The position numbers were made by a program, and so were the translations under genes. 64,000 nt of DNA, taken from the NCBI GenBank assembly GCA_949128115.1, contig OX421961.1:128839050-128903049 (forward strand), read 5' to 3'. The DNA comes from Anaspis maculata. Its lineage: Eukaryota > Arthropoda > Insecta > Coleoptera > Scraptiidae. Shown one piece after another: positions 1-64,000 of this stretch. Position 1 is the first letter of the stretch. Each line of letters starts with the position of its first letter. The notes under the pieces are model-generated. The model worked only from the letters and a program-made list of their open reading frames with translations. It ran no database searches and had not been told where the DNA came from.

Positions 1-39
1 TCAAAATTTGTTCAACAAGGCATCTCGACCTCACATCAC

Positions 40-609
40 CTCTCGAGTATAAATGTGGAGAAAAAGGTGATCTTCTGGGCCGTATCTTCCGTTTTCATCC
101 AACTTGAATTTTTTTAAGTCTTCAAAGGAGCTGATGTCTTTCGGTGCCTAAACCACATTCAATAAGAACTAAGCGATACGCATCTCACCATAGTTCCCTT
201 CATCTATTTAGTCGGGTGGGAGGTTAGGAGCAAACAGATCAATCGGGTAGAAATTTCCTGTTTCAAACACACTAGAGATAGTGCTGAATGCTTAGCCTGC
301 ATCTCAATTTTTGAGTACGTCCCTATATTTTTCGAGCTTGAAACGTGTGAAAAGATGTTCCCATTCCACTTCCCACCCGTCCAAAAATAAGAAAAAAGCA
401 TACTTACGGCAAATCGTAGATCTCCGATAGGCACTTTCGCGTACGGCACATGTTGGAAGCTGTAGTAGTCATTACCATTGTAGTTACTAATATCTCCTTC
501 GACCGAACCTTTGCTAGTATGAGCAAATATTCTGCCTCTCGATTGTTCTTTTGGTAAAATTGTGTACGAGTATGTTGGCACGCGGGAGACGTTTGAACCC
601 AAAGAACAC
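40..609 (-). CDS. Esterase module A (type I), N-terminal exons 1-2 only, partial
   Basis: This is the start of a type I carboxylesterase-fold module cut by the left window edge. Exon 1 (609-408) encodes the VPTYSY...FAHTSKGS...PYAKVPIGDLRFA N-terminal strand region and ends at a GTAAGT donor. Exon 2 (147-40, 36 codons) encodes APKDIS...EDHLFLHIYT, the counterpart of the EDCLYLN motif of active esterases, with the Cys replaced by His. It ends at a GTGATG donor. Exons 3-7 lie outside. Exon 1 has no ATG and its frame meets TAA directly upstream, so coding must enter by splicing, perhaps from module B, whose stop is 50 nt upstream. The family (COesterase, alpha/beta hydrolase) is clear. Activity is unlikely, because sister modules C and E lack the catalytic Ser. 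Confidence 0.8.
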
Positions 610-666
610 CTTGAAACATTCACTTATGAAAATAGAGATGGAAGCAATATCATCATGGCTCAGTAC
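610..666 (-). other. Candidate 57-nt mini-intron joining modules B and A
   Basis: On the minus strand a GT (GTACTG) sits two bases into the last Lys codon of module B, before its TGA. An AG (TTTCAAG) ends at 610. Removing this stretch deletes the stop and joins B to A in frame. The donor is weak (CAA before GTACTG), so this is inference. The same arrangement occurs at the D/C and F/E junctions. Confidence 0.4.
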
Positions 667-3600
667 TTGTCTATTTTATCCTCCACGTTCTCGTTCTCTC
701 CAAATTCGGATAACCAATTCATACCGTAAATTTGGTCCCAGAACAGAAATCTATATTGATCTAAATACGAGAACGCACCGTAGGCCGCACGTTTGGAGTC
801 GATTTCGAAATAATGAGTCGGCCGTTGTCCGACTGGTTGCCATGTCGGTTTGGAACCGTTCACTGGATTAGGGTTTCCGGTCCTGGCAAACCGAGCCCAG
901 ATCCCGGTCATCAGCTTGATGACCTTCTCTTCAGCCGAGTTTTTTTGCACGCTTTGGTCATCTTTTTTGAAGATATAGGCTAATTCATCACCGTGCCCAG
1001 CACCTGCGCAAGAGCCTCGAATAAGGTCTTTACAGCCACAATCCATCAACCTGAGACTACGTAAATCGATGACCAACATCTGAATGGATGAGGAAAGTGA
1101 TGGAGAAATTATATAAGGAGCTCCAATTTTTGAAGACTTACGTAACTATGTTGATAAAGTGTCATCTGTACCACCTCCTACACCATGTTTGTCAAAAATA
1201 CTCTCACTCGTTTTGGAACCATACTGTAAAGCCTCATCGGCCAGTATGAAAAAATAGATGATCTACTGGTTAACTTCCGGTTCCAGAACAGAACTCCAAC
1301 AGGGTTTCTCGCGATTAGCTGTTGGCCAAAACAACCCAAGCTACATGGGCGTCAAGTGTTAAACAGGAGATTTAAGGTTGAGCTAAAAGATTTCCTTCTG
1401 TTTAAAAGCTATTACTCCTTAGAGGAGCTTTTCAATGAGTGAGTTACTTTTATCTATTTTTTTATTTTGTAAATATGTATTTTTAATATTTTTTTTATGA
1501 CGATATCTATAGAGCTACTGTTTGATACATGTAAGATTCTCACAGACAATAAAATTACTGTTACTGTTACTGTTACTGCATCAAAGATGTAATTCATGGT
1601 TCATGGAATAGCTGAGTGAGGACTTTCTTTGGCGAATTCTGTGTCAAAGCCAACTGATTGATGACAGAAAATGCATACAAACTATGATGAACCCAACATT
1701 TTCTCAAAATCTTCCGTGAAACTGCGTTTTACGTAAGTCGGTATCGAGGTCGGTATGCTAAAATTCACTTAAGAAAACTCTCGGTTAACTATATAGTGAT
1801 CAAAGTCTTTGGTACAATCGGAGGCTAGTCACTTGGACAACTTAACGTTCTGTTATGAGTTGATTCCGCTGCAACCCCTAGAATTTAAATTGTTCCAATG
1901 TTTTTCGTGGAAGTAACCTAACCCACCCTTCATGGGGTTGGAAAAAAACCCATTGAGGGTAGCCAAAGGGTGCTGGGGCAAATGGTATTGGGGAGTTTGC
2001 GTGCACACGTCCGTACGACGTAACGTAACTTTCAACGTGGGAATAGACGAGTTTGTGATAAGGATTTTACACAAACATATCGACGTGCGAATCTAAGAAC
2101 ATCCTAACTCGATTTTTGGCCATTCTGAGTATTGTACAATTTCTGCTGTAAAAAGTCTGCTCTTTCGAATGGCGCAATCAGAATTCCAATCAAAAATTTT
2201 ATAGCAAAGTTATGAACGAAAATAGTAACATCCTAACTTGATTTAGGATCATATCCAGCGTCGAGTAACATCCTAACTCACGCTCTACAACAAGAGCAGA
2301 CTGCGTATTAGTGGCAGAGTGAGAGAGCGCGACATACTTTTGTATCTACTACAAGATTTCCTCTCGTTTCTTTGTTAATTTATAGAAAAAAAAATTGTAC
2401 AGGGTGTTAAGGTTGAGACTGTTTTCCCCCTCCCCCTAGCCACCTTATCCCTAAACCAATTAAAAAAATTAAAAAGGATTTTTGTAGAATTTTCTCTATA
2501 TTTTTCAAATCTGCCTCTGAAAAATAAATAAATAAATAGACGGCCCTGTGGCGCAGGCGGTCGAGTGGCTGCCTGCGACGCGGAAGTCCCGGGTTCGATT
2601 CCCGGTGAAAAGTCTGGGTGTTGTGTTGTCCGAAATTAGCACCTTTCTGAATTTGTAAACTTGATAAATAAACGGACAAACTCCTATGGCGAGAAAAAGC
2701 CGATAAGGAGAAAAACATTTATTTATTATTATTAAATAAATAAATAAATGGAAAAATAATTCATTCCCACTCGTTTTGTCGGGTCCCTAATTTGCAGGGT
2801 ATAACAAAAAATATCTTGTGTTATTACATCTTACATTTAAATAATGCATTCCATGCAGACTTTTGTCTCGATTACAGAGATAGGAGATAGGTGTGTGATA
2901 CTTGAAAAACTCAAAATTTGTATAAACAAAATTCTCAAAATAGCCTTGACTGATCAGATCAGTCTTCCCAATATTTTTGCACTGTAACAATGATAAAATT
3001 TTGGCAGTTCCTTAGTCAAATGGAACCGTGGGTGAGTGTTATATTCCATTGTAGTCAAGACAAAAGTCTGCATCGACTGCATTGTTGAAATGTAGGATGT
3101 AATAAAAGATATATTTTTTGCGACACCTTGTAAATCTACGTCATAGTAATTTTTCATTGGAAAATAAAAAAAAAAGCAAAAATTCTTCAAGAACCACTTT
3201 ATTTTTATTTTTGAAATTGCCTCGGTGATAAGAAGCTATTGAGGGGTATAGTGGTATATAGCCCAGGCATTTTAGGGTTTGACCCTGAAATAAATATGTC
3301 CCTTTTGAAATTTTGCACAAACGGCCTTTGACTAATGCTGAACAACATACTAGAAGCTCCGGCCCGACAAGTGTGCGGAACATAGTTTTTTTGGGCAAGA
3401 ACGGAGTAAGTGCCACCAAATCAGATAAACACTTGCTGTAGCTCAGGAGAGGGTATTGTAAGTCTCAACGTTGACCAACGTGTTCCTCAAGCAATGTTGA
3501 TCCACGTACTGGAAGCTACAGGCCTTGAAATGTGACCGTCATAGTTTTTGATAAGCAAGAAGGGTGTAAGTTCCGCGACAGTGGTAACTCGGTAAAATTC

Positions 3601-6600
3601 GATTTCCTCAAAATTTTGAAGGACCCAGGTTGGTCTGAATGTCTTTCAATCAAGCTAATTCACATTTTAAAACAGAATTCTGTGATTTCCCTCCTCCCGA
3701 CCTACCAACCAAAAAGGAGGGAAAGTATTGTGAGGGCGCTAAAAAACATTTTTCGAGATGAACCCGGAAATATCCGTTTTGAGCCCCCCTGAGACGATCA
3801 GGACCATTTCCAGATGAAAGTTTGTCTGTGTGTGTGTGTGTCTGTCTGTAATATTTCACGATAACTACCAAACGGTTGATTTGATCGGATTGATATTTGG
3901 TATGCAAACATAGTTTTGCTGTAGAATAAGCCTGTCAATTTTTGGCTGTCATCTGTCAAACATAAAAGTCACTGTCAAAACATAACAGGATATTTATTTC
4001 ACAGAACTTGAAATGCAATATGTCATTTGGAAGCCGTCGGAAAACTGTATTCAGAACAGTTAAAAGTACTTCTTTATGTGTAATATGTCAAATATTAAAA
4101 AATATTCAAATTCAAAACTTTCCGATCTAATTATTCAAAATCTGTTAAATGGATTGGAACCAAATTCAGCAGACAGCAACAGAATAAAAGAGTCAAATTA
4201 AGTCTGCAGTTAGGGATTTCCATCATCTCTCAATCAGGCGCTACGAGAATTGGCGGCACTTATTCCTTTCTTGCTCAAAACATCTATGTTCCGCACACTT
4301 GCTGGACGGGAGCTTTTAGTATGTTGTTGAGCATTGATTGGGAGTCATTTGTGCAAATTTTTAAAAGGGACATATTTGTTTCAAGGTTTGACCAAAATTT
4401 CACCTAAAATTCCTGGGCTAATAGTATATTTGAATTGGAATTTTTGCTTGAAGAAAGTAGTTCTCAAACGGTTTTTTGCTATATGGTTAGCTCATCCCCA
4501 CCTGTTCAACATATTGAAAGCATACATCCCTGTGACGCGTAATACCCAGTATACGGGGTGAAAATTGAAAAATAAATCTTTCAACTTTTTTATCCCGGTG
4601 AAATAATTCTCCAAAAAAAACAGCCTCTCATTATTCAGACACCTTATGGTCTCTTACTGGACGTGTGAAAAACTCACCCTTCGATAGCTGCTGGGATTCT
4701 ACGTACAGGGTGAAATAAATTTTTTTCAAATAAATTCTATATCTTGATCAAATCAATCCGGACAAAGACCAATTCCGGCTCTGTTAGAAGCCTATAATCT
4801 CTCATTCAAGGTATAAAAATGTCACATTCCTTAAACTGCTAAAACATGACATACAGGGTGAAACACCATTTTTTTCATTTATTTTTTTCTTGGATCACAT
4901 TAATTCGGATGATAATTTTACCCACTTTGAAGGAAAGCCCAGAGTATTTGGCAAAACATATCAAGACTTTACATTCCTGCAATCACTGCAACTACTGGCT
5001 ACTGTAGCATCAAGCATTTTTGCGATTTTGGTTGTGCGAGAATTTGCTAAGGACAATTTCCTTAGCAACTCCGTCCACAACAAAAGTTGGAGCAACATAT
5101 AATTCATCCTGTATATTAAGTCGGAGTGATATTAGAAATGCAAATTTTTATATAGCTTGCGGAAAACTCTGAGCTTTCCAGTAGACCAGATAAGATCACT
5201 ATCCTAATTAATTTTATCCGGAAAAAAAATGAAACAAATAAAGTATGTTTCACCCTGTAGGTTGTGTTTAGGGAGTGTGAGGAATGTGACATTTTTATAT
5301 CTTGAATGAGAGATTATAGGCTTGTAACAGAGCTGGAATTGGCTTTTGTCTGGATTGATTTGATGAAGATAAAAAACATTGAAAAAAAATTGATTTCACC
5401 CTGTTCGTAGGATACCAGCGACTAAGGAGGAGTACATTTTTCAAATGTTCAATAGGAGACTATAAGGTCGCTAAATGAGGAGAGACTGTTTTTATCGAGG
5501 ATTGTTTCATCGAAATAAAAAATTTCAAAGATTTATTTTTCAATTTTCACCCTGTATACTAAGTATTACGCGTCACAGGGATGTATGCTTTCAACATGTT
5601 GAACAGGTGGGGATGAGCTAACCATATAACAAAAAGCCATTTGAGAACTACTTCCTTCAAGCAAGAGATATTTTTCTTACTATTTCAAGTACACTATAAC
5701 GTAAATCCCGCTACAAGAGATCACAAAAATCTGCAGACAGACTACTTCAGTGGCGCCTTCGGGACATATCCGAGAACATTTGATGAACAAAAAATACCAA
5801 AAGATGAAGAAAAACTCCTGAATAAAAACCGAACTGAAAACTAAGGTAGGTATATCGATTCAAAAACCCAATCAACACTAAAAAGCGTATACCTACTACA
5901 TACTCAATACCTAAAATTTCTGATTTATATACGCAGTTTCTGGCATTTAGGTATAATTTGTAAAGAAAAATTATCATCCTATCTCAAGTTAGGATGATAT
6001 TAGCACGTATGTTTACGCGAACAGGTATAATTCGCAATAGAAAATTATCATCCTATCTCAAGCTAGGATTTAACCGTTTCCGTAACAGAGAACAGTATAA
6101 TCCTAACTCGATACAATTGACAAAATCAGGTTAAAAATATCAAAATTGCCTAGTTTAGGGACGGAAATTGAAAGTTCACATAATAAGGCAGTACTCTACA
6201 AAATTTTGTAAGGGTCAATCATTCCGGTCGATCGTTATCAATTTTTGAAAGATTAAATCTTGTTCTGGCTCTCCTGAAAAGTAGCGATTCTCAAGTTAAG
6301 ATGTTCTTAGATTCGCACGTCGATATTTATACCGGGTGATCATTTGAAAACTATTCACCTGCAATAACTCTCGATTCCTAGTGAATATTTCTTCGAGCAA
6401 AAACAGGCCGATTTTTAGCGCACTTCTCCAAACGGGAAGGCGCTTTTGTCCTCGCTTTGTCCGTCCGTCCGTCCGTCCGTCCGTCCGTCCGTCCGTCCGT
6501 CCCCGCATCTAGTCCTAGACGAAAAGGTTTTTGCAAAAAATTTTTACTCCATTGGGTAGCTCATGACCTTGTATCCCGAACCAAGAAAAATCTTGACGAA

Positions 6601-9600
6601 ATAATAATAAACAATGACAATAATAACAATTTAGTGTGACGCGGCATCGCCGTTAAATGCTGCATTTCAGAAGCCGGCCTGATCTCGAAAGTTATCACAT
6701 GCGAGGAAGTACCCGATCTTATCATTTTACCATAATACATATGCGGAGTTATATTTAGAGGATGATTTGAACTTTATTTTAATGAAAATTTCACATCGGT
6801 GCGAGGTGCCGATTAGTAGTTATTAATTTTTGAACATGACTCCGAAACTACGGCTCGGCCGCAAATGATTTATTCGTTGCCTGCTGGTGCTTGATATCCT
6901 TTCCTCCGAACAAAACGAAATTCAATACAGAAAATATTTCAACTCGAATGGGTAGCTCATGGCCTTGGTACGCGAATCAAGAAAAATGTTGCCGAAATAA
7001 TCATGAACAATTACAAAAATAACATTTTGGTGTAGGGCGGCTTCGCCGATCAAGTGCTGGCATTCGCGGTAAGATGTAGAAAGTTGCGATATGCAGGCAA
7101 CTACAATTTCTTAATGAAATACATCACTGCATGTACGGCATTATATCTAGAGAACAATTTGAACTTTCTTTTGACAAAAACCCCACTTCGATCCGACCGT
7201 TAGGTCAATTGTTATCGATTTTTGAAAACGGCCGCAAAGCCACGGCTCGGCGCATATTACACGACCCTACAAATTTAAAATCAGACGTGCCGAAATAGTA
7301 ATTGAACATTTTGAAATAGCCAATACTAGGTACCTGAAGGATAATGGCACTCAAATTACGAAACATGTTCGCTCAATAACAAAAAAAAAGTAGGTAGGTA
7401 TCACTAAAAATCATGTGACAAGGCTACCATTTTTTTGGTTTTTCGATAAAAAAGAAATGTTCCAATTCAAAAGTGAACCCGATATTCGTGTTCGGGAGGT
7501 CGAAATCAGTTGGAGCACATTTTTTTATATAAGTAACAGAATGACGCTTATGTGGCCGGTTTGTCTGTCTGTCTGTCTGTCTGTCCGAGTCCGTGCAGAA
7601 ATTAAGACGCTGTACTCCTTCTCGAGAATTGAAACAAGAGTCTTGGAACTTTTTTCCGATTAATAGCTGATGTCTCCAAGGGTGGCCAATGGGCACTATT
7701 TTTGTTATCCATACATCGTTATCATTATTCTCAAAAAACAGAGATCTCCTGTGCACTTCGATGAAGTTGAACTTCTCCTCGGGAAATAAAGCCACAGCCG
7801 TTGAAGATTGAACTTTATCCGGTGGATAGCTTAGGTCCTCAAGGACCAAATAGGCAGGTTGGCTTTCATAATTCTGCCGCCATCTTGGCCGCCATATTGA
7901 AATATCTTGTTAGTGGAACGATTTTCATGAAACTTGGAACTTACCCTTGTCTAGTACGATCATTTTGATGTTCAAGCCGAATTTCACGATTCTGTCGATA
8001 TTTTGGCCGCCATATTGCAATTTTTTGCCCAAGACGGTAGAACCCTAATCACTTAACATCTTGCGTTCACTAATCCTCCAAAAAGGAAGTGCGCTACTGA
8101 GCCTCATGCCCATGAGGTATATTCGCTTGTTATATATCAGGCCTGGATAACAGGACATTTAAAACATACCTCCATTTGCAAATTTCTATCTTCAGCCCCC
8201 TCGCCCCCACCCATCCCAAAAATAAAATTTCAAATGACACTACTTACCTTGCGATACATCAGATTGAAGGAAATAAATTCTCTTTTTGAAAAGATATTTT
8301 CAAAAATTTCAATTCTACCCCCTAAAAATGCTCTGAGTGTCCCTTTCAATATTCTGGACCCCTCAATTCTCTCCAGTTTAGTCAGCCTCATCCTGAATAG
8401 CTCCAAAGACGAGAATTTTTGGTGGAAAAAGTGCCACCCAAATTGACCCCATTGCTCTCCCCCACCTCAACTTTAAAACTCAACAAAATACTACCCACTT
8501 TGTGATACATCAAATCAAAGGAAATAAAATTCACTTCCTAAAAACAATTTTTTTGAAATTTTCAACCCTCCCCATTCAACTGGACACTTGGAGTATTCCA
8601 GTAGGAAAACAGGGCTTTGAAAATTTCGAAAAAATTGTGTCCAGGGAGGGAATTCAATCCCCTTCAATTTGATAAATCACAAAGAAGGTGATGTCATTTT
8701 AGATTTTTAAGGTGAGGAGGAGGGAGCGAAGGGGTGAATTTGGGTGGCTTTTTTTCCATAGATAATTTTCTCTTTCGATGCTGTGCAGGATGACGTTGAC
8801 TGCATTGAAGATAATTGAGAGGTCAAGAATATTTGATTGGACATTCAGAGAATTTAGGGGGGAAGAGGTGTGGGGTTGAAAATTTTAGAAATATTTTTTC
8901 AGAAAAGGAATTTAATCTCGTTGAATTTAATGAATCGCAAAATAGGTAGTGTCATTTGGAATTTCAAAGTTTAGGTAGGTGGGGGCGAGGGGGCTCAAGA
9001 TAGAAAATCGCTAATGTATGGTTTAAACGTCCTCCTTGATACAAAAATCGACCTGTTTTTGCTCGATGACATTTCTACTAGGAATCGGGAGTTATTGCAG
9101 GTGAATAGTTTTCAAATGATCACCCGGTATATAATATTATGCTATATTTATATCGATCGGTATGCTGTGAACTATTGCAACCCGAAGTAAACGGGCAGCC
9201 CACTTTGGATAAAGCTCTCTCTCTCCTTAGCTACAGGGAAATTTTCACGTTCTACGTTACGTTGCGTCGTACGTTGCGTAAAATCGCAAACTCCCCATTA
9301 TGGTGTTACGTGTGTGACGTATACTGCCAACCGAGCTACGTAACTCACCAAAAATCAAAATTCACCCGTTTTTCTCATCAAAATTCACAGAAACTTATTC
9401 CCCATTGTTCGAACTTTTCGAAGTTACTCCTGAACTTTTTCCGGAAATTGCCGAAAGTGATCGAATCAATTTCCATTTAGAGCCGTCGGGCGCTAAACTG
9501 AAAATCGGGCGTTGCAACGTGCTTCACATATGATCTACGTCAAATTTCAAGTTTGTGTTTGACATTTGGTGCTAACATTTGTCAAGTTGTAGGAATGTAA

Positions 9601-12600
9601 ATAACGAGCGATCAAAAACTCCATTGCTCAAGTTATCGTAGGTACGTTGCTCACTTTTTCCGAACGGCCAAATCATGAACGCGTGTATGGAGAAAAGTTG
9701 AGCATCGTACGCCAACTTGAGCAATCGAGTATTTGATGGCTCTACACCTCGCGAGCATTACCTACAAATTGGTTAAATTAATTAACGTCTTGATAAATGC
9801 ATTATGGGCTGGGCATTCAGAATCGTTCTGAATCATCAACGTTTATTCACCTTTCTTAGATTTCCTCTACTGAAACCTGCTTTGTTACACCTTTTCGATT
9901 TTACCTGTTAGGTTTCGTCAATAGGGGCGGCACATTCCAACGGACCACAATGGACCAGAGATGTTCACAAATAGAAAATCCTGGATTTAGAAAATAAGAA
10001 CAAAGGAAAACGGTTCAAATCACAGTTCAATGATGGATTTGACGTCCTATTGGATGCGCGCCAACCGAAAATATATTGTAACCATTGCCGAACCTCAACA
10101 CCCCGAGTAAAATTGAAAAGGTCTATCAAGACAGCGTTTGATCACACGATAATGGAAAATGGTGGTCACCTCGATAGCTTGATGCGTCTTCGAAGCACTT
10201 TTTTGTGTAGTTCAGTGCCAGCTCAACGGAGAACTTGTACAGGTATACGTTTTCCGGATCCATTTCTTGAGTTAGACTGCTGGCCAAATTCAAGGTCCCT
10301 ATAATGTAACTGATGTCCGTCTCGATCTGAGAAGCCAAAAATACCGACTTCAGTCTTCACCACACTCGCTTCATAGACAAATCAAAGACATACCATCTCC
10401 GGATAGCTATCATTGAGGTAGCTGAACTTTATTGTGTGATCCAGGTAAAATTTTACAGCCTCAAGGGCTGCCTTGACGGCCTCTTCTTCTGTCGACTGAG
10501 TTTGAGTGAGCCACATCAATTTTCCTAAATGTTGCGGACGTGGCTTTGCATGTGCAAGTGCCATCTCGATGAGTGCCTCTTTTGCGTTGAAACCAATGAG
10601 GACTGGCATTTGCACTTTGTAAATGTCCCCTTGAACGGCAAGCAAGTTGTTCTTCCGCGCAACTCTCCGACTTTCTGCCTGAAATATGATGCATTATTTT
10701 ATTACATCCATGATTATTACACGAATAACCTTGTCGACGCTTGATTGAGAATTGGTATACAACTTGACCTTACTAGGCTTAAAATTTCAGAAACAACAAA
10801 GTGAATGCGGGGATACCAAAAATTTAATCGGATTGAGAATCAGATCAACAAAGACGAAGCCTATAGCAATAGCATCAATACAAAAAAATCCTTAGGCAGA
10901 TCCCAGATAATTGGAGAGTAATCCTTGGAAGATTGAAAAAAACCTATTTTGCAACGTTTCCTGAAATAACATGCATGTTGCGCAGGACATTTTTTGGAGA
11001 TGAATAATTAAAAAAAAAATTAATAAATGCCAAGATGAATGCTGAGTAAGAAATACTACCTGATTTGTACTAAATTATTTCTAGATTAAGTACTCGTTGG
11101 TAAACTAATTGATTTGGTCCATCAATACAACATTATCCCATCTATTATACAGGGAATCCCAGAATGTACTGACGGTTCTCAAGATCACATCATAGCTTTT
11201 GAACTTTTCAAATATGATCTTATCAAGGATGTATGTGAGCAAGATTGAAAGGGTTTTCAGGATTGAAAGTACTCCGAGGTCTTCCAGTCGATTTTTTGCC
11301 ATCAATGTTGCTTAAAACCGGCAATTTCTCGTTCCGCGCCAAAATGTTTTTACGTGGAGAAGCCTCAATACAACAAGACGTTGGAATCCATATCGGAGAA
11401 CTCGTTGAGTCACAACAATCGAATTGTTTCTCAAATAATGTGTCTCGTAAAAAAATGTGTTGGTCGATTGTAGATTTGTTCATGTTATTAATTGTGACAA
11501 ATGGTAACAATACTCCCATGGCTCCTCGATAAAATCGATTTGATCGAAGTTGGAATTGGTTTATCTGTTTAAAACTTGACTGGAAACTTCCTAAATATGT
11601 ACCAGAGACACATTTGTCACAATAATTTGTCAATGGTGTTTGCCTTCCAGTTTTGGGATAACCGAGAAAGATCTGGTTCAAAAGTAGCGGCCTTCTACTC
11701 ATACTGCTCTTAATGCTGTGATATAATCAACCTGTGATAAGTAGGCAGTGTACTGTGTTTTCGACCAATTTTCTCAATGTCTTCAGTTGAACTCACCCCG
11801 AACATTGGATCAGAACAAGACATCAACTCTTCCACTGGCACTTCACGTAGATATTCAAGACAAGCTTTGTCGCTGTCGAATTCTTCGTCAGGACCAATTT
11901 TTTCAGCCACTTGCCTGATGTCATACTGGCATCGTTGCAAAGTACGTTTAATGCTGTGTTCCATGCTGCTGCTCAATATCATTTTATGGAAATATTTACC
12001 TGGTAAAAGAATCCATATAACCATAGTTTTGACCATCTAACCCACAACAAACTTACCAGAATAAGGTTCCACGGTTAACCATCGTATGTATGCACAACTC
12101 AAGCCTTGTCCGTAGGCGGTGATGTTGCCGGGACATCCTCCGAAATGTCTTATTTCTTTCTTCACAAATTCGAAGCCTTTGATTATGTCTTTGAGTCCGG
12201 CATCGCCGTGGATGTTAAGCTCATTGTTTGGTTTTTGAAAGCCTGTGAAACCGAAAATGTCTCGTCTGTGAAACAGCACGACGAGCACAACGTCTTCAGC
12301 CATCAAAAACTCTCCTCCATAAGAGACTTCAAATTTTTCAGGTAGCGCACTGGGTACGAACACTATGACTGGTCTGGTGTAGTTATTGTCGGATTTTCCA
12401 GGTCGCAGCTGTGAAGCAAGAGTGTATCAAGAGTTCCATTGTTAGGCAAATTACGAGGCAAATTACTCACCTCTGGTGTATGAATGTCAACAAAAAGACA
12501 ATCTTCTTGATTCTTTCTATCAGTTCCTTCCTTGTTATTTCTCTTGGTGTTCTCCATGTTCTTCCCCTTGGTGTCTTTCTTGGTGTCGTCACATTCATTA

Positions 12601-12898
12601 GAATTCAAGCCTTCAAACGTAGCAATTTCTTCGGGGTCCTGTGTTAATAAGTATACGATTCGAGTTTAGTATACAAGTAGGTACCCACCTACTCAGCTAT
12701 AATACCACTGGGAAAAATCATAGGTATTATAGCTGCTACTGGGTTTCAACTGACCGCAAATCGTAGATCGCCAACTGGGATTTGTGCATAGCGAACTTTC
12801 GTGAAACGGTAGTACTTGTTCTCTCCACCGTTGTAGGAGCACTGGAGACCCTGAATGGGGCCTTTGCTTGTGTACGCGAAAACTGGTTTTCCGTTCAT
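660..12898 (-). CDS. Esterase module B (type II), complete, predicted non-catalytic
   Basis: This is a seven-exon carboxylesterase-fold gene of about 550 residues. Exons are 12898-12755, 12638-12471, 12408-12057, 11999-11797, 10678-10394, 10326-10170 and 1003-660, all with GT/AG borders and consistent phases. The start is the MNGKPVF Met, conserved in D and F. No signal peptide or membrane segment is evident, so a cytosolic protein is likely. Landmarks are EDCLFVDI (exon 2), DAGLKDI and FGGCPGN (exon 3), GFNAKE with the acid near residue 323 (exon 5) and AGHGDELAY with His near 440 (exon 7). The nucleophile site reads YGQGLS, with Gly near residue 206 instead of Ser, and the HGG oxyanion motif is VPS. 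Hydrolysis is therefore unlikely. Exon 2 has a variable Lys/Asn/Glu-rich insert. Intron 6 is 9.2 kb because of transposon insertions. Confidence 0.88.
2541..2735 (+). repeat. tRNA-derived SINE
   Basis: The head carries an RNA polymerase III A box (TGGCGCAGGCGG) and a B box (GGTTCGATTCC) spaced as in a tRNA, starting at GGCCCTGTGGCGCAGG. The body follows, and the tail has AATAAA-like simple repeats. The tRNA half is degenerate and lacks a full cloverleaf, so this is a SINE and not a tRNA gene. Confidence 0.8.
3240..3420 (-). repeat. Dispersed repeat family R3, copy 1
   Basis: The sequence (AAATATGTCCCTTTTGAAA, then AAGTGTGCGGAACATAG) recurs in opposite orientation at about 4215-4435 and in the same orientation at 55235-55445. 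No coding capacity is seen. It is probably a non-autonomous transposon piece. Confidence 0.65.
3800..4140 (+). repeat. Dispersed repeat family R4 with TG-rich microsatellite
   Basis: A (TG)n/(TCTG)n tract leads into a block (CCAAACGGTTGATTTGATC ... GTCAAACATAAAAG ... ATGTCATTTGGAAGC) that is repeated in inverted orientation at 59450-59705. It is non-coding. Confidence 0.65.
4215..4435 (+). repeat. Dispersed repeat family R3, copy 2
   Basis: This is the inverse of the copies at 3240 and 55235. It begins with TCTCTCAATCAGGCGCTAC and runs through CTATGTTCCGCACACTTG to a GGGACATATTTGTTTCA-type block. It abuts the palindrome that starts at about 4446. Confidence 0.65.
4446..5665. mobile_element. 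1.2-kb palindromic (foldback) element
   Basis: The left arm (about 4446-4930) and right arm (about 5210-5665) are long inverted repeats of each other across several hundred bases, for example GTTAGCTCATCCCCACC at 4488 and its complement near 5610. The motif ACAGGGTGAAA recurs at intervals of roughly 100-150 bp in each arm. There is no transposase. It is presumably a non-autonomous foldback DNA transposon. Confidence 0.8.
6332..9127. mobile_element. TIR/foldback element with TA target site, with nested insertion
   Basis: The termini are CCGGGTGATCATTTGAAAA and its exact complement, flanked by TA on both sides (6330-6331 and 9128-9129). The same family occurs at 50640-51711. The inner sequence from 8150 onward is itself largely palindromic. 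The left arm is interrupted at about 6416 by another element. TA duplication suggests Tc1/mariner-type mobilisation. No transposase remains. Confidence 0.8.
6416..8096. mobile_element. Nested element with TAGCGCACTTC inverted ends
   Basis: TAGCGCACTTC at 6416 is complemented by GAAGTGCGCTA at 8086-8096. Inside lie a (GTCC)n tract (6459-6502) and a (GTCT)n tract (7562-7584). It breaks the left arm of the surrounding TIR element. The right junction is not clean, so the exact end is uncertain. Confidence 0.5.
11235..11520 (-). pseudogene. Degenerate mariner-type helix-turn-helix (DUF4817-like) transposase fragment
   Basis: Minus-strand frames give NNSIVVTQRVLRYGF followed, after a stop and a frameshift, by KKSTGRPRS and PENPFN. 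These match the N-terminal helix-turn-helix and linker typical of mariner-like transposases and DUF4817 proteins of hemipterans (TQRxFRxxF ... KKSTGRPRSVRTPEN). It lies inside intron 4 of module B and is broken by a stop and a frameshift. Confidence 0.65.
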
Positions 12899-13090
12899 GT
12901 TTACTATATTGCGCGTTTCGGTAATATGTTTCACGAAAGGAAGTTTCAGCTGCAGATACGATGAACTGATGAAGACATTTTTTGTGAAACTGAAAAAATT
13001 CTTGATAAAGCTATTGTAAAATTGCTGAAAAAGACTGACGTCTCACTCGAATGAAAAGGCCGGAGATGAAGGTGACCCATTGGTCACCTA
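12899..13090 (-). promoter_or_regulatory. Upstream region of module B with TCAGT initiator-like site
   Basis: The roughly 190 bp before the start are clearly similar to the stretches before D and F. All three share a TTTTCAGT site (here TCAGT at 12993-12989, minus strand), matching the arthropod initiator, preceded by AGCTTTATCAAGAA. No good TATA box is seen. The conservation suggests promoter plus 5' leader. Confidence 0.45.
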
Positions 13091-13286
13091 TTGCTATACT
13101 TCAATACGATATTGAGGATGTCACGATATCCTCATTTGAACCTGAGCGAGTTCTTGGGGTGGACCACTTCAATCTTTGATCTGTTTACTTTCGTTTTTTT
13201 CTTAAGATTTTAGGAAGCTCTTATCATCAGACCAAAGAGCAAATTATTTGGACCTTTGAATGTGTCTTGTAGTTTTAGTTAGTGTA

Positions 13287-13437
13287 CAGGGTGAGTCATG
13301 AATCGCAAAAATCTATATTTCCTCGAAAATGGCCGTGAACGGTTCTAGAGGTTATAAACAAATAATTCTCATATGAAATTTTCTGCATGCGTTTTTAAAG
13401 AAAACTGGATTTTCAGGATTCACGACTTACCCTGTAT
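13287..13437. mobile_element. Small MITE with TACAGGGTGAGTCATGAATC ends
   Basis: Inverted ends TACAGGGTGAGTC and GACTTACCCTGTA lie about 150 bp apart in the B/C interval. The ACAGGGTG terminus is shared with other elements in the window (23828, 24252). It is non-coding. Confidence 0.6.
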
Positions 13438-13689
13438 TGTGGATAAAATTACAAAACACATTCAAAGGTTTAAAAACATTGCTTCTTGTTCTGTTGAGAA
13501 GGCAGTTCACTAAAATCTTTCGAAATAACGGATATAGAGGGGGTCGAAGGACCACGTTTTGACCCTCAATATTTAAAAAAATAAGAACCCTAAACTTTTT
13601 TTTCAACATTTGTCTAATACTTTTGAAGCATTTCCGTAACTGCGGTTCGATTTTCCACCCCAAAGTTTGCAAACACCCTGTACAATATA

Positions 13690-13974
13690 CCTTTTACCCT
13701 TATTGATGTTATTTTATGTTGTCAATAAACTCTATAAGAAATCTCCAAGCAAATCACACATTCAGTAGACAATAAGAACTGTCAATAGAGAGGAATATAT
13801 CTGATTATTTCTTCCATCTTTCTTTTCAAGAGTTTAATCAAGACTCTTGATCTTGACAGCCCTACTCTTGTCTTGCCTAGAAATTTCAAGACAAGAGTTT
13901 CCAGAGGTCTTTATAAGTCTTGACGTCTTTTCAAGACAAGAGTCTGGAAAGTCTAACTCTAGACGGCAACACTA
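13690..13974. mobile_element. Truncated copy of the hAT element found at 48549-50443 (right end)
   Basis: These bases match 50158-50443, including the CAAGACTCTTGTCTTGA-rich subterminal repeats and the terminal TCTAGACGGCAACACTA. The left end is missing. It joins directly to gypsy LTR-like sequence at 13975. Confidence 0.75.
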
Positions 13975-14242
13975 GTTTCAAAACAATCATCTCAATTACA
14001 TATATCCGAACATGTACGCGAAATTCCTTACACTTGGTGTCAGAAAGCGGTATAATTGAGAGTAATTCAGCCTGCGACTACAGGACGTTTGGAACATTCG
14101 TGATTTGCAAATGCCGGAGACGAGAAGCATGTCAAAGACAGGAGTCGAAGACACTTTGGCGAACATCATGGCGATGATGCAGCAGCAGAAAAGCCTTTGA
14201 GGAGAACAGAAGAAGAAGAAGCGTCTTGAAGAGAAAGACGAG

Positions 14243-14446
14243 TTGAAAAAGCTTCTAGAAGGACAGGAAAAAAGATTGAAAAATATCCTTCAACAACAGC
14301 AAGATCTTCTGCAAGAACAGGAGACTCCACACGAAATGAGACGTCAAAAAGACAAAGAAGAACTCAAGAACCTGCAAGAAGAACAGGAAAGAAAACGCCT
14401 GGAGGAAAGAGAAGAAATATTAGCCACCCACGATCCAACGGAATAG
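14243..14446 (+). pseudogene. Gypsy gag fragment, Gln/Glu/Lys coiled coil
   Basis: The 67 codons are almost entirely Lys, Glu, Gln and Leu in heptad-like order (for example LLEGQEKRLKNILQQQQ). The same coiled-coil type is seen at 48573-48220 (minus) in the larger gypsy element. It is cut by a stop and then joined to integrase sequence by an internal deletion. Confidence 0.65.
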
Positions 14447-14466
14447 TTGTATGGTTCAACCGAACG

Positions 14467-15063
14467 ATGGAGCAGCACCTGTCAAAGGTCGTCGACGAGC
14501 ATCAGCGAGACTGGGGTCGTCATCTGCCGATATTCCTGATGGCGTATCGCGCTGCCATTCACGACACCACAGGGGAAACACCAACACGTGTCCTTTTTGG
14601 TCAGGAGCTTCGCCTCCCCTGCGATTTGCAGTTTGGCACGCTGAAGAATGATCCTAAAGACATCCCCGAATACGTCGACGACCTGCGGCAAAGAATGTGT
14701 GACATTCACGAGTTGGTTCGGAACCGGATTCGAATCGCGACCGACCGAATGAAGACCCGTTACGACTTGAAGGCGAACTCCACGGGATTTCAGGCTGGTG
14801 ACCTGGTCTGGTTGAACAATCCTCAACGCAAGAAGGGAAGGTTTCCGAAGTTGCATCCGTCGTGGGAAGGACTGTACACGGTAGCCGAGAGGATTAACGA
14901 CGTCGTGTACCGAATCCAGCAAGCCCCAAGAGCTAAGATAAAAGTTGTCCGCTTTGATCGCTTTGCACGTTACTCCGGGAGTAATGATGAGCCTATTCGG
15001 GACGAACAGGCTCAAGAGGGAGGCAGTGTTATGATGGGATATAATGTATTTTGCATCATTTGA
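14467..15063 (+). pseudogene. Ty3/gypsy integrase, C-terminal part
   Basis: The 198 codons begin with a degenerate core end (HQRDWGRHLPIFLMAYR) followed by the TTGETPTRVLFGQELRLP motif typical of gypsy integrases. The C-terminal chromatin/DNA-binding region follows (GDLVWLNNP, then KLHPSWEGLYTV). The zinc-binding domain and the first two catalytic acidic residues are absent, so the protein cannot work alone. It lies between modules C and B. Confidence 0.85.
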
Positions 15064-15383
15064 AGTTACTTCAAAACTTATTTCAGAAATTGCTTCCAAT
15101 GATATAGGACGTTCCCTGAAAAATAGCATGCACTTCACACACAATCACACAAATCTGGTGATTCATTCAAAATTTTATGTCAAGAAATTAATTTCTCTGA
15201 CAAACAATGACAGGAGAGGTCAATGATAAATACAGAATAACAGCCTGAGACTCCACTTTACAAGATTAGGCGAAAGTTGAAAGGCATTGTTTAAACTAAA
15301 CAAGTAGGTAAATAAGTGGTATCCACAGTTGAATCACATTTTAAAATACACAAATATACAGCAATACTGGATGGGTTTCTTCC

Positions 15384-18300
15384 TCATCTACGTTTCTTTG
15401 TCCTGTTTTTGTCCGGCCGGTTTTCCCTGCTTTCGGACTCGGGCATCTTCAGCGACCCCGAGAAGAATTTCAAGCCGATGAGGTTCTCCCAGAATTTGAA
15501 CCGCATCACTTCATCTTGTGGCACCTTGTCGTAAGACACGTTACTGTTGTTGATGTGTAAACAATGACTCAGGCTCTTTCCGATTGGTCTCCACTCCACG
15601 TCCAGCAGTTCATTGCGTTTTTCCGGATTGGGGTTTCCAGTCCTAGCAAATTGGACCCACAGCTTGGTCATCCTTTTGACAACCAGGTCACTCAAGGAAT
15701 CTTTGGTGACCGTTGTTGTGACCGGCGTTTTGAAAATGTAGCCCAGTTCATCCGCGTGGACTGCGTCTGAAAATTACTGTTTTATGTTCCAGCTCTGAAA
15801 CTCATCACGACTTCAACGAAAATATAATGAACCTACAGGGGTACAGGGCAATTCGATTCAGTGGCAATCCTTGGTGGCAATTCACTGTAAACTTTTAATT
15901 ACTGGTTCAAAGTGAGTTCACACTGTTTACAGATAACATATTTCAAAGGGTGGGGAAGCAATTAACGGAAAAATGGACAACCTGGCAGAAAACATAGTTC
16001 AGAAAAAATCCGAACAATGATTCTCTGCTCGCGTTGCTCAATAAAATGGAACAAACGAAACTGAAATGATTCCGTAACTGTGTGATGAAAAGTCAAATGA
16101 TGAGTTTGGGTCTTGAAGTTTCGGAAATGTGACTGATCAATAATTTGCAACGCGAAGGCCAAGATCTGAGAAGTAAGGAGTAATTGGCGGAATCTTTCAA
16201 ATTAATTATGCGAAAATGGGGAGAGTCTCCAAGGATATGTTCGGGAGCACATATGAGTGTAAAAATATAATCAAAGAAATTGTGAATTTGGTTGTTTGCC
16301 TCTTGGTTTGCTGCATACATCGTGCATAAGAACGCCAAGGTGTATAATACTACGTGATGAATTATGGTTAGCATTACCAAAGGAAATGTAATCGTATAGT
16401 CTTGCTGTGAAGTTGTAGTCAAGGTTGACTCCAAATCTGTATAGGTAGACATTTTTCTGAGCCATCGTTTTAGCAAAATGTGCCGCCAAAGCTACAGTTC
16501 CTATTGTGTAGTTGAGATCAGAAAGTATCTGAAAAACTGGAAACATCACTATAATGCGTAAGAAAGTTGATGGCTTACAAACATTTTCAATGATGTCTCG
16601 TCTGGAATCTTCCTTCGCCTTCTCAGTTATGGCAATGGTTCTGTAACATTCGATGGCTTCATTGACTGTTGTATGTAAAGTTGGATCTGGTAAATTCTGA
16701 GCGAGTGGTCCCCAATTTATGATGGCACATAAGAGAAGCTCCTGCGTGCCTTCGTCGTATGCTTCCCGAGTGATCCGGTCTATAAAACCTTCGAGTGAAT
16801 TATAACCAATCAGCACAGGCATTGCCGTGTCATAGCTGACCGCCGTCGAAAGAGCTCGCAAATGCTTCGGGCGGAGTACTTGGTCGCCCTGGGCCTGTTT
16901 GAATTCAAGTCGGTAAAAAAATCCGTATTGTCTTTTGCAATGGTACTTGCTTCATTCGATATCGAATAGTCACATTCTAGAAGCTTTTCTACAGGTATTC
17001 TACGTAACAGCTCGATGCAAAATTTGTCGTCCTCATCGATTTTTCCCGAAATTCTATCTACTAAAGATCGGACTCCATAGCACATATTAGGAAGAGCAAT
17101 GCCTGTGAAGTGTTCCATGCTACTGCTTAATATCATTTTGTGGAATAAGTCATCTAAGGAAAAAAAGAATATTTTGGAATGCATTAGAGCAATAGGAATA
17201 TCAGGAAGTTGTAAGAGTATTGGGAGTTCCATTAGATTTCTTTTTTTTTTTCTGTAAGCTAATAATGGTCTTCAAAGAGTATTCGTAAAGCAGCGTTCAT
17301 AATGGCTGTTTACTTCAACTTATTTCGTAGCCGTAAAACTTCAACAGTTAAAAATCAGTGTTTTGGTTCACAATGGGATGTTAACTTATGCCGTTATGCC
17401 GTTCTGTCAAACTTGTCCGACATTCAAGTTCTACATCCAAGATCAAGGGACTTGGTACCAACTAATACTACTAGCTAGTAGTCCCACTATTATACTACCA
17501 GTTACGAGTACTACCCACCCCGCAAACCTTCAAGTCTGTGTATATTTCATATCATAGACCGTGGTCCATACTGTCAAGTTTACACCCTACATCCTACGGC
17601 ATACGGCATAAGTTACCGGCCATTATGAACGAAACTTAAGAGTTCTACTGAAAACTTCATCCCAGAACCACATAACAGCGTATCTGAAATCTACGTGCTG
17701 AAGGCTGCAATGAGATTGGAGTTCATGTTCAGATTTCAGAAGAAAAAAAAATCAAAATTGGTCGAAACTTTAGCACACGCACTTTTTGTGTTTTTTGCGG
17801 CAATCATTCGTACGTAGGTGGCACCCGTCCCTTGCCCGTAAGCCGTGACATTGTCGGAACACCCTCCGAAATACTGGATTTCATTTTTGACAAAGCGAAA
17901 AGCCTTGACTATATCCTGGACTCCGGCGTCGATAGGCACATCGAGCTCGGCATTTGGCTTCTCGAAAGCTGTGAAACCCAAAATGTCACGTCTGTACGAC
18001 AACACTACAAGCACCACGTCTTCCTGCAACAAAAACTGCGGCCCATAAAGATCTTCGCTCCTGTAAGTTTCCGCTTCGGGACTTAACCAGCCTGGCACAA
18101 AGACTATGACTGGTCTGGTGTACTCCTTAGGAGACTCATCCTTGCATGTGACCTGGATATCAGAGGTATTTTTAGAATTTGTTCAACAAGGAATCTGAAC
18201 CTCATGCACCTCTGGAGTATAAATGTGAAGAAAAAGGTGATCCTCTAGGCCGTATCTTCCGTTTTCGTCCAATTTGAATTTGTTTAAGTCTTCAAAGGAG

Positions 18301-18797
18301 CTGATATCTTTCGGTGCCTGAAACAACTTTCATTGAGAACTGTAGAATAATATCTCACCATAGTTTGTTATAACTATATTGGCGGGTGGGGGTTACGAGC
18401 GAACAGATCTATAGCCCATATAATAAGCTATCGGTTTAACCACGGTAAAAATCGCAGTGAAAATACAGATGAACTAAGAAAATCTGCACAGCCTGCATCT
18501 GAGATTTTGAGCCTGTCCCTGTATTTCTCCAGGTTGAAACGTGAAAAAAGTGGTCGCCATTCCATTCCTCACCCGCCAAAAAAGCTAAGAAAGACCATAC
18601 TCACCGCAAATCTTAGATCTCCAATTGGTACTTTTGCGTACGGCACGTGCTGAAAGCTGTAGTAACGATTATCATCGTAGATAAAGACATCACCTTTGAT
18701 TGAACCTTTGCTAGTATGAGCAAAAATCTCGCCTATCGGTTCTTCTTCTTCTGGTAAAATTTTATACGAGTCTATTGGCACCCGGAAAAGGTTCGAC
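15384..18797 (-). CDS. Esterase module C (type I), predicted non-catalytic
   Basis: This is a seven-exon carboxylesterase-fold module. Exons are 18797-18605, 18317-18210, 18152-17783, 17153 to about 16950, about 16873-16583, 16528-16378 and 15766-15384. Exon 1 has no ATG, and its frame hits TGA upstream. The only entry seen is splicing, perhaps from module D. Landmarks are EDHLFLHIY, DAGVQDI, FGGCSDN, LIGYNSLEG (acid kept) and AVHADELGY (His kept). The nucleophile site is YGQGTG, with Gly for Ser. The C-terminus has a basic tail (KNRTKKRR). The exon 4/5 border is irregular: no phase-0 donor like that of E is present, and only a shifted acceptor keeps the frame, so a mild defect is possible. 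The 3' flank matches that of E to about 15165. Confidence 0.78.
17230..17760. repeat. Extra sequence in intron 3 of module C with TTCATAATGGC inverted repeat
   Basis: Intron 3 here is about 630 bp against about 100 bp in module E. The surplus holds TTCATAATGGC at about 17298 and its complement near 17620, consistent with a small TIR element. No target duplication was identified. Confidence 0.4.
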
Positions 18798-18854
18798 CTC
18801 GAAACATTTACTCATGAAAATAGAAATGAAAGCTATATAATTTTTGCTCAGTAC
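18798..18854 (-). other. Candidate 57-nt mini-intron joining modules D and C
   Basis: This has the same layout as at 610-666: GTACTG begins inside the final Lys codon of D, before TGA. The AG here is TTTCGAG, a less favoured acceptor. Removal would join D and C in frame. Confidence 0.35.
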
Positions 18855-21373
18855 TTGTCCTCCTCATCCTCCAAGTTCTCGTTCTCTTCAAGTCCGGAAA
18901 AAATCTTGATGCCGTAAATTTCTCCGCAGAATCGAAATCGGTCTTTTTCGAAATCCGTGAACTCAAGGTAGGCCGCACCTTTGGAGTCGATTTCGAAATA
19001 ATGAGTCAGCCGTTCTCCAACTGGCTCCCATGTCTCATTGTAACTGTTCAGTGGATTGGGGTTTCCGGTCCTGGCAAACCGAGCCCAGATTCCGGTCATT
19101 AGCTTGATGACCTTTTCTTCAGCCGAGTTTTTTTGCACACTCTGTTCGTCGTTTTTGAAGATGTAGGCTAATTCGTCACCGTGTCCGGTACCTGCACAAG
19201 AGCCCCAAAGAAGTTAATTATAACCACATTGTATCAATGGCTTTTTTCGGCTGGAGCACAGCATACTTGGACGCCAGATTTAAAAAAACACCCGTTACTA
19301 AAACTAAGGTGAAATAAAATACAAGGTGGAAGAAAAATAAATGCATTTTGAGTTGAGCAGTTTTTTCTACTGAAACCTGCTCCAATTGAAACTTCATTTG
19401 ATCACCCGATAATAATTGTAATTGGTAATGGTGGGCACCTTCGTAACTTGATCTGTCTTCGATGAACTTTTTTGTGTAGTTGAGTCCGAGCTCAACAGAG
19501 AACTTGTACAGATATACGTTTTCCGGATCCATGTCTTGAGCTAGATTGCTGGCCAAATGTAAGATTCCTATGACGTAGCTGATGTCCGTCTCGATCTAAG
19601 AAACCAAATACCGTCTTCAGTTTCCAAGAAACTCTCTTTAAAGAAATATCAGAGACATACCACTTGCCGTAAGCTTTGATGTGTGTAGCCAAATTCGACC
19701 ATGCTTGCTATGTAAATTGTTTGGATCATTATAGCTGTCTTGTTGGCCTCTTCTTCTGTCGACTGAGTTTGAGTGAGCCACAGTAATTTTTCTAAACATT
19801 CCAGGTAGCGCCTTGCAGTATCGACTACTATTTCGATTAGTGCCTCATTTGCGTTGAATCCAATTAGGACTGGTATTCGCTCTTCGTAAGTGTCCCCTTG
19901 AACCGCAAGCAAGTTGTTCTTCCGTCCAACTCTCCGGTTTTCTACCTGAAATATATAAATGCTGGAGATCTGGAGTAGTTGGGCCTCGAGTTAGGCGGTT
20001 AATTCGAATCAAAAATTTGATGAAGAATCCACGACTTTCCCTTATAGAAAATTTGGAAGAAATCTGCCGAGTGGTGTTCCTGTAGGGAATCTCCCAAAAA
20101 GTGTCACCTTAATTTTTGACTGACTTAAGTCTGCAATAATAGCGAAGTGATCATTTCAGATAGTTCAATCCAAAAACGAACGACATACAAGAGATCGCAT
20201 GGGGAATAGGCGGTAAAATTTGTTTTTTGATCAAGGTTTGTCTCTCTCTTTAGTCTCTACAGTAGTAAGTTAAACTTACCCCGAAGATTGGATCAGAACA
20301 AGCTATCAACTTTTCCACTGGCACTTTGCGTAGATACTCAACACAAGCTTTGTCGTCGTCAAATTCTTCGTCAGGACCAATCCTTTCGGCCACTTGCCTG
20401 AGGTCGTACTGATACCGTTGCAAAGTATGTTTCATGCTGTGTTCCATGCTGCTGCTCAATATCATTTTATGGAAATATTTACCTGGTCAAGATATCCATA
20501 TAACCATAGTTTTGACCGTCTAGCCCACAACAAACTTACCAGAGTAAGGGTCCATGGTTAACCATCGTATGTATGCACAACTCAAGCCTTGTCCGTAGGC
20601 GGTGATGTTGCCAGGACATCCCCCGAAATGTCTTATTTCGTTCTTTACAAATTCGAAGCCTTTGATTATGTCTTTGAGTCCGGCATCGCCGTGAATGTTG
20701 AGCTCATTGTTTGGTTTTTGAAAGCCTGTGAAACCAAAAATGTCTCTTCTGTGTAACAGCACGACGAGCACAACGTCTTCAGCCATTAAGAATTCTCCTC
20801 CATAAGAGACTTCAAATTTTTCGGGTAGCGCACTGGGCACAAACACTATAACTGGTCTGGTGTAGTTTTCGTCAGACTTGTCAGGTCGCACCTGTGAAGC
20901 AAGTGCATTGAGAGTTTCATTACCAGGTAATTAACTAACCTCTGGTGTATAAATGTCCACAAAAAGACAATCTTCGATGTTCTTTTCGTCAGTCTCCCCC
21001 TTGTTATGTCTCTTGACGTTTTTCTTCTTTCTCCTTCTGGTGTATTCCTTGATGTTGTCACTATCACCAAAATTCAAGCCTTCAACCGTAGAAATTTCCA
21101 AGGAAATTTCTTCAGGGTCCTATGTTATTAAGTACAACTTGAGTTAGGTATACTCGTACATTTAGCTACTTAGCTATAAAACCACATGAGAAAAATAAAT
21201 ATTGTAGCTACTACTGAGTTACTACTGACCGCAAATCGTAGATCACCAACTGGCATTTGTGCATAGCGAATTTTTGTGAAACTGTAGTACTTGTCTTTTC
21301 CACCACTGTAGGAGCACAGAAAGCCCTGAACAGTGCCTTTGCTTGTGTGCACGAAAACTCGTTCTCTGTTCAT
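18848..21373 (-). CDS. Esterase module D (type II), complete, predicted non-catalytic
   Basis: This is the most compact type II gene, with seven exons: 21373-21230, 21119-20940, 20891-20540, 20482-20280, 19945-19661, 19595-19439 and 19191-18848. It encodes about 554 residues. The start is the Met of MNRERVF, since an in-frame stop lies upstream. Exon 2 carries a Lys/Arg-rich insert (RRRKKKNVKR) before EDCLFVDI. Exon 3 contains DAGLKDI, FGGCPGN and YGQGLS, the last replacing the catalytic Ser with Gly. GFNANE (exon 5) and GHGDELAY (exon 7) keep the acid and His. No signal peptide is seen. Introns are short apart from intron 4 (about 330 bp), and all splice sites are canonical except the weak GTGCCC donor of exon 6. 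The closely similar exon lengths of B and F support the model. Confidence 0.9.
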
Positions 21374-21610
21374 GTTTATCACCTATATTGTGCGTTTCGG
21401 TGATATATTTCACGGAAAGAAGTTTTAGCTGCAGATAATATGTTGAATCAATAAATAAATTTTTTGTGCGACTGAAAAATTCTTGATAAAGCTATCATGA
21501 AATTGCTGAAAAAAGCCTCACCCGAGGCCTGACCTCTCACTCTAATAAGAAGGCCGAAAATATAGGCAACCCATTATGCTTAATTTTGCATCCAAAAATT
21601 TATTTCTCCC
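21374..21610 (-). promoter_or_regulatory. Upstream region of module D with TCAGT initiator-like site
   Basis: It is similar over about 230 bp to the stretch before F (38267-38480) and over about 190 bp to that before B. TCAGT is at 21475-21471 on the minus strand, preceded by AGCTTTATCAAGAA. The similarity to F ends near TTTGCATCC. Confidence 0.45.
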
Positions 21611-21612
21611 AC

Positions 21613-21840
21613 GGATTTGATTTTGCTGTTGCCGCTGATTCTTCAGATGAAATTTTTCTTAGATGACTGTGAGAACAATCCCACTGAGAGCAGCATCTCA
21701 AGTTTTTCTGAGAAGTTTGAACAAGAAAACGACTTCATATAGTTTTCTATCAATTTAAGCTACGATTACTGTATCTAGAGTAAACTAATAGTTACTAGAG
21801 GAAGCAAATAATCATGAATATTTCACTTTTGCAGGTTTTT
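21613..21840 (-). repeat. LINE-like 3' fragment
   Basis: The stretch around AATCCCACTGAGAGCAGCATCTC resembles 42460-42620 (CCCACTGATAGCAGTATCTC), where the sequence leads into a LINE-type 3' end. It is short, degenerate and non-coding. From 21840 to 22330 I see nothing recognisable. Confidence 0.4.
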
Positions 21841-22329
21841 GGATTTGCTGTCTCCAGCCAGTCTTCAAACCAGTTGAGGTTCCCCTCGAGGTTCCCATAG
21901 CCAGATTCTATAATGAGGTGAGTATAACGTGTATTTTTGTTAATAGACAATTTTGACTTTTTGATCGATCAGCGGTTGAATTTGAGACAGAAAATTGCGT
22001 TTATTGAATGAAATAAACATTTGAATGGATCACCGTAGTTTACCAATCATCCAAATGAAATACCTATCTTATCGTCAAATTGACCTGCCGTGCAATTTTT
22101 TTTTTTGCCAAGGACAAGAATCATGCCACAACTCAACTGCTCATCACTGAAGCTACTGTTATGACAATCAAAGCCGTGGAATCGAAATGTGTATATGTCC
22201 TAAGTCAAGTGATTCTCAAAAGATGACGCTAGTCATTCAATTCATACGTGAGAACTGAGCTTATCTCTATTAAGGCGTTCGCTGTTTTTTGAATTATAAA
22301 TATAGTTCCGAATGGCTCGAAATGGAGGA

Positions 22330-22800
22330 GGATCTATGAAAATTGACCGCTGTACCTGGATCCGGTCCACCTGGGCCGCCGTTTGTTTTCGACTTGTTGC
22401 ATCCGTTGCCGACTGTTTTAGCGGGTCTGTTAGAGTAGAGTTTTGACCCACTTTGAGGATGCTGAGTTGAGACGCGCTGATGCTGCGTTTCGACCCACCT
22501 GGAGAACGTGGAGTTGAGACCCTGGTTATGTGTCTTGATCTATCTGGAGTATGTCGAGTTGAGATACATTGATGGTGCGTTTCGATCCCCGCCTCTCTCA
22601 AAGACTTGTAGTTGAGACCCATCCATGATGAGTTTTGACCCACCTGGAGGCTGATGAGCTGCTACTTTTTGACCAGTCACGACCCACCTCTAGGATGTTG
22701 AGTTGAGACTCTTGTATGACGAGTTTCGATTCGCCAGCGGGAGATGAGTTGTAACCCGTTGATGATGAGTTTTGACTCCTCTTTGGATAGTTTATCTGGG
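22330..22800. repeat. Degenerate tandem repeat, GAGTTTTGACCCACCT type
   Basis: Imperfect units of roughly 60 bp alternate GTTGAGAC and GAGTTTTGACCCACCT blocks. Relatives occur at 26800-26960 and 57290-57810. The first 100 bp (22336-22440) are also repeated inverted near 59070-59165. Long open frames here are repeat artefacts. Confidence 0.6.
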
Positions 22801-22925
22801 TGCTTGGACAATTCGTCCCACGGACAATCCGTAGCGGACAATTCGTCGCGGAAAATTCGTCCCGCGGACAATTCGTCTCACGAACAGTTCGTCCCGCGGA
22901 CAATTCGTCCCACGGAGAATTCGTC
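22797..22925. repeat. Minisatellite GGACAATTCGTC(C/G)C
   Basis: About eight units of 15-17 bp carry the core GGACAATTCGTC. The same minisatellite occurs at 59880-60005. Both lie beside the CACAAGGGGGCTC satellite. Confidence 0.75.
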
Positions 22926-23827
22926 GCAAGTGAAAGCTTCGGAAGGTGAGGGGGTTATATTACACAAAAGACACAAGGGGGCTCAATAAAGAGATCTAAA
23001 AATTATAAGCAAATACAAGGGGTTCCGACAGAGATCCGACCGCCACGGAAAAATGCAACGGGGCTCAGCAAGGCTTCGAACGATATTGAAAACACAAAAA
23101 GGCCTTATGGGGCTTCATATAACAAATGAAGACAAAAGGGGGCTGACTGATACTCTGGAAGCCATTAAAAGCTGAAGTGGACCAATAAGGGTTCCATACT
23201 ACACTCAGGAGACAAGGGGACTCGAGAAGGCTCGGAATATCACATTGAGGCACAAGGTGCTTACTACTGCTTCGAAAGCCACGGAAAGATGTATAGGGGC
23301 TCAGCATGCAGGGCTTCAAAAGACGTTGAAGAAACAAGGGGGCCCACGGGAGCTACGGATAACACAAGAAAGCAACAGGAGGCTCACTGGAATTCTGATG
23401 ATCGCAATGAAAAACATAAGGGGGCTCCAAGCTACACTAATGGAAACAAGAGGGCTCACTAAGACTCCAAGCTACACTTATGGACACAAGGGGGCTCACT
23501 AGGGCTTCAAACTACACTTGAGGGCACAAGGGGGCCCGATAGAGCTCCGTATATCACATGAAGACACAAGGGACTTACATTAGGGCTACGCACAAAAGAT
23601 CATATAGGTCGCAGTGCAGAATGGATTCTCCGAGACCAAACGATCACCTCTAATCTACACTAGGGCTTACAGCAATGTAAAAGTACACAAGATGGCTTAC
23701 TGGAATTCTGAAAGCCCAAAAACACATAAGGGGGCTCATTGGGGCTCCTAACGACACATAGGGTACAAGGGGCCTAACAAGAATCTGGAAATCACGGGAA
23801 AATGCAAGGGGGTTCCGTTGAACCTCA

Positions 23828-25649
23828 TACAGGGTCCTGCAACAGTGCGTCGGGCTTTCCTAGCGCCCTTACCTTGCAAAATAGTGGAAAAGGTGGAATT
23901 CATAAAATTATAAGTTTGAAAAGTTCTACCTTGTAAAATTATTTTCAACTATACAGGGTGTTCAATTTTTGCGCTACAATAAAAACAAAGGTTTTTTTGA
24001 ATAGAGTGCCCCACTTTTGATTACATTTTCTTGTTTAGCTTTTTAAGCTCTATCACAAGTGTATTTTTGTTTTTTCAATTTGTGGCAGTGCTACCAACTC
24101 AAAATTAAAAATTGAATTTTTTTGTGATTTCAAGGTTCACTTTGAAAAATCGTAGAGGCCTCGTTTTTTGAGATTTAGGAATGAAATTTGACGTAACGGT
24201 ATTCGAATAGAAGCTAAATAATTTCATGACAGAAAATTTGAGGTTTGATTATACAGGGTGTGCAAATTTTTTTTTTCAACTTCGCAAATTCTAAAATGCC
24301 ATAAGTCATTTTTTTCAAATAGAATGCCTCATGTCATCTCACCATTCGATAGCTTTTCTTTTTTTCCTTCATTTTTAATGGGGATACCCTACCTCTAAAG
24401 TCCATGATTTTGGAGATAATCTATAATTGTGATAAAAATTTTCGCTTATTTGGATTTTTTATGTTCTTAGTAGGTCCTGATACAGAAAATCATGTGTTAA
24501 AATGAACGCACCTCTCAATTTGACAGTTTGAAGGTTTTTGGAGTCGAGAAAACCACTTTACTAAGCTCAATTTGAATTTTCTTTTTTCTATCGGGCAACG
24601 AAATTCTTTTTTAAGCATTTTCTTCAGATTGGAATTTAGCGCAGCTATTCAATAAGAAAAACTTGTTCTCAGCATCAAATCAAGCAAAATGTGTCAATCA
24701 GACATTTGTTGATGATCACTATGGCCTGTCCGGCGTGAAAAATTTTAATAAATAACACTTTTTACCAAAATTATCGATTATCTCGGAACGTATCAAATTT
24801 GGGGGTAGGGTACCCCTGATAAAAATAAAAGAAGAGAAAAAAATCTGTCCAATGGTTTGATAAAATGAGGGGCATTCTATCTGGAAAAAATGACTCACGG
24901 CATTTTGAAATTTGCGAAGTTCGAAGAAAAAATTCTGAACACCCTGTATCATTATGTCTGAAGTTCGTTATCATGAAATTATTCACCTTCTATTCGACTA
25001 TTGTTGTGCCAAATTTCATTCCTTGATTGCAAAAAACGAGGCTCCTACGATTTTCCAAAACGAGCCTTGAAATTACAAAAAAATTCACTTTTTAATTTTT
25101 AGTTGGTAGAATAGAATAGAATAATTTATTTAAAGTGCCACTGTGACCTCACACAGGTATTTCACATCTAGACACTAAGAGATATATCACGAAAAAATCA
25201 ATTACCCAATACAATAGATAATGACATAAAAACAATCACAATTAAAATCGTATAAAATATCATAGCTAAGTGCACGACTTCATGCTCGTCTCAAGCTCAT
25301 CAATCGAGTAGAATACGTTTTCTTTCAAAAAAGACTTGACTGTATGTCTGAAGAGATTCGAAGTAAGTACTTTCCAAGACATAGGTAGCACTGCCACAAA
25401 TTGGAAAAACAAAAATACGCTTGTAATAGAGCTTGAGAAGCTAAAGAAAATTGAATCAAAAGTGGGGCATTCCATTCAAAAAAATCTTTGTTTTTGTTAT
25501 AGCGCAAAAATGGAACACTCTGTATAGTTGAAAATGATTTCACTGGTTAGAACTTTTCAAATCAATAATTTTATGTATTACACTTTAGTCTCTATCTCGT
25601 GAGGGAAGGGCGCTAGGATAGCCCGACGCACTGTTGCAGGACCCTGTAT
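23828..25649. mobile_element. 1.8-kb palindromic element inserted in the satellite
   Basis: The termini TACAGGGTCCTGCAACAGTG and complement delimit a near-palindrome whose arms match over about 700 bp. Internal ACAGGGTGTTC boxes lie at 23953 and 24252 with complements near 24940 and 25510. TA lies at both ends. The right arm is interrupted by a LINE fragment. No transposase was found. Confidence 0.8.
25106..25382 (-). mobile_element. 5'-truncated LINE 3' end inserted in the palindrome
   Basis: Compared with the left arm, these bases are extra. They are flanked by the direct repeat GGTAG. On the minus strand the last codons of a LINE ORF2 are visible (FRHTVKSFLKENVFYSIDEL and stop), and the end is an (AATAG)n/AATAAATT tail. 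This is typical of target-primed insertion. Confidence 0.75.
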
Positions 25650-26799
25650 AATACTGGTGACACAAGGGGCTCTTTATATCAAGACAAGACAAAAGGGAGC
25701 TCAATGTATGGTCTCTAAAAGCCAACACAAGTGGACTGATTGGGGCTCCAAACTACACATAAGAGTATAAAGGGGACGCGATAGAGCTCCAAAAGCCATG
25801 GAAATACAACAAGGGAGTCCAATGGAGCTCTGTATAATCAAAAAGGTAGAAGGGGGGTGACTGGGTTTCTGGAAGCCATGGAAAAACCGAGGGAAAAACA
25901 AAAGGGGCTCGCTAGGACTCCAAACTACAGTTACCGGCACAAGAGGATCCGATGGGGCTCCGAAAATCACAAAAGGCACAAGGAAGCCCAAGGAGCTTTA
26001 TATAACAACAAAAGTCAAAAGGGGCTCAATGGAAATCTGGAAGCTACGAAAAAAGACAAGGGGGCTCATTAGGGCTCCACACTACACTTGAAGACACGAA
26101 AAGGCCCGATAGGGCTCTGAATATCACATGAAGACACAAGGTACTCACTACTGCTCCAAAAGCCACGGAAAAATGTAAGGGGGCCCAGCAAGGCTTCAAA
26201 AGACGTTGGAAAAACAAGGGGGCCCACTGGAGCTCTGGATAACATAATAAGGCAACAGGGGGCTTACTGGAATTCTGATAGTCATGGAAAAACACAAGGG
26301 GGCTCACTAAGGCTCCAAACCACACTTTCGGATACAAAGGAGGTCCGATAGGGCTCCGTATATCACATGAAGGCACTAGGGATTTACACTAGGGCTTTCA
26401 GCAATGCAAAAGCGCACAAGATGGCTTACTGGAGCTCTGAAAGCCACGAAAATAAATACGGGGGGTCGTTAGGGCTTCAATGGACACATAGGGCAGAAGG
26501 GGACTAATAAAAATCCAAAGATTACGGGAAAGTGCAAGGGGGCTCCGTAGAACTTCAGCTGATATTGGTAACACAAAGGGCTCTTTATAACGAGAAAAGG
26601 CAAAAAGAGGTTCACTGTATACTACTGACAGCCAATAAGAACAAAAGTGGACTGATTGGGGCTCGAAACTACACACAAGGGTACAAGGGAACCCGATAGA
26701 GCTCCGAAAGCCACGGAAATACGACAAGAGGACCCAATGAAGCTCTGTATATTCAAGCTTATCTACTCACACAATGGGGCCCGATAGGGCACGAATTGT

Positions 26800-27580
26800 C
26801 CGGTCACGGTTGATTTGAGACCCCTTTGATGATGAGTCTCAATCCCCCTCTAGGGAGAAGAGTCGAGACTCGCTGGTGATGAGTTTTAGATCCACCTCGA
26901 GGATGTAAATTTGAGATCTCCAGAAAATGCGTTCGAATCCACCTGCAGAACGCATAGTCAAGACCAGATAGAAACGAGCTCTCGCTTCGGTGTCTCTGGT
27001 AAGGGAGTGATGATTTCGGCTAACGGAGGATTAGATTTGGTGAGTTGGAGTTGATGCTTACGATTGAGCTTTGTGGTCAAGAATATATTCACTTCATGAG
27101 TTTTCAGCGCGATCTTGATGGCATGCGCAAAATTGTACTCATAGAATTTTGCTAAATTGTCAGATGTTACATGTACCTAGTTGATAGTATGGTAAATTTG
27201 CATACTACGATTTAATGAGTTTGCAGCACCAATAGGCCGCCCTTGGTCCTTCTTTTGTGATTCGGAGCCTTACCGAGATAAGAAACTCGACCAAATCAAG
27301 ATTTTCAATCAAAATTTTATGATCAGAAGTTGATTTCTCTGACAATTATTAATGCAAGGTCAATAATTATACAGAATAACAGCCGAAGATTTCACTTTAC
27401 AACTTAGATAAAAATTAAAAAGCATTTTTTTCAAACTAACCAAGTGGTATCTACAGCTGGAATCACATTTTAAAATACACAAATACAACACACTGGAAAG
27501 ACTTCTTCCTCATCTACGTTTCTTGTTCTGTTCTTCTTTCGCGTGCTACTTTTGAATAGTTCGTTTTCGCCAGGTCTGTT
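26800..27580. other. Interval between satellite and module E; little content
   Basis: The first 160 bp are diverged GAGTTTTGACCCACCT-type repeat. After that no coding frame or repeat is recognised up to about 27300. From there the sequence matches the 3' flank of module C and is likely the 3' UTR of module E. Confidence 0.5.
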
Positions 27581-27586
27581 TTATCT

Positions 27587-30500
27587 TTATCCAGTCTCAG
27601 GTATCTTCAGTGATCCAGAAAAGAACTCCAACCCGGCAATGGACTCCCAAAATTCGAACCGCTCCACTTCCACTTTCGGTATCTTATCGTAAGATACGTT
27701 CCTGTTGTTGATGTGTAAACAGTGAGTCAGGTTCTTTCTGATGGGTCGCCAATCCACGTCCAGCAGTTCGTTGCGCTCTTCCGGATTGGGATTTCCGGTC
27801 CTGGCAAACTGGACCCACAGCTTGGTCATCCTTTTGATAACCAGGTCACTCGAGGAATCTTTGGTGATGGTTGTCGTCACCGGCGTTTTGAAAATGTAGC
27901 CCAGTTCATCCGCGTGAGCTGCGTCTGAAATGTACGGTTTCATGTTTTAGCTCTTAGGTTTGCCACGTCTCCAACGAAAATAAACGGGGCAACTCAGTGG
28001 TACTGGAAACCATGTTATTTCTGGGTCAAAGTAGTGACGATCGAGATCAGTTTTCTTTGATCTAAACCGCACCGTTTTCAGTATGTAGCTCTTTGGAACG
28101 TGTTATTAGAAGTAATGAATCAAGAACGGAAAAATGGACAAAAGGCAAAGAATGTATATAGTTCAGGAAAAAGGATATTCAGAACAATGCTTAGTTCAAT
28201 GAACTAGCTGTCACCGGCGCCGGCAAGCCGTCGCCTGGGTGACAGCTATGGTTAAAAAGTAGACAGGGAATTTGTTCCACTGACACCGGACAAGTGGAAA
28301 GGGGATCAACATGATGTTGATTTTCGGTTGTTTTAGGCAGATGTCAGGTTTTCCCTTTGCGAGTTCAGTTATTTTATGCATGTCCGTCGATAAAGTTTTG
28401 GTCAGATGAAGTTTTCCAAGAGGCGTAAGCAACTGACTGTGTATTAGTAACATGAAATCGAAAAGATGTTTGTTTTTCGCGTGCTTTGAAATTTCTGCCT
28501 CGACTTGTAGGGTTCTATTGTGAACGGAACGCATGTCAGTGGGTAGTGTCTGGTCAGTGAAGAGTTGTCGGGGAAAATCGATACACCATTATTTTGTTTA
28601 ATAACATGTATTTCTACTTTTGTTCAAGGTAACTACCAAAAATACTGGAAGCATGTGATGGAGTACCACAATTTTGAGAATGAAATCGACGATGTGTGTT
28701 ATGAAAACCTAAACCGTGAACAAAGCTCTGCCGTGGAGGACACTGTGTTGTGGAAAGCAAAGAAGAACCGTGTATTTGTATTATTTATGAGTCTTTTTAA
28801 ATATGTACCTATAGGAGAAATTGAGATGGAATGAAAGTATGTGGAAAATTCAAAATTTGACAGTTACGTTCCAGTTGTTCATCTGAACCAAATATAGGTT
28901 GTAAGACCCGATGTAATCAGTTGAAAAAAGCAAGAGTTCAATACGGCGCTTTGACCTGCCAAAATGTCGAGTTCGACAAATGCACTTCACATAATTGTCC
29001 ATCTTGACCAAGTATATGTTCAAAATCTCAGTCTAATCTGTTGAAATGAACAAAAGCTCAATATGGCATATGGCAGCCTTGGAAATGTCAAAATAGCAAA
29101 TTTGACGAATGCATTTCGATTTTCAACCTCAAGTGGGTATAGGTTTGAGATCTCAATCCGATTGGTTGAAAAATGCAAAAGTTCAATATGGTGGCCTCTT
29201 GAAACGTCAAAATCAAATATTCACAGATGCATTTTGATCGCCAATCTCAAGTAGGTATAGGTTCGAAATCCCAATCAGATCGGTTGAAAAATGCTAAAGT
29301 TCAATATGCATGGCGACCTCTAGGAACGTCAAAAATCGGAATTTGACAGATACATCTCGACTGCCGGATTGCCTAACCAAAGCAAGTAAAGGTTCCAAAT
29401 CCCAATCGGATAGGTTGAGAAATGCGAGTGTTCAATATGGCGGCGGAATTAGAACTGTCAATATGACAAATTTGACAAATGTATTCAGATTGCCCATTTC
29501 AAGTTGTCATATATTCAAAATCTCAATTGGATAGGTTGGAAAATGCAGAAGTTCAAGATGGCGGCCTCTTGAACGTCAAAAATCAGAATTTAACAGATGT
29601 ATTCTCGTTGTCCGCCTCAAGTGGTCATATATAGGTTTTGAATCCCAATCGGATCGGTTGAAAAATGCAAAAGTTCGATATGGCGGCCTTGGAACTGTCG
29701 AAACGTCAAATTTGATAGATACACCTTGATTGTTCACCTCAAGTGGGTATAAGTTCCAAATTCCAATTGGATAGGTCGAAAATGCAAAAGTTCAATATGG
29801 CGGCCTTTTGAAACGTCAAAAATCGAAGGTTGACAAATGCATCTCGATTGCCTACCTAAAACAAGTACAGGTTGAAAATCCCAATCGGATCAATATGGCA
29901 GCCTTTTGAAACGTCATAAATCGAAATTTGCTAGATGCATCTCGATTGCCTACCCAAAACAAGTTTAAGTTGGAAATCCAAATCGGATCGGCTAAAAATC
30001 GCAAAAGTTTGATATGGTGATCTCTTAAAACGTCAAAAATCAAAGTTTGACAGATGCTGCATCTTGATTGCCTACCTTGAACAAGTAGTATGAGTTGAAA
30101 ATCTCAATCGCATCGGTTGAAAAATGCAAAAGTTCAATGTGGCGGCCTTTTGAAATGTCAAAAATCAAAATGTGACAGAGGCATCTCGAATGCCCACCCA
30201 ATGCAAGTACAGGTTGAAAAATCCAATCCGATCGGTTGAGAAATGGAAAAGTTCAATATGGTGGTCTCTGATGGAGACGGCAAAAATCGAAATCTGACAA
30301 AGGAAAATTCGCTGTGTTTGGAATTAGGTTTGTTCCATCAGCAGTCCCTGACTGTTCGTGGACGTCAGCAGCCTGTTACTCCGTAAATCGTAATGCGCAG
30401 GCTGCTGACGTCCACGGACAGTCAGGGACTGCTGATGGAACAAACTTATTGAAACAATTGAATAGCGAACGCTTACAAAAGGGGGAATACCATGAAATTT

Positions 30501-33500
30501 CGAATAAAAAAGCAACAAATTGGATCTGGTCGACGGTCGTCTATGTTTTTGGTTCAGATTACGCAAAAAAAAAACACCGCAAACACGACGATGAATGTGA
30601 TTTGAGAATTCGGCGAACGATGGCGCGAGTTTGACAGATTCGCGTTAACATCTAGTGAACGGAGGCGCGTGGTGCTGTTGGCAAAAGTGACAGTGGCAGT
30701 CCGACGCTAGGTCGATCGTATCAATGCGAAAAGTTGCACACAGATTTCGATAAAATAGACTACAAAGACGTAATAGAACGCATATGGATCGAAGCATGGA
30801 CCCTTTCTAAAGATCTGACCAGGAGGTCTGATGGAATTATCTGGGATTTCGTAGAGGACAAGACGTGACAACAAGACATTGACGCCGCCACGAGATGTGT
30901 CTGGAAATGGGAACAAGGGGCTTTTCTCGAAATGTGAAGCCGGTAAAAATCGGGCTCTAGTGCAAATATACTGTGAGTACCTACCAGACGTGTTTTGCCC
31001 CATCAATCGCCTGTTTTTGTGAAATATTACGCCGTCAACGTCTGTCCCGGTCTGGGAAATTTTATCAAAGTGCCGTCGAATTTGAAGAACTTTTTGGTTT
31101 TTGGTGTCCGATAGACGCTGAAAAGCCTCCTCTGGACCACGGTTCAATGTCGCACGCTGACACGGTACGTTTTTTCCAAAAACACTGTCCAAATGCCCCG
31201 AGGTGTTGTCGAGTTTTTTCCAAAACCGACAGCGTCAATAATGATGTTTCTGTCAGATTTGGCCGGGCCGTATACCGTTTTCAACATTTTTCGGCAAAAT
31301 TCCAAAAAAAGCCACGCCGAATGGCTCGCACAAGACGATAGTGAGTTCTCGAAACCCCCCGGTCGGCATTTCACACCAAATTTCTCGAAATTCTGCCCGA
31401 GAATCCGAGTTTTCGCCGCCAAAATGTGTCAAGAAATCTCGGACGAATTATTTGAAATGACGATTCCCTTAGAAAAATTGGAATGAATTATGAATTTTCG
31501 AAAAATCCCCTTAAATTCGACAGGAATTTTGGAAATTTTCCATCGTCAACTTGTACTGCGGTTCGTTTGCGAAAATATTTAAAAAAATACCCCGCCAAAA
31601 TCCGACGTCTGGTTTTCACAAATTCCAACCAGACGTCGTTAAGTTCTCTCATGTCTCATGGGTTAGTTTAGGGTGATGATTGACACAGACGCAACTGGAT
31701 CCGTGAACTTGTGATGAAGGGTAAAATAGTGAGTTCGGGTCTTGAATGTCTCGAAACTTTGCTGAATCCGAATTTTGCGACGCAAAGGCCCACGTGTGAG
31801 AAATGAGGCTGGATGTTTTAAATCTTTGGTACGAGAATAGAGTCAATGTGCAAGGATATGTTTTAAAGCAAATGCTGTAAAAAAATAGGAGTGAAGAATC
31901 TGTGTTATGCTTTGCCTGTTGAGTTGGCTGCATACTCGGTTGCGTACCTCGTGCGTCAAAGTAACAAGTGTAAAAATACTTTTACTGAAATATAGTTACC
32001 ATTACTGAAGACAATGTTATCGTACAGCCTTGCTGTGAAGTTCAAGTCAAGATCGACTCCAAATCTGTAAAGGTAGACATATTTTTGTCTCATTGTTCTA
32101 ACGAAATGTGTCGCCAACGCGACAGTTCCTATCGTGTAGTGGAGGTCGGACAGTATCTGAAAAACTTGTAACATCACCATCACGTAAACTAGTTGAAGAC
32201 CCACAAACCATTTCAACAATTTCTTGTCTGGAATCTCCGTTCGCTCCCTCATTTGTTGCGACAAAGAATCTGTAAGATTCTATGACTGTCTTGACTGTAT
32301 CACACATTTCGCTCTCAGCAGTTTCAGGTGTGGAGCCCTGGGCGAGTTGTGCCAGACATATGTTGTTCCATATCAACGTCTCCTGCAGCGTTTCGTCGTA
32401 TCCTTCCCAAGTGAGTCGGTCTATCAAGCCTTCAAGTGAATTATATCCGATCAGCACCGGCATTGATGTTCCATAGCTGGCCGCCGTCGAAAGAGCTCGC
32501 AAATGATCCGGACGAAACATTCGGACTCCCTGTTCAATTTTCAATTAGTTGGAAAGATGATATTGTCTATTGAAATGTTACTAACTCGAAGGGAGTTCAA
32601 TAATGATGAGTTGAAATTCAGAAGCTCTTCTACCGGCAGGTTGCGCAACAGTTCGATGCAAGACCTGTCGTCCTCATTGGTGCTTCCCCAAATTTTGCTC
32701 ACCAAAGATCGGACTTCATAGCGGCTATCGGGAAGGACAATGCCTGTAGCGAGTTCCATGCTACTGCTCAGTATCATTTTATGGAATAAGTCATCTAGAA
32801 TGGGAGAATATTTTGCAGAATACATTGAATAAATATAAAAAGTTCTCAAAGCTATCTATCAAGCGTATCTAAAGCCAAAATTTTAGCACACGTACTTTTT
32901 TCGTTTTGTGCGGCAATCATTCGTATGTAAGTAGCACCCGTTCCTTGTCCGTAAGCCGTGACATTGTCAGGGCATCCTCCAAAAAATTGGATCTCGTTTT
33001 TGACGAAGCGAAAAGCCTTGATTATATCCTGGACTCCGGCATCGATGGGCACGTCGAGCTCTGCATTTGGCTTTTCAAACGCGGTGAAACCCAAAATGTC
33101 ACGTCTGTACGACAAGACGACAAGCACCACGTCTTCCTGCAACAAGAACTGCGGCCCATAGAGATCTTCGCTTCTGTACTGTTCCGCTTTGGGACTCAAA
33201 AGGCCTGGTACAAAGACTATGACTGGTCTGGTGTACTTCTGTGGAGACTCCTTGCGTGGGACCTGGATATAAGAGGTATTTTCAGAATTTGTCCAACAAG
33301 GAATGACAACTCATATGATACCTCTCGGGTATAAATGTGAAGGAAAAGATGATCTTCTGGGCCGTATCTTCCGTTTTCATCCAACTTGAATTGTTTCAAG
33401 TCTTCAAAGGAGCTGATATCTTTCGGTGCCTAAACCAAATTCACTTAGAACTAAGCAATAAGCGTATCACTTTGGTTTTGTCAGTCATTTTGTCGGGTGG

Positions 33501-33908
33501 GAGGTGAGGAGCAAACAGATCAATAGCGTGGAAATTTTTGGTTTCAACCACGGTAGAAATAGGGACGGACTACAGAAATTTGCTGATTGCTCAGCCTGCA
33601 TCTGAATTTTTGAGTCCGTCCCTCCATTTTTCGAGGTTGAAACGTAAGAAAAGTTACCACATTGCACCCGGTACCCACCAAAAAAGCTAAAAGAGACCAT
33701 ACTCACGGCAAATCGGAGATCTTTTACAGGTACTTTCGCGTAAGGCACGTGTTGGAAGCTATAGTAGCAATTATCATTGTAGTTACAAATATCTCCTTCG
33801 ATCGAACCTCTGCTAGTATGAGCAAATATTATGCTATTCGGTTGTTCTTTTGGTAAAATTGTGTACGAGTATGTTGGCACCCGAGAGTCGTCTGACCTAA
33901 AAGAAGAC
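27587..33908 (-). CDS. Esterase module E (type I), complete from exon 1, predicted non-catalytic
   Basis: Seven exons are read: 33908-33707, 33429-33322, 33262-32896, 32794-32586, 32529-32209, 32156-32000 and 27924-27587, giving about 566 codons with canonical GT/AG borders. Landmarks are FAHTSRGSIEG (exon 1), EDHLFLHIYT (exon 2), DAGVQDI, FGGCPDN and YGQGTG (exon 3), LIGYNSLEG (exon 5) and AAHADELGY (exon 7). Gly replaces the catalytic Ser, while acid and His remain. Unlike A and C, an ATG (33949-33947) opens the exon 1 frame, giving an alternative independent start about 10 nt after the stop of F. Otherwise coding would enter by splicing from F. Intron 6 is 4.1 kb because of a roughly 3.5-kb insertion absent from C. 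Confidence 0.85.
28850..30300. repeat. 120-bp satellite, about 12 copies
   Basis: The core TTGAAAAATGCAAAAGTTCA followed by ATATGGCGGCC recurs near 28919, 29040, 29165, 29282, 29412, 29533, 29656, 29775, 29893 (shortened), 29990, 30116 and 30234. This is a period of about 118-125 bp. Copies are diverged, so the array is old. It is non-coding. Confidence 0.85.
30328..30445. repeat. Near-perfect hairpin with 48-bp arms
   Basis: The left arm 30328-30375 (starting GTTTGTTCCATCAGCAGTCC) and right arm 30398-30445 are complementary with about one mismatch, around a 22-nt loop. Such fidelity contrasts with the diverged neighbourhood and suggests a recent event or an active constraint. Confidence 0.85.
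30450..31670. other. Unassigned sequence with overlapping open frames on both strands
   Basis: Frames of 90-160 codons overlap on both strands (for example 31192-30707 minus and 30973-31341 plus) with no recognisable domain. I treat them as chance frames inside the intronic insertion. A stem-loop of GACGTCTGGTT and its complement lies at 31604-31637. Confidence 0.35.
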
Positions 33909-33964
33909 CTTGAAACATTCACTTTAGAAAATAGAAATGGAAGCAACATTAAATGGCTCAGTAC
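33909..33964 (-). other. Candidate 56-nt mini-intron joining modules F and E
   Basis: GTACTG starts in the last Lys codon of F, before TGA, and TTTCAAG ends at 33909. A second, pyrimidine-rich acceptor (CTTCTTTTAG) 12 nt downstream is also in frame. CTAAA upstream could serve as branch site. The splice would give a continuous F-E reading frame of about 1,113 codons. Confidence 0.42.
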
Positions 33965-36900
33965 TTGTCTATCTCATCCTCCACGTTCTCGTTCTCTCCA
34001 AATCCGGATAACCAATTCATATCGTAAATTTGTTCCCAGAATAGGAATCTATCACGATCAAAATCGGAGAGCTCACGGTAGGCCGCACGTTTGGAGTCGA
34101 TTTCGAAATAATGAGTCAGCCTTTTTCCGTATGGCTGCCATGTCGCAATGGAGCCGTTCACTGGATTGGGGTTTCCGGTCCTGGCAAACCGAGCCCAGAT
34201 TCCGGTCATCAACTTGATGACCTTTTCTTCGGCCGAGTTTTTTTGCACCTTCAGTTTATCGTTTTTGAAGATATAGGCTAATTCATCACCGTGTCCAGCA
34301 CCTGCACAAGAGGAGCCTCCAAGAAGTTCTTCATGGCTACATTTTATCAACTCAAGATTCCGTCATTTTATCGCTAGATGCCTGTCCTAATTCTTGGTGA
34401 CTTACATAATTCTCTTGGTGGTATCAGCTTCACCACCTTCCACAATCCGGTTCCTTAGAATACCCTCACGAGAAGTAGTTCGGTTTGAAACCATATTGTG
34501 AAACCATCGACCGGTATGAGGCAAGTTTGAATGTTCAACTCCCGGTTGAACCAAAGAATTGATTCATGGAATAGCTATAACTGAGGACATTCTTCGGGAA
34601 ATCCTAGACCAATGCCAGCAGACTGTCCACAAAGAAGCCATACAAACTATGGTAAACCTGACATTTTGTTCAAAATCTTCCGTCAAAACATTCTCCCATA
34701 ATCTTTCGTGAAACCGCGTTTTTCATTGATCATCATGCTCGAATCTACTGCATAAAACTTTGAATTAACTACTCCATGATTGAATCTCTTGGTGTAACCG
34801 GGGATCAGTCACTTGGGCAACTTGGAATGTTATAATCTGTCAAGTTATTACATGTTGTTATGAGTTATGAGTTGTGCTTTTTATAGCAGGCATTGAATTG
34901 TAAATCGAGCATCGTAGCCCGCTTCACACGACCTCCGTTGCATTTCAAGTTTGTATTTGACATTTTTATTTCTGTCATCTTTCAAGTTAAAGTCAAATAC
35001 TTCACTTGCAATACAGATTCTCAAGAATGATATACTAATGAATGTTTAGCTCTGCATTCAGAATCGTTTTGCCTCGCGTTTTGCATCATCAAGCCTTAAT
35101 TACGTAGGTACCTGAGTTTCTCCTAGTAAAACCTGATCTGACAGACCTTTCCAAATTCACCTGCTAGGTTTTGTAAATGGAGGCGGCACATTTCCGACTT
35201 AGACTTGACTGAATCACTGTTGAGTTAATAACTTGACATTCGTTCGAGTGCGCGCCAACCAAAAATGTATGGTCAGGTATTGGTCACCACTACCGAACCC
35301 CAACACATCAGGGTAAAATTGAAAAGGTCTATTGGGATCTTGTCTGATCACACGATATTTGAAAATGGTGGTCACCTCGATACATTGAGCTGTCCTTGGA
35401 GCAGTTTTTTGTGTAGTTCAGTGCGAGATCAACGGAGAACTTGTACAGGTATACGTTTTCCGGATCCATGTCTTGAGCTAGATGACTGGCCAGATGTAAG
35501 GTTCCTATAACGTAACTCATGTCCGTCTCGATCTAAGAAGCCGAAAATACCGACTTCAGTCTTCACCACACTCGCTTCATAGACAAATCAAAGACATACC
35601 ATCTCCGGATAGCTATCGTGGAGGTAGCCAAGTTCCACCATAGAGTCTAGGTAAAAATTCACAACCGTATCGACTGTCTTGATGGCCTCTTTAAGTGTGC
35701 ACTGAGTTTGAGTGAGCCACAGTAATTTTTCTAAATATCTCGGGTGACGTCGCTCCATAAATTCGATTAGTGCCTCATTTGCGTTGAATCCAATGAGGAC
35801 TGGTATTTGCACTTCGTAAGTGTCTCCTTCAACCGCAAGCAAGTTGTTTTTCCGCCCAACTATGTGATTACCTACCTGAAATATAATGCGTTATTACATA
35901 ACTAACCTTGTCGATGCTGAATTGAAGGCCATAGCCATAGCCTAGTATTTTTTTGTAAACGCTCTATAACATAAGATTGTAAATTTTTGGCATTGAAATA
36001 TTGAACATTGGTTTGAAAATATGAGATGTACTATTCAAAAATATTGACGTTTTGTTTATCCCGTCAAAATGTGACACCCTAAATAACTGAAAATAATATC
36101 AGGCTATAGGTTTTATCAAACCATGTCTGATTTTCTCCTACATATTTTTTTCTATCTTAAACGAGAAGGCTGCTATGGGATAATTACGCTGGATGGACCA
36201 CCCTGTATATAATAACTTAGTTAGCTTAAGTTTGACAGAACTATTAAGACACAATAGATTCGACTACTTTGTAAAATGTGCAAAACTTATAATGAATGAG
36301 ATTGGGCAGACAATGGGCTAGGCGGTGAAATTGTTTTTTTTTTAATCGAAGTTTGTCTTTCTCGGGTTGAACTCACCCCAAGCATTGGATCAGAACAAGA
36401 TATCAATTTTTCCGCTGGCACTTTGCGTAGATACTCAACACAAGCTTTGTCATCGTCAAATTTTTCTTCAGGGCCAATCGTTTCGGCCACTTGCCTGAGG
36501 TCGTACTGGCGCCGTGGCAAAGTATGTTTCATGCTGTGTTCCATGCTGCTGCTCAATATCATTTTATGGAAATATTCACCTGGTTAAAATATCCACATAA
36601 CCATAGTTTCGACCATCTAACCCACAACAAACTCACCAGAATATGGGTCCATGGTTAACCATCGTATGAATGCACAACTCAAGCCTTGTCCGTAGGCGGT
36701 AATGTTGCCAGGACATCCTCCGAAATGTCTTATTTCTTTCTTCACGAATTCGAAGCCCTTGATTATGTCTTTGAGTCCGGCATCGCCGTGAATGTTAAGC
36801 TCCTTGTTCGGCTTTTGGAAGCCTGTGAAACCAAAAATGTCTTGTCTGTGAAACAGCACGACGAGCACAACGTCTTCAGCCATCAAGAACTCTCCTCCAT

Positions 36901-38266
36901 AAAAGACTTCAAATCGTTCAGGTAGCGCACTAGACATGAACACTATAACTGGTCTGGTGTAGTTTTCGTCAGACTTGTCAGGTCGCAGCTGTAAACCGAG
37001 TGTATCAAGAGTTTCATTTTATTGCTAGTCAAGTTACTAACGAACCTCTGGTGTATAAATGTCAACAAAAAGACAATCTTCTATGTTCTTCTTGTCACTC
37101 TTTTCCTTGTTATATCTCTTTATGTTTTTCTTCTTCCTCCTCTTGGTGTCTTCCTTGATGTTGTCGCTAGGACCAAAGTTTGAGACTTCAAGCGTAGGAA
37201 TTTCTTCAGGGTCCTATGTTAATAAGTACAATTTGAGTTAGGTATACACTCAGCTACATGGGCGCCCGGAGGGGGGGGCAAGGGGGGGCACTTGCCCCCC
37301 CCTGGCTCCGGAGCAGCTGAATAAATTCTTCCTTACAAAAAATTTTTTTTTTCGAGAAAGAAAAAAAAATTCATTTTCGAAAGAAAAATCTTTGAGAAGG
37401 TAATTTACATTTTCTTGAATTGTTAGAGCAATTTGAAATTTCATTAGGCTTCTAACTAAATTAGATAGCTACCCGTAAAGTCATAAAATAGGTAGATAGG
37501 TAGGTAGGTAGGTAACGATCTGCAATTTGGGCATTCCAGCTACCAGCTCCACTGCCCAATATAGGGTGAAATGATTATGTTATTTTTTCCGTTTGGTATA
37601 AACACTGTAAAGAGCTTTGGATTAAAAGCAGTTTATTATCAAAACATTTCTAAGAACTAATAAGCCACTAAAAAGCTGCAGACTGGTGGGGGCAGAGGGC
37701 TGCCGCTGTGCCTACCCTCTGCCTCTGCCTTAAATTTTCTAAACCTCTGGTTTAAAAGACTAGGGGTTTTTTCAAGATAATGAACGAGTGTAACTATTGA
37801 CCTGGCTATTTTGAAGTAAATTTTTATACATTTTGTACAAAATTACAAATTTTAATAAATTTCTCTAAAGTTAAGTTCAATTTTCAAATATATTTCCTTA
37901 TTTTTCGCACAATAATTATTATCACCATTATTATTATTATTCGAAAAAATTTTCGCCTGCGGCGCTAATCTAAAGGACTTCGCAAATTAGGCCAGGTAGG
38001 TATGTCTAACTAAAGCTTTTTGCCCCCCCCTGACAAAAATCCTGCGGGCGCCCATGCTCAGCTATGAAAACTTCTTGAAAAAAGATGATATTGCAGCTGC
38101 TACTAAGTTACTAGGTACTGACCGCAAATCGTAGGTCACCAACTGGCATTCGTGCATAGCGAATTTTCGTGAAACTGTAGTACTTGTTTTTTCCACCATT
38201 GTAGGAGCGCAGAAATCCCTGAACGGTGCCTTTGCTTGTGTACGCGAAAGCTGGTTCTCCGTTCAT
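33958..38266 (-). CDS. Esterase module F (type II), complete, predicted non-catalytic
   Basis: This is the first gene of the array. Seven exons are 38266-38123, 37213-37046, 36988-36637, 36579-36377, 35875-35600, 35532-35376 and 34301-33958, encoding about 547 residues, the usual family length. The start is the Met of MNGEPAF, as in B and D. A longer in-frame extension to 38374 exists but is not conserved. Landmarks are EDCLFVDI, DAGLKDI, FGGCPGN, YGQGLS (Gly at the nucleophile site), GFNANE and AGHGDELAY. Exon 2 bears the charged, low-complexity insert seen in B and D. Intron 1 is enlarged by an 800-bp hAT-like MITE and intron 6 is about 1.07 kb. The protein ends at TGA 50 nt before exon 1 of E, with no AATAAA between. 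Confidence 0.9.
37257..38056. mobile_element. hAT-like MITE in intron 1 of module F
   Basis: Termini are CATGGGCGCCCG at both ends in inverted orientation, each followed by G-rich or C-rich runs. It is flanked by an exact 8-bp direct repeat CTCAGCTA (37249-37256 and 38057-38064), diagnostic of hAT-type insertion. The interval is absent from intron 1 of B and D. No transposase is present. Confidence 0.85.
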
Positions 38267-38480
38267 GTTTACTCTTCTGTGATATGTTATACGAAAGGAA
38301 GTTTTAGCTTCAGATGTAATCAATAAATGAATACGTTTTTTGTCCAACTGAAAACTTCTTGATAAAGCTATCATATAAAGTTGCTAAAAAAGCCTGACCT
38401 CTCACTTGAATAAGAAGGCTGAGGATGTAGGCGGCCCATTACCCATGCTCAGTTTTGCATCCAGAAATTAATTTCTTTCA
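38267..38480 (-). promoter_or_regulatory. Upstream region of module F with TCAGT initiator-like site
   Basis: It is conserved with the region before D over its whole length. TCAGT is at 38351-38347 on the minus strand. A 1.84-kb palindrome begins 200 bp further upstream and may have separated the gene from older regulatory sequence. Confidence 0.45.
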
Positions 38481-38547
38481 TCCAATCCTATTAAATAATG
38501 CACGCATTATCATGCGCATACATGCCTGCATTTTTCAATAAGACTGG

Positions 38548-40388
38548 TAGTACGGACGTTAGGGGATCCAACCTTGCATTTCATCCCGATTCAGAACGTT
38601 TTTGCACGTGAGTAGTAGGTACCTATAGGTAATTTTTAAGAAGTGGTGCCCGATGGGACCCGCGACTGGCGTGCTTCCGAAGAGGTCGAAGGTCCAAAAA
38701 ATTACATATTTTGAAATCGTTGCTTTTTGATTATTTTTTTTGCTGGACTATAAATTTCCAGAAAGTGTCATGCACCCAGTGGCGTACCAAACGGCTGCAA
38801 AGGGGCCGAGATGCGATTTTTCACAAGTCTTATGGTAAACCTGACCTAACACTTTTTTTGACATTTGGTATCATTTCTGACCAAATCGCACATTCTGATT
38901 CCAAAAATGAGTATGAAATTTTGATAAAGACGTGTTTAAGCAGGTTTTATCATAAAAAACATAATTTTTCCCCCTCAAAATTGATGTTTTGTAATTCTGC
39001 TTCCATCACTGTTCAATGTTATTATAACTATGACTTTGACTTAGACAGTTGGTTTGGGCTATTTCACACGAAAATATCATTTGCTGAACTTTTTTCCCGT
39101 TTTCACAAAGTCACAGCATGATTTTGTTTCTTGAGATGTATCATGTCAAAGCTTGGATGTGACGAAACGTGCTATTTCAAGAAAAAATTAGGCTAGGATC
39201 AGAATGTAGCGTTGATTTGGTACTTCATTCATTTCGAGGCATGGAAATACTTTTTTCTATCAAACAAAATAAAAAAACTAAAATCGGAGTCGTATTTCAG
39301 TCATGACATCCTTTTTATTTCAACATTGCGAGCTTTTGGAATTAAATTTCTACATGATACACGTTTTGGAACAAAATTACCGTGTGACTTTGTCACATCG
39401 ATAGAAACCTCTGGTGTATGAAATTCATCTATAAAATAGTTCAATTGAAGAATCAATGTCAAAATTGTGATCATCAGTGTTTCGACCCACAATGGGAATG
39501 GAGCTCAAAAACGACAAATTCATAGGCCGAAACTTCGCGTTTTTTAGAAATTTATTCCGCAATGTCGGAAGAAAAACTATGTCATGACTGAAATACGGCT
39601 CCGATTCCAGTTTTTACTATTTGTTTCGATAGAAAAATTAATTTTTATGCCTTGAAATTAATAAAGTACCAAATCAAAGCCACATTTTGACCCTAGTCTA
39701 ATTTTTCCTGTGAAATAGCACGTTTCGTCACATCAAGCTTTGACATGATACATCTCAAGAAACAAAATCACTCTATGACATTGTGAAAACCGGAAAAAAG
39801 TTCAGCGAATGATATTTCTGTGTAGAATAGCCCAAACTAACTGACCAAGTCAAAATTATAGTTATAATAACATTGAACAATGCATGGTAGAAGTAGAATT
39901 ACAAAACATCAATTTTGAGGGTGAAAAAAATCATATTTTTTGATAAAACCAAGTCAAACACGTCTCTATCAAAATTTCATACTAATTTTTGAAATCAGAA
40001 TGTGCGATTTTGCCAGAAATAATACCAAACATGCCAAAAAAAGTGTTAGTTACGGTTTACCATAAGACTTGTGAGAAATCACACCTCGGCCCCTTCGCAA
40101 CCGTCTGGTACGCCACTGGTGCATGACACTTTCTGAAAACTTATTTCAATGTGTTCCTTGGCTTCGAAAATATGTGGTCCAACAAGAAAATTATGAAGGA
40201 AGCAACGATTTCAAAAATGGTAATTTTTTTGACCTTCGACCTCTTGGGGAGCACGCCAGTCGCGTGTCCCATCGGGGCATCACTTCTCAAAAATTACCTA
40301 TAGGTACCTACTACTTACGTGCAAAAGCGTTTTGCATCGGAATGAAATGCAAGGTTGGTCCTGATATGTGCCGCTAACGTCCGTACTA
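38548..40388. mobile_element. 1.84-kb palindromic element
   Basis: The left end TAGTACGGACGTTAG and right end CTAACGTCCGTACTA delimit two arms of about 800-900 bp that are inverted copies, with a centre near 39450. Inside each arm is CAGTGGCGTACCA, a hAT-type terminal sequence, so a smaller element may be built into the palindrome. TA borders both ends. It is non-coding. Confidence 0.85.
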
Positions 40389-40530
40389 TGGATAAAGCAT
40401 AGTATTCTACTCGCGGGTAATGGCTATTACTCAAACGGATGCTTCACGACACTGGCCAAGGCTCGTGCCGGCAAACTGCATCCTCATGAGTAAGAAGCAA
40501 TCATTACCCGCTTGTTGAATAATATACCGG

Positions 40531-42165
40531 GTGGCCATAAAAAACCGTGCTCGGAATTTCTTCTTCTGAAACTTTGATTTCGCCACCGATTTTATCGAAC
40601 TTTTTAACATTGGCTAGCCAATTAGCAAGGCTATAATTTCCGTATTCCAAATTGGCCGACATATCAAAATTCAAGATGAAAAAAAATTGAAGATTGAAAT
40701 GCAGAAAAGCCCCAGCTGATGAGCTGCATCGGGGAGTGGTCATGCACTGGCCGTGCCCCTTGTGGCAGATGGCAGAAACAATTGAAAATAGACCTTCATT
40801 TGTTGCTTTTTATTGAAAGCATATTATTCTCTTTTTACCAGGAAGTTGAAACCAAAATGTATTATGAAGGAATGGACCTTTCGTGTCAATTCAAGACCAG
40901 TGAAATCGGATCATTGACTGAAGAGCTATTGTGAGTTGAAGCGAAGCCTACTTTCCGTTTTTTTCATTTCTGCATAATTGATCCAAATTTAGGTACCTAC
41001 CCTGTCCGCCAATCCGTTATCTGCTTATTTCTCGAACGATTCTCTCAAATTTGGTATCAATGACTAGCCAATTGGACAGGCTATCTTTTTCATATGTGAG
41101 AATGACATACTTCTCAAAATCCAAGATGGCGGAAGCAATTGACAATATAATTTCTTTTGTCCTTCAAAAATAAGCAGAACGTCAAAACCAATAATTATTA
41201 TGAAGGAATAGACCTTCCTTGACAATCCAAGACCGCAACCAATCAAATCGGGTCGTCTGTTGAGGGGCTACGGCGAGTTAAAGCAAAGTCTACCTACCGG
41301 TTCCTTCATTCCCGCATAAATGACCCAAATTTAGGAATCCTGCCCGCCATGACCTCATTTTCCAACCGATTTTTCCAAATTTGGTATCAATAGCTAGTCG
41401 ATTGGACAGGCTGCCATTTTTCATAAAAGAAAATGGCCAACATGTAAAAATTCAAAATCGCGGGAAGTATTGAAAATGGGCCTTATTCGTCCTTGTTGGA
41501 ATAGAAAAACGGAAAGTAGGCTTCGCTTCAACTGGACGTAGCTCTTCATCAGATAATTCGATTTGATTGGTTGCTGTCTTGAATTGTCAAGGAAGGTCTA
41601 TTCCTTCATAACAATCATTGGTTTTGAATTGACTTTCCACTCATTTTTATTAAAGAGCAATTAGGACAAAAGAAATTCTATTTTCGATTGCTTCCACCAT
41701 CTTGGATTTTGACAGGTCTGTCATTTTGTCATATGAAAAAGGTAGCCTGTCCAATTGGCTAGCCATTGATACTAAATTTGAGAAAATCGGTTGAGAAATG
41801 AGCATATGGCGGAGTGGCGGGCAGGATACCTAAAGGGTCAATTATGCGGAAATGAAAAAAAAAACGGAAAGTAGGCTTCGCTCCAACTCGCAATACCTCT
41901 TCAGCAGATAACCCGATTTTATTGGTTGTGGTCTTTAATTAACAAGGAAGGTCTAATGTTCCATAATACATTATTGGTTTTGACTTTCTGGTAATTTTAA
42001 ATAAAAAGCAACGAGAACAAAAGAAGACCTATTTTCAATTGTTTCTGCCATCTTGAATTTTGGTATGTCGGCCATTTTGAAATACAGAAATGATAGCCTA
42101 TTCAATCGGCTATCCAATGCTGGAAAGTTTGATAAAATCGGTGAAGGAATCGAATAAGAGTTTCA
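40531..42165. mobile_element. 1.6-kb inverted-repeat element with internal repeats
   Basis: Blocks such as GGCTAGCCAATT, ATGGCGGAAGCAATTGA and GGAATAGACCTTCCTTGA recur two to three times in the left half and, inverted, in the right half, with a centre near 41500. The left end (ACCGGGTGGCCAT) and the right end are not clear partners, so limits are approximate. Confidence 0.65.
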
Positions 42166-42184
42166 GAAGGAAAAATTCAAAGCA

Positions 42185-42690
42185 TGTTTTTTTATAAAAT
42201 AAATATAAATAAATAGATATAGTTTATTATCATGAATTCTACAAGGGACAAAGATATATCGTCAACAAAAAAAAAAAAGAATTACATAATGCATTACAAT
42301 TACACAAATACAAAACATGGACATGAAATACACTCAAGCATAACAGAGTCATTCAAATACTCATCGAGGCTGTAAAACGACCTAGATGTCAGAAAATCTT
42401 TCAAGTTAGATTTGAACTCGTTTTTATTATGAATTTCTTTCAAATGGAGAACCCGGTACTATTATCGATTTGATCTGGCTGTTGCCGTGCCTTCAAAATT
42501 TTTCTCAGTTTATTATAAGAAAAAAATCCCACTGATAGCAGTATCTCGAATTTTTCCAAGGAATTTGGAGAAGGAAACGATTTATAGCTTGGGTATAAGA
42601 CTGTAATAATGTATTGCAGACCTAGGTTGAGTAAGCAATCTTATAGCCACAATTATTGATATCAAAGCGCCGTAACCGTGGTCCAAATAG
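42185..42690 (-). mobile_element. LINE 3' end
   Basis: Reading the minus strand, the last codons of a LINE-type ORF2 are visible in one frame (DFLTSRSFYSLDEYLNDSV), then a 3' UTR and an AATAAATA-rich tail near 42190. The motif FYSxDEYL is typical of insect non-LTR elements and also appears in the copy at 25106-25382. The 5' part is missing. Confidence 0.65.
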
Positions 42691-42764
42691 GATTAGTTTC
42701 TTACAAAAAATGGACACTACGATTTAGAAACAGGTAAGAAATGAGGAAACACTACCGCGTCGAC

Positions 42765-42980
42765 TACTGCGTACTTCCATATACTTCCGCACACTTCCAT
42801 GTACTTCCGAGCACTTCCATAGACTTCTGGCACTTCCAGGCACTTCCGTGCACTACTAGGCACTTCCACGCACTTCTAGGCACTTCCATGTACTTTCGAG
42901 CACTCCCATATACTTCCGCGCACTTCCATGTACTTCCGATCACTTCTTCCACATACTTCCAAACACTTCTCCCGCATACT
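42765..42980. repeat. 10-bp minisatellite CACTTCC(A/G)NG
   Basis: Some twenty units of 10 bp alternate CACTTCCATG- and TACTTCCGAG-like sequences. The repetitive open frames on both strands are by-products of the period. Confidence 0.85.
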
Positions 42981-42999
42981 TGCATGACTTCAAATTACA

Positions 43000-44208
43000 A
43001 TATGCCAACAAAAAATGTATACAAAGTGGACAAAGATTAGAAGCGTATGAAGGTCAGTGTTACGTGAGAAATGACTCTAGAATCGCGTGTCGGAGACTAG
43101 AATTAGTCAGAAACAATCATGAACTTTTTGAATAGTTATTCAAAAAAATTGATTTCAAACTAGCAATTTTTGAATTCTTGATTTTCCCGAAATCATATAT
43201 TTTATTTATTTTGAAGAAATATAGCAAATGAGGTAAGGTTTTTGATTGATTTGATTCCAACAAACACGGCAATGGGCTTGTTTCTCATGCTAATGTGCCA
43301 ACAAAAAATTTATACAGGGTGGACATGGACAAAGATCAAAAGCATATAAAGTCAGTGTTACGTGAAAAAATACTCTAGAATCGCGTGTCTAATGCTCCAT
43401 CTAGTGAGAAACGATCTCAAACTAGACGTATGAGTGAAAAAAAGGATGTTTTTTGAATTAGCGATTTTAAGATTTGTGATCTTGATTGAACAATTTTATT
43501 TCCGACAAACATTATGTGGGCTTTTTCCTCATGCTACTGTGCCTACAAACAATTTATACAAAGTGGACTGAGTTCAGAATCGTATAAAATTAGTGTTACG
43601 TGAAAAATCACTTCAGAACCGCGTGTCAGAGGCTCAAATTTGTCAGAAACGATCCGAAACCTGACGTGATTATATTAAAAAAAGGAATTTTTTTGAAATT
43701 GGCGATTTTGGGAATTTTTGGTGTTTCCAAAACCATGTACAGCGTGTTCAACAATGATTGTCCTTGCCGCCTTTTCGAAATTTAGCCCGCATTAGACATG
43801 CGCTGCTTCAATGAAATCATTTTGCAATACCGTGGTAACGAAGTTGATAGACGTCACGTCACATCATGACGTCACACTGACTGATATGGAATTTTAGGTT
43901 AACAGTGACGGCTCTGAGTCTCTGACTGCTGGTAAATAGTGTACAAGCAACCTGACCGAACGGGAATGGATCATACTTATTCTAATAATTTTAAATGAAC
44001 ACAGCATTGGGGAATGATTATTGACTTATTGGATTTCGACAAACAGGATCATAACCTTGTTTCTCATGCTACCATGTCTACAAACATATCATACAGGTGG
44101 ACGAAGATCAAAAGCGTATAGGGTCAGTGCTACGTGGAAAATTACTCTATAATGCGTGTCTGAGGCTCGATTTAGTCAGTAACGATCCGAAACTTGACGT
44201 GTAAGTAT
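43000..44208. repeat. Tandem repeat of about 260 bp, four copies
   Basis: Copies start near 43000, 43291, 43530 and 44065, each with TGCCAACAAAAAATTTATAC-like, GTCAGTGTTACGTGA and TCTAGAATCGCGTGTC blocks. The interval 43740-44040 between copies 3 and 4 contains GACGTCACGTCA-like sequence but no recognised feature. The gypsy element at 44209 sits in the fourth copy. Confidence 0.7.
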
Positions 44209-44690
44209 TGTTACGTATTTCGCGTACGGGTTCGATCATAATCGAGACAATTTTGTCAAAACACACACTGTTTTCTACTGCGTACTACAATAAATTCACG
44301 CCAACAATTATTTACGCTTGAGAATATCGCTGAGACTATCGCCTCTATCCGCTCGCTACCACTTTGCATTTGATACTGGTGCTGTGGGCAATCCATGATA
44401 TTTCTATATCCCTCTGACCAGCGGGAAGTTCTCAAACTTTTCATCGTCCTACAGCAAATTGCACAGTGACCCGGCATATGATATCTAGGCGATTCCCGAA
44501 AAATCATACACCCCACGTCTGCTTCCCGTGTGTTCTGAAATGTCGACACTTCCGCTGAAATGAACGGATGTATCTCAACCCACTGCTGAAGTCTCCGTTC
44601 AGTTTCACGGGGAAAAGTCTACATGCGTGTTCTGTAATGCACTAGAATGCTCCGTACTTGTACACTACGACCTGACGAGAAGTAATACTT
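44209..44690 (-). repeat. 3' LTR of the gypsy element
   Basis: It matches the 5' LTR (GTACGCGAAATACGTAACA end, AACACACACTGTTTTC, TATTTACGCTTGAGAATATCGC). Its first about 45 bp are lost in the deletion that fuses it to mid-integrase. Confidence 0.75.
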
Positions 44691-45055
44691 CAAAACGGCT
44701 AATCAAATTATCCACCAGCACTCTCGCCACTGTAGAACCCTCTTGGTTGGGTAGGACGTACGCTTCCGGCCACTTGCTAAAGTAGTCCATGGCAACCAGA
44801 GTGTACTTGTTGCCATCTTCCGTTGCCGGGAACGGGCCAGCCACATCGATCGCGATGCGTTCAAAAGACGCTCCAACATTGTAAGTCCTCAGCTTCCCTC
44901 GGCTGCGAGTTCTTGGTCCTTTGCTGGCGACACCATGTTTCCACGTCGTTCCGGCAGTTCACCCAGTAGAACCGCTCGCGCACCTTGATCAAAGTCTTGT
45001 CCACCCCAAGGTGCCCTTCAGTGACGCCATCATGCATTTCCTTCAGGACTGCCAC
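44690..45055 (-). pseudogene. Gypsy integrase: zinc-binding domain and start of core
   Basis: The frame shows the HHCC-type zinc domain (HDGVTEGHLGVDKT, then FYW and CRQQ, with a Cys changed) and the first part of the catalytic core (IDVAGPFPATEDG, first catalytic Asp; VAMDYFSKWPEAY). A short frameshift near 44890 separates the two. The core stops before the second Asp, where the sequence passes into LTR. It is inactive. Confidence 0.8.
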
Positions 45056-46711
45056 AGCCCTTCTTATAAGGGGTGGGTTGCTCGGTTTGCTCAGGGTTTG
45101 TGGGAGTGAGTTCTGATACTTACTTCACCTGAAATCTTGATGTTTACGGCGCCACTGATTTTTTTCTCTGCCCCTCGGATATAGCGTGAAATCAGAAAGC
45201 TAATTGAGATTGAATAAATTTTATTTTGGAATCAAAAACTGAAGTTAGAGAAATGTTGCTTATTAAATTGAATGATTGAATAATAAAGATGATTACATAA
45301 CAATTGAAAGGTTGGGAAATATTAAATCTTATTTCTGAAGGAAATGAGCAGAAAACTATTTATCAAAATCAAACCCTAACATCCAAGATTAGGTATTAAT
45401 AAACTAGTGAACAGGTAAATATTAAAATAACTTAATGAATGGTAATATATCATGAAGTCTCGTAGAACAAAAAGGGAAAAAAAATAAACTACCGAGTAGT
45501 CCAAATTTACAGGTTGAGAGAAGTTAGAGAGTACAGGTACAGCTAGGCAAAATTAATTGGTCCACGAGAAAAACCTCAAATAGGTTTGGTTCGCAACTGA
45601 ACCTCTGTATCAATGCCGAATAATTATTATTGATTTAATTATCACCGTCTTATTCTAGAGCGAGTTATTTCACTGCTGGAAGCTATAAAAACTACATGAA
45701 GGGTCCTGATAACACTACAAAAATATATCTACCGTTCTTCCCTATTTATGTTTTTGCGTTGAGAAGAACTTCAAAATCGAATATTCGTGCACGAATCGTC
45801 GTTACAAAAAAATGAAGAAATAACAGAATAAACGGAGAATACGGAGTAGCGCTATGCCTTTATTTTAAAATTTGGGGAGGGTGGATAGTACCTACTTAAC
45901 TCGATTCTTCAAATCAGACGGCGTGGCCGAATTAACATTCCTCACAGGAATAACGCTGACGTACTTCCAGTTTTGAGATGCTTCCCGTGGTTCCAAAAGG
46001 TATCCTTTCCTTGCAAGAGCTTGACCAACGTCCGGGATTAACTGGATTTCCGCTTGGCATAGACAGGACTCAACAAATTGTCTATGTTTCGTAATGGGAA
46101 CAATTCGACCAAAATTCCAAAAGGAAAACCCTGGAAGTCATGAGCTTATTGGAGAGACTCACTAAAATGAATTTTACGCACACCTACCTCTAGTGTTCGA
46201 GGGTTTCACGTTTGTATGTTTCTGTTAAACTTTCAAAGATCCATAAATCCGCATCAAGCGCGAGGAAATAATGGGCATAACACACCACACAACAGCGAAG
46301 TTCACAGAATGGCACTAGCTAAAATTCAATAGGTACCTACGTTAGGGAATTAAAGTAATATCAACGCCATGAAACTGACCTGACCACGTGAATCGCAGCT
46401 ATCCAAGAATTTGTACAAAATACGGCCTTCAACCAACACAACTTCTTCTCAAAATTTGATCGAGCTGACAAATCCGTCCAAGACGAGAGGATCAATTTTC
46501 TTCTATAATTCCTTGCCAGGCTGATCTTTTCAAAACAGGTGAGAATGAGAATAAGACGCCGAATTATTATTTGTCCAAGGAAAAACTCATAGATAAGGCC
46601 GCGCACACAAAAACGTAGGTAATCGGACCGAACCGATAGCAGCTATTATTATTGGCATGGCTCGTAAAAATCAAAAAGGCGTAAGTATTGTAACGGAAAA
46701 ATAGATCGTTA
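45050..46711. mobile_element. 1.66-kb insertion of unknown class in the integrase gene
   Basis: A direct repeat CAGGAC flanks the segment (45044-45049 and 46712-46717). Without it the integrase N-terminal frame is continuous on the minus strand. The insert begins TGCCACAGCCC and ends ATAGATCGTTA. It has no clear inverted ends or recognisable domain, so its class is open. Confidence 0.7.
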
Positions 46712-46729
46712 CAGGACCTCTTCCACTCT

Positions 46730-47120
46730 CTTTTTGGGAAGCACCAATTGAACCATCCTCTCTTTCCCATCAGGGCTCTCCCGGACTTTCTTCAGCAACC
46801 CATTCTCTATCTTCAGAGAATTACACTGTGCTCAAAAAACTCCGAATTCGGGCCCTTCACCAGAGACCTTGGCTCACTCTGGTCTGTCCTGGCCAAGTTC
46901 CCTTCTTTCAGCAAGTGACCCGACGGCTGGGGCTTTGCGCTGCTCCCTCTTGAGCTCTGCCGTAGTCCCATTTTTCGATATTTTAACGACAATTATTGCC
47001 TTGACTTCAACGTTCCCATTCTGTTGGTCTACCCTCTTCCAGTGCTCACAGTTTTCGTTGCATGGTCTTCGAGAAAGAGCATCCGCGGTGCCATGACTTC
47101 TTTTAGGGCGATGTTGGACT
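46730..47120 (-). pseudogene. Gypsy RNase H end and linker to integrase
   Basis: HGTADALSRRPCNENC, the motif that closes gypsy RNase H, is read at about 47090, followed by a degraded linker with stops and a frameshift. The upstream RT and RNase H bodies are missing. The sequence passes directly into a post-protease spacer at about 47110. Confidence 0.7.
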
Positions 47121-47371
47121 TTGAAGTTTCTTGGATGAACTGCGTTGCAAGTTCCTTCTCCTTGCCACTCAGATGTTTCCGGTCAGGCAAGAACATCTCC
47201 ACTATCTTTTCTTGAGAGTCGCAGCCTTTGTCGATACCTACGTCTTCACAGCGTGAGATTCATTCTACGGGTTCACTAGGGTCTCTCCTCTCTTGGTTGT
47301 TTTGCACGTCTTGTTCGGGTTGATGACTCTGATCGAGATTTTTGTCTTGTCCATGATAATCAATGTCTTAA

Positions 47372-48000
47372 TCATGATGCAGCTGGCAGCTCTGCGAGTT
47401 CAGCAATGCCGGCGACATGTCCTCCAGGTTGTCTGTTCAGTGCTGCCCACACAATTTTCTCGGAGCTAGCGGCTACACGAACGGTTTCAGCCGAAAGTGG
47501 GCGGATTTCCTCGACGGCATCCATGAATGTTCTGAGCGCCATTCCTCCATTCCCGATCTTCAGCATGCGCTGTACAATATCCAGGATGAATCTGTACTTA
47601 TCCATCAAGTCCAGGCCAAGTATGAAGTCGTCAACAATGTCAGCGACCAGGAACTTTTCTGGCAGCAGAAACCGTCTAAAACGAATGCTCACTTCAGCTT
47701 CTCCGTACAATATAGCAGACTCTTTGGTAGCTGTTGTCAGACGAGCGCCGTCCCTCAGTGGCATAATGCGTTACTTTCGAAGAGCCTAATGTCGAACAAT
47801 TGACTTCATGGCTCCCGTATTGATTACTAACACGCAATTGTCCTCGTCAAGCTTTCTACTAAGAAGAAGGCAATTGGGTGACTTCTGCAGCAGTGAGACG
47901 GAGTAACTGAGGCATTGAGAACTGCCAGTCAGCGTGCTGGGATTAGTTTTCCTGGTAGCGTCTATCAGGGCTGGGAGTTCCCCATCCAGGTGTGGAACGG
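47372..48000 (-). pseudogene. Gypsy aspartic protease, inactivated
   Basis: The active-site loop reads INTGAMKSIV, with Asn in place of the expected catalytic Asp. A stop and frameshift follow near 47785. The C-terminal half has the expected LVADIVDDFILGLDLMDKY and a hydrophobic end. Loss of the Asp plus the frameshift indicate a dead protease. Confidence 0.75.
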
Positions 48001-48548
48001 TTACTTGAACTCGACCTTCGCCTGCAGTTCCGATGCAGATGTCCTGGTCTTCCACAGCTGAAGCAACGCGGTCTTCCTCCAGCTCTTGGCTTATTTTGGG
48101 GTTTGTTCCGAAATAAAACTCCGAGGATTTCTTTGAGTATTTCCTTTATGGATTTCTCGGGAGTATGTGATGCTCCGGATTTGTCAAAGTTCGCCTCCAT
48201 AAGACGGTGAGGGCGCAAAGCATCTCTGGCGTTTGTTGTTCCACAACGACTAGAATTTCTCCCCTTTCCTCCAGGCGTTTCCTCTCCTGTGCTTCCAGCA
48301 GGTTTCTCAATTCCTGTTCCTGCCCCTCTAGAAGATTCTTCAGTTTTTTCTTGTCTTCAAGACGCTCTTCGACGCGTTTTTCCCCTGTTCTTACAAAATA
48401 TCCTTCAATTCGTCCAGTCGCTTCATGCCCTCTTCTTTCTCTTCAAGACGCTTCTCTCCTGTCCTTCTTGAAGACATTTCTGCTGCCTTATCATCACCAT
48501 GATGCCCGCCAAAGTGTCTTCGACTCCTGTCTTCGACATGCTTCTGGC
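47943..48548 (-). pseudogene. Gypsy gag with coiled coil and CCHC zinc knuckle
   Basis: An N-terminal charged coiled-coil segment (EEKRLEEKEEGMKRL-type) is followed after frame changes by a nucleocapsid zinc knuckle CFSCGRPGHLHRNC (CX2CX4HX4C) and a Ser/Arg-rich tail. The 5' end is cut by the hAT insertion at 48549, and its beginning continues beyond 50443. Confidence 0.75.
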
Positions 48549-50443
48549 TAGTGTTGCCGTCTAGACAAGACAAGACAAGAGTTGCCCTACTCTTGTCTTG
48601 TCTTGAAATATCAAGATAATTTCAAAATTTCAAGACAAGACTCTAACTCTTGATGGAAATTTTTCAAGAGTCTAGATAGAGTCTTGAAATTAAATTACTA
48701 TAAAACCCCTTTTTCCACAAAAAATACGTGACAGAAATATAAACATCTTTAAGCAAGAAAAATTAAGAAACTGTGAGGAGCAAGGGGCACCCTTCGAATA
48801 GAGACTGCGCTTCAATAAAATATTCTACTTGGGTATACTTAAGTTCAAATTTTAAAACAAAGAACCACTTTTATTGACACTGAAATTGATCATTGCTGTG
48901 AATGCTAAAAGAAACACCCACCGACCTGTAAGTAGACGTATTTCTGCGATGGAGTCTTATATAAAATGACAAGATACGATTTTATAGCCGTAGGTTGATG
49001 CCTGAATGAATATAGTCAACTACTGTTCATTAAAAAAAGTACACAAAAAATCTGGCACCGGGAAAGGATATAGAAATCTAACTCACCGCAGTCCATCGGC
49101 TCGAATCGAGTGAATAAGCAAGCCAAGAACAATACCAGGTTGCCACATGAACGTCAGGAAACAGTCGACGAAAGAGTTACAGTCAAAAAATAAGCCGAAC
49201 AATCAACTTCAATATCATTTTTTTGCTGTTTGGTGTTCGAAACATTGCTGCTGGACAAAGAAATGTAAATAATTGGGTTTAAGCAGGACTTAGAGTTCCC
49301 AGATGTCGTGATGCGGACGTGGTCGTGAATTTTTGTCGAAAATATACCGATTATTTGCAGACCTGTGTCAGATTCCCACTTGTGTCGTACATTGGAAGGA
49401 TATATCTGGCAGCAGCGTGTTGGCTGAATCATTCTCCCTTTATTAGCAAAAAAACACTTTGTTTTGCAGCTATTGACCAAAAGCCTCATTAAGCTACCTT
49501 ATTTCTTAGAAGTTGCGATCTGAGAAAACGCAGCTATTTTTTGGAGAAGTAGGAATAAAGATGTTTTAGCAGCCCTTGAAAAAAATCACTTGGACAAAAC
49601 TTTCGCATGAGAACCGGAAAAAGCAGTGGAGACATACAGAGTCTGAAAGAGATGTTATGTGAATATATAAACACAAGACATTGACATAATTCGACATGGC
49701 ATCTCCCTGGCAACGCTTTCCCGTTCTCTGATGCAAAATTGATAAATTTATATTGAACTGCCATCACAAACCGGAAATCAAATTGTCTTCTGATATATGT
49801 ATGAAATTCACAATATACCGAAAGATGCTACTATGTGTTCTGTTTTTCCTAATTTTTAATCATAACTAGTGAATATTCATGGACTCTAGACTGCCGATCA
49901 AGCCTGACAACAACAACAGCCTGACAACAACGGTCAATGCATAATGACATGATGGCCTGCCTAGTGCGCAAGCGCAAAAGAGGTTATCTGTTTCATTATT
50001 CTCTCAATTTAAAAACCCAAGTTTCCAGATTTTTTTCTGAAAAAAGTAGGGACTTTTGGGGCGAGATATTTCATATCGTCTGTAGTGATCTCGGTATTTT
50101 GCCATTGCAATCATTTTCATTTCAAGTAGAGACCGTTTTGAATAGCATTTTGTCATACCGTTTACCCTTTTTCATGTTATTTTATGTTGTTAATGAACTC
50201 TGTAAGAAATCTCCAAGCTAATCACACATTCAGTAGAAAATAAGAACTATCAACGGAGAGGAATATATTTGATTTTTTTTCAATTTTTCTTTTTCAAGAG
50301 TCTAATCAAGACTCTTGATCTTGACAGCCTCACTCTTGTCTTGTCTAGAAATTTCAAGACAAGAGTTTTTAGAGGTCTTGTCTAAGTCTTGACGTCTTTT
50401 CAAGACAAGACTCTAGAAAGTCTAACTCTAGACGGCAACACTA
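48549..50443. mobile_element. Non-autonomous hAT element in gypsy gag
   Basis: The 17-bp inverted ends are TAGTGTTGCCGTCTAGA. Target duplication CTTCTGGC (8 bp) lies at 48541-48548 and 50444-50451. Removing one copy restores the gag sequence seen in the other gypsy remnant at 14100-14165. TCTTGTCTTGA-type subterminal repeats lie at both ends. Internal frames of up to 111 codons have no transposase motif. A truncated second copy is at 13690-13974. Confidence 0.9.
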
Positions 50444-50540
50444 CTTCTGGCCTCCGGCATTTACCAAATCACGGATGTTCCGATCGTCCTGTAGTCGTAG
50501 GTCGGATTGTTCTCAAATTATATCGCTTTCTGACACCAAA

Positions 50541-52127
50541 TATTACGTATTCCGCGTACGGGCTCGTTTATAATTGGGACGATCGTTTTAAAACACACAC
50601 TGTTTTTGCTGCGCACTACAATAAATAAACGCCAACATACCGGGTGATCATTTGAAAACTATCCACCTGCAATAATTCCCGATTCCTAGTGGAAATGTCT
50701 TCGAGCAAAAACAGGTCGATTTTTATATCGAGGGGGACATCTGAAACATACATTAGCGATTTTCTACTAGCCTCAGCCCTCTCACTCTAACTTTGGAATT
50801 TCAAATGACACTACCTATTTTGCGATACATTAAATCCAACAGAATTGAATTCTCTTTCTGAAAAACTATTTTTAAAATTTTTAGCTTCACCCCTCTTCCC
50901 CCCTAAACTCTCTGAGTGTCCAATTTAATATTCTTGACCTCTCAATTCTCTTCAATGCAGTCAACTTCATCTTGAACAGCATCGAAAGAGAAAATTTTCT
51001 ATGGTAAAAGTGCCACCCGAATTCACTCCTTTGCTCCCCCCTCCTCACCTTAAAAATCTAAAATGACAATACCTACTTTGTGATACACCAAATTAAAGGG
51101 AATTGAATTCTCTTCCTGAACACAGTTTTTTCGAAATTTTTAAAACCTCCGTTTTCCTATTAAAATACTCCAAATGTCCAGTTAAATGGGAGAGGGGTTG
51201 AAAATTCCAAAACGATTGATTTTAAAAAGAGAATCTTATTTCCTTTAATTTGATGTATCACAAAGTGGGTGGTATTTTGCTAAATTTTGAAGCTGAGGTG
51301 GGGAAAAGCAATGGGGTTAATTTGGGTGACACTTTTTCCACCGAAAATTCTCTTCTTTAAAGCTATTCAGGATGATATTGACTAAACTGAAGAGAATTGA
51401 GGGGTCCAGAATACTGAAAGGGACACTCAGAGAATTTTTAGGAAGAAGGGGGGTAGAGTTAAAATTTTTGAAAATATCTATCTCGAAAAGAGAATCTTAT
51501 ATCCTTTGATTTGATGTATCGCAAGGTAGGTAGTGTCATTTGAAATTTTATTTTTGGGATGAGTGGGGGCGAGGGGGCTGAAGATAGAAATTTGCCAATT
51601 ATGTTTTAGATGTCCCCCTCGATATAAAAAATCGACCTGTTTTTGCTCGAAGATATATTGACTAGGAATCGGGTGTTATTGCAGGTGAATAGTTTTCAAA
51701 TGATCACCCGGTATATTTACGCTTGGAAATATCGCTGAGACTATTTTGCTTTTAATTCGCTGTTTATCGCCTCGGATTCAGTATTGACTGTCTAGGCCTA
51801 GGACGGTGCTGCTTATATATGCCTTCGACTGGTGTTCTCAAGCCTTCCACAGGTTCTTCAGGAATTCCACAGTGAGCCGGCATACGATTTCTTGACGACT
51901 CTCGAATAATCACACACCTTTCGCGTGCTTCCCGTGTGTTCTGGTATGTGGCACCTCCGCCAATTCGGCTGTTGTGCTCTGATCGACCGTTCAAGTCTCA
52001 CATGTAATCGCAATCGCAAGCCATCGCGTTTATTCCGGAAATGTCCGGAGCTCGGCACTTGTACACTGCGATCTAATGAGAAGACTCTAGAAAGATCGCG
52101 TGTTATCCAGAATCGCCGCTCGTAACA
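50541..52127 (-). repeat. 5' LTR of the gypsy element, split by an insertion
   Basis: The LTR is about 510 bp once the 1,072-bp insert is removed. The boundaries are CGTAACA at 52127 and TATTACGTATTCCGC at 50541. The insertion point can be seen by comparison with AACAATTATTTACGC in the 3' LTR. Confidence 0.8.
50640..51711. mobile_element. 1.07-kb palindromic TIR element in the gypsy 5' LTR
   Basis: The ends are CCGGGTGATCATTTGAAAA and complement, flanked by TA (50638-50639 and 51712-51713). The two halves are inverted copies over nearly their full length. It is the same family as 6332-9127, here without nested insertion. Confidence 0.88.
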
Positions 52128-52860
52128 ATATTCTGAAAATTCTTCGAACTATTCATTATTAAAAGATTAAACAAAGAATGATTGAGCTAACCAACTGAGA
52201 CATACAACAGAAGTAGACTCGTTCTCCAGGCAAAAACTTTTCTGTCTTCAAGCATTTTACCAATAAATAAATAAATAAAAATCCATTTCTTAGAGTGGTG
52301 TTGCATTTGAAATTATAGTGTAGTTTCAAGAAAATATACGTTTGATCCTACCAATATGTTTAATTTGAAAGTGGTTCAAAGCTAAAGTAAGAGGAATACC
52401 GACAAAGACCATACACGAACCGAGAACCGAACGATAATAATTGTCCTCCTGTAAGAGCCTTTGTTGGAAAATTGATTTAGGCATAACAAACGGAATTTGC
52501 TTTGATGGTGGATGCGCCAGGTGCTAGGTATCAAGGAAGAGATCTTTCTCTCTCTGTCCTACGAATCTACCTGCTCTGATCAATAAAAACTTTTTTCTTG
52601 GTATTTATACAAGGATAAGGGACTGTGTAAGGCTTGTTTAGGATTTCGTACCTCGTACTTGGTATATACTTCCTATGCCATCAGCAAAAAATCGGCTTTT
52701 ATTGCAGCAATAGCCGCCGCAAATTGTTTACCAGTTTCATCACGGAATAGTTGTAAAATTATATTTAGATCGGTCCAACATGTTGTTTTGCCATTGTTTG
52801 CGGTGCGGTAATTTTTCTCGAAAATGCAATTCCATTTCAATACGCAGATCCCAGTGATAC
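52128..52860. other. Interval without recognised features
   Basis: This is AT-rich sequence with an (AATA)n tract near 52262. I see no coding frame with a known domain and no clear repeat partner. Confidence 0.4.
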
Positions 52861-53896
52861 ACACCGCGGGGCGCGAGCGGATTATTCGCGAAATGATATA
52901 ATTCTATGGCAGCAGCCGTATAAATACGCCGCACACACACGCTGGCGCGTGTTTATAAAAATAAACGAGCGCCTCTCGCACATAGTAAAACAATAAAAGA
53001 CAAAATCAAACATCACTTTTACCTCTGCAAAAATCCGTATAAAAAGCGCGAGATGCCAATATTACCATTGTCTGTCCGTCCCCAGTTCGGATGAGCCTTT
53101 CCCGTCGTTCCCGAACATCCCCTTTAAGCACGGGGAGCGAGCGGGACGACCCGATGCGGACGTAGCCGGGTGCGACGAGGAAGTCCGGAGAAAAGGGTTG
53201 AAATTGAGCGCAATGGGGTCGTGCGACAGAGACGGAACGAGGAGCTTTAATAACACAGGAACGACAAAGTTGAATTGATGAGGGCGCGAGCGAGACGACG
53301 GCCGCCGAGGGTGGCGGTAGCACGAGGCGGGAACGGAGGGAGCGAACTAGAAAACTATTTATTTAAAACCGTGGCACACTGCGTGCGTATATATGGGAAA
53401 CCGGCGAAGAATCGCTCGAGTCCATCAATAACGAGTTTTCGATTTGCCCAGAGCCAGCATATATAGGCAGGCGGGCAGCAGGACGGTGTTTAATTTCGGG
53501 ACAAAAACCTAAACGCGCGCGTTCAACAGGCTGATGCAGAGTCCTGTGCTGTGTGCTCCGGCTGATGACGGGTGCTTTTTTCCATCAACAACCCCCGGAC
53601 CAGTCGCACAATGGCTTTTCGGAAGTTTTCGCATCAGTTTTCCGCTGCATTAAGTTCGGGAGGGACATTGATTTGTTCGCCGAGTTCGTTAACAGTTTTT
53701 ATTGGTGCAGTTGGACGGGTTGCAGGAATGCCGGAGAGTTTCAATGAGCGGAGAAAAGAGGGTCGGCGCGGCGGAAAAGAGAACCGGAAAGTCCCTTTCC
53801 AGAGGGAAAGTTGAATTTTCCGGGAGTCTTTCGCGGAACGGGCGTGCACGCCGCCGAGCTGGCGGTATTGAGCGGAATAGTTGAGAATTTTCGGCT
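52860..53896. promoter_or_regulatory. CpG- and GC-rich block with TATA-like boxes
   Basis: CG dinucleotides are abundant (GGGGCGCGAGCG, GACGACGGCCGCCGAGG, AACGCGCGCG), unlike the AT-rich surroundings. TATA-like boxes on the plus strand lie near 52919 (TATAAATACGCC), 53037 (TATAAAAAGCGCG) and 53458 (CATATATAGGC). No downstream coding exon was identified, so a promoter of an unseen gene or a GC-rich repeat are both possible. Confidence 0.35.
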
Positions 53897-53902
53897 ATAC
53901 AT

Positions 53903-54818
53903 ACCGTCCGTTTTTTTTTCTAGGCCCCAGCGCGTAGCGCCTTTAGTTTGGGTTCCACACCCAACATATTATATATTTTTGAAATCAGAAGAACAAAATC
54001 TTTCGATTGATGGTATGTCAAATTATTTTTGACAGATGTCATTTTTTGACAATTGACAGAATTGTACTTGTGAGACCTCATTTTAAAGCCCATTAAATTC
54101 TGAGGAGAACTGTGTCTTTATTTTTGAAATAGGATGTTTTTCACAGCCTCTAGAGGTCTTCAAATAAGAAAAATTGTTGAAATTCAGAAATACTCAATAA
54201 GTACGTATGTATAGGCAAAACAGGTATTTTTAATAATAACGAATGACAATAATCAATAAATAATCACAATGAAACGGAAAATGTCCTGAAGAAGTTACTC
54301 GAAATGACCGTCTCCTTGTTCCTTGAATGAGACATTTAACGACCGGTGAATTGCAACTGCCAGCCCAACGCGATAGTATCCGAGGTGGCCAGGTAGGGCC
54401 CCTCAATTTTTTTTATGAGCCTATTTGAAAGATGAGGTGTTTATAGAGTCTCCCGCTAATTTGGACGATTTAAAATCAGAATATTATCATCAGTTGATAT
54501 TAAAAATACCTTTTAATTATTGAGTAGGTATTTCTGAATTCTAACAATTTTTCCTATTCAAAGACCTCCAGAAGCTGTAAAAGATATCCTATTCTAGAAA
54601 TGAAAACACAATTCTCCTAAGAATTCTATGGGCTTTGAAATGGTGTGTCACAAGTACTATTCCGTCAATTGTCAAAAAATGACATCTGTCAAAAATAATT
54701 TGACATATCATCAATCGAAAGATTTTGTTCTTCTGATTTCAAAAATATATAATATGTTGGGTGTAAAACCCATAATAAAGGCGCTATAAGCTGGGGCCTA
54801 GAAAAAAAAACGGACGGT
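53903..54818. mobile_element. 916-bp palindromic element with 6-bp target duplication
   Basis: The ends ACCGTCCG and CGGACGGT are flanked by direct ATACAT (53897-53902 and 54819-54824). Arms of about 330 bp are inverted copies, so both ends encode the same spurious peptide in opposite strands. The middle (about 54230-54500) is unique. There is no transposase. Confidence 0.85.
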
Positions 54819-54824
54819 ATACAT

Positions 54825-55234
54825 GCGGAATTCACGAGAAAATACTTTTTCGAGCCGGCAACTAGAGAGGTCTTGGCCATGGAATAACATTAAGGTGAAT
54901 TGAGGCATAAATCAGGTTTCCATTAACGGCGAAGAAGAAACACCTAACGGGAAATGTTCCCCTAATTGCTGGCGGTTAAATTGTTCTCACCCCTCTGCCA
55001 TGGGACGCAGTGGACTCGAAGAAATTCGATACTGCAGATACGTGAAATATGTTTCGGGGGATGGTTTTAGAGAAAGCCAAAAAAAAAGGAGCTAATGGGC
55101 CGGAAATACTACAAATGTTAACTTTCCAGAGCTTCAAGTGCTTTTTTTTCTCAGTTCTCAAACAATAATGAATACCACTTGGCTCTTTATAGTACTTTTT
55201 TATACCGTATGTAGGAATTTTGCCTTGTGGTTTA
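54825..55234. other. Interval without recognised features
   Basis: No coding frame, repeat partner or RNA gene was recognised here. Confidence 0.4.
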
Positions 55235-55445
55235 TTTACATATAGCCCAAGAAATTTTAGGTGAAATTTTGGTTAAACCCTGAAATAAATATGTCCCTTT
55301 TGAAAATTTGCACAAATGGCTCCAAAGCAATGCTGAACAACATAGTAAAAGCTCCCGTTCAGCAAGTGTGCGGAACATAGATGTTTTGAGCAAGAAAGGA
55401 GTAAGTGCCGCCAAATCTCGTAGCGCCTGATTGAGAGATGATGGA
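55235..55445 (-). repeat. Dispersed repeat family R3, copy 3
   Basis: It has the same sequence as 3240-3420 and the inverse of 4215-4435, including AAGTGTGCGGAACATAG and the GGCGCTACGAGA/TCTCTCAATC complement end near 55430. Confidence 0.65.
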
Positions 55446-57290
55446 CAACCCTAACTTAGACTTGAAACGACCCCAGCTATCTTCTTGTACCCCCGAATGG
55501 GTAGGCAACCCATCATACTGGCATTTAATTCAACTTATTTGAATTGAATCACTTTTCCCGCTTTTGGAACCGCTTGGCCGATGATTATCTAGTATCAGGA
55601 CAACATCCCGTTGTGCCTCTCTTCTCGTTGTTCGATTATAGAGCTCTCCAGATTGTTGAGATAGGTCTGACTACGAGTTTGAACACAATAAGACACAGTA
55701 TAAAATTTTAACATAACAGCAATCTATTGACCTCTATGTACAATTCAAAATGTTTAAATAATGGCTCGCTCCTATACCTAGTCCTACCATCACCACGCAG
55801 GCTAAATTATCTGAAAGATCTAACCTATTCCCGAAGAGATAACTTTCCCTTAATTATTTTAGACGTCCCAACACCCCAACCCTCCGACGAACACCTGACT
55901 CTACACACCTTGACCGACATTCAATTCTGACTGGTTCTCGCGGTTCAAAGTTCTTTTTGTGGTCAAATCAGATCCAACATTTATGTTAGTGTTAGAGGTT
56001 ATGTTAGGGTTAGGCCCGGCTTCTAGACACTGAAAAGAGAAGAGTGACTTCGACCACGAGTGCCATCCAAGATTTGTGGGCCGGTGTGTGTATGGTAGCC
56101 CACCTTATTGTGGCATTCTTTTCAAAGGCTGTTGCTTCTTTTTGGGCCATGGTCTCTTTTGTCCGTTTGGAAAGTATTGGATATGGCTGCCTTTGTGGAG
56201 GCCTATTCCCTTTTTTCACCGTGAGTTGCCCCCAACGCTTAGAAAGATTTCCGCGGTCGCGCGTGTCTATAACCGGAAATGTTGAACCGAATTTCACCCT
56301 TCTAAAAACTTCCAAACCGATGGTGTCCGCGAAACAAATACTCAAGTCAAGGTACAAATTCAAGGTGGAGAACGTTTGAGCACGCCCTGTATACGCGCTA
56401 GTTCGTGGTTGTTCAGCAATTTGTGAGAGAAGGCCGCAGCCAGGAGGAACAAAACGCAGAGAATTGACTATACAGGGTCTTCGCCGAAAAGCCGATGCGG
56501 AGAGGCATCGAAATAATCTTTTTCTAACGCGAAATAACCGCCGTCCACACTATTCCTAATCGAGCCCTGATAACAATTCATTTTTACGAAGTCCCTATCT
56601 GAACGATGGCGTCGCTGGGTACCGGCATGAATTCATCAGTTTCGAATAAGAACGTTTCCATTCCCAGGACAACTCTACATGGAAATATCCGGAACTGTCG
56701 TGGCGCTAAAACAAAATCATTAGTTGCAAGGAAGGGGGAGGGAGTCCATCAATCCGATCAACAATTGCGCCTCTACGGCAGGGTCCGAACCCCGATACAA
56801 ACGCGATTCTATTTTTATTCCAATTACTTGAGTTTCTACGTGGTTCTCAAAATTTACTTTTTCCGAATAACTAGGAGCTTCAGAAACGTAGAGGAAGCTC
56901 ACCTGCGAGTTTCCAAATCTCACCCACTAGGTCCGGTGCTCTAAGTACCGCAGTCACAAAGCCAAGTCCAGAGGGCCCAAGAGCGCGAATACCTTTCTAT
57001 AAAGGTATCCAACAAAGGACGAGGCTTAACAGTGGCTGTACCTGTTGGCAGACAGTAGCGCAGATATCAGCACGTGCAGGCAGATTCAGAACGCACGCGT
57101 GAGCCCCATCATACATTTTTCACGACAAAGCCTAACCGTAAGCAACCATCCCAACTCACCAAGACTAACCCCCCGTTCGTCGAGGTCATCATTCCGCCAC
57201 ACGAGATACCGAAACGAGAGACCTCATTTCTATCGGGCCTGGTTCATTAAGGGATTTCAACTCGACCTCCTCGAGGTGGCCTAGAACTCA
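55446..57290. other. GC-richer sequence of unknown nature
   Basis: Frames of 100-117 codons overlap on both strands (56044-56379 plus and 56363-56010 minus; 56606-56944 plus) without recognised domains. Base composition differs from the AT-rich array. It could be an old transposon or non-coding DNA. Confidence 0.3.
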
Positions 57291-57810
57291 TCGTCGAGGG
57301 AACGCGACTCAGCATCCTGGAGGAAGTTCGATACACTTTGTCAACGGGTCTCAACTCTACGACTTGGAGAAGGGTCGAAACTCAACACCGGAAGGGCCTT
57401 GGCACATCGACCTGGCGAAGGGCTGGAACTCGTCGTCGGAGCGCTCTGACTCTACACCTGGAGGCGGGTCAAGACTCAACGTCCAAGGGCTCTGACACGA
57501 CATCATAGAGGAGGTTGTAACTAAGAGTAGCAACTCATCAGCCTCTAGGAGGATCAAAACTCAACCTGAAGGGTTCTCGACTCAACGTGCCCCCAAGGGG
57601 ACCAAAACACGTCTCCGAAGGGTTCCAACTCAACTTTCTCCAGGGGGCCTTTGAGACACATCAGCCGGGGAATCCACTCGTCATTTTCCAAGTGGGCTGG
57701 GACTCATCATTGGGGCTCCGACGCTTCGGCCTCTAGGAGGGTCGCGACGCAACATAAACGGGTTCTAACTCAGCTTCTTCGAAGGGGACTAAAACTTGAA
57801 ACGTTCACTT
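57290..57810. repeat. Degenerate repeat related to the block at 22330-22800
   Basis: Units with GGGTC(A/G)A(A/G)ACTCAAC and CTCATC(G/A) recur about every 45-60 bp, resembling the complement of the GAGTTTTGACCC repeat. They lie near the second satellite array, as the first copy lies near the first array. Confidence 0.5.
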
Positions 57811-59440
57811 CGGCAAACGCTGCCCGCTGGTTCGCTCGCTGGTCTCGGTCGCTGGGCCGTGGGTCGTACAAAGTGGATGTTCGAAGAAATTATTTATGTG
57901 GCGCCAATCAGGAATATAGGTATGCTAAATTAAATTCCGACCTCCTGATTAATCGGAATTAGCTCTCTCCGTACGTCCCTGTGTCGTGGTACCTGTGATG
58001 TCACTGACAGTGACTGTTGACAGTCGCTTGACGTGACCGACAGCCGGAGCCGGGTATGTTACTGTTGAGAGCACGAAGACGAAGATGGTGTGTATGTACA
58101 AAGGTAAACAATGAGTTTTTAGGTTGTTTGGGGTTTCTTTACAAGGTAAAGGTATCTATATACAGGCAAGCAGGGGGTTTTGCCGTTGCCGCTCTGTTTC
58201 CTTTCGTAGCCGTACGCCTGTCGGGGGCACATAGTGGCCCTCCAAGAGCAGTCACACAAAGTGAGATTATGTCATTGGAGTGTGAGATTCGCTTTCACCC
58301 AGCGGAACTCGAAAAATCCACGGGACGCAAGATAGAAAAAGACTTTGTTCGGCGCGCCGCGGTTGCTCTGAGCTCAGTTCAAGACGGGGGCCCTAACACC
58401 GAGTCACTTCGGTGACAAAACTTGACCGCGATCCGTAGTTCCCGGCACCAAACTCGGCTTAGCACTAAAAGGAAATGACACGTCTCACCAAGCTAACGTC
58501 CCTTTGAGGCCTCACTGACAACCTTCACAGCTGGGAATTGGATGAGAAGCTTGGCCCGAGTGACTGGTGGTGACCGAGTCGAAGAACTCCGGCTCTCCGA
58601 ACTCCGAAGATCTGGGCCAGATCAGAATTAAGTGGTGACGTCCTACGACGACCTGATGACGACCTTACGACGGATCCGTCGATCCGCGGCCAAAGACAGG
58701 TACCGAAATCTTCGCCAATACTGGTTCGTGTCCGGATTCTTAACTCACGGAAGCCGCTGTCTCGCCTCGATTCCTTCGAGGACTTTCTTGACGACTCCGT
58801 TCTCCACGTTATACCCTGAACGGCTGGCTGGATGGGTCCCCAGAGACTGACCTGACACCTCGACGCCGCTCTTGGATTGTGCCAGATAATCACAACGAAA
58901 ACGATCTTTTCTTCAAGCAGTAGCTCCGTTTTCTTGCTTTCAACTCGAACGTTTTTTGTCCGTTTTTCTCAGAAAAATGACATCTCGAAAAGTCCCCTTT
59001 TTTTCCATTGTTGCAGCCAATACCCACTAATAGTTTTTTTTTATTCTCGACAAAATCAAACTGTTACAAACTCTTCGCTAACAGACCCGCAGAAGCACTT
59101 GGCAACGGACGTGACAAGTCGGGAGCGGACGGCAGCCCAGGAAAATTGACCCAGGTACCACGGTTGATCTCCGGCGATATCCTCCATTCCCAGCAATTCG
59201 GAATATTTTATTGCATCCAAAACGATCGCGAACGGGGTATAGACAGCTCAGGTAATTTAAGAATCTCGCAGGAATGCGGCCGGCGGTGCTAACACGTGAG
59301 AATCGGATTATTTTTGGCCCGCCAAATGCGGATGGCTTCAGACTTAATTTGATTCTTTTATTTTGTTGCTCTTTGCTGAATTTGGTTCAAATCCATCCAA
59401 TAGATTTTGAATAATTGAATCGCAAGTTTTGAATTAGGAT
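57811..59440. other. Interval without recognised genes
   Basis: It is moderately GC-rich. A frame of 119 codons (58056-58415 plus) has no recognised domain. Bases 59070-59165 (AACAGACCCGCAGAAGC, GGACGGCAGCCCAGG) repeat the inverse of 22336-22440. Otherwise nothing is seen. Confidence 0.35.
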
Positions 59441-59449
59441 ATTCTCCAG

Positions 59450-59705
59450 TATTTGACAGATAAAGAAGTGCTTTTAACTGTTCTGAATACAGTTTTCCAA
59501 GAGCTTCCAAACGACATATTGCATTTCAAGCTCCGGGGAATGGAGATCCTGTCATTTTTTGACAGTGACCTTTATGTCTGACAGATGACAGCCGAAAATT
59601 GATGGGCTTATTCGACAGCAAAACTATGTTTGCATACTGAATTCCAATTCGATCAAATCAACCGTTTGGTAGTGATCGTGAAATATCACAGACAGACACA
59701 CACCC
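59450..59705 (-). repeat. Dispersed repeat family R4, copy 2
   Basis: It is inverted relative to 3800-4140: AAGAAGTGCTTTTAACTG, then GACAGATGACAGCC and CCAAACGGTTGATT in complement, ending in CAGACAGACACACAC. It directly borders the satellite array. Confidence 0.65.
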
Positions 59706-61526
59706 GATGGAGCTCGAAGGAGCTCCGAAGCCACGGGAAAAAGCAAAGGGGCTCAGCAGGGCTTCAAACTATATTGAGGACATGAAGAGGCGAAATGGAG
59801 CTCTCTATAACAAAGCAAGGCAAGAGAGGGCTCACTGTAGTAGTTTGCAGCTCTATCATTAGCACTTTCATATGGTTCTAGGACAATTCGTCGCACGGAC
59901 AATTTGTCGCGGACAATTCGTCGCGGACAATTTGTCACGCGGACAATTTGTCGCACGGACAATTCGTCGCGCGGACAATTTGTCGCACGGACAATTCGTC
60001 GATAAGGAACGTCACTTTTCAATGCGTGGCCGGACAATCAACACAGAGGGGCTTATCAGGGCTCCAAACTACACATGAGGACAAAAGGGAGCCCGACAGA
60101 GCTCCGAAGCCACGGAAAAAAGCAAAGGGGCTCAGCAAGGCTCCGAACTATATTGAGGACATGAAAAAGCCTAATGGAGCTTCCCATAACAAAACAAGGC
60201 AAGAGGGGCTCACTGTAGTACTCTGAGAGTCAAGAAAAAACATAAGTGGGCTAATTAGGGCCCTAAATCACACTCGAAGACACAAGGGGGCTTGATAGGG
60301 CTCCGAACATCACATGAAAACACAAGGTGCCTATTTATGTACCAAAAGTCAAGGGAAATGTGAGGGAGCTCAGTAGGGCTTCAAAACACGTTGAAGAAAC
60401 AAGAGGGTCCAATGAAGTTTGCTTGAATTCAGATCGCTGGGCTGTGAAAAACATGAGGGGACTAATTGGGGCTCCAAACAACCCTTTTGGACACAAGGGG
60501 GCCGATAGGGATTCGAATATCACATGGAAGCACAAGGAACTCACTAGTGCTCCAAAAGACACAGAAAAAGGTGAGGGGGCTCAACGGGGTCTCAAAAGAC
60601 GTTGAAGAAACAAGGAGGGCCCACGAAGGATCACTAAGGCCTCTAACAACACAAAAAGGCACAACGGGGCTCACTGGGATTCTGAAGGCTACAAAAAAGG
60701 GAGCTCATCAGGGTTCCAAACGATACGTGAGGGCACTAGGGAACCCGATAAAACTTCGTAAGCCACGGAAGAATGCTGGGGGGCTCAGCAGGGCTTCAAA
60801 AGACGTTGATAAAACAAGAAGAACTCCAAAGGGCAACTAGGGCAACAAGGGGCTCACTGATATCCTCAAAGCTATGAAAGGAATAAGGGGGCTCATCAGG
60901 GCTCCAAACGATACATGAGGAAACAAGTGGGCTCGATGGAGCTTCGTAAGCCACGGAAAAATGCTCTAAGCTCAGCAAGGCTTTGAGAAACAATTAAGAA
61001 GAAAGGGGGCTCTTGGAGGGCCACTGGGGCCTCTAACAACGCAAGAAGGCACAAGGGGGCTCACTGGAAATCTGAAAGCTACGCAAAGAACAAGGGGTCT
61101 CATCAGGACTCAAAACGATACATGAGACACAAGGAGGCCCGATAGAGCTCCGTAAGCCACGGGAAAATGCTGAGAGGCTCAGCAGGGCTTCAAAAGACGT
61201 TAAAGAGACAAGGGAGCTCTTAGAGGGCAACTAGGGCAACAAGCGGCTCACTGAAATTCTGAAAGCTACGAAAAGCATAAGGAGGCTCATCAGGGCTCCA
61301 AACGATACATCAAGGCACAAGAGGGGCCCGATAGAGCTCCATGACCCACGGAGAAATGCTAGGGGACTCAGCAGAATTTCAAATAATGAAGATGAAAAAA
61401 TTGAGTCCGACGGAGTTCTGTTTAACAAAAGAAGGCAAAAGGGGCTTACCTCTGGACTTACTGATACCTTGGAAGCCATAAAAAACATGTCGGGGCTGAT
61501 TAAACCTACATTTGCAGACACGGGGG
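59706..61526. repeat. Complex satellite array, CACAAGGGGGCTC family, block 2 (left part)
   Basis: It has the same subunits as 22926-26790 (GGGCTCCAAA, CGATAGGGCTCCG, AGCCACGGAAAAATGC, CTTCAAAAGACGTTG) in the same order. The GGACAATTCGTC minisatellite lies inside at 59880-60005. The array resumes at 63301 after a hAT-like insertion. Confidence 0.75.
59880..60005. repeat. Minisatellite GGACAATT(C/T)GTCGC
   Basis: About eight units of 15-17 bp share the same core as at 22797-22925. There are no spacers or palindromic repeats of CRISPR type. Confidence 0.75.
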
Positions 61527-63292
61527 CACTGGCGGCTCCAGCATTTTTGAACAGGGGGTACGGTTCATCGACCAGGCGCCCTTAAGGTGACGGCTACGAT
61601 CAAAATGAGCCCCATGCTTCTCTCCAGTGGCGTACCCAGATTTATGAACAAGGGGGATCGAGGAGGTATTGTTTATATTGCAAAGATCGAGTCTGTACTG
61701 GAAGACAACAGTCACAGAAAACTAGCGCCGCAGGCGGAAATTTTCAGAAATAGTAATAATAATAATAATAATATTGACAATAATCATCAGAGAAAAGGAG
61801 AGCCTCTCTAATTCATTTTTTTCCCTTAGAGGTTCAGTCAAAGCTCAAAAATGCAAAACTATATGAAAAACATAACCGCAATTCTGTCAAGTATTATTGT
61901 CAAGCAATCAATTGAATGATAATTATAGAGCCGCCTTGGAGTCTTAGCTACTCGCTTGGCCAGCTCTTCAAAAATTTGGCCAAGGGATAGTGTGTGGATG
62001 TCAGAGGACACTATCATACATTTTTTTTTTTTTGGTATCCCCATGAAGTCATTGGGGGATCATGTATCAGATTTTTCCCTATTTGTCGAAGCCTCAGGGG
62101 AGATATATCCGCTTCTCCCTCCCCTCCTTATAGGTACGCCTCTGCTTCTCTCTATGACCACTCGAACTTCCTATCTTAGGTAGTTGATTCAGAAGCAATT
62201 TTCAAAGAAAAACGATCACGACAACAGCTCGGCTTTAATAGTACTATACGTTCAACAAAATTTGGAATTGAGGTAGGCTGTGACCTGGTCAAATTTCAGG
62301 ATGTCAAGCTGCTTTCGGCCAGAGCACAGCCTACCCCAATTCCGGATTTTGTTGATCGCATGGTATAAATTCAACTCTTCTCTACGTATCTATACTACAA
62401 AACTAAACTCCACGATGCAATCTTCGATTTTTATGGATTTACACCTATCCGCCTATACTGTCATCACTAACAGGGTATTGAGTCATTCTTCATTTCTTCA
62501 ATCGTCGTCAGTGGCGTATTTATTGGGGTGGCATAGGGGGCATGTGCCCCCCCCCCCATCGATCTGTAATGATAATAATAAGAAGAAGGTATACCGGCAA
62601 AAGAACAGGCGCGCTCCGATAATGGTGTAAAGTTGAAAAAAATGTATACCTAATTTATGATACGTAATATGTATAGTATAATAAATGTGGGTATAATACG
62701 TTCTACCCTCATTCACAATAATTACTATTAGTCTAAATTTTCTTATTAATAGATGGAGGCATTTTGTCTGCCTTCTGTTCTTCACCCCCTCGCTCCTTCT
62801 CACGTATCTTGCGTTATTTGAAAAAAAATCACCTTGCCTCCCCCCCCCCCCATCCCAAATCTCTGAATACACCACTGATCGTCGTAGACCAACTTTTGGT
62901 TCTGGCAGAGCCTGGAGGCTCTAGCCCTCAGCAGTAATGATTTATCTACCTGTTGGGAGTACGTATACTCGTACTATGTATTTCACTCGCAACCATGTAC
63001 TTAGCTTATAGGATTATGGAGTTCAAAAATTGAAATTAGAAAATATTTCTTCGCCATAATTATTATTTTCAGATCGGCGAGTCAATTTTCCTGAAACTTG
63101 GCTCAGAAATACGGATTCACTCACTCATTGTTTGGGTGGATGCGTTATCAATTATTTTTTACAAAGAGTAATCCATCGGTACTAAATATTGTGTTTTTTT
63201 TTTCAAAATTATGAGCTTGACGTCTGATGGCGCCCCTGATTTGCGACAGGGGATATGACCGTACCGTCGTACCCCCCGTGGAGCCGCCAGTG
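61527..63292. mobile_element. hAT-like element in the satellite, with a nested MITE
   Basis: Inverted ends CACTGGCGGCTCCA (61527) and TGGAGCCGCCAGTG (ending 63292) are flanked by an exact 8-bp duplication CACGGGGG (61519-61526 and 63293-63300). The satellite continues on both sides. A second hAT-type end, CAGTGGCGTACCC, lies at about 61626. No transposase was found. Confidence 0.85.
62509..62877. mobile_element. 369-bp hAT-type MITE nested in the larger element
   Basis: The ends are CAGTGGCGTATT and AATACACCACTG (complement CAGTGGTGTATT), with C-rich runs just inside. An exact 8-bp duplication ATCGTCGT lies at 62501-62508 and 62878-62885. It is non-coding. Confidence 0.88.
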
Positions 63293-63300
63293 CACGGGGG

Positions 63301-64000
63301 GGCAACAACGGGGGCAACAACGAGGGCAACAAGGGTCGGAATATTATATGAAGACACAAGAGACTTACTAATGCTCCGACCGGTAGGGCTCCAAATGACA
63401 TGACGGCACAAGGGTGCTTAGTGCTCCGAAAGTAACGGAAAATACAAGACTACTTAGCAGGTCTCCAAATTACAATTAAGACACAAGAAGGGGGCCCAAT
63501 GAAGCTCTGGATAACAAGAGATGATGAAAGAGGGCTTAATGGAATTCTGAATGCTATAAAACACATAACGGCACTTTAGGACGCAAGGGGGCCCGGTAGG
63601 AGGCTGAATATCACATGAAGGCACAAGGAGTTCACTAGTGCTCCGAAAACCTCGGAAAAATAGAAGAGGGCCGGACAGAGCTTCAATCGATGTTAAAGAC
63701 ACAAGGGGGCCTACTGGGGATCTGTATAATGAAATAGGCTTATTGGTACGTATTTTCTATGGAAGCCTGTCAGCTCTGGAGCTTATCAGAGCTTCGATTA
63801 CATTTCAAGAAACAAAGGGGCATGCTAGGGCTTCGAATATGACATGATGGCACAACGCTGCTTGCTGCTCCGGAAGTCACAGGAAATATAGGGGGGCATA
63901 GCAAGGTTTCAAATCACACTGGGGTTCAGTGAGGCTCTTGATAACACAAGTTTGCGAAATGGGGGTCTCTGAAATTCTGAAAGCTTTGAAAAATAAAAGA
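63301..64000. repeat. Complex satellite array, block 2 (right part), continues off the window
   Basis: CACAAG(G/A)G(G/A)-type subunits resume directly after the hAT target duplication and run to the window edge. Confidence 0.7.

Follow-up and report, generated by a model that had tools for sequence, protein, structure and literature searches.

The window analysed here is a 64,000-nt stretch of the Anaspis maculata genome (C1:128839050-128903049 of a 757.8 Mb assembly), and its minus strand carries three carboxylesterase-like pairs in which a type II module is followed by a type I module: copy C (38266-27587), copy B (21373-15384) and copy A, which runs from 12898 past the left end. Both module types were modelled with seven exons each, using GT-AG boundaries with a single GC-AG exception (GC donor at exon 11 of copy B). 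The type II module of copy C (33965-38266) comprises exons 1-7 at 38266-38123, 37213-37046, 36988-36637, 36579-36377, 35875-35600, 35532-35376 and 34301-33965, with an intact frame, GT-AG sites and PF00135 similarity on its exons; unspliced, it ends as ..DKY TGA at 33958. A 56-nt interval (33909-33964), which can be read as a phase-2 intron (CAA/GTACTG .. TTTCAAG/G), separates it from the type I module (27587-33908), whose exons 8-14 lie at 33908-33707, 33429-33322, 33262-32896, 32794-32586, 32529-32209, 32156-32000 and 27924-27587 and close with their own stop. For copy B, the exon model places type II exons 1-7 (18855-21373) at 21373-21230, 21119-20940, 20891-20540, 20482-20280, 19945-19661, 19595-19439 and 19191-18855, a junction interval of 57 nt (CAA/GTACTG .. 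TTTCGAG/G) at 18798-18854, and type I exons 8-14 (15384-18797) at 18797-18605, 18317-18210, 18152-17783, 17153-16951, 16894-16583, 16528-16378 and 15766-15384. The type II exons of copy A (667-12898) were modelled at 12898-12755, 12638-12471, 12408-12057, 11999-11797, 10678-10394, 10326-10170 and 1003-667, with an intron 6 of 9166 nt; its 57-nt junction interval (CAA/GTACTG .. TTTCAAG/G) occupies 610-666, and type I begins with exons 8-9 at 609-408 and 147-40 (40-609), exons 10-14 lying to the left of the window (locus L009). Introns shorter than 70 nt in these three copies measure 48-67 nt, and the 56-57 nt of the junction interval therefore fits the short introns of the same genes.

The sequence-only reading had described three esterase pairs; the pairs are real, but that count was too narrow, as all three are part of a tandem array on one chromosome that comprises at least 12 pairs of type II and type I modules, here named A-L. 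In the 170 kb read to the left of the window, the two module types keep alternating through copies D-I and the beginning of J, while the junction pairs of J, K and L were recovered by a genome search and their sequence was examined around the junction only. Some array copies are decayed: the type I module of copy H is truncated and only a remnant is left.

At the junctions of A-C, the type II frame stops shortly before the type I exon, as had been observed: TAC TGA ends at 33958 (C), 18848 (B) and 660 (A), which leaves 49, 50 and 50 nt before the type I exons, whose proposed first positions are 33908, 18797 and 609. Likewise, excision from GTACTG to TTTCAAG or TTTCGAG (56 nt in C, 57 nt in B and A) was confirmed to eliminate the stop and keep the frame. 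The reported lack of AATAAA between the modules extends to ATTAAA, neither hexamer occurring from the type II stop to type I exon 2 in A-C; the variants present in that stretch are AGTAAA, TATAAA, AATACA, AATATA and AATGAA in B and AATATA in A. The conserved sequence noted upstream of type II is indeed seen there, over about 170-210 nt. The assertion that type I has no ATG in A and C failed for C, in which an in-frame ATG at 33949 (MLLPFLFSKVNVSR..) lies downstream of the nearest in-frame stop; the only such ATG of A precedes a further stop, and copy B has none. Across the array, A, B, D, G and J lack an in-frame ATG ahead of the type I domain, while C, E, F, K and L (5 of 11) carry one upstream of type I; in E, F and H an in-frame ATG occupies the M-P position.

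The junction differs in state among the copies, with sites that are consensus-like in two, weak in nine and erased in one. In copy I, a single 473-nt open exon (C1:128699445-128699917) takes in both exon 7 and exon 8, with no intron or stop; the joint reads ..FQFWEEIYGMNFLSPPE-RLCMIFPKEESKGQISAYTSKG.., and both pieces lie inside a 199-aa open frame in the genome search. Copies G (GTGG/GTAAGTGC .. GACATCAG/ATGACT, 56 nt) and H (GTGG/GTAAGTAT .. GCCATCAG/ATGACT, 59 nt) have in-frame intervals flanked by consensus-like sites that are in phase 1 at either end. The remaining nine copies, A-C included, share a donor of the form xA/GTA (phase 2) and a homologous purine-AG acceptor. Removal of the interval restores the frame in 11 of the 11 copies that bear one, at lengths of 56 (C), 57 (B), 57 (A), 59 (D), 57 (E), 57 (F), 56 (G), 59 (H), 58 (J), 57 (K) and 56 nt (L). 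Since the corresponding remainders on division by three (2, 0, 0, 2, 0, 0, 2, 2, 1, 0 and 2) take all three values, interval length is not kept at a multiple of three; the distance from the acceptor to a conserved VP is in phase in all 11. All 11 of the 11 interval copies have the homologous AG open and in phase, as do only 13 of the 64 remaining AGs of these stretches, which is more than chance; donors and acceptors were picked with the phase known, and this is guarded against by the homology of the site across nine copies, G and H sharing another. Stops are missing from the type I frame of the linker (0/283 codons, versus 8/283 and 10/274 in the other frames) and occur in the type I frame of the interval (14/200 codons, versus 6/206 and 20/201). 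The type II stop itself varies in position, following KY in A, B, C, H, K and L and lying elsewhere in D, E, F and G, and in copy J the type II frame runs for more than 40 codons free of a stop. No order of the junction changes was recovered from the tree used for junction-state polarity. The presence of the fusion joint in several states among the copies makes the history of the junction intron directly testable.

All eight fully modelled copies (A-G and I) have intact fused ORFs of 1112-1166 aa (C 1112, B 1125, A 1141, D 1154, E 1124, F 1130, G 1166 and I 1130), an intactness that is partly built in at the exon edges, because the exon ends of D-G, of I and of the last exons of A were chosen by a script that required phase and freedom from stops, several of them (exons 6-8) being set by hand. 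Purifying selection acts on both modules in the copies tested, dN/dS over the eight copy pairs computed being 0.40-0.51 for type II and 0.29-0.51 for type I. That type I is a dead relic was ruled out, as the fully read copies have intact seven-exon ORFs with dN/dS of at most 0.51. In the tree, a branch supported at 100/100 parts type II from type I, and the deep order (G,I),((E,F),(A-D)) is common to both modules, which disagree within A-D. Between B and C, dS is lower in type II (0.30) than in type I (0.56), a difference with which gene conversion would be compatible. The linker is acidic at its type II side in most copies.

The type I modules of A, B, D and G lack an in-frame ATG ahead of the domain and yet are intact and under selection, a type II module lies directly upstream of each, and copy I is fused; on these grounds each pair of modules very probably represents a single gene for a two-fold protein. 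The two domains are continuous in copy I and would be joined in frame by splicing in 11 of the 11 others. The earlier suggestion of proteins of about 1,100 residues with two esterase folds is thus supported by the copy I exon, by the sites of G and H and by the frame in 11 of 11 copies. Transcription would begin upstream of type II, and excision of a junction intron of approximately 57 nt would remove the type II stop and join the modules in frame, the predicted product being a soluble protein of about 1,110-1,170 residues with two carboxylesterase folds, a linker and a glycine in both nucleophile elbows. Such a type II plus type I gene would have multiplied in tandem as a unit to give the 12 or more copies.

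At the A-C junctions the donor, CAAGTACTG, is the lowest of 34 donors by weight matrix (score -2.96, the 38th percentile of 1482 decoy GTs), and its U1 pairing is among the weakest; none of the 31 other introns in A-C is without both G-1 and G+5, and none of the 31 has a non-YAG acceptor, while acceptor position -3 is a purine in all nine copies with the weak junction form. U1 pairing and weight-matrix scores at the A-C junction thus speak against splicing there. Copy C has a better-scoring in-phase acceptor, TTTTAG, 12 nt beyond TTTCAAG. Over the first ~23-27 codons of the linker dN/dS in A-C is 0.61-1.36, so that substitutions in this segment show no clear coding constraint. Donor and acceptor being very weak by consensus, the exact sites in these three copies are less certain than the fusion itself, and we regard those proposed as probably correct. 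Retention of the interval would leave a single-domain type II protein, and weak sites may for this reason act as a switch. A tentative and rather doubtful extension is that the array encodes a double-domain pseudo-esterase family whose junction intron, which has weak sites and, in most copies, a stop in frame near its beginning, switches between the single-fold type II protein and the two-fold protein.

Weak junction sites in A-C would also be expected if type I were made independently of type II, from a start in a 5' exon of its own that is joined to the type I exon by splicing, and A, B, D and G do need a start from somewhere. We scanned for such leaders across 210 nt of 5' flank, the exons, the short introns and 60 nt at either end of long introns. 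Among the 23 ATG..GT leaders common to A-C, some start at an out-of-frame ATG of type II exon 1 or 3 and run to a real donor (scores about 10) with the phase that the acceptor requires; if the later type II exons were skipped, type I might in principle gain a short leader in this way. However, none of the 23 begins in the 5' flank or an intron: every start is in an exon of type II, in the junction interval or in the exon of type I. One further leader, which starts in intron 3, is limited to A and B. In copy B the type II introns total 861 nt and the middle part of intron 6 is unmatched in A or C, and copy I holds both modules in one exon. A separate type I product is accordingly improbable.

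Fusion could alternatively be reached in A-F and J-L by another splice, for example from exon 6 to an upstream AG (CATAAG or CATTAG) or from a donor internal to exon 7, with loss of the type II end. Exon 6 ends in phase 1, which is the phase required by the upstream AG located 13 nt before the main AG in A-D; in D this AG is a YAG site (CATTAG), and within exon 7 the three window copies share a phase-1 GT that scores 2.6-6.1. Against this, the upstream AG of A-C scores within the lowest third of decoys, its counterpart in E and F lies 12 nt before the main AG and needs phase 2, none is listed in J, K or L, and the splice would remove a type II end that I, G and H retain; we consider this route slighter still. 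Separate translation of type II and type I from one bicistronic mRNA, the option that had been offered alongside fusion, would suit the ~50 nt from stop to type I exon, the absence of AATAAA between the modules and the in-frame ATG upstream in C, E, F, K and L, but it is highly unlikely given that the type I ORF of A, B, D and G is intact although its domain is not preceded by an ATG in frame, that J has no such ATG either, and that copy I is a single continuous frame. Read-through of the type II stop was ruled out by further in-frame stops in A and B and by a relative module frame that differs among copies.

By profile, the favoured two-fold protein belongs to the carboxylesterase family. The fused protein of copy B matches PF00135 with 434.1 bits (cut-off 27; E 1.1e-129) and has two COesterase stretches, the best of which aligns residues 7-513 to profile positions 4-501 of 515; of eight exon-bearing frames compared with the profile, seven match and six exceed the cut-off. 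In all 16 domains of A-G and I the nucleophile elbow reads GQG or GHG, a glycine taking the place of the catalytic serine. The variants are GQGLS or GQGMS in type II and GQGTG or GHGTG in type I (GQGLS and GQGTG in copy C); the type II elbow was aligned to the GESAG of solved esterases, as in copy C, and the type I elbow falls in the same columns as that of type II. The GxSxG serine of an active carboxylesterase is therefore missing from the array domains, whereas the Glu and His are kept, including in copy C type II. The triad acid was found by pattern (PVLIGxNxxE) in 16 of 16 domains, and the histidine in 8 of 16 by a pattern in which G or A must stand at position -3 relative to it; the sequence reads DAAH, DAVH, EAAH or DAKH in the remaining eight. 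Simple hydropathy revealed no clear signal peptide or membrane span in the eight proteins: the maximal 19-residue mean of 1.41-1.68 lies inside the fold, and the best ten-residue mean near the N-terminus is 0.12-0.62. As both nucleophiles are lost, we infer a function in binding, sequestration or scaffolding, and from sequence a non-catalytic role of this kind inside the cell appears most likely.

As a rule, insect carboxylesterases are regarded as enzymes with a single fold. Of the solved structures, those that match best are E3 / alpha-esterase-7 (PDB 4fng), which we take to be the blow fly enzyme, and chains labelled simply as carboxylic ester hydrolase (9d1j and others). The array proteins share with alpha-esterase type carboxylesterases (4fng) the order of the fold and the positions of Glu and His, and differ from them in having two folds and in the change of GESAG to GQGLS or GQGTG. 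Cholinesterase-like adhesion molecules (neuroligins, gliotactins, neurotactins and glutactins) are characterized as a membrane-bound class with an esterase fold that lacks at least one triad residue (PMC9958613). By that description, the array proteins resemble them in lacking a triad residue, but they have two folds and, judged by simple hydropathy, no clear membrane span. Two COesterase stretches are found as well in predicted proteins of Diprion similis (esterase E4-like; P0005, 902 aa), Euphydryas editha (P0004, 968 aa) and Iphiclides podalirius (P0001, 685 aa, partial), at 25-29% identity to the array proteins. In the Diprion and Euphydryas proteins the elbow serine is kept and the second part has an apparent Met of its own, so these may be merged gene models. 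Protein searches gave three matches (26-27% identity) for the fused query and 47 (best identity 29%) for a five-module alignment, with no orthologue in another species found by either, and an open-access literature search in one library returned no description of two-domain esterases of this kind. For an esterase-like protein encoded on another contig of the assembly, the named homologues that head the matches listed (the best 120 of 640) come from beetles (Tribolium 66%, Diorhabda 69%), as expected of a beetle genome.

A dozen-copy array that pairs serine-less esterase folds, with purifying selection in the tested copies, points to a non-enzymatic function, candidates for which are the binding or sequestering of ester ligands, or scaffolding. 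Annotation cut at the in-frame stop would instead yield two 'esterases' per copy.

The same genome also contains a single-domain paralogue on another contig (C6, ~16982267-16996448) with the elbow GQGIG. Like the array domains it has no elbow serine, but it is a single fold with its own Met and stop, and in the tree it falls outside the array on a long branch. The module downstream of this paralogue also has an apparent Met of its own.

Divergence between copies B and C of the esterase array is unequal along the fused gene: over exons 1-14, dS amounts to 0.30 in the type II module (exons 1-7) and 0.56 in type I (exons 8-14). This lower value in type II makes it look as if the type II modules of B and C had been homogenised by gene conversion. 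Intron 6 of type II spans 9.2 kb in copy A (window 1004-10169, minus strand, from the exon models) as against 247 nt in copy B, and inserted repeats perhaps account for its length in A. An open frame on the plus strand directly 3' of copy B type I (window 14230-15063) is a fragment of a retrotransposon-type integrase by its match to Integrase_p58_C (PF22938, E 3e-07).

Among copies C and B, whose type I ends lie inside the window, and A, D-G and I, whose ends lie outside it, most have an acidic stretch before the junction between the modules and close type I with a tail of basic residues such as KKRR or MERRR. The type I C-terminal end lies at window 27587 in copy C and 15384 in copy B; the stop comes earlier in C, and despite this a B-like tail-end sequence, GAAACGTAGATGAGG, is still found near window 27520.

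On C6, another sequence of the assembly, outside the array, the region G000:C6:16974000-16997000 (loci L030, L031 and L032) holds a related esterase-like gene that encodes one domain with its own Met and stop, and its nucleophile elbow is likewise without Ser (GQGIG). A second module, with a Met of its own and a long N-terminal extension rich in Lys/Ala, appears to start about 170 nt 3' of that stop. Together they perhaps represent the paired layout of the array in unfused form.
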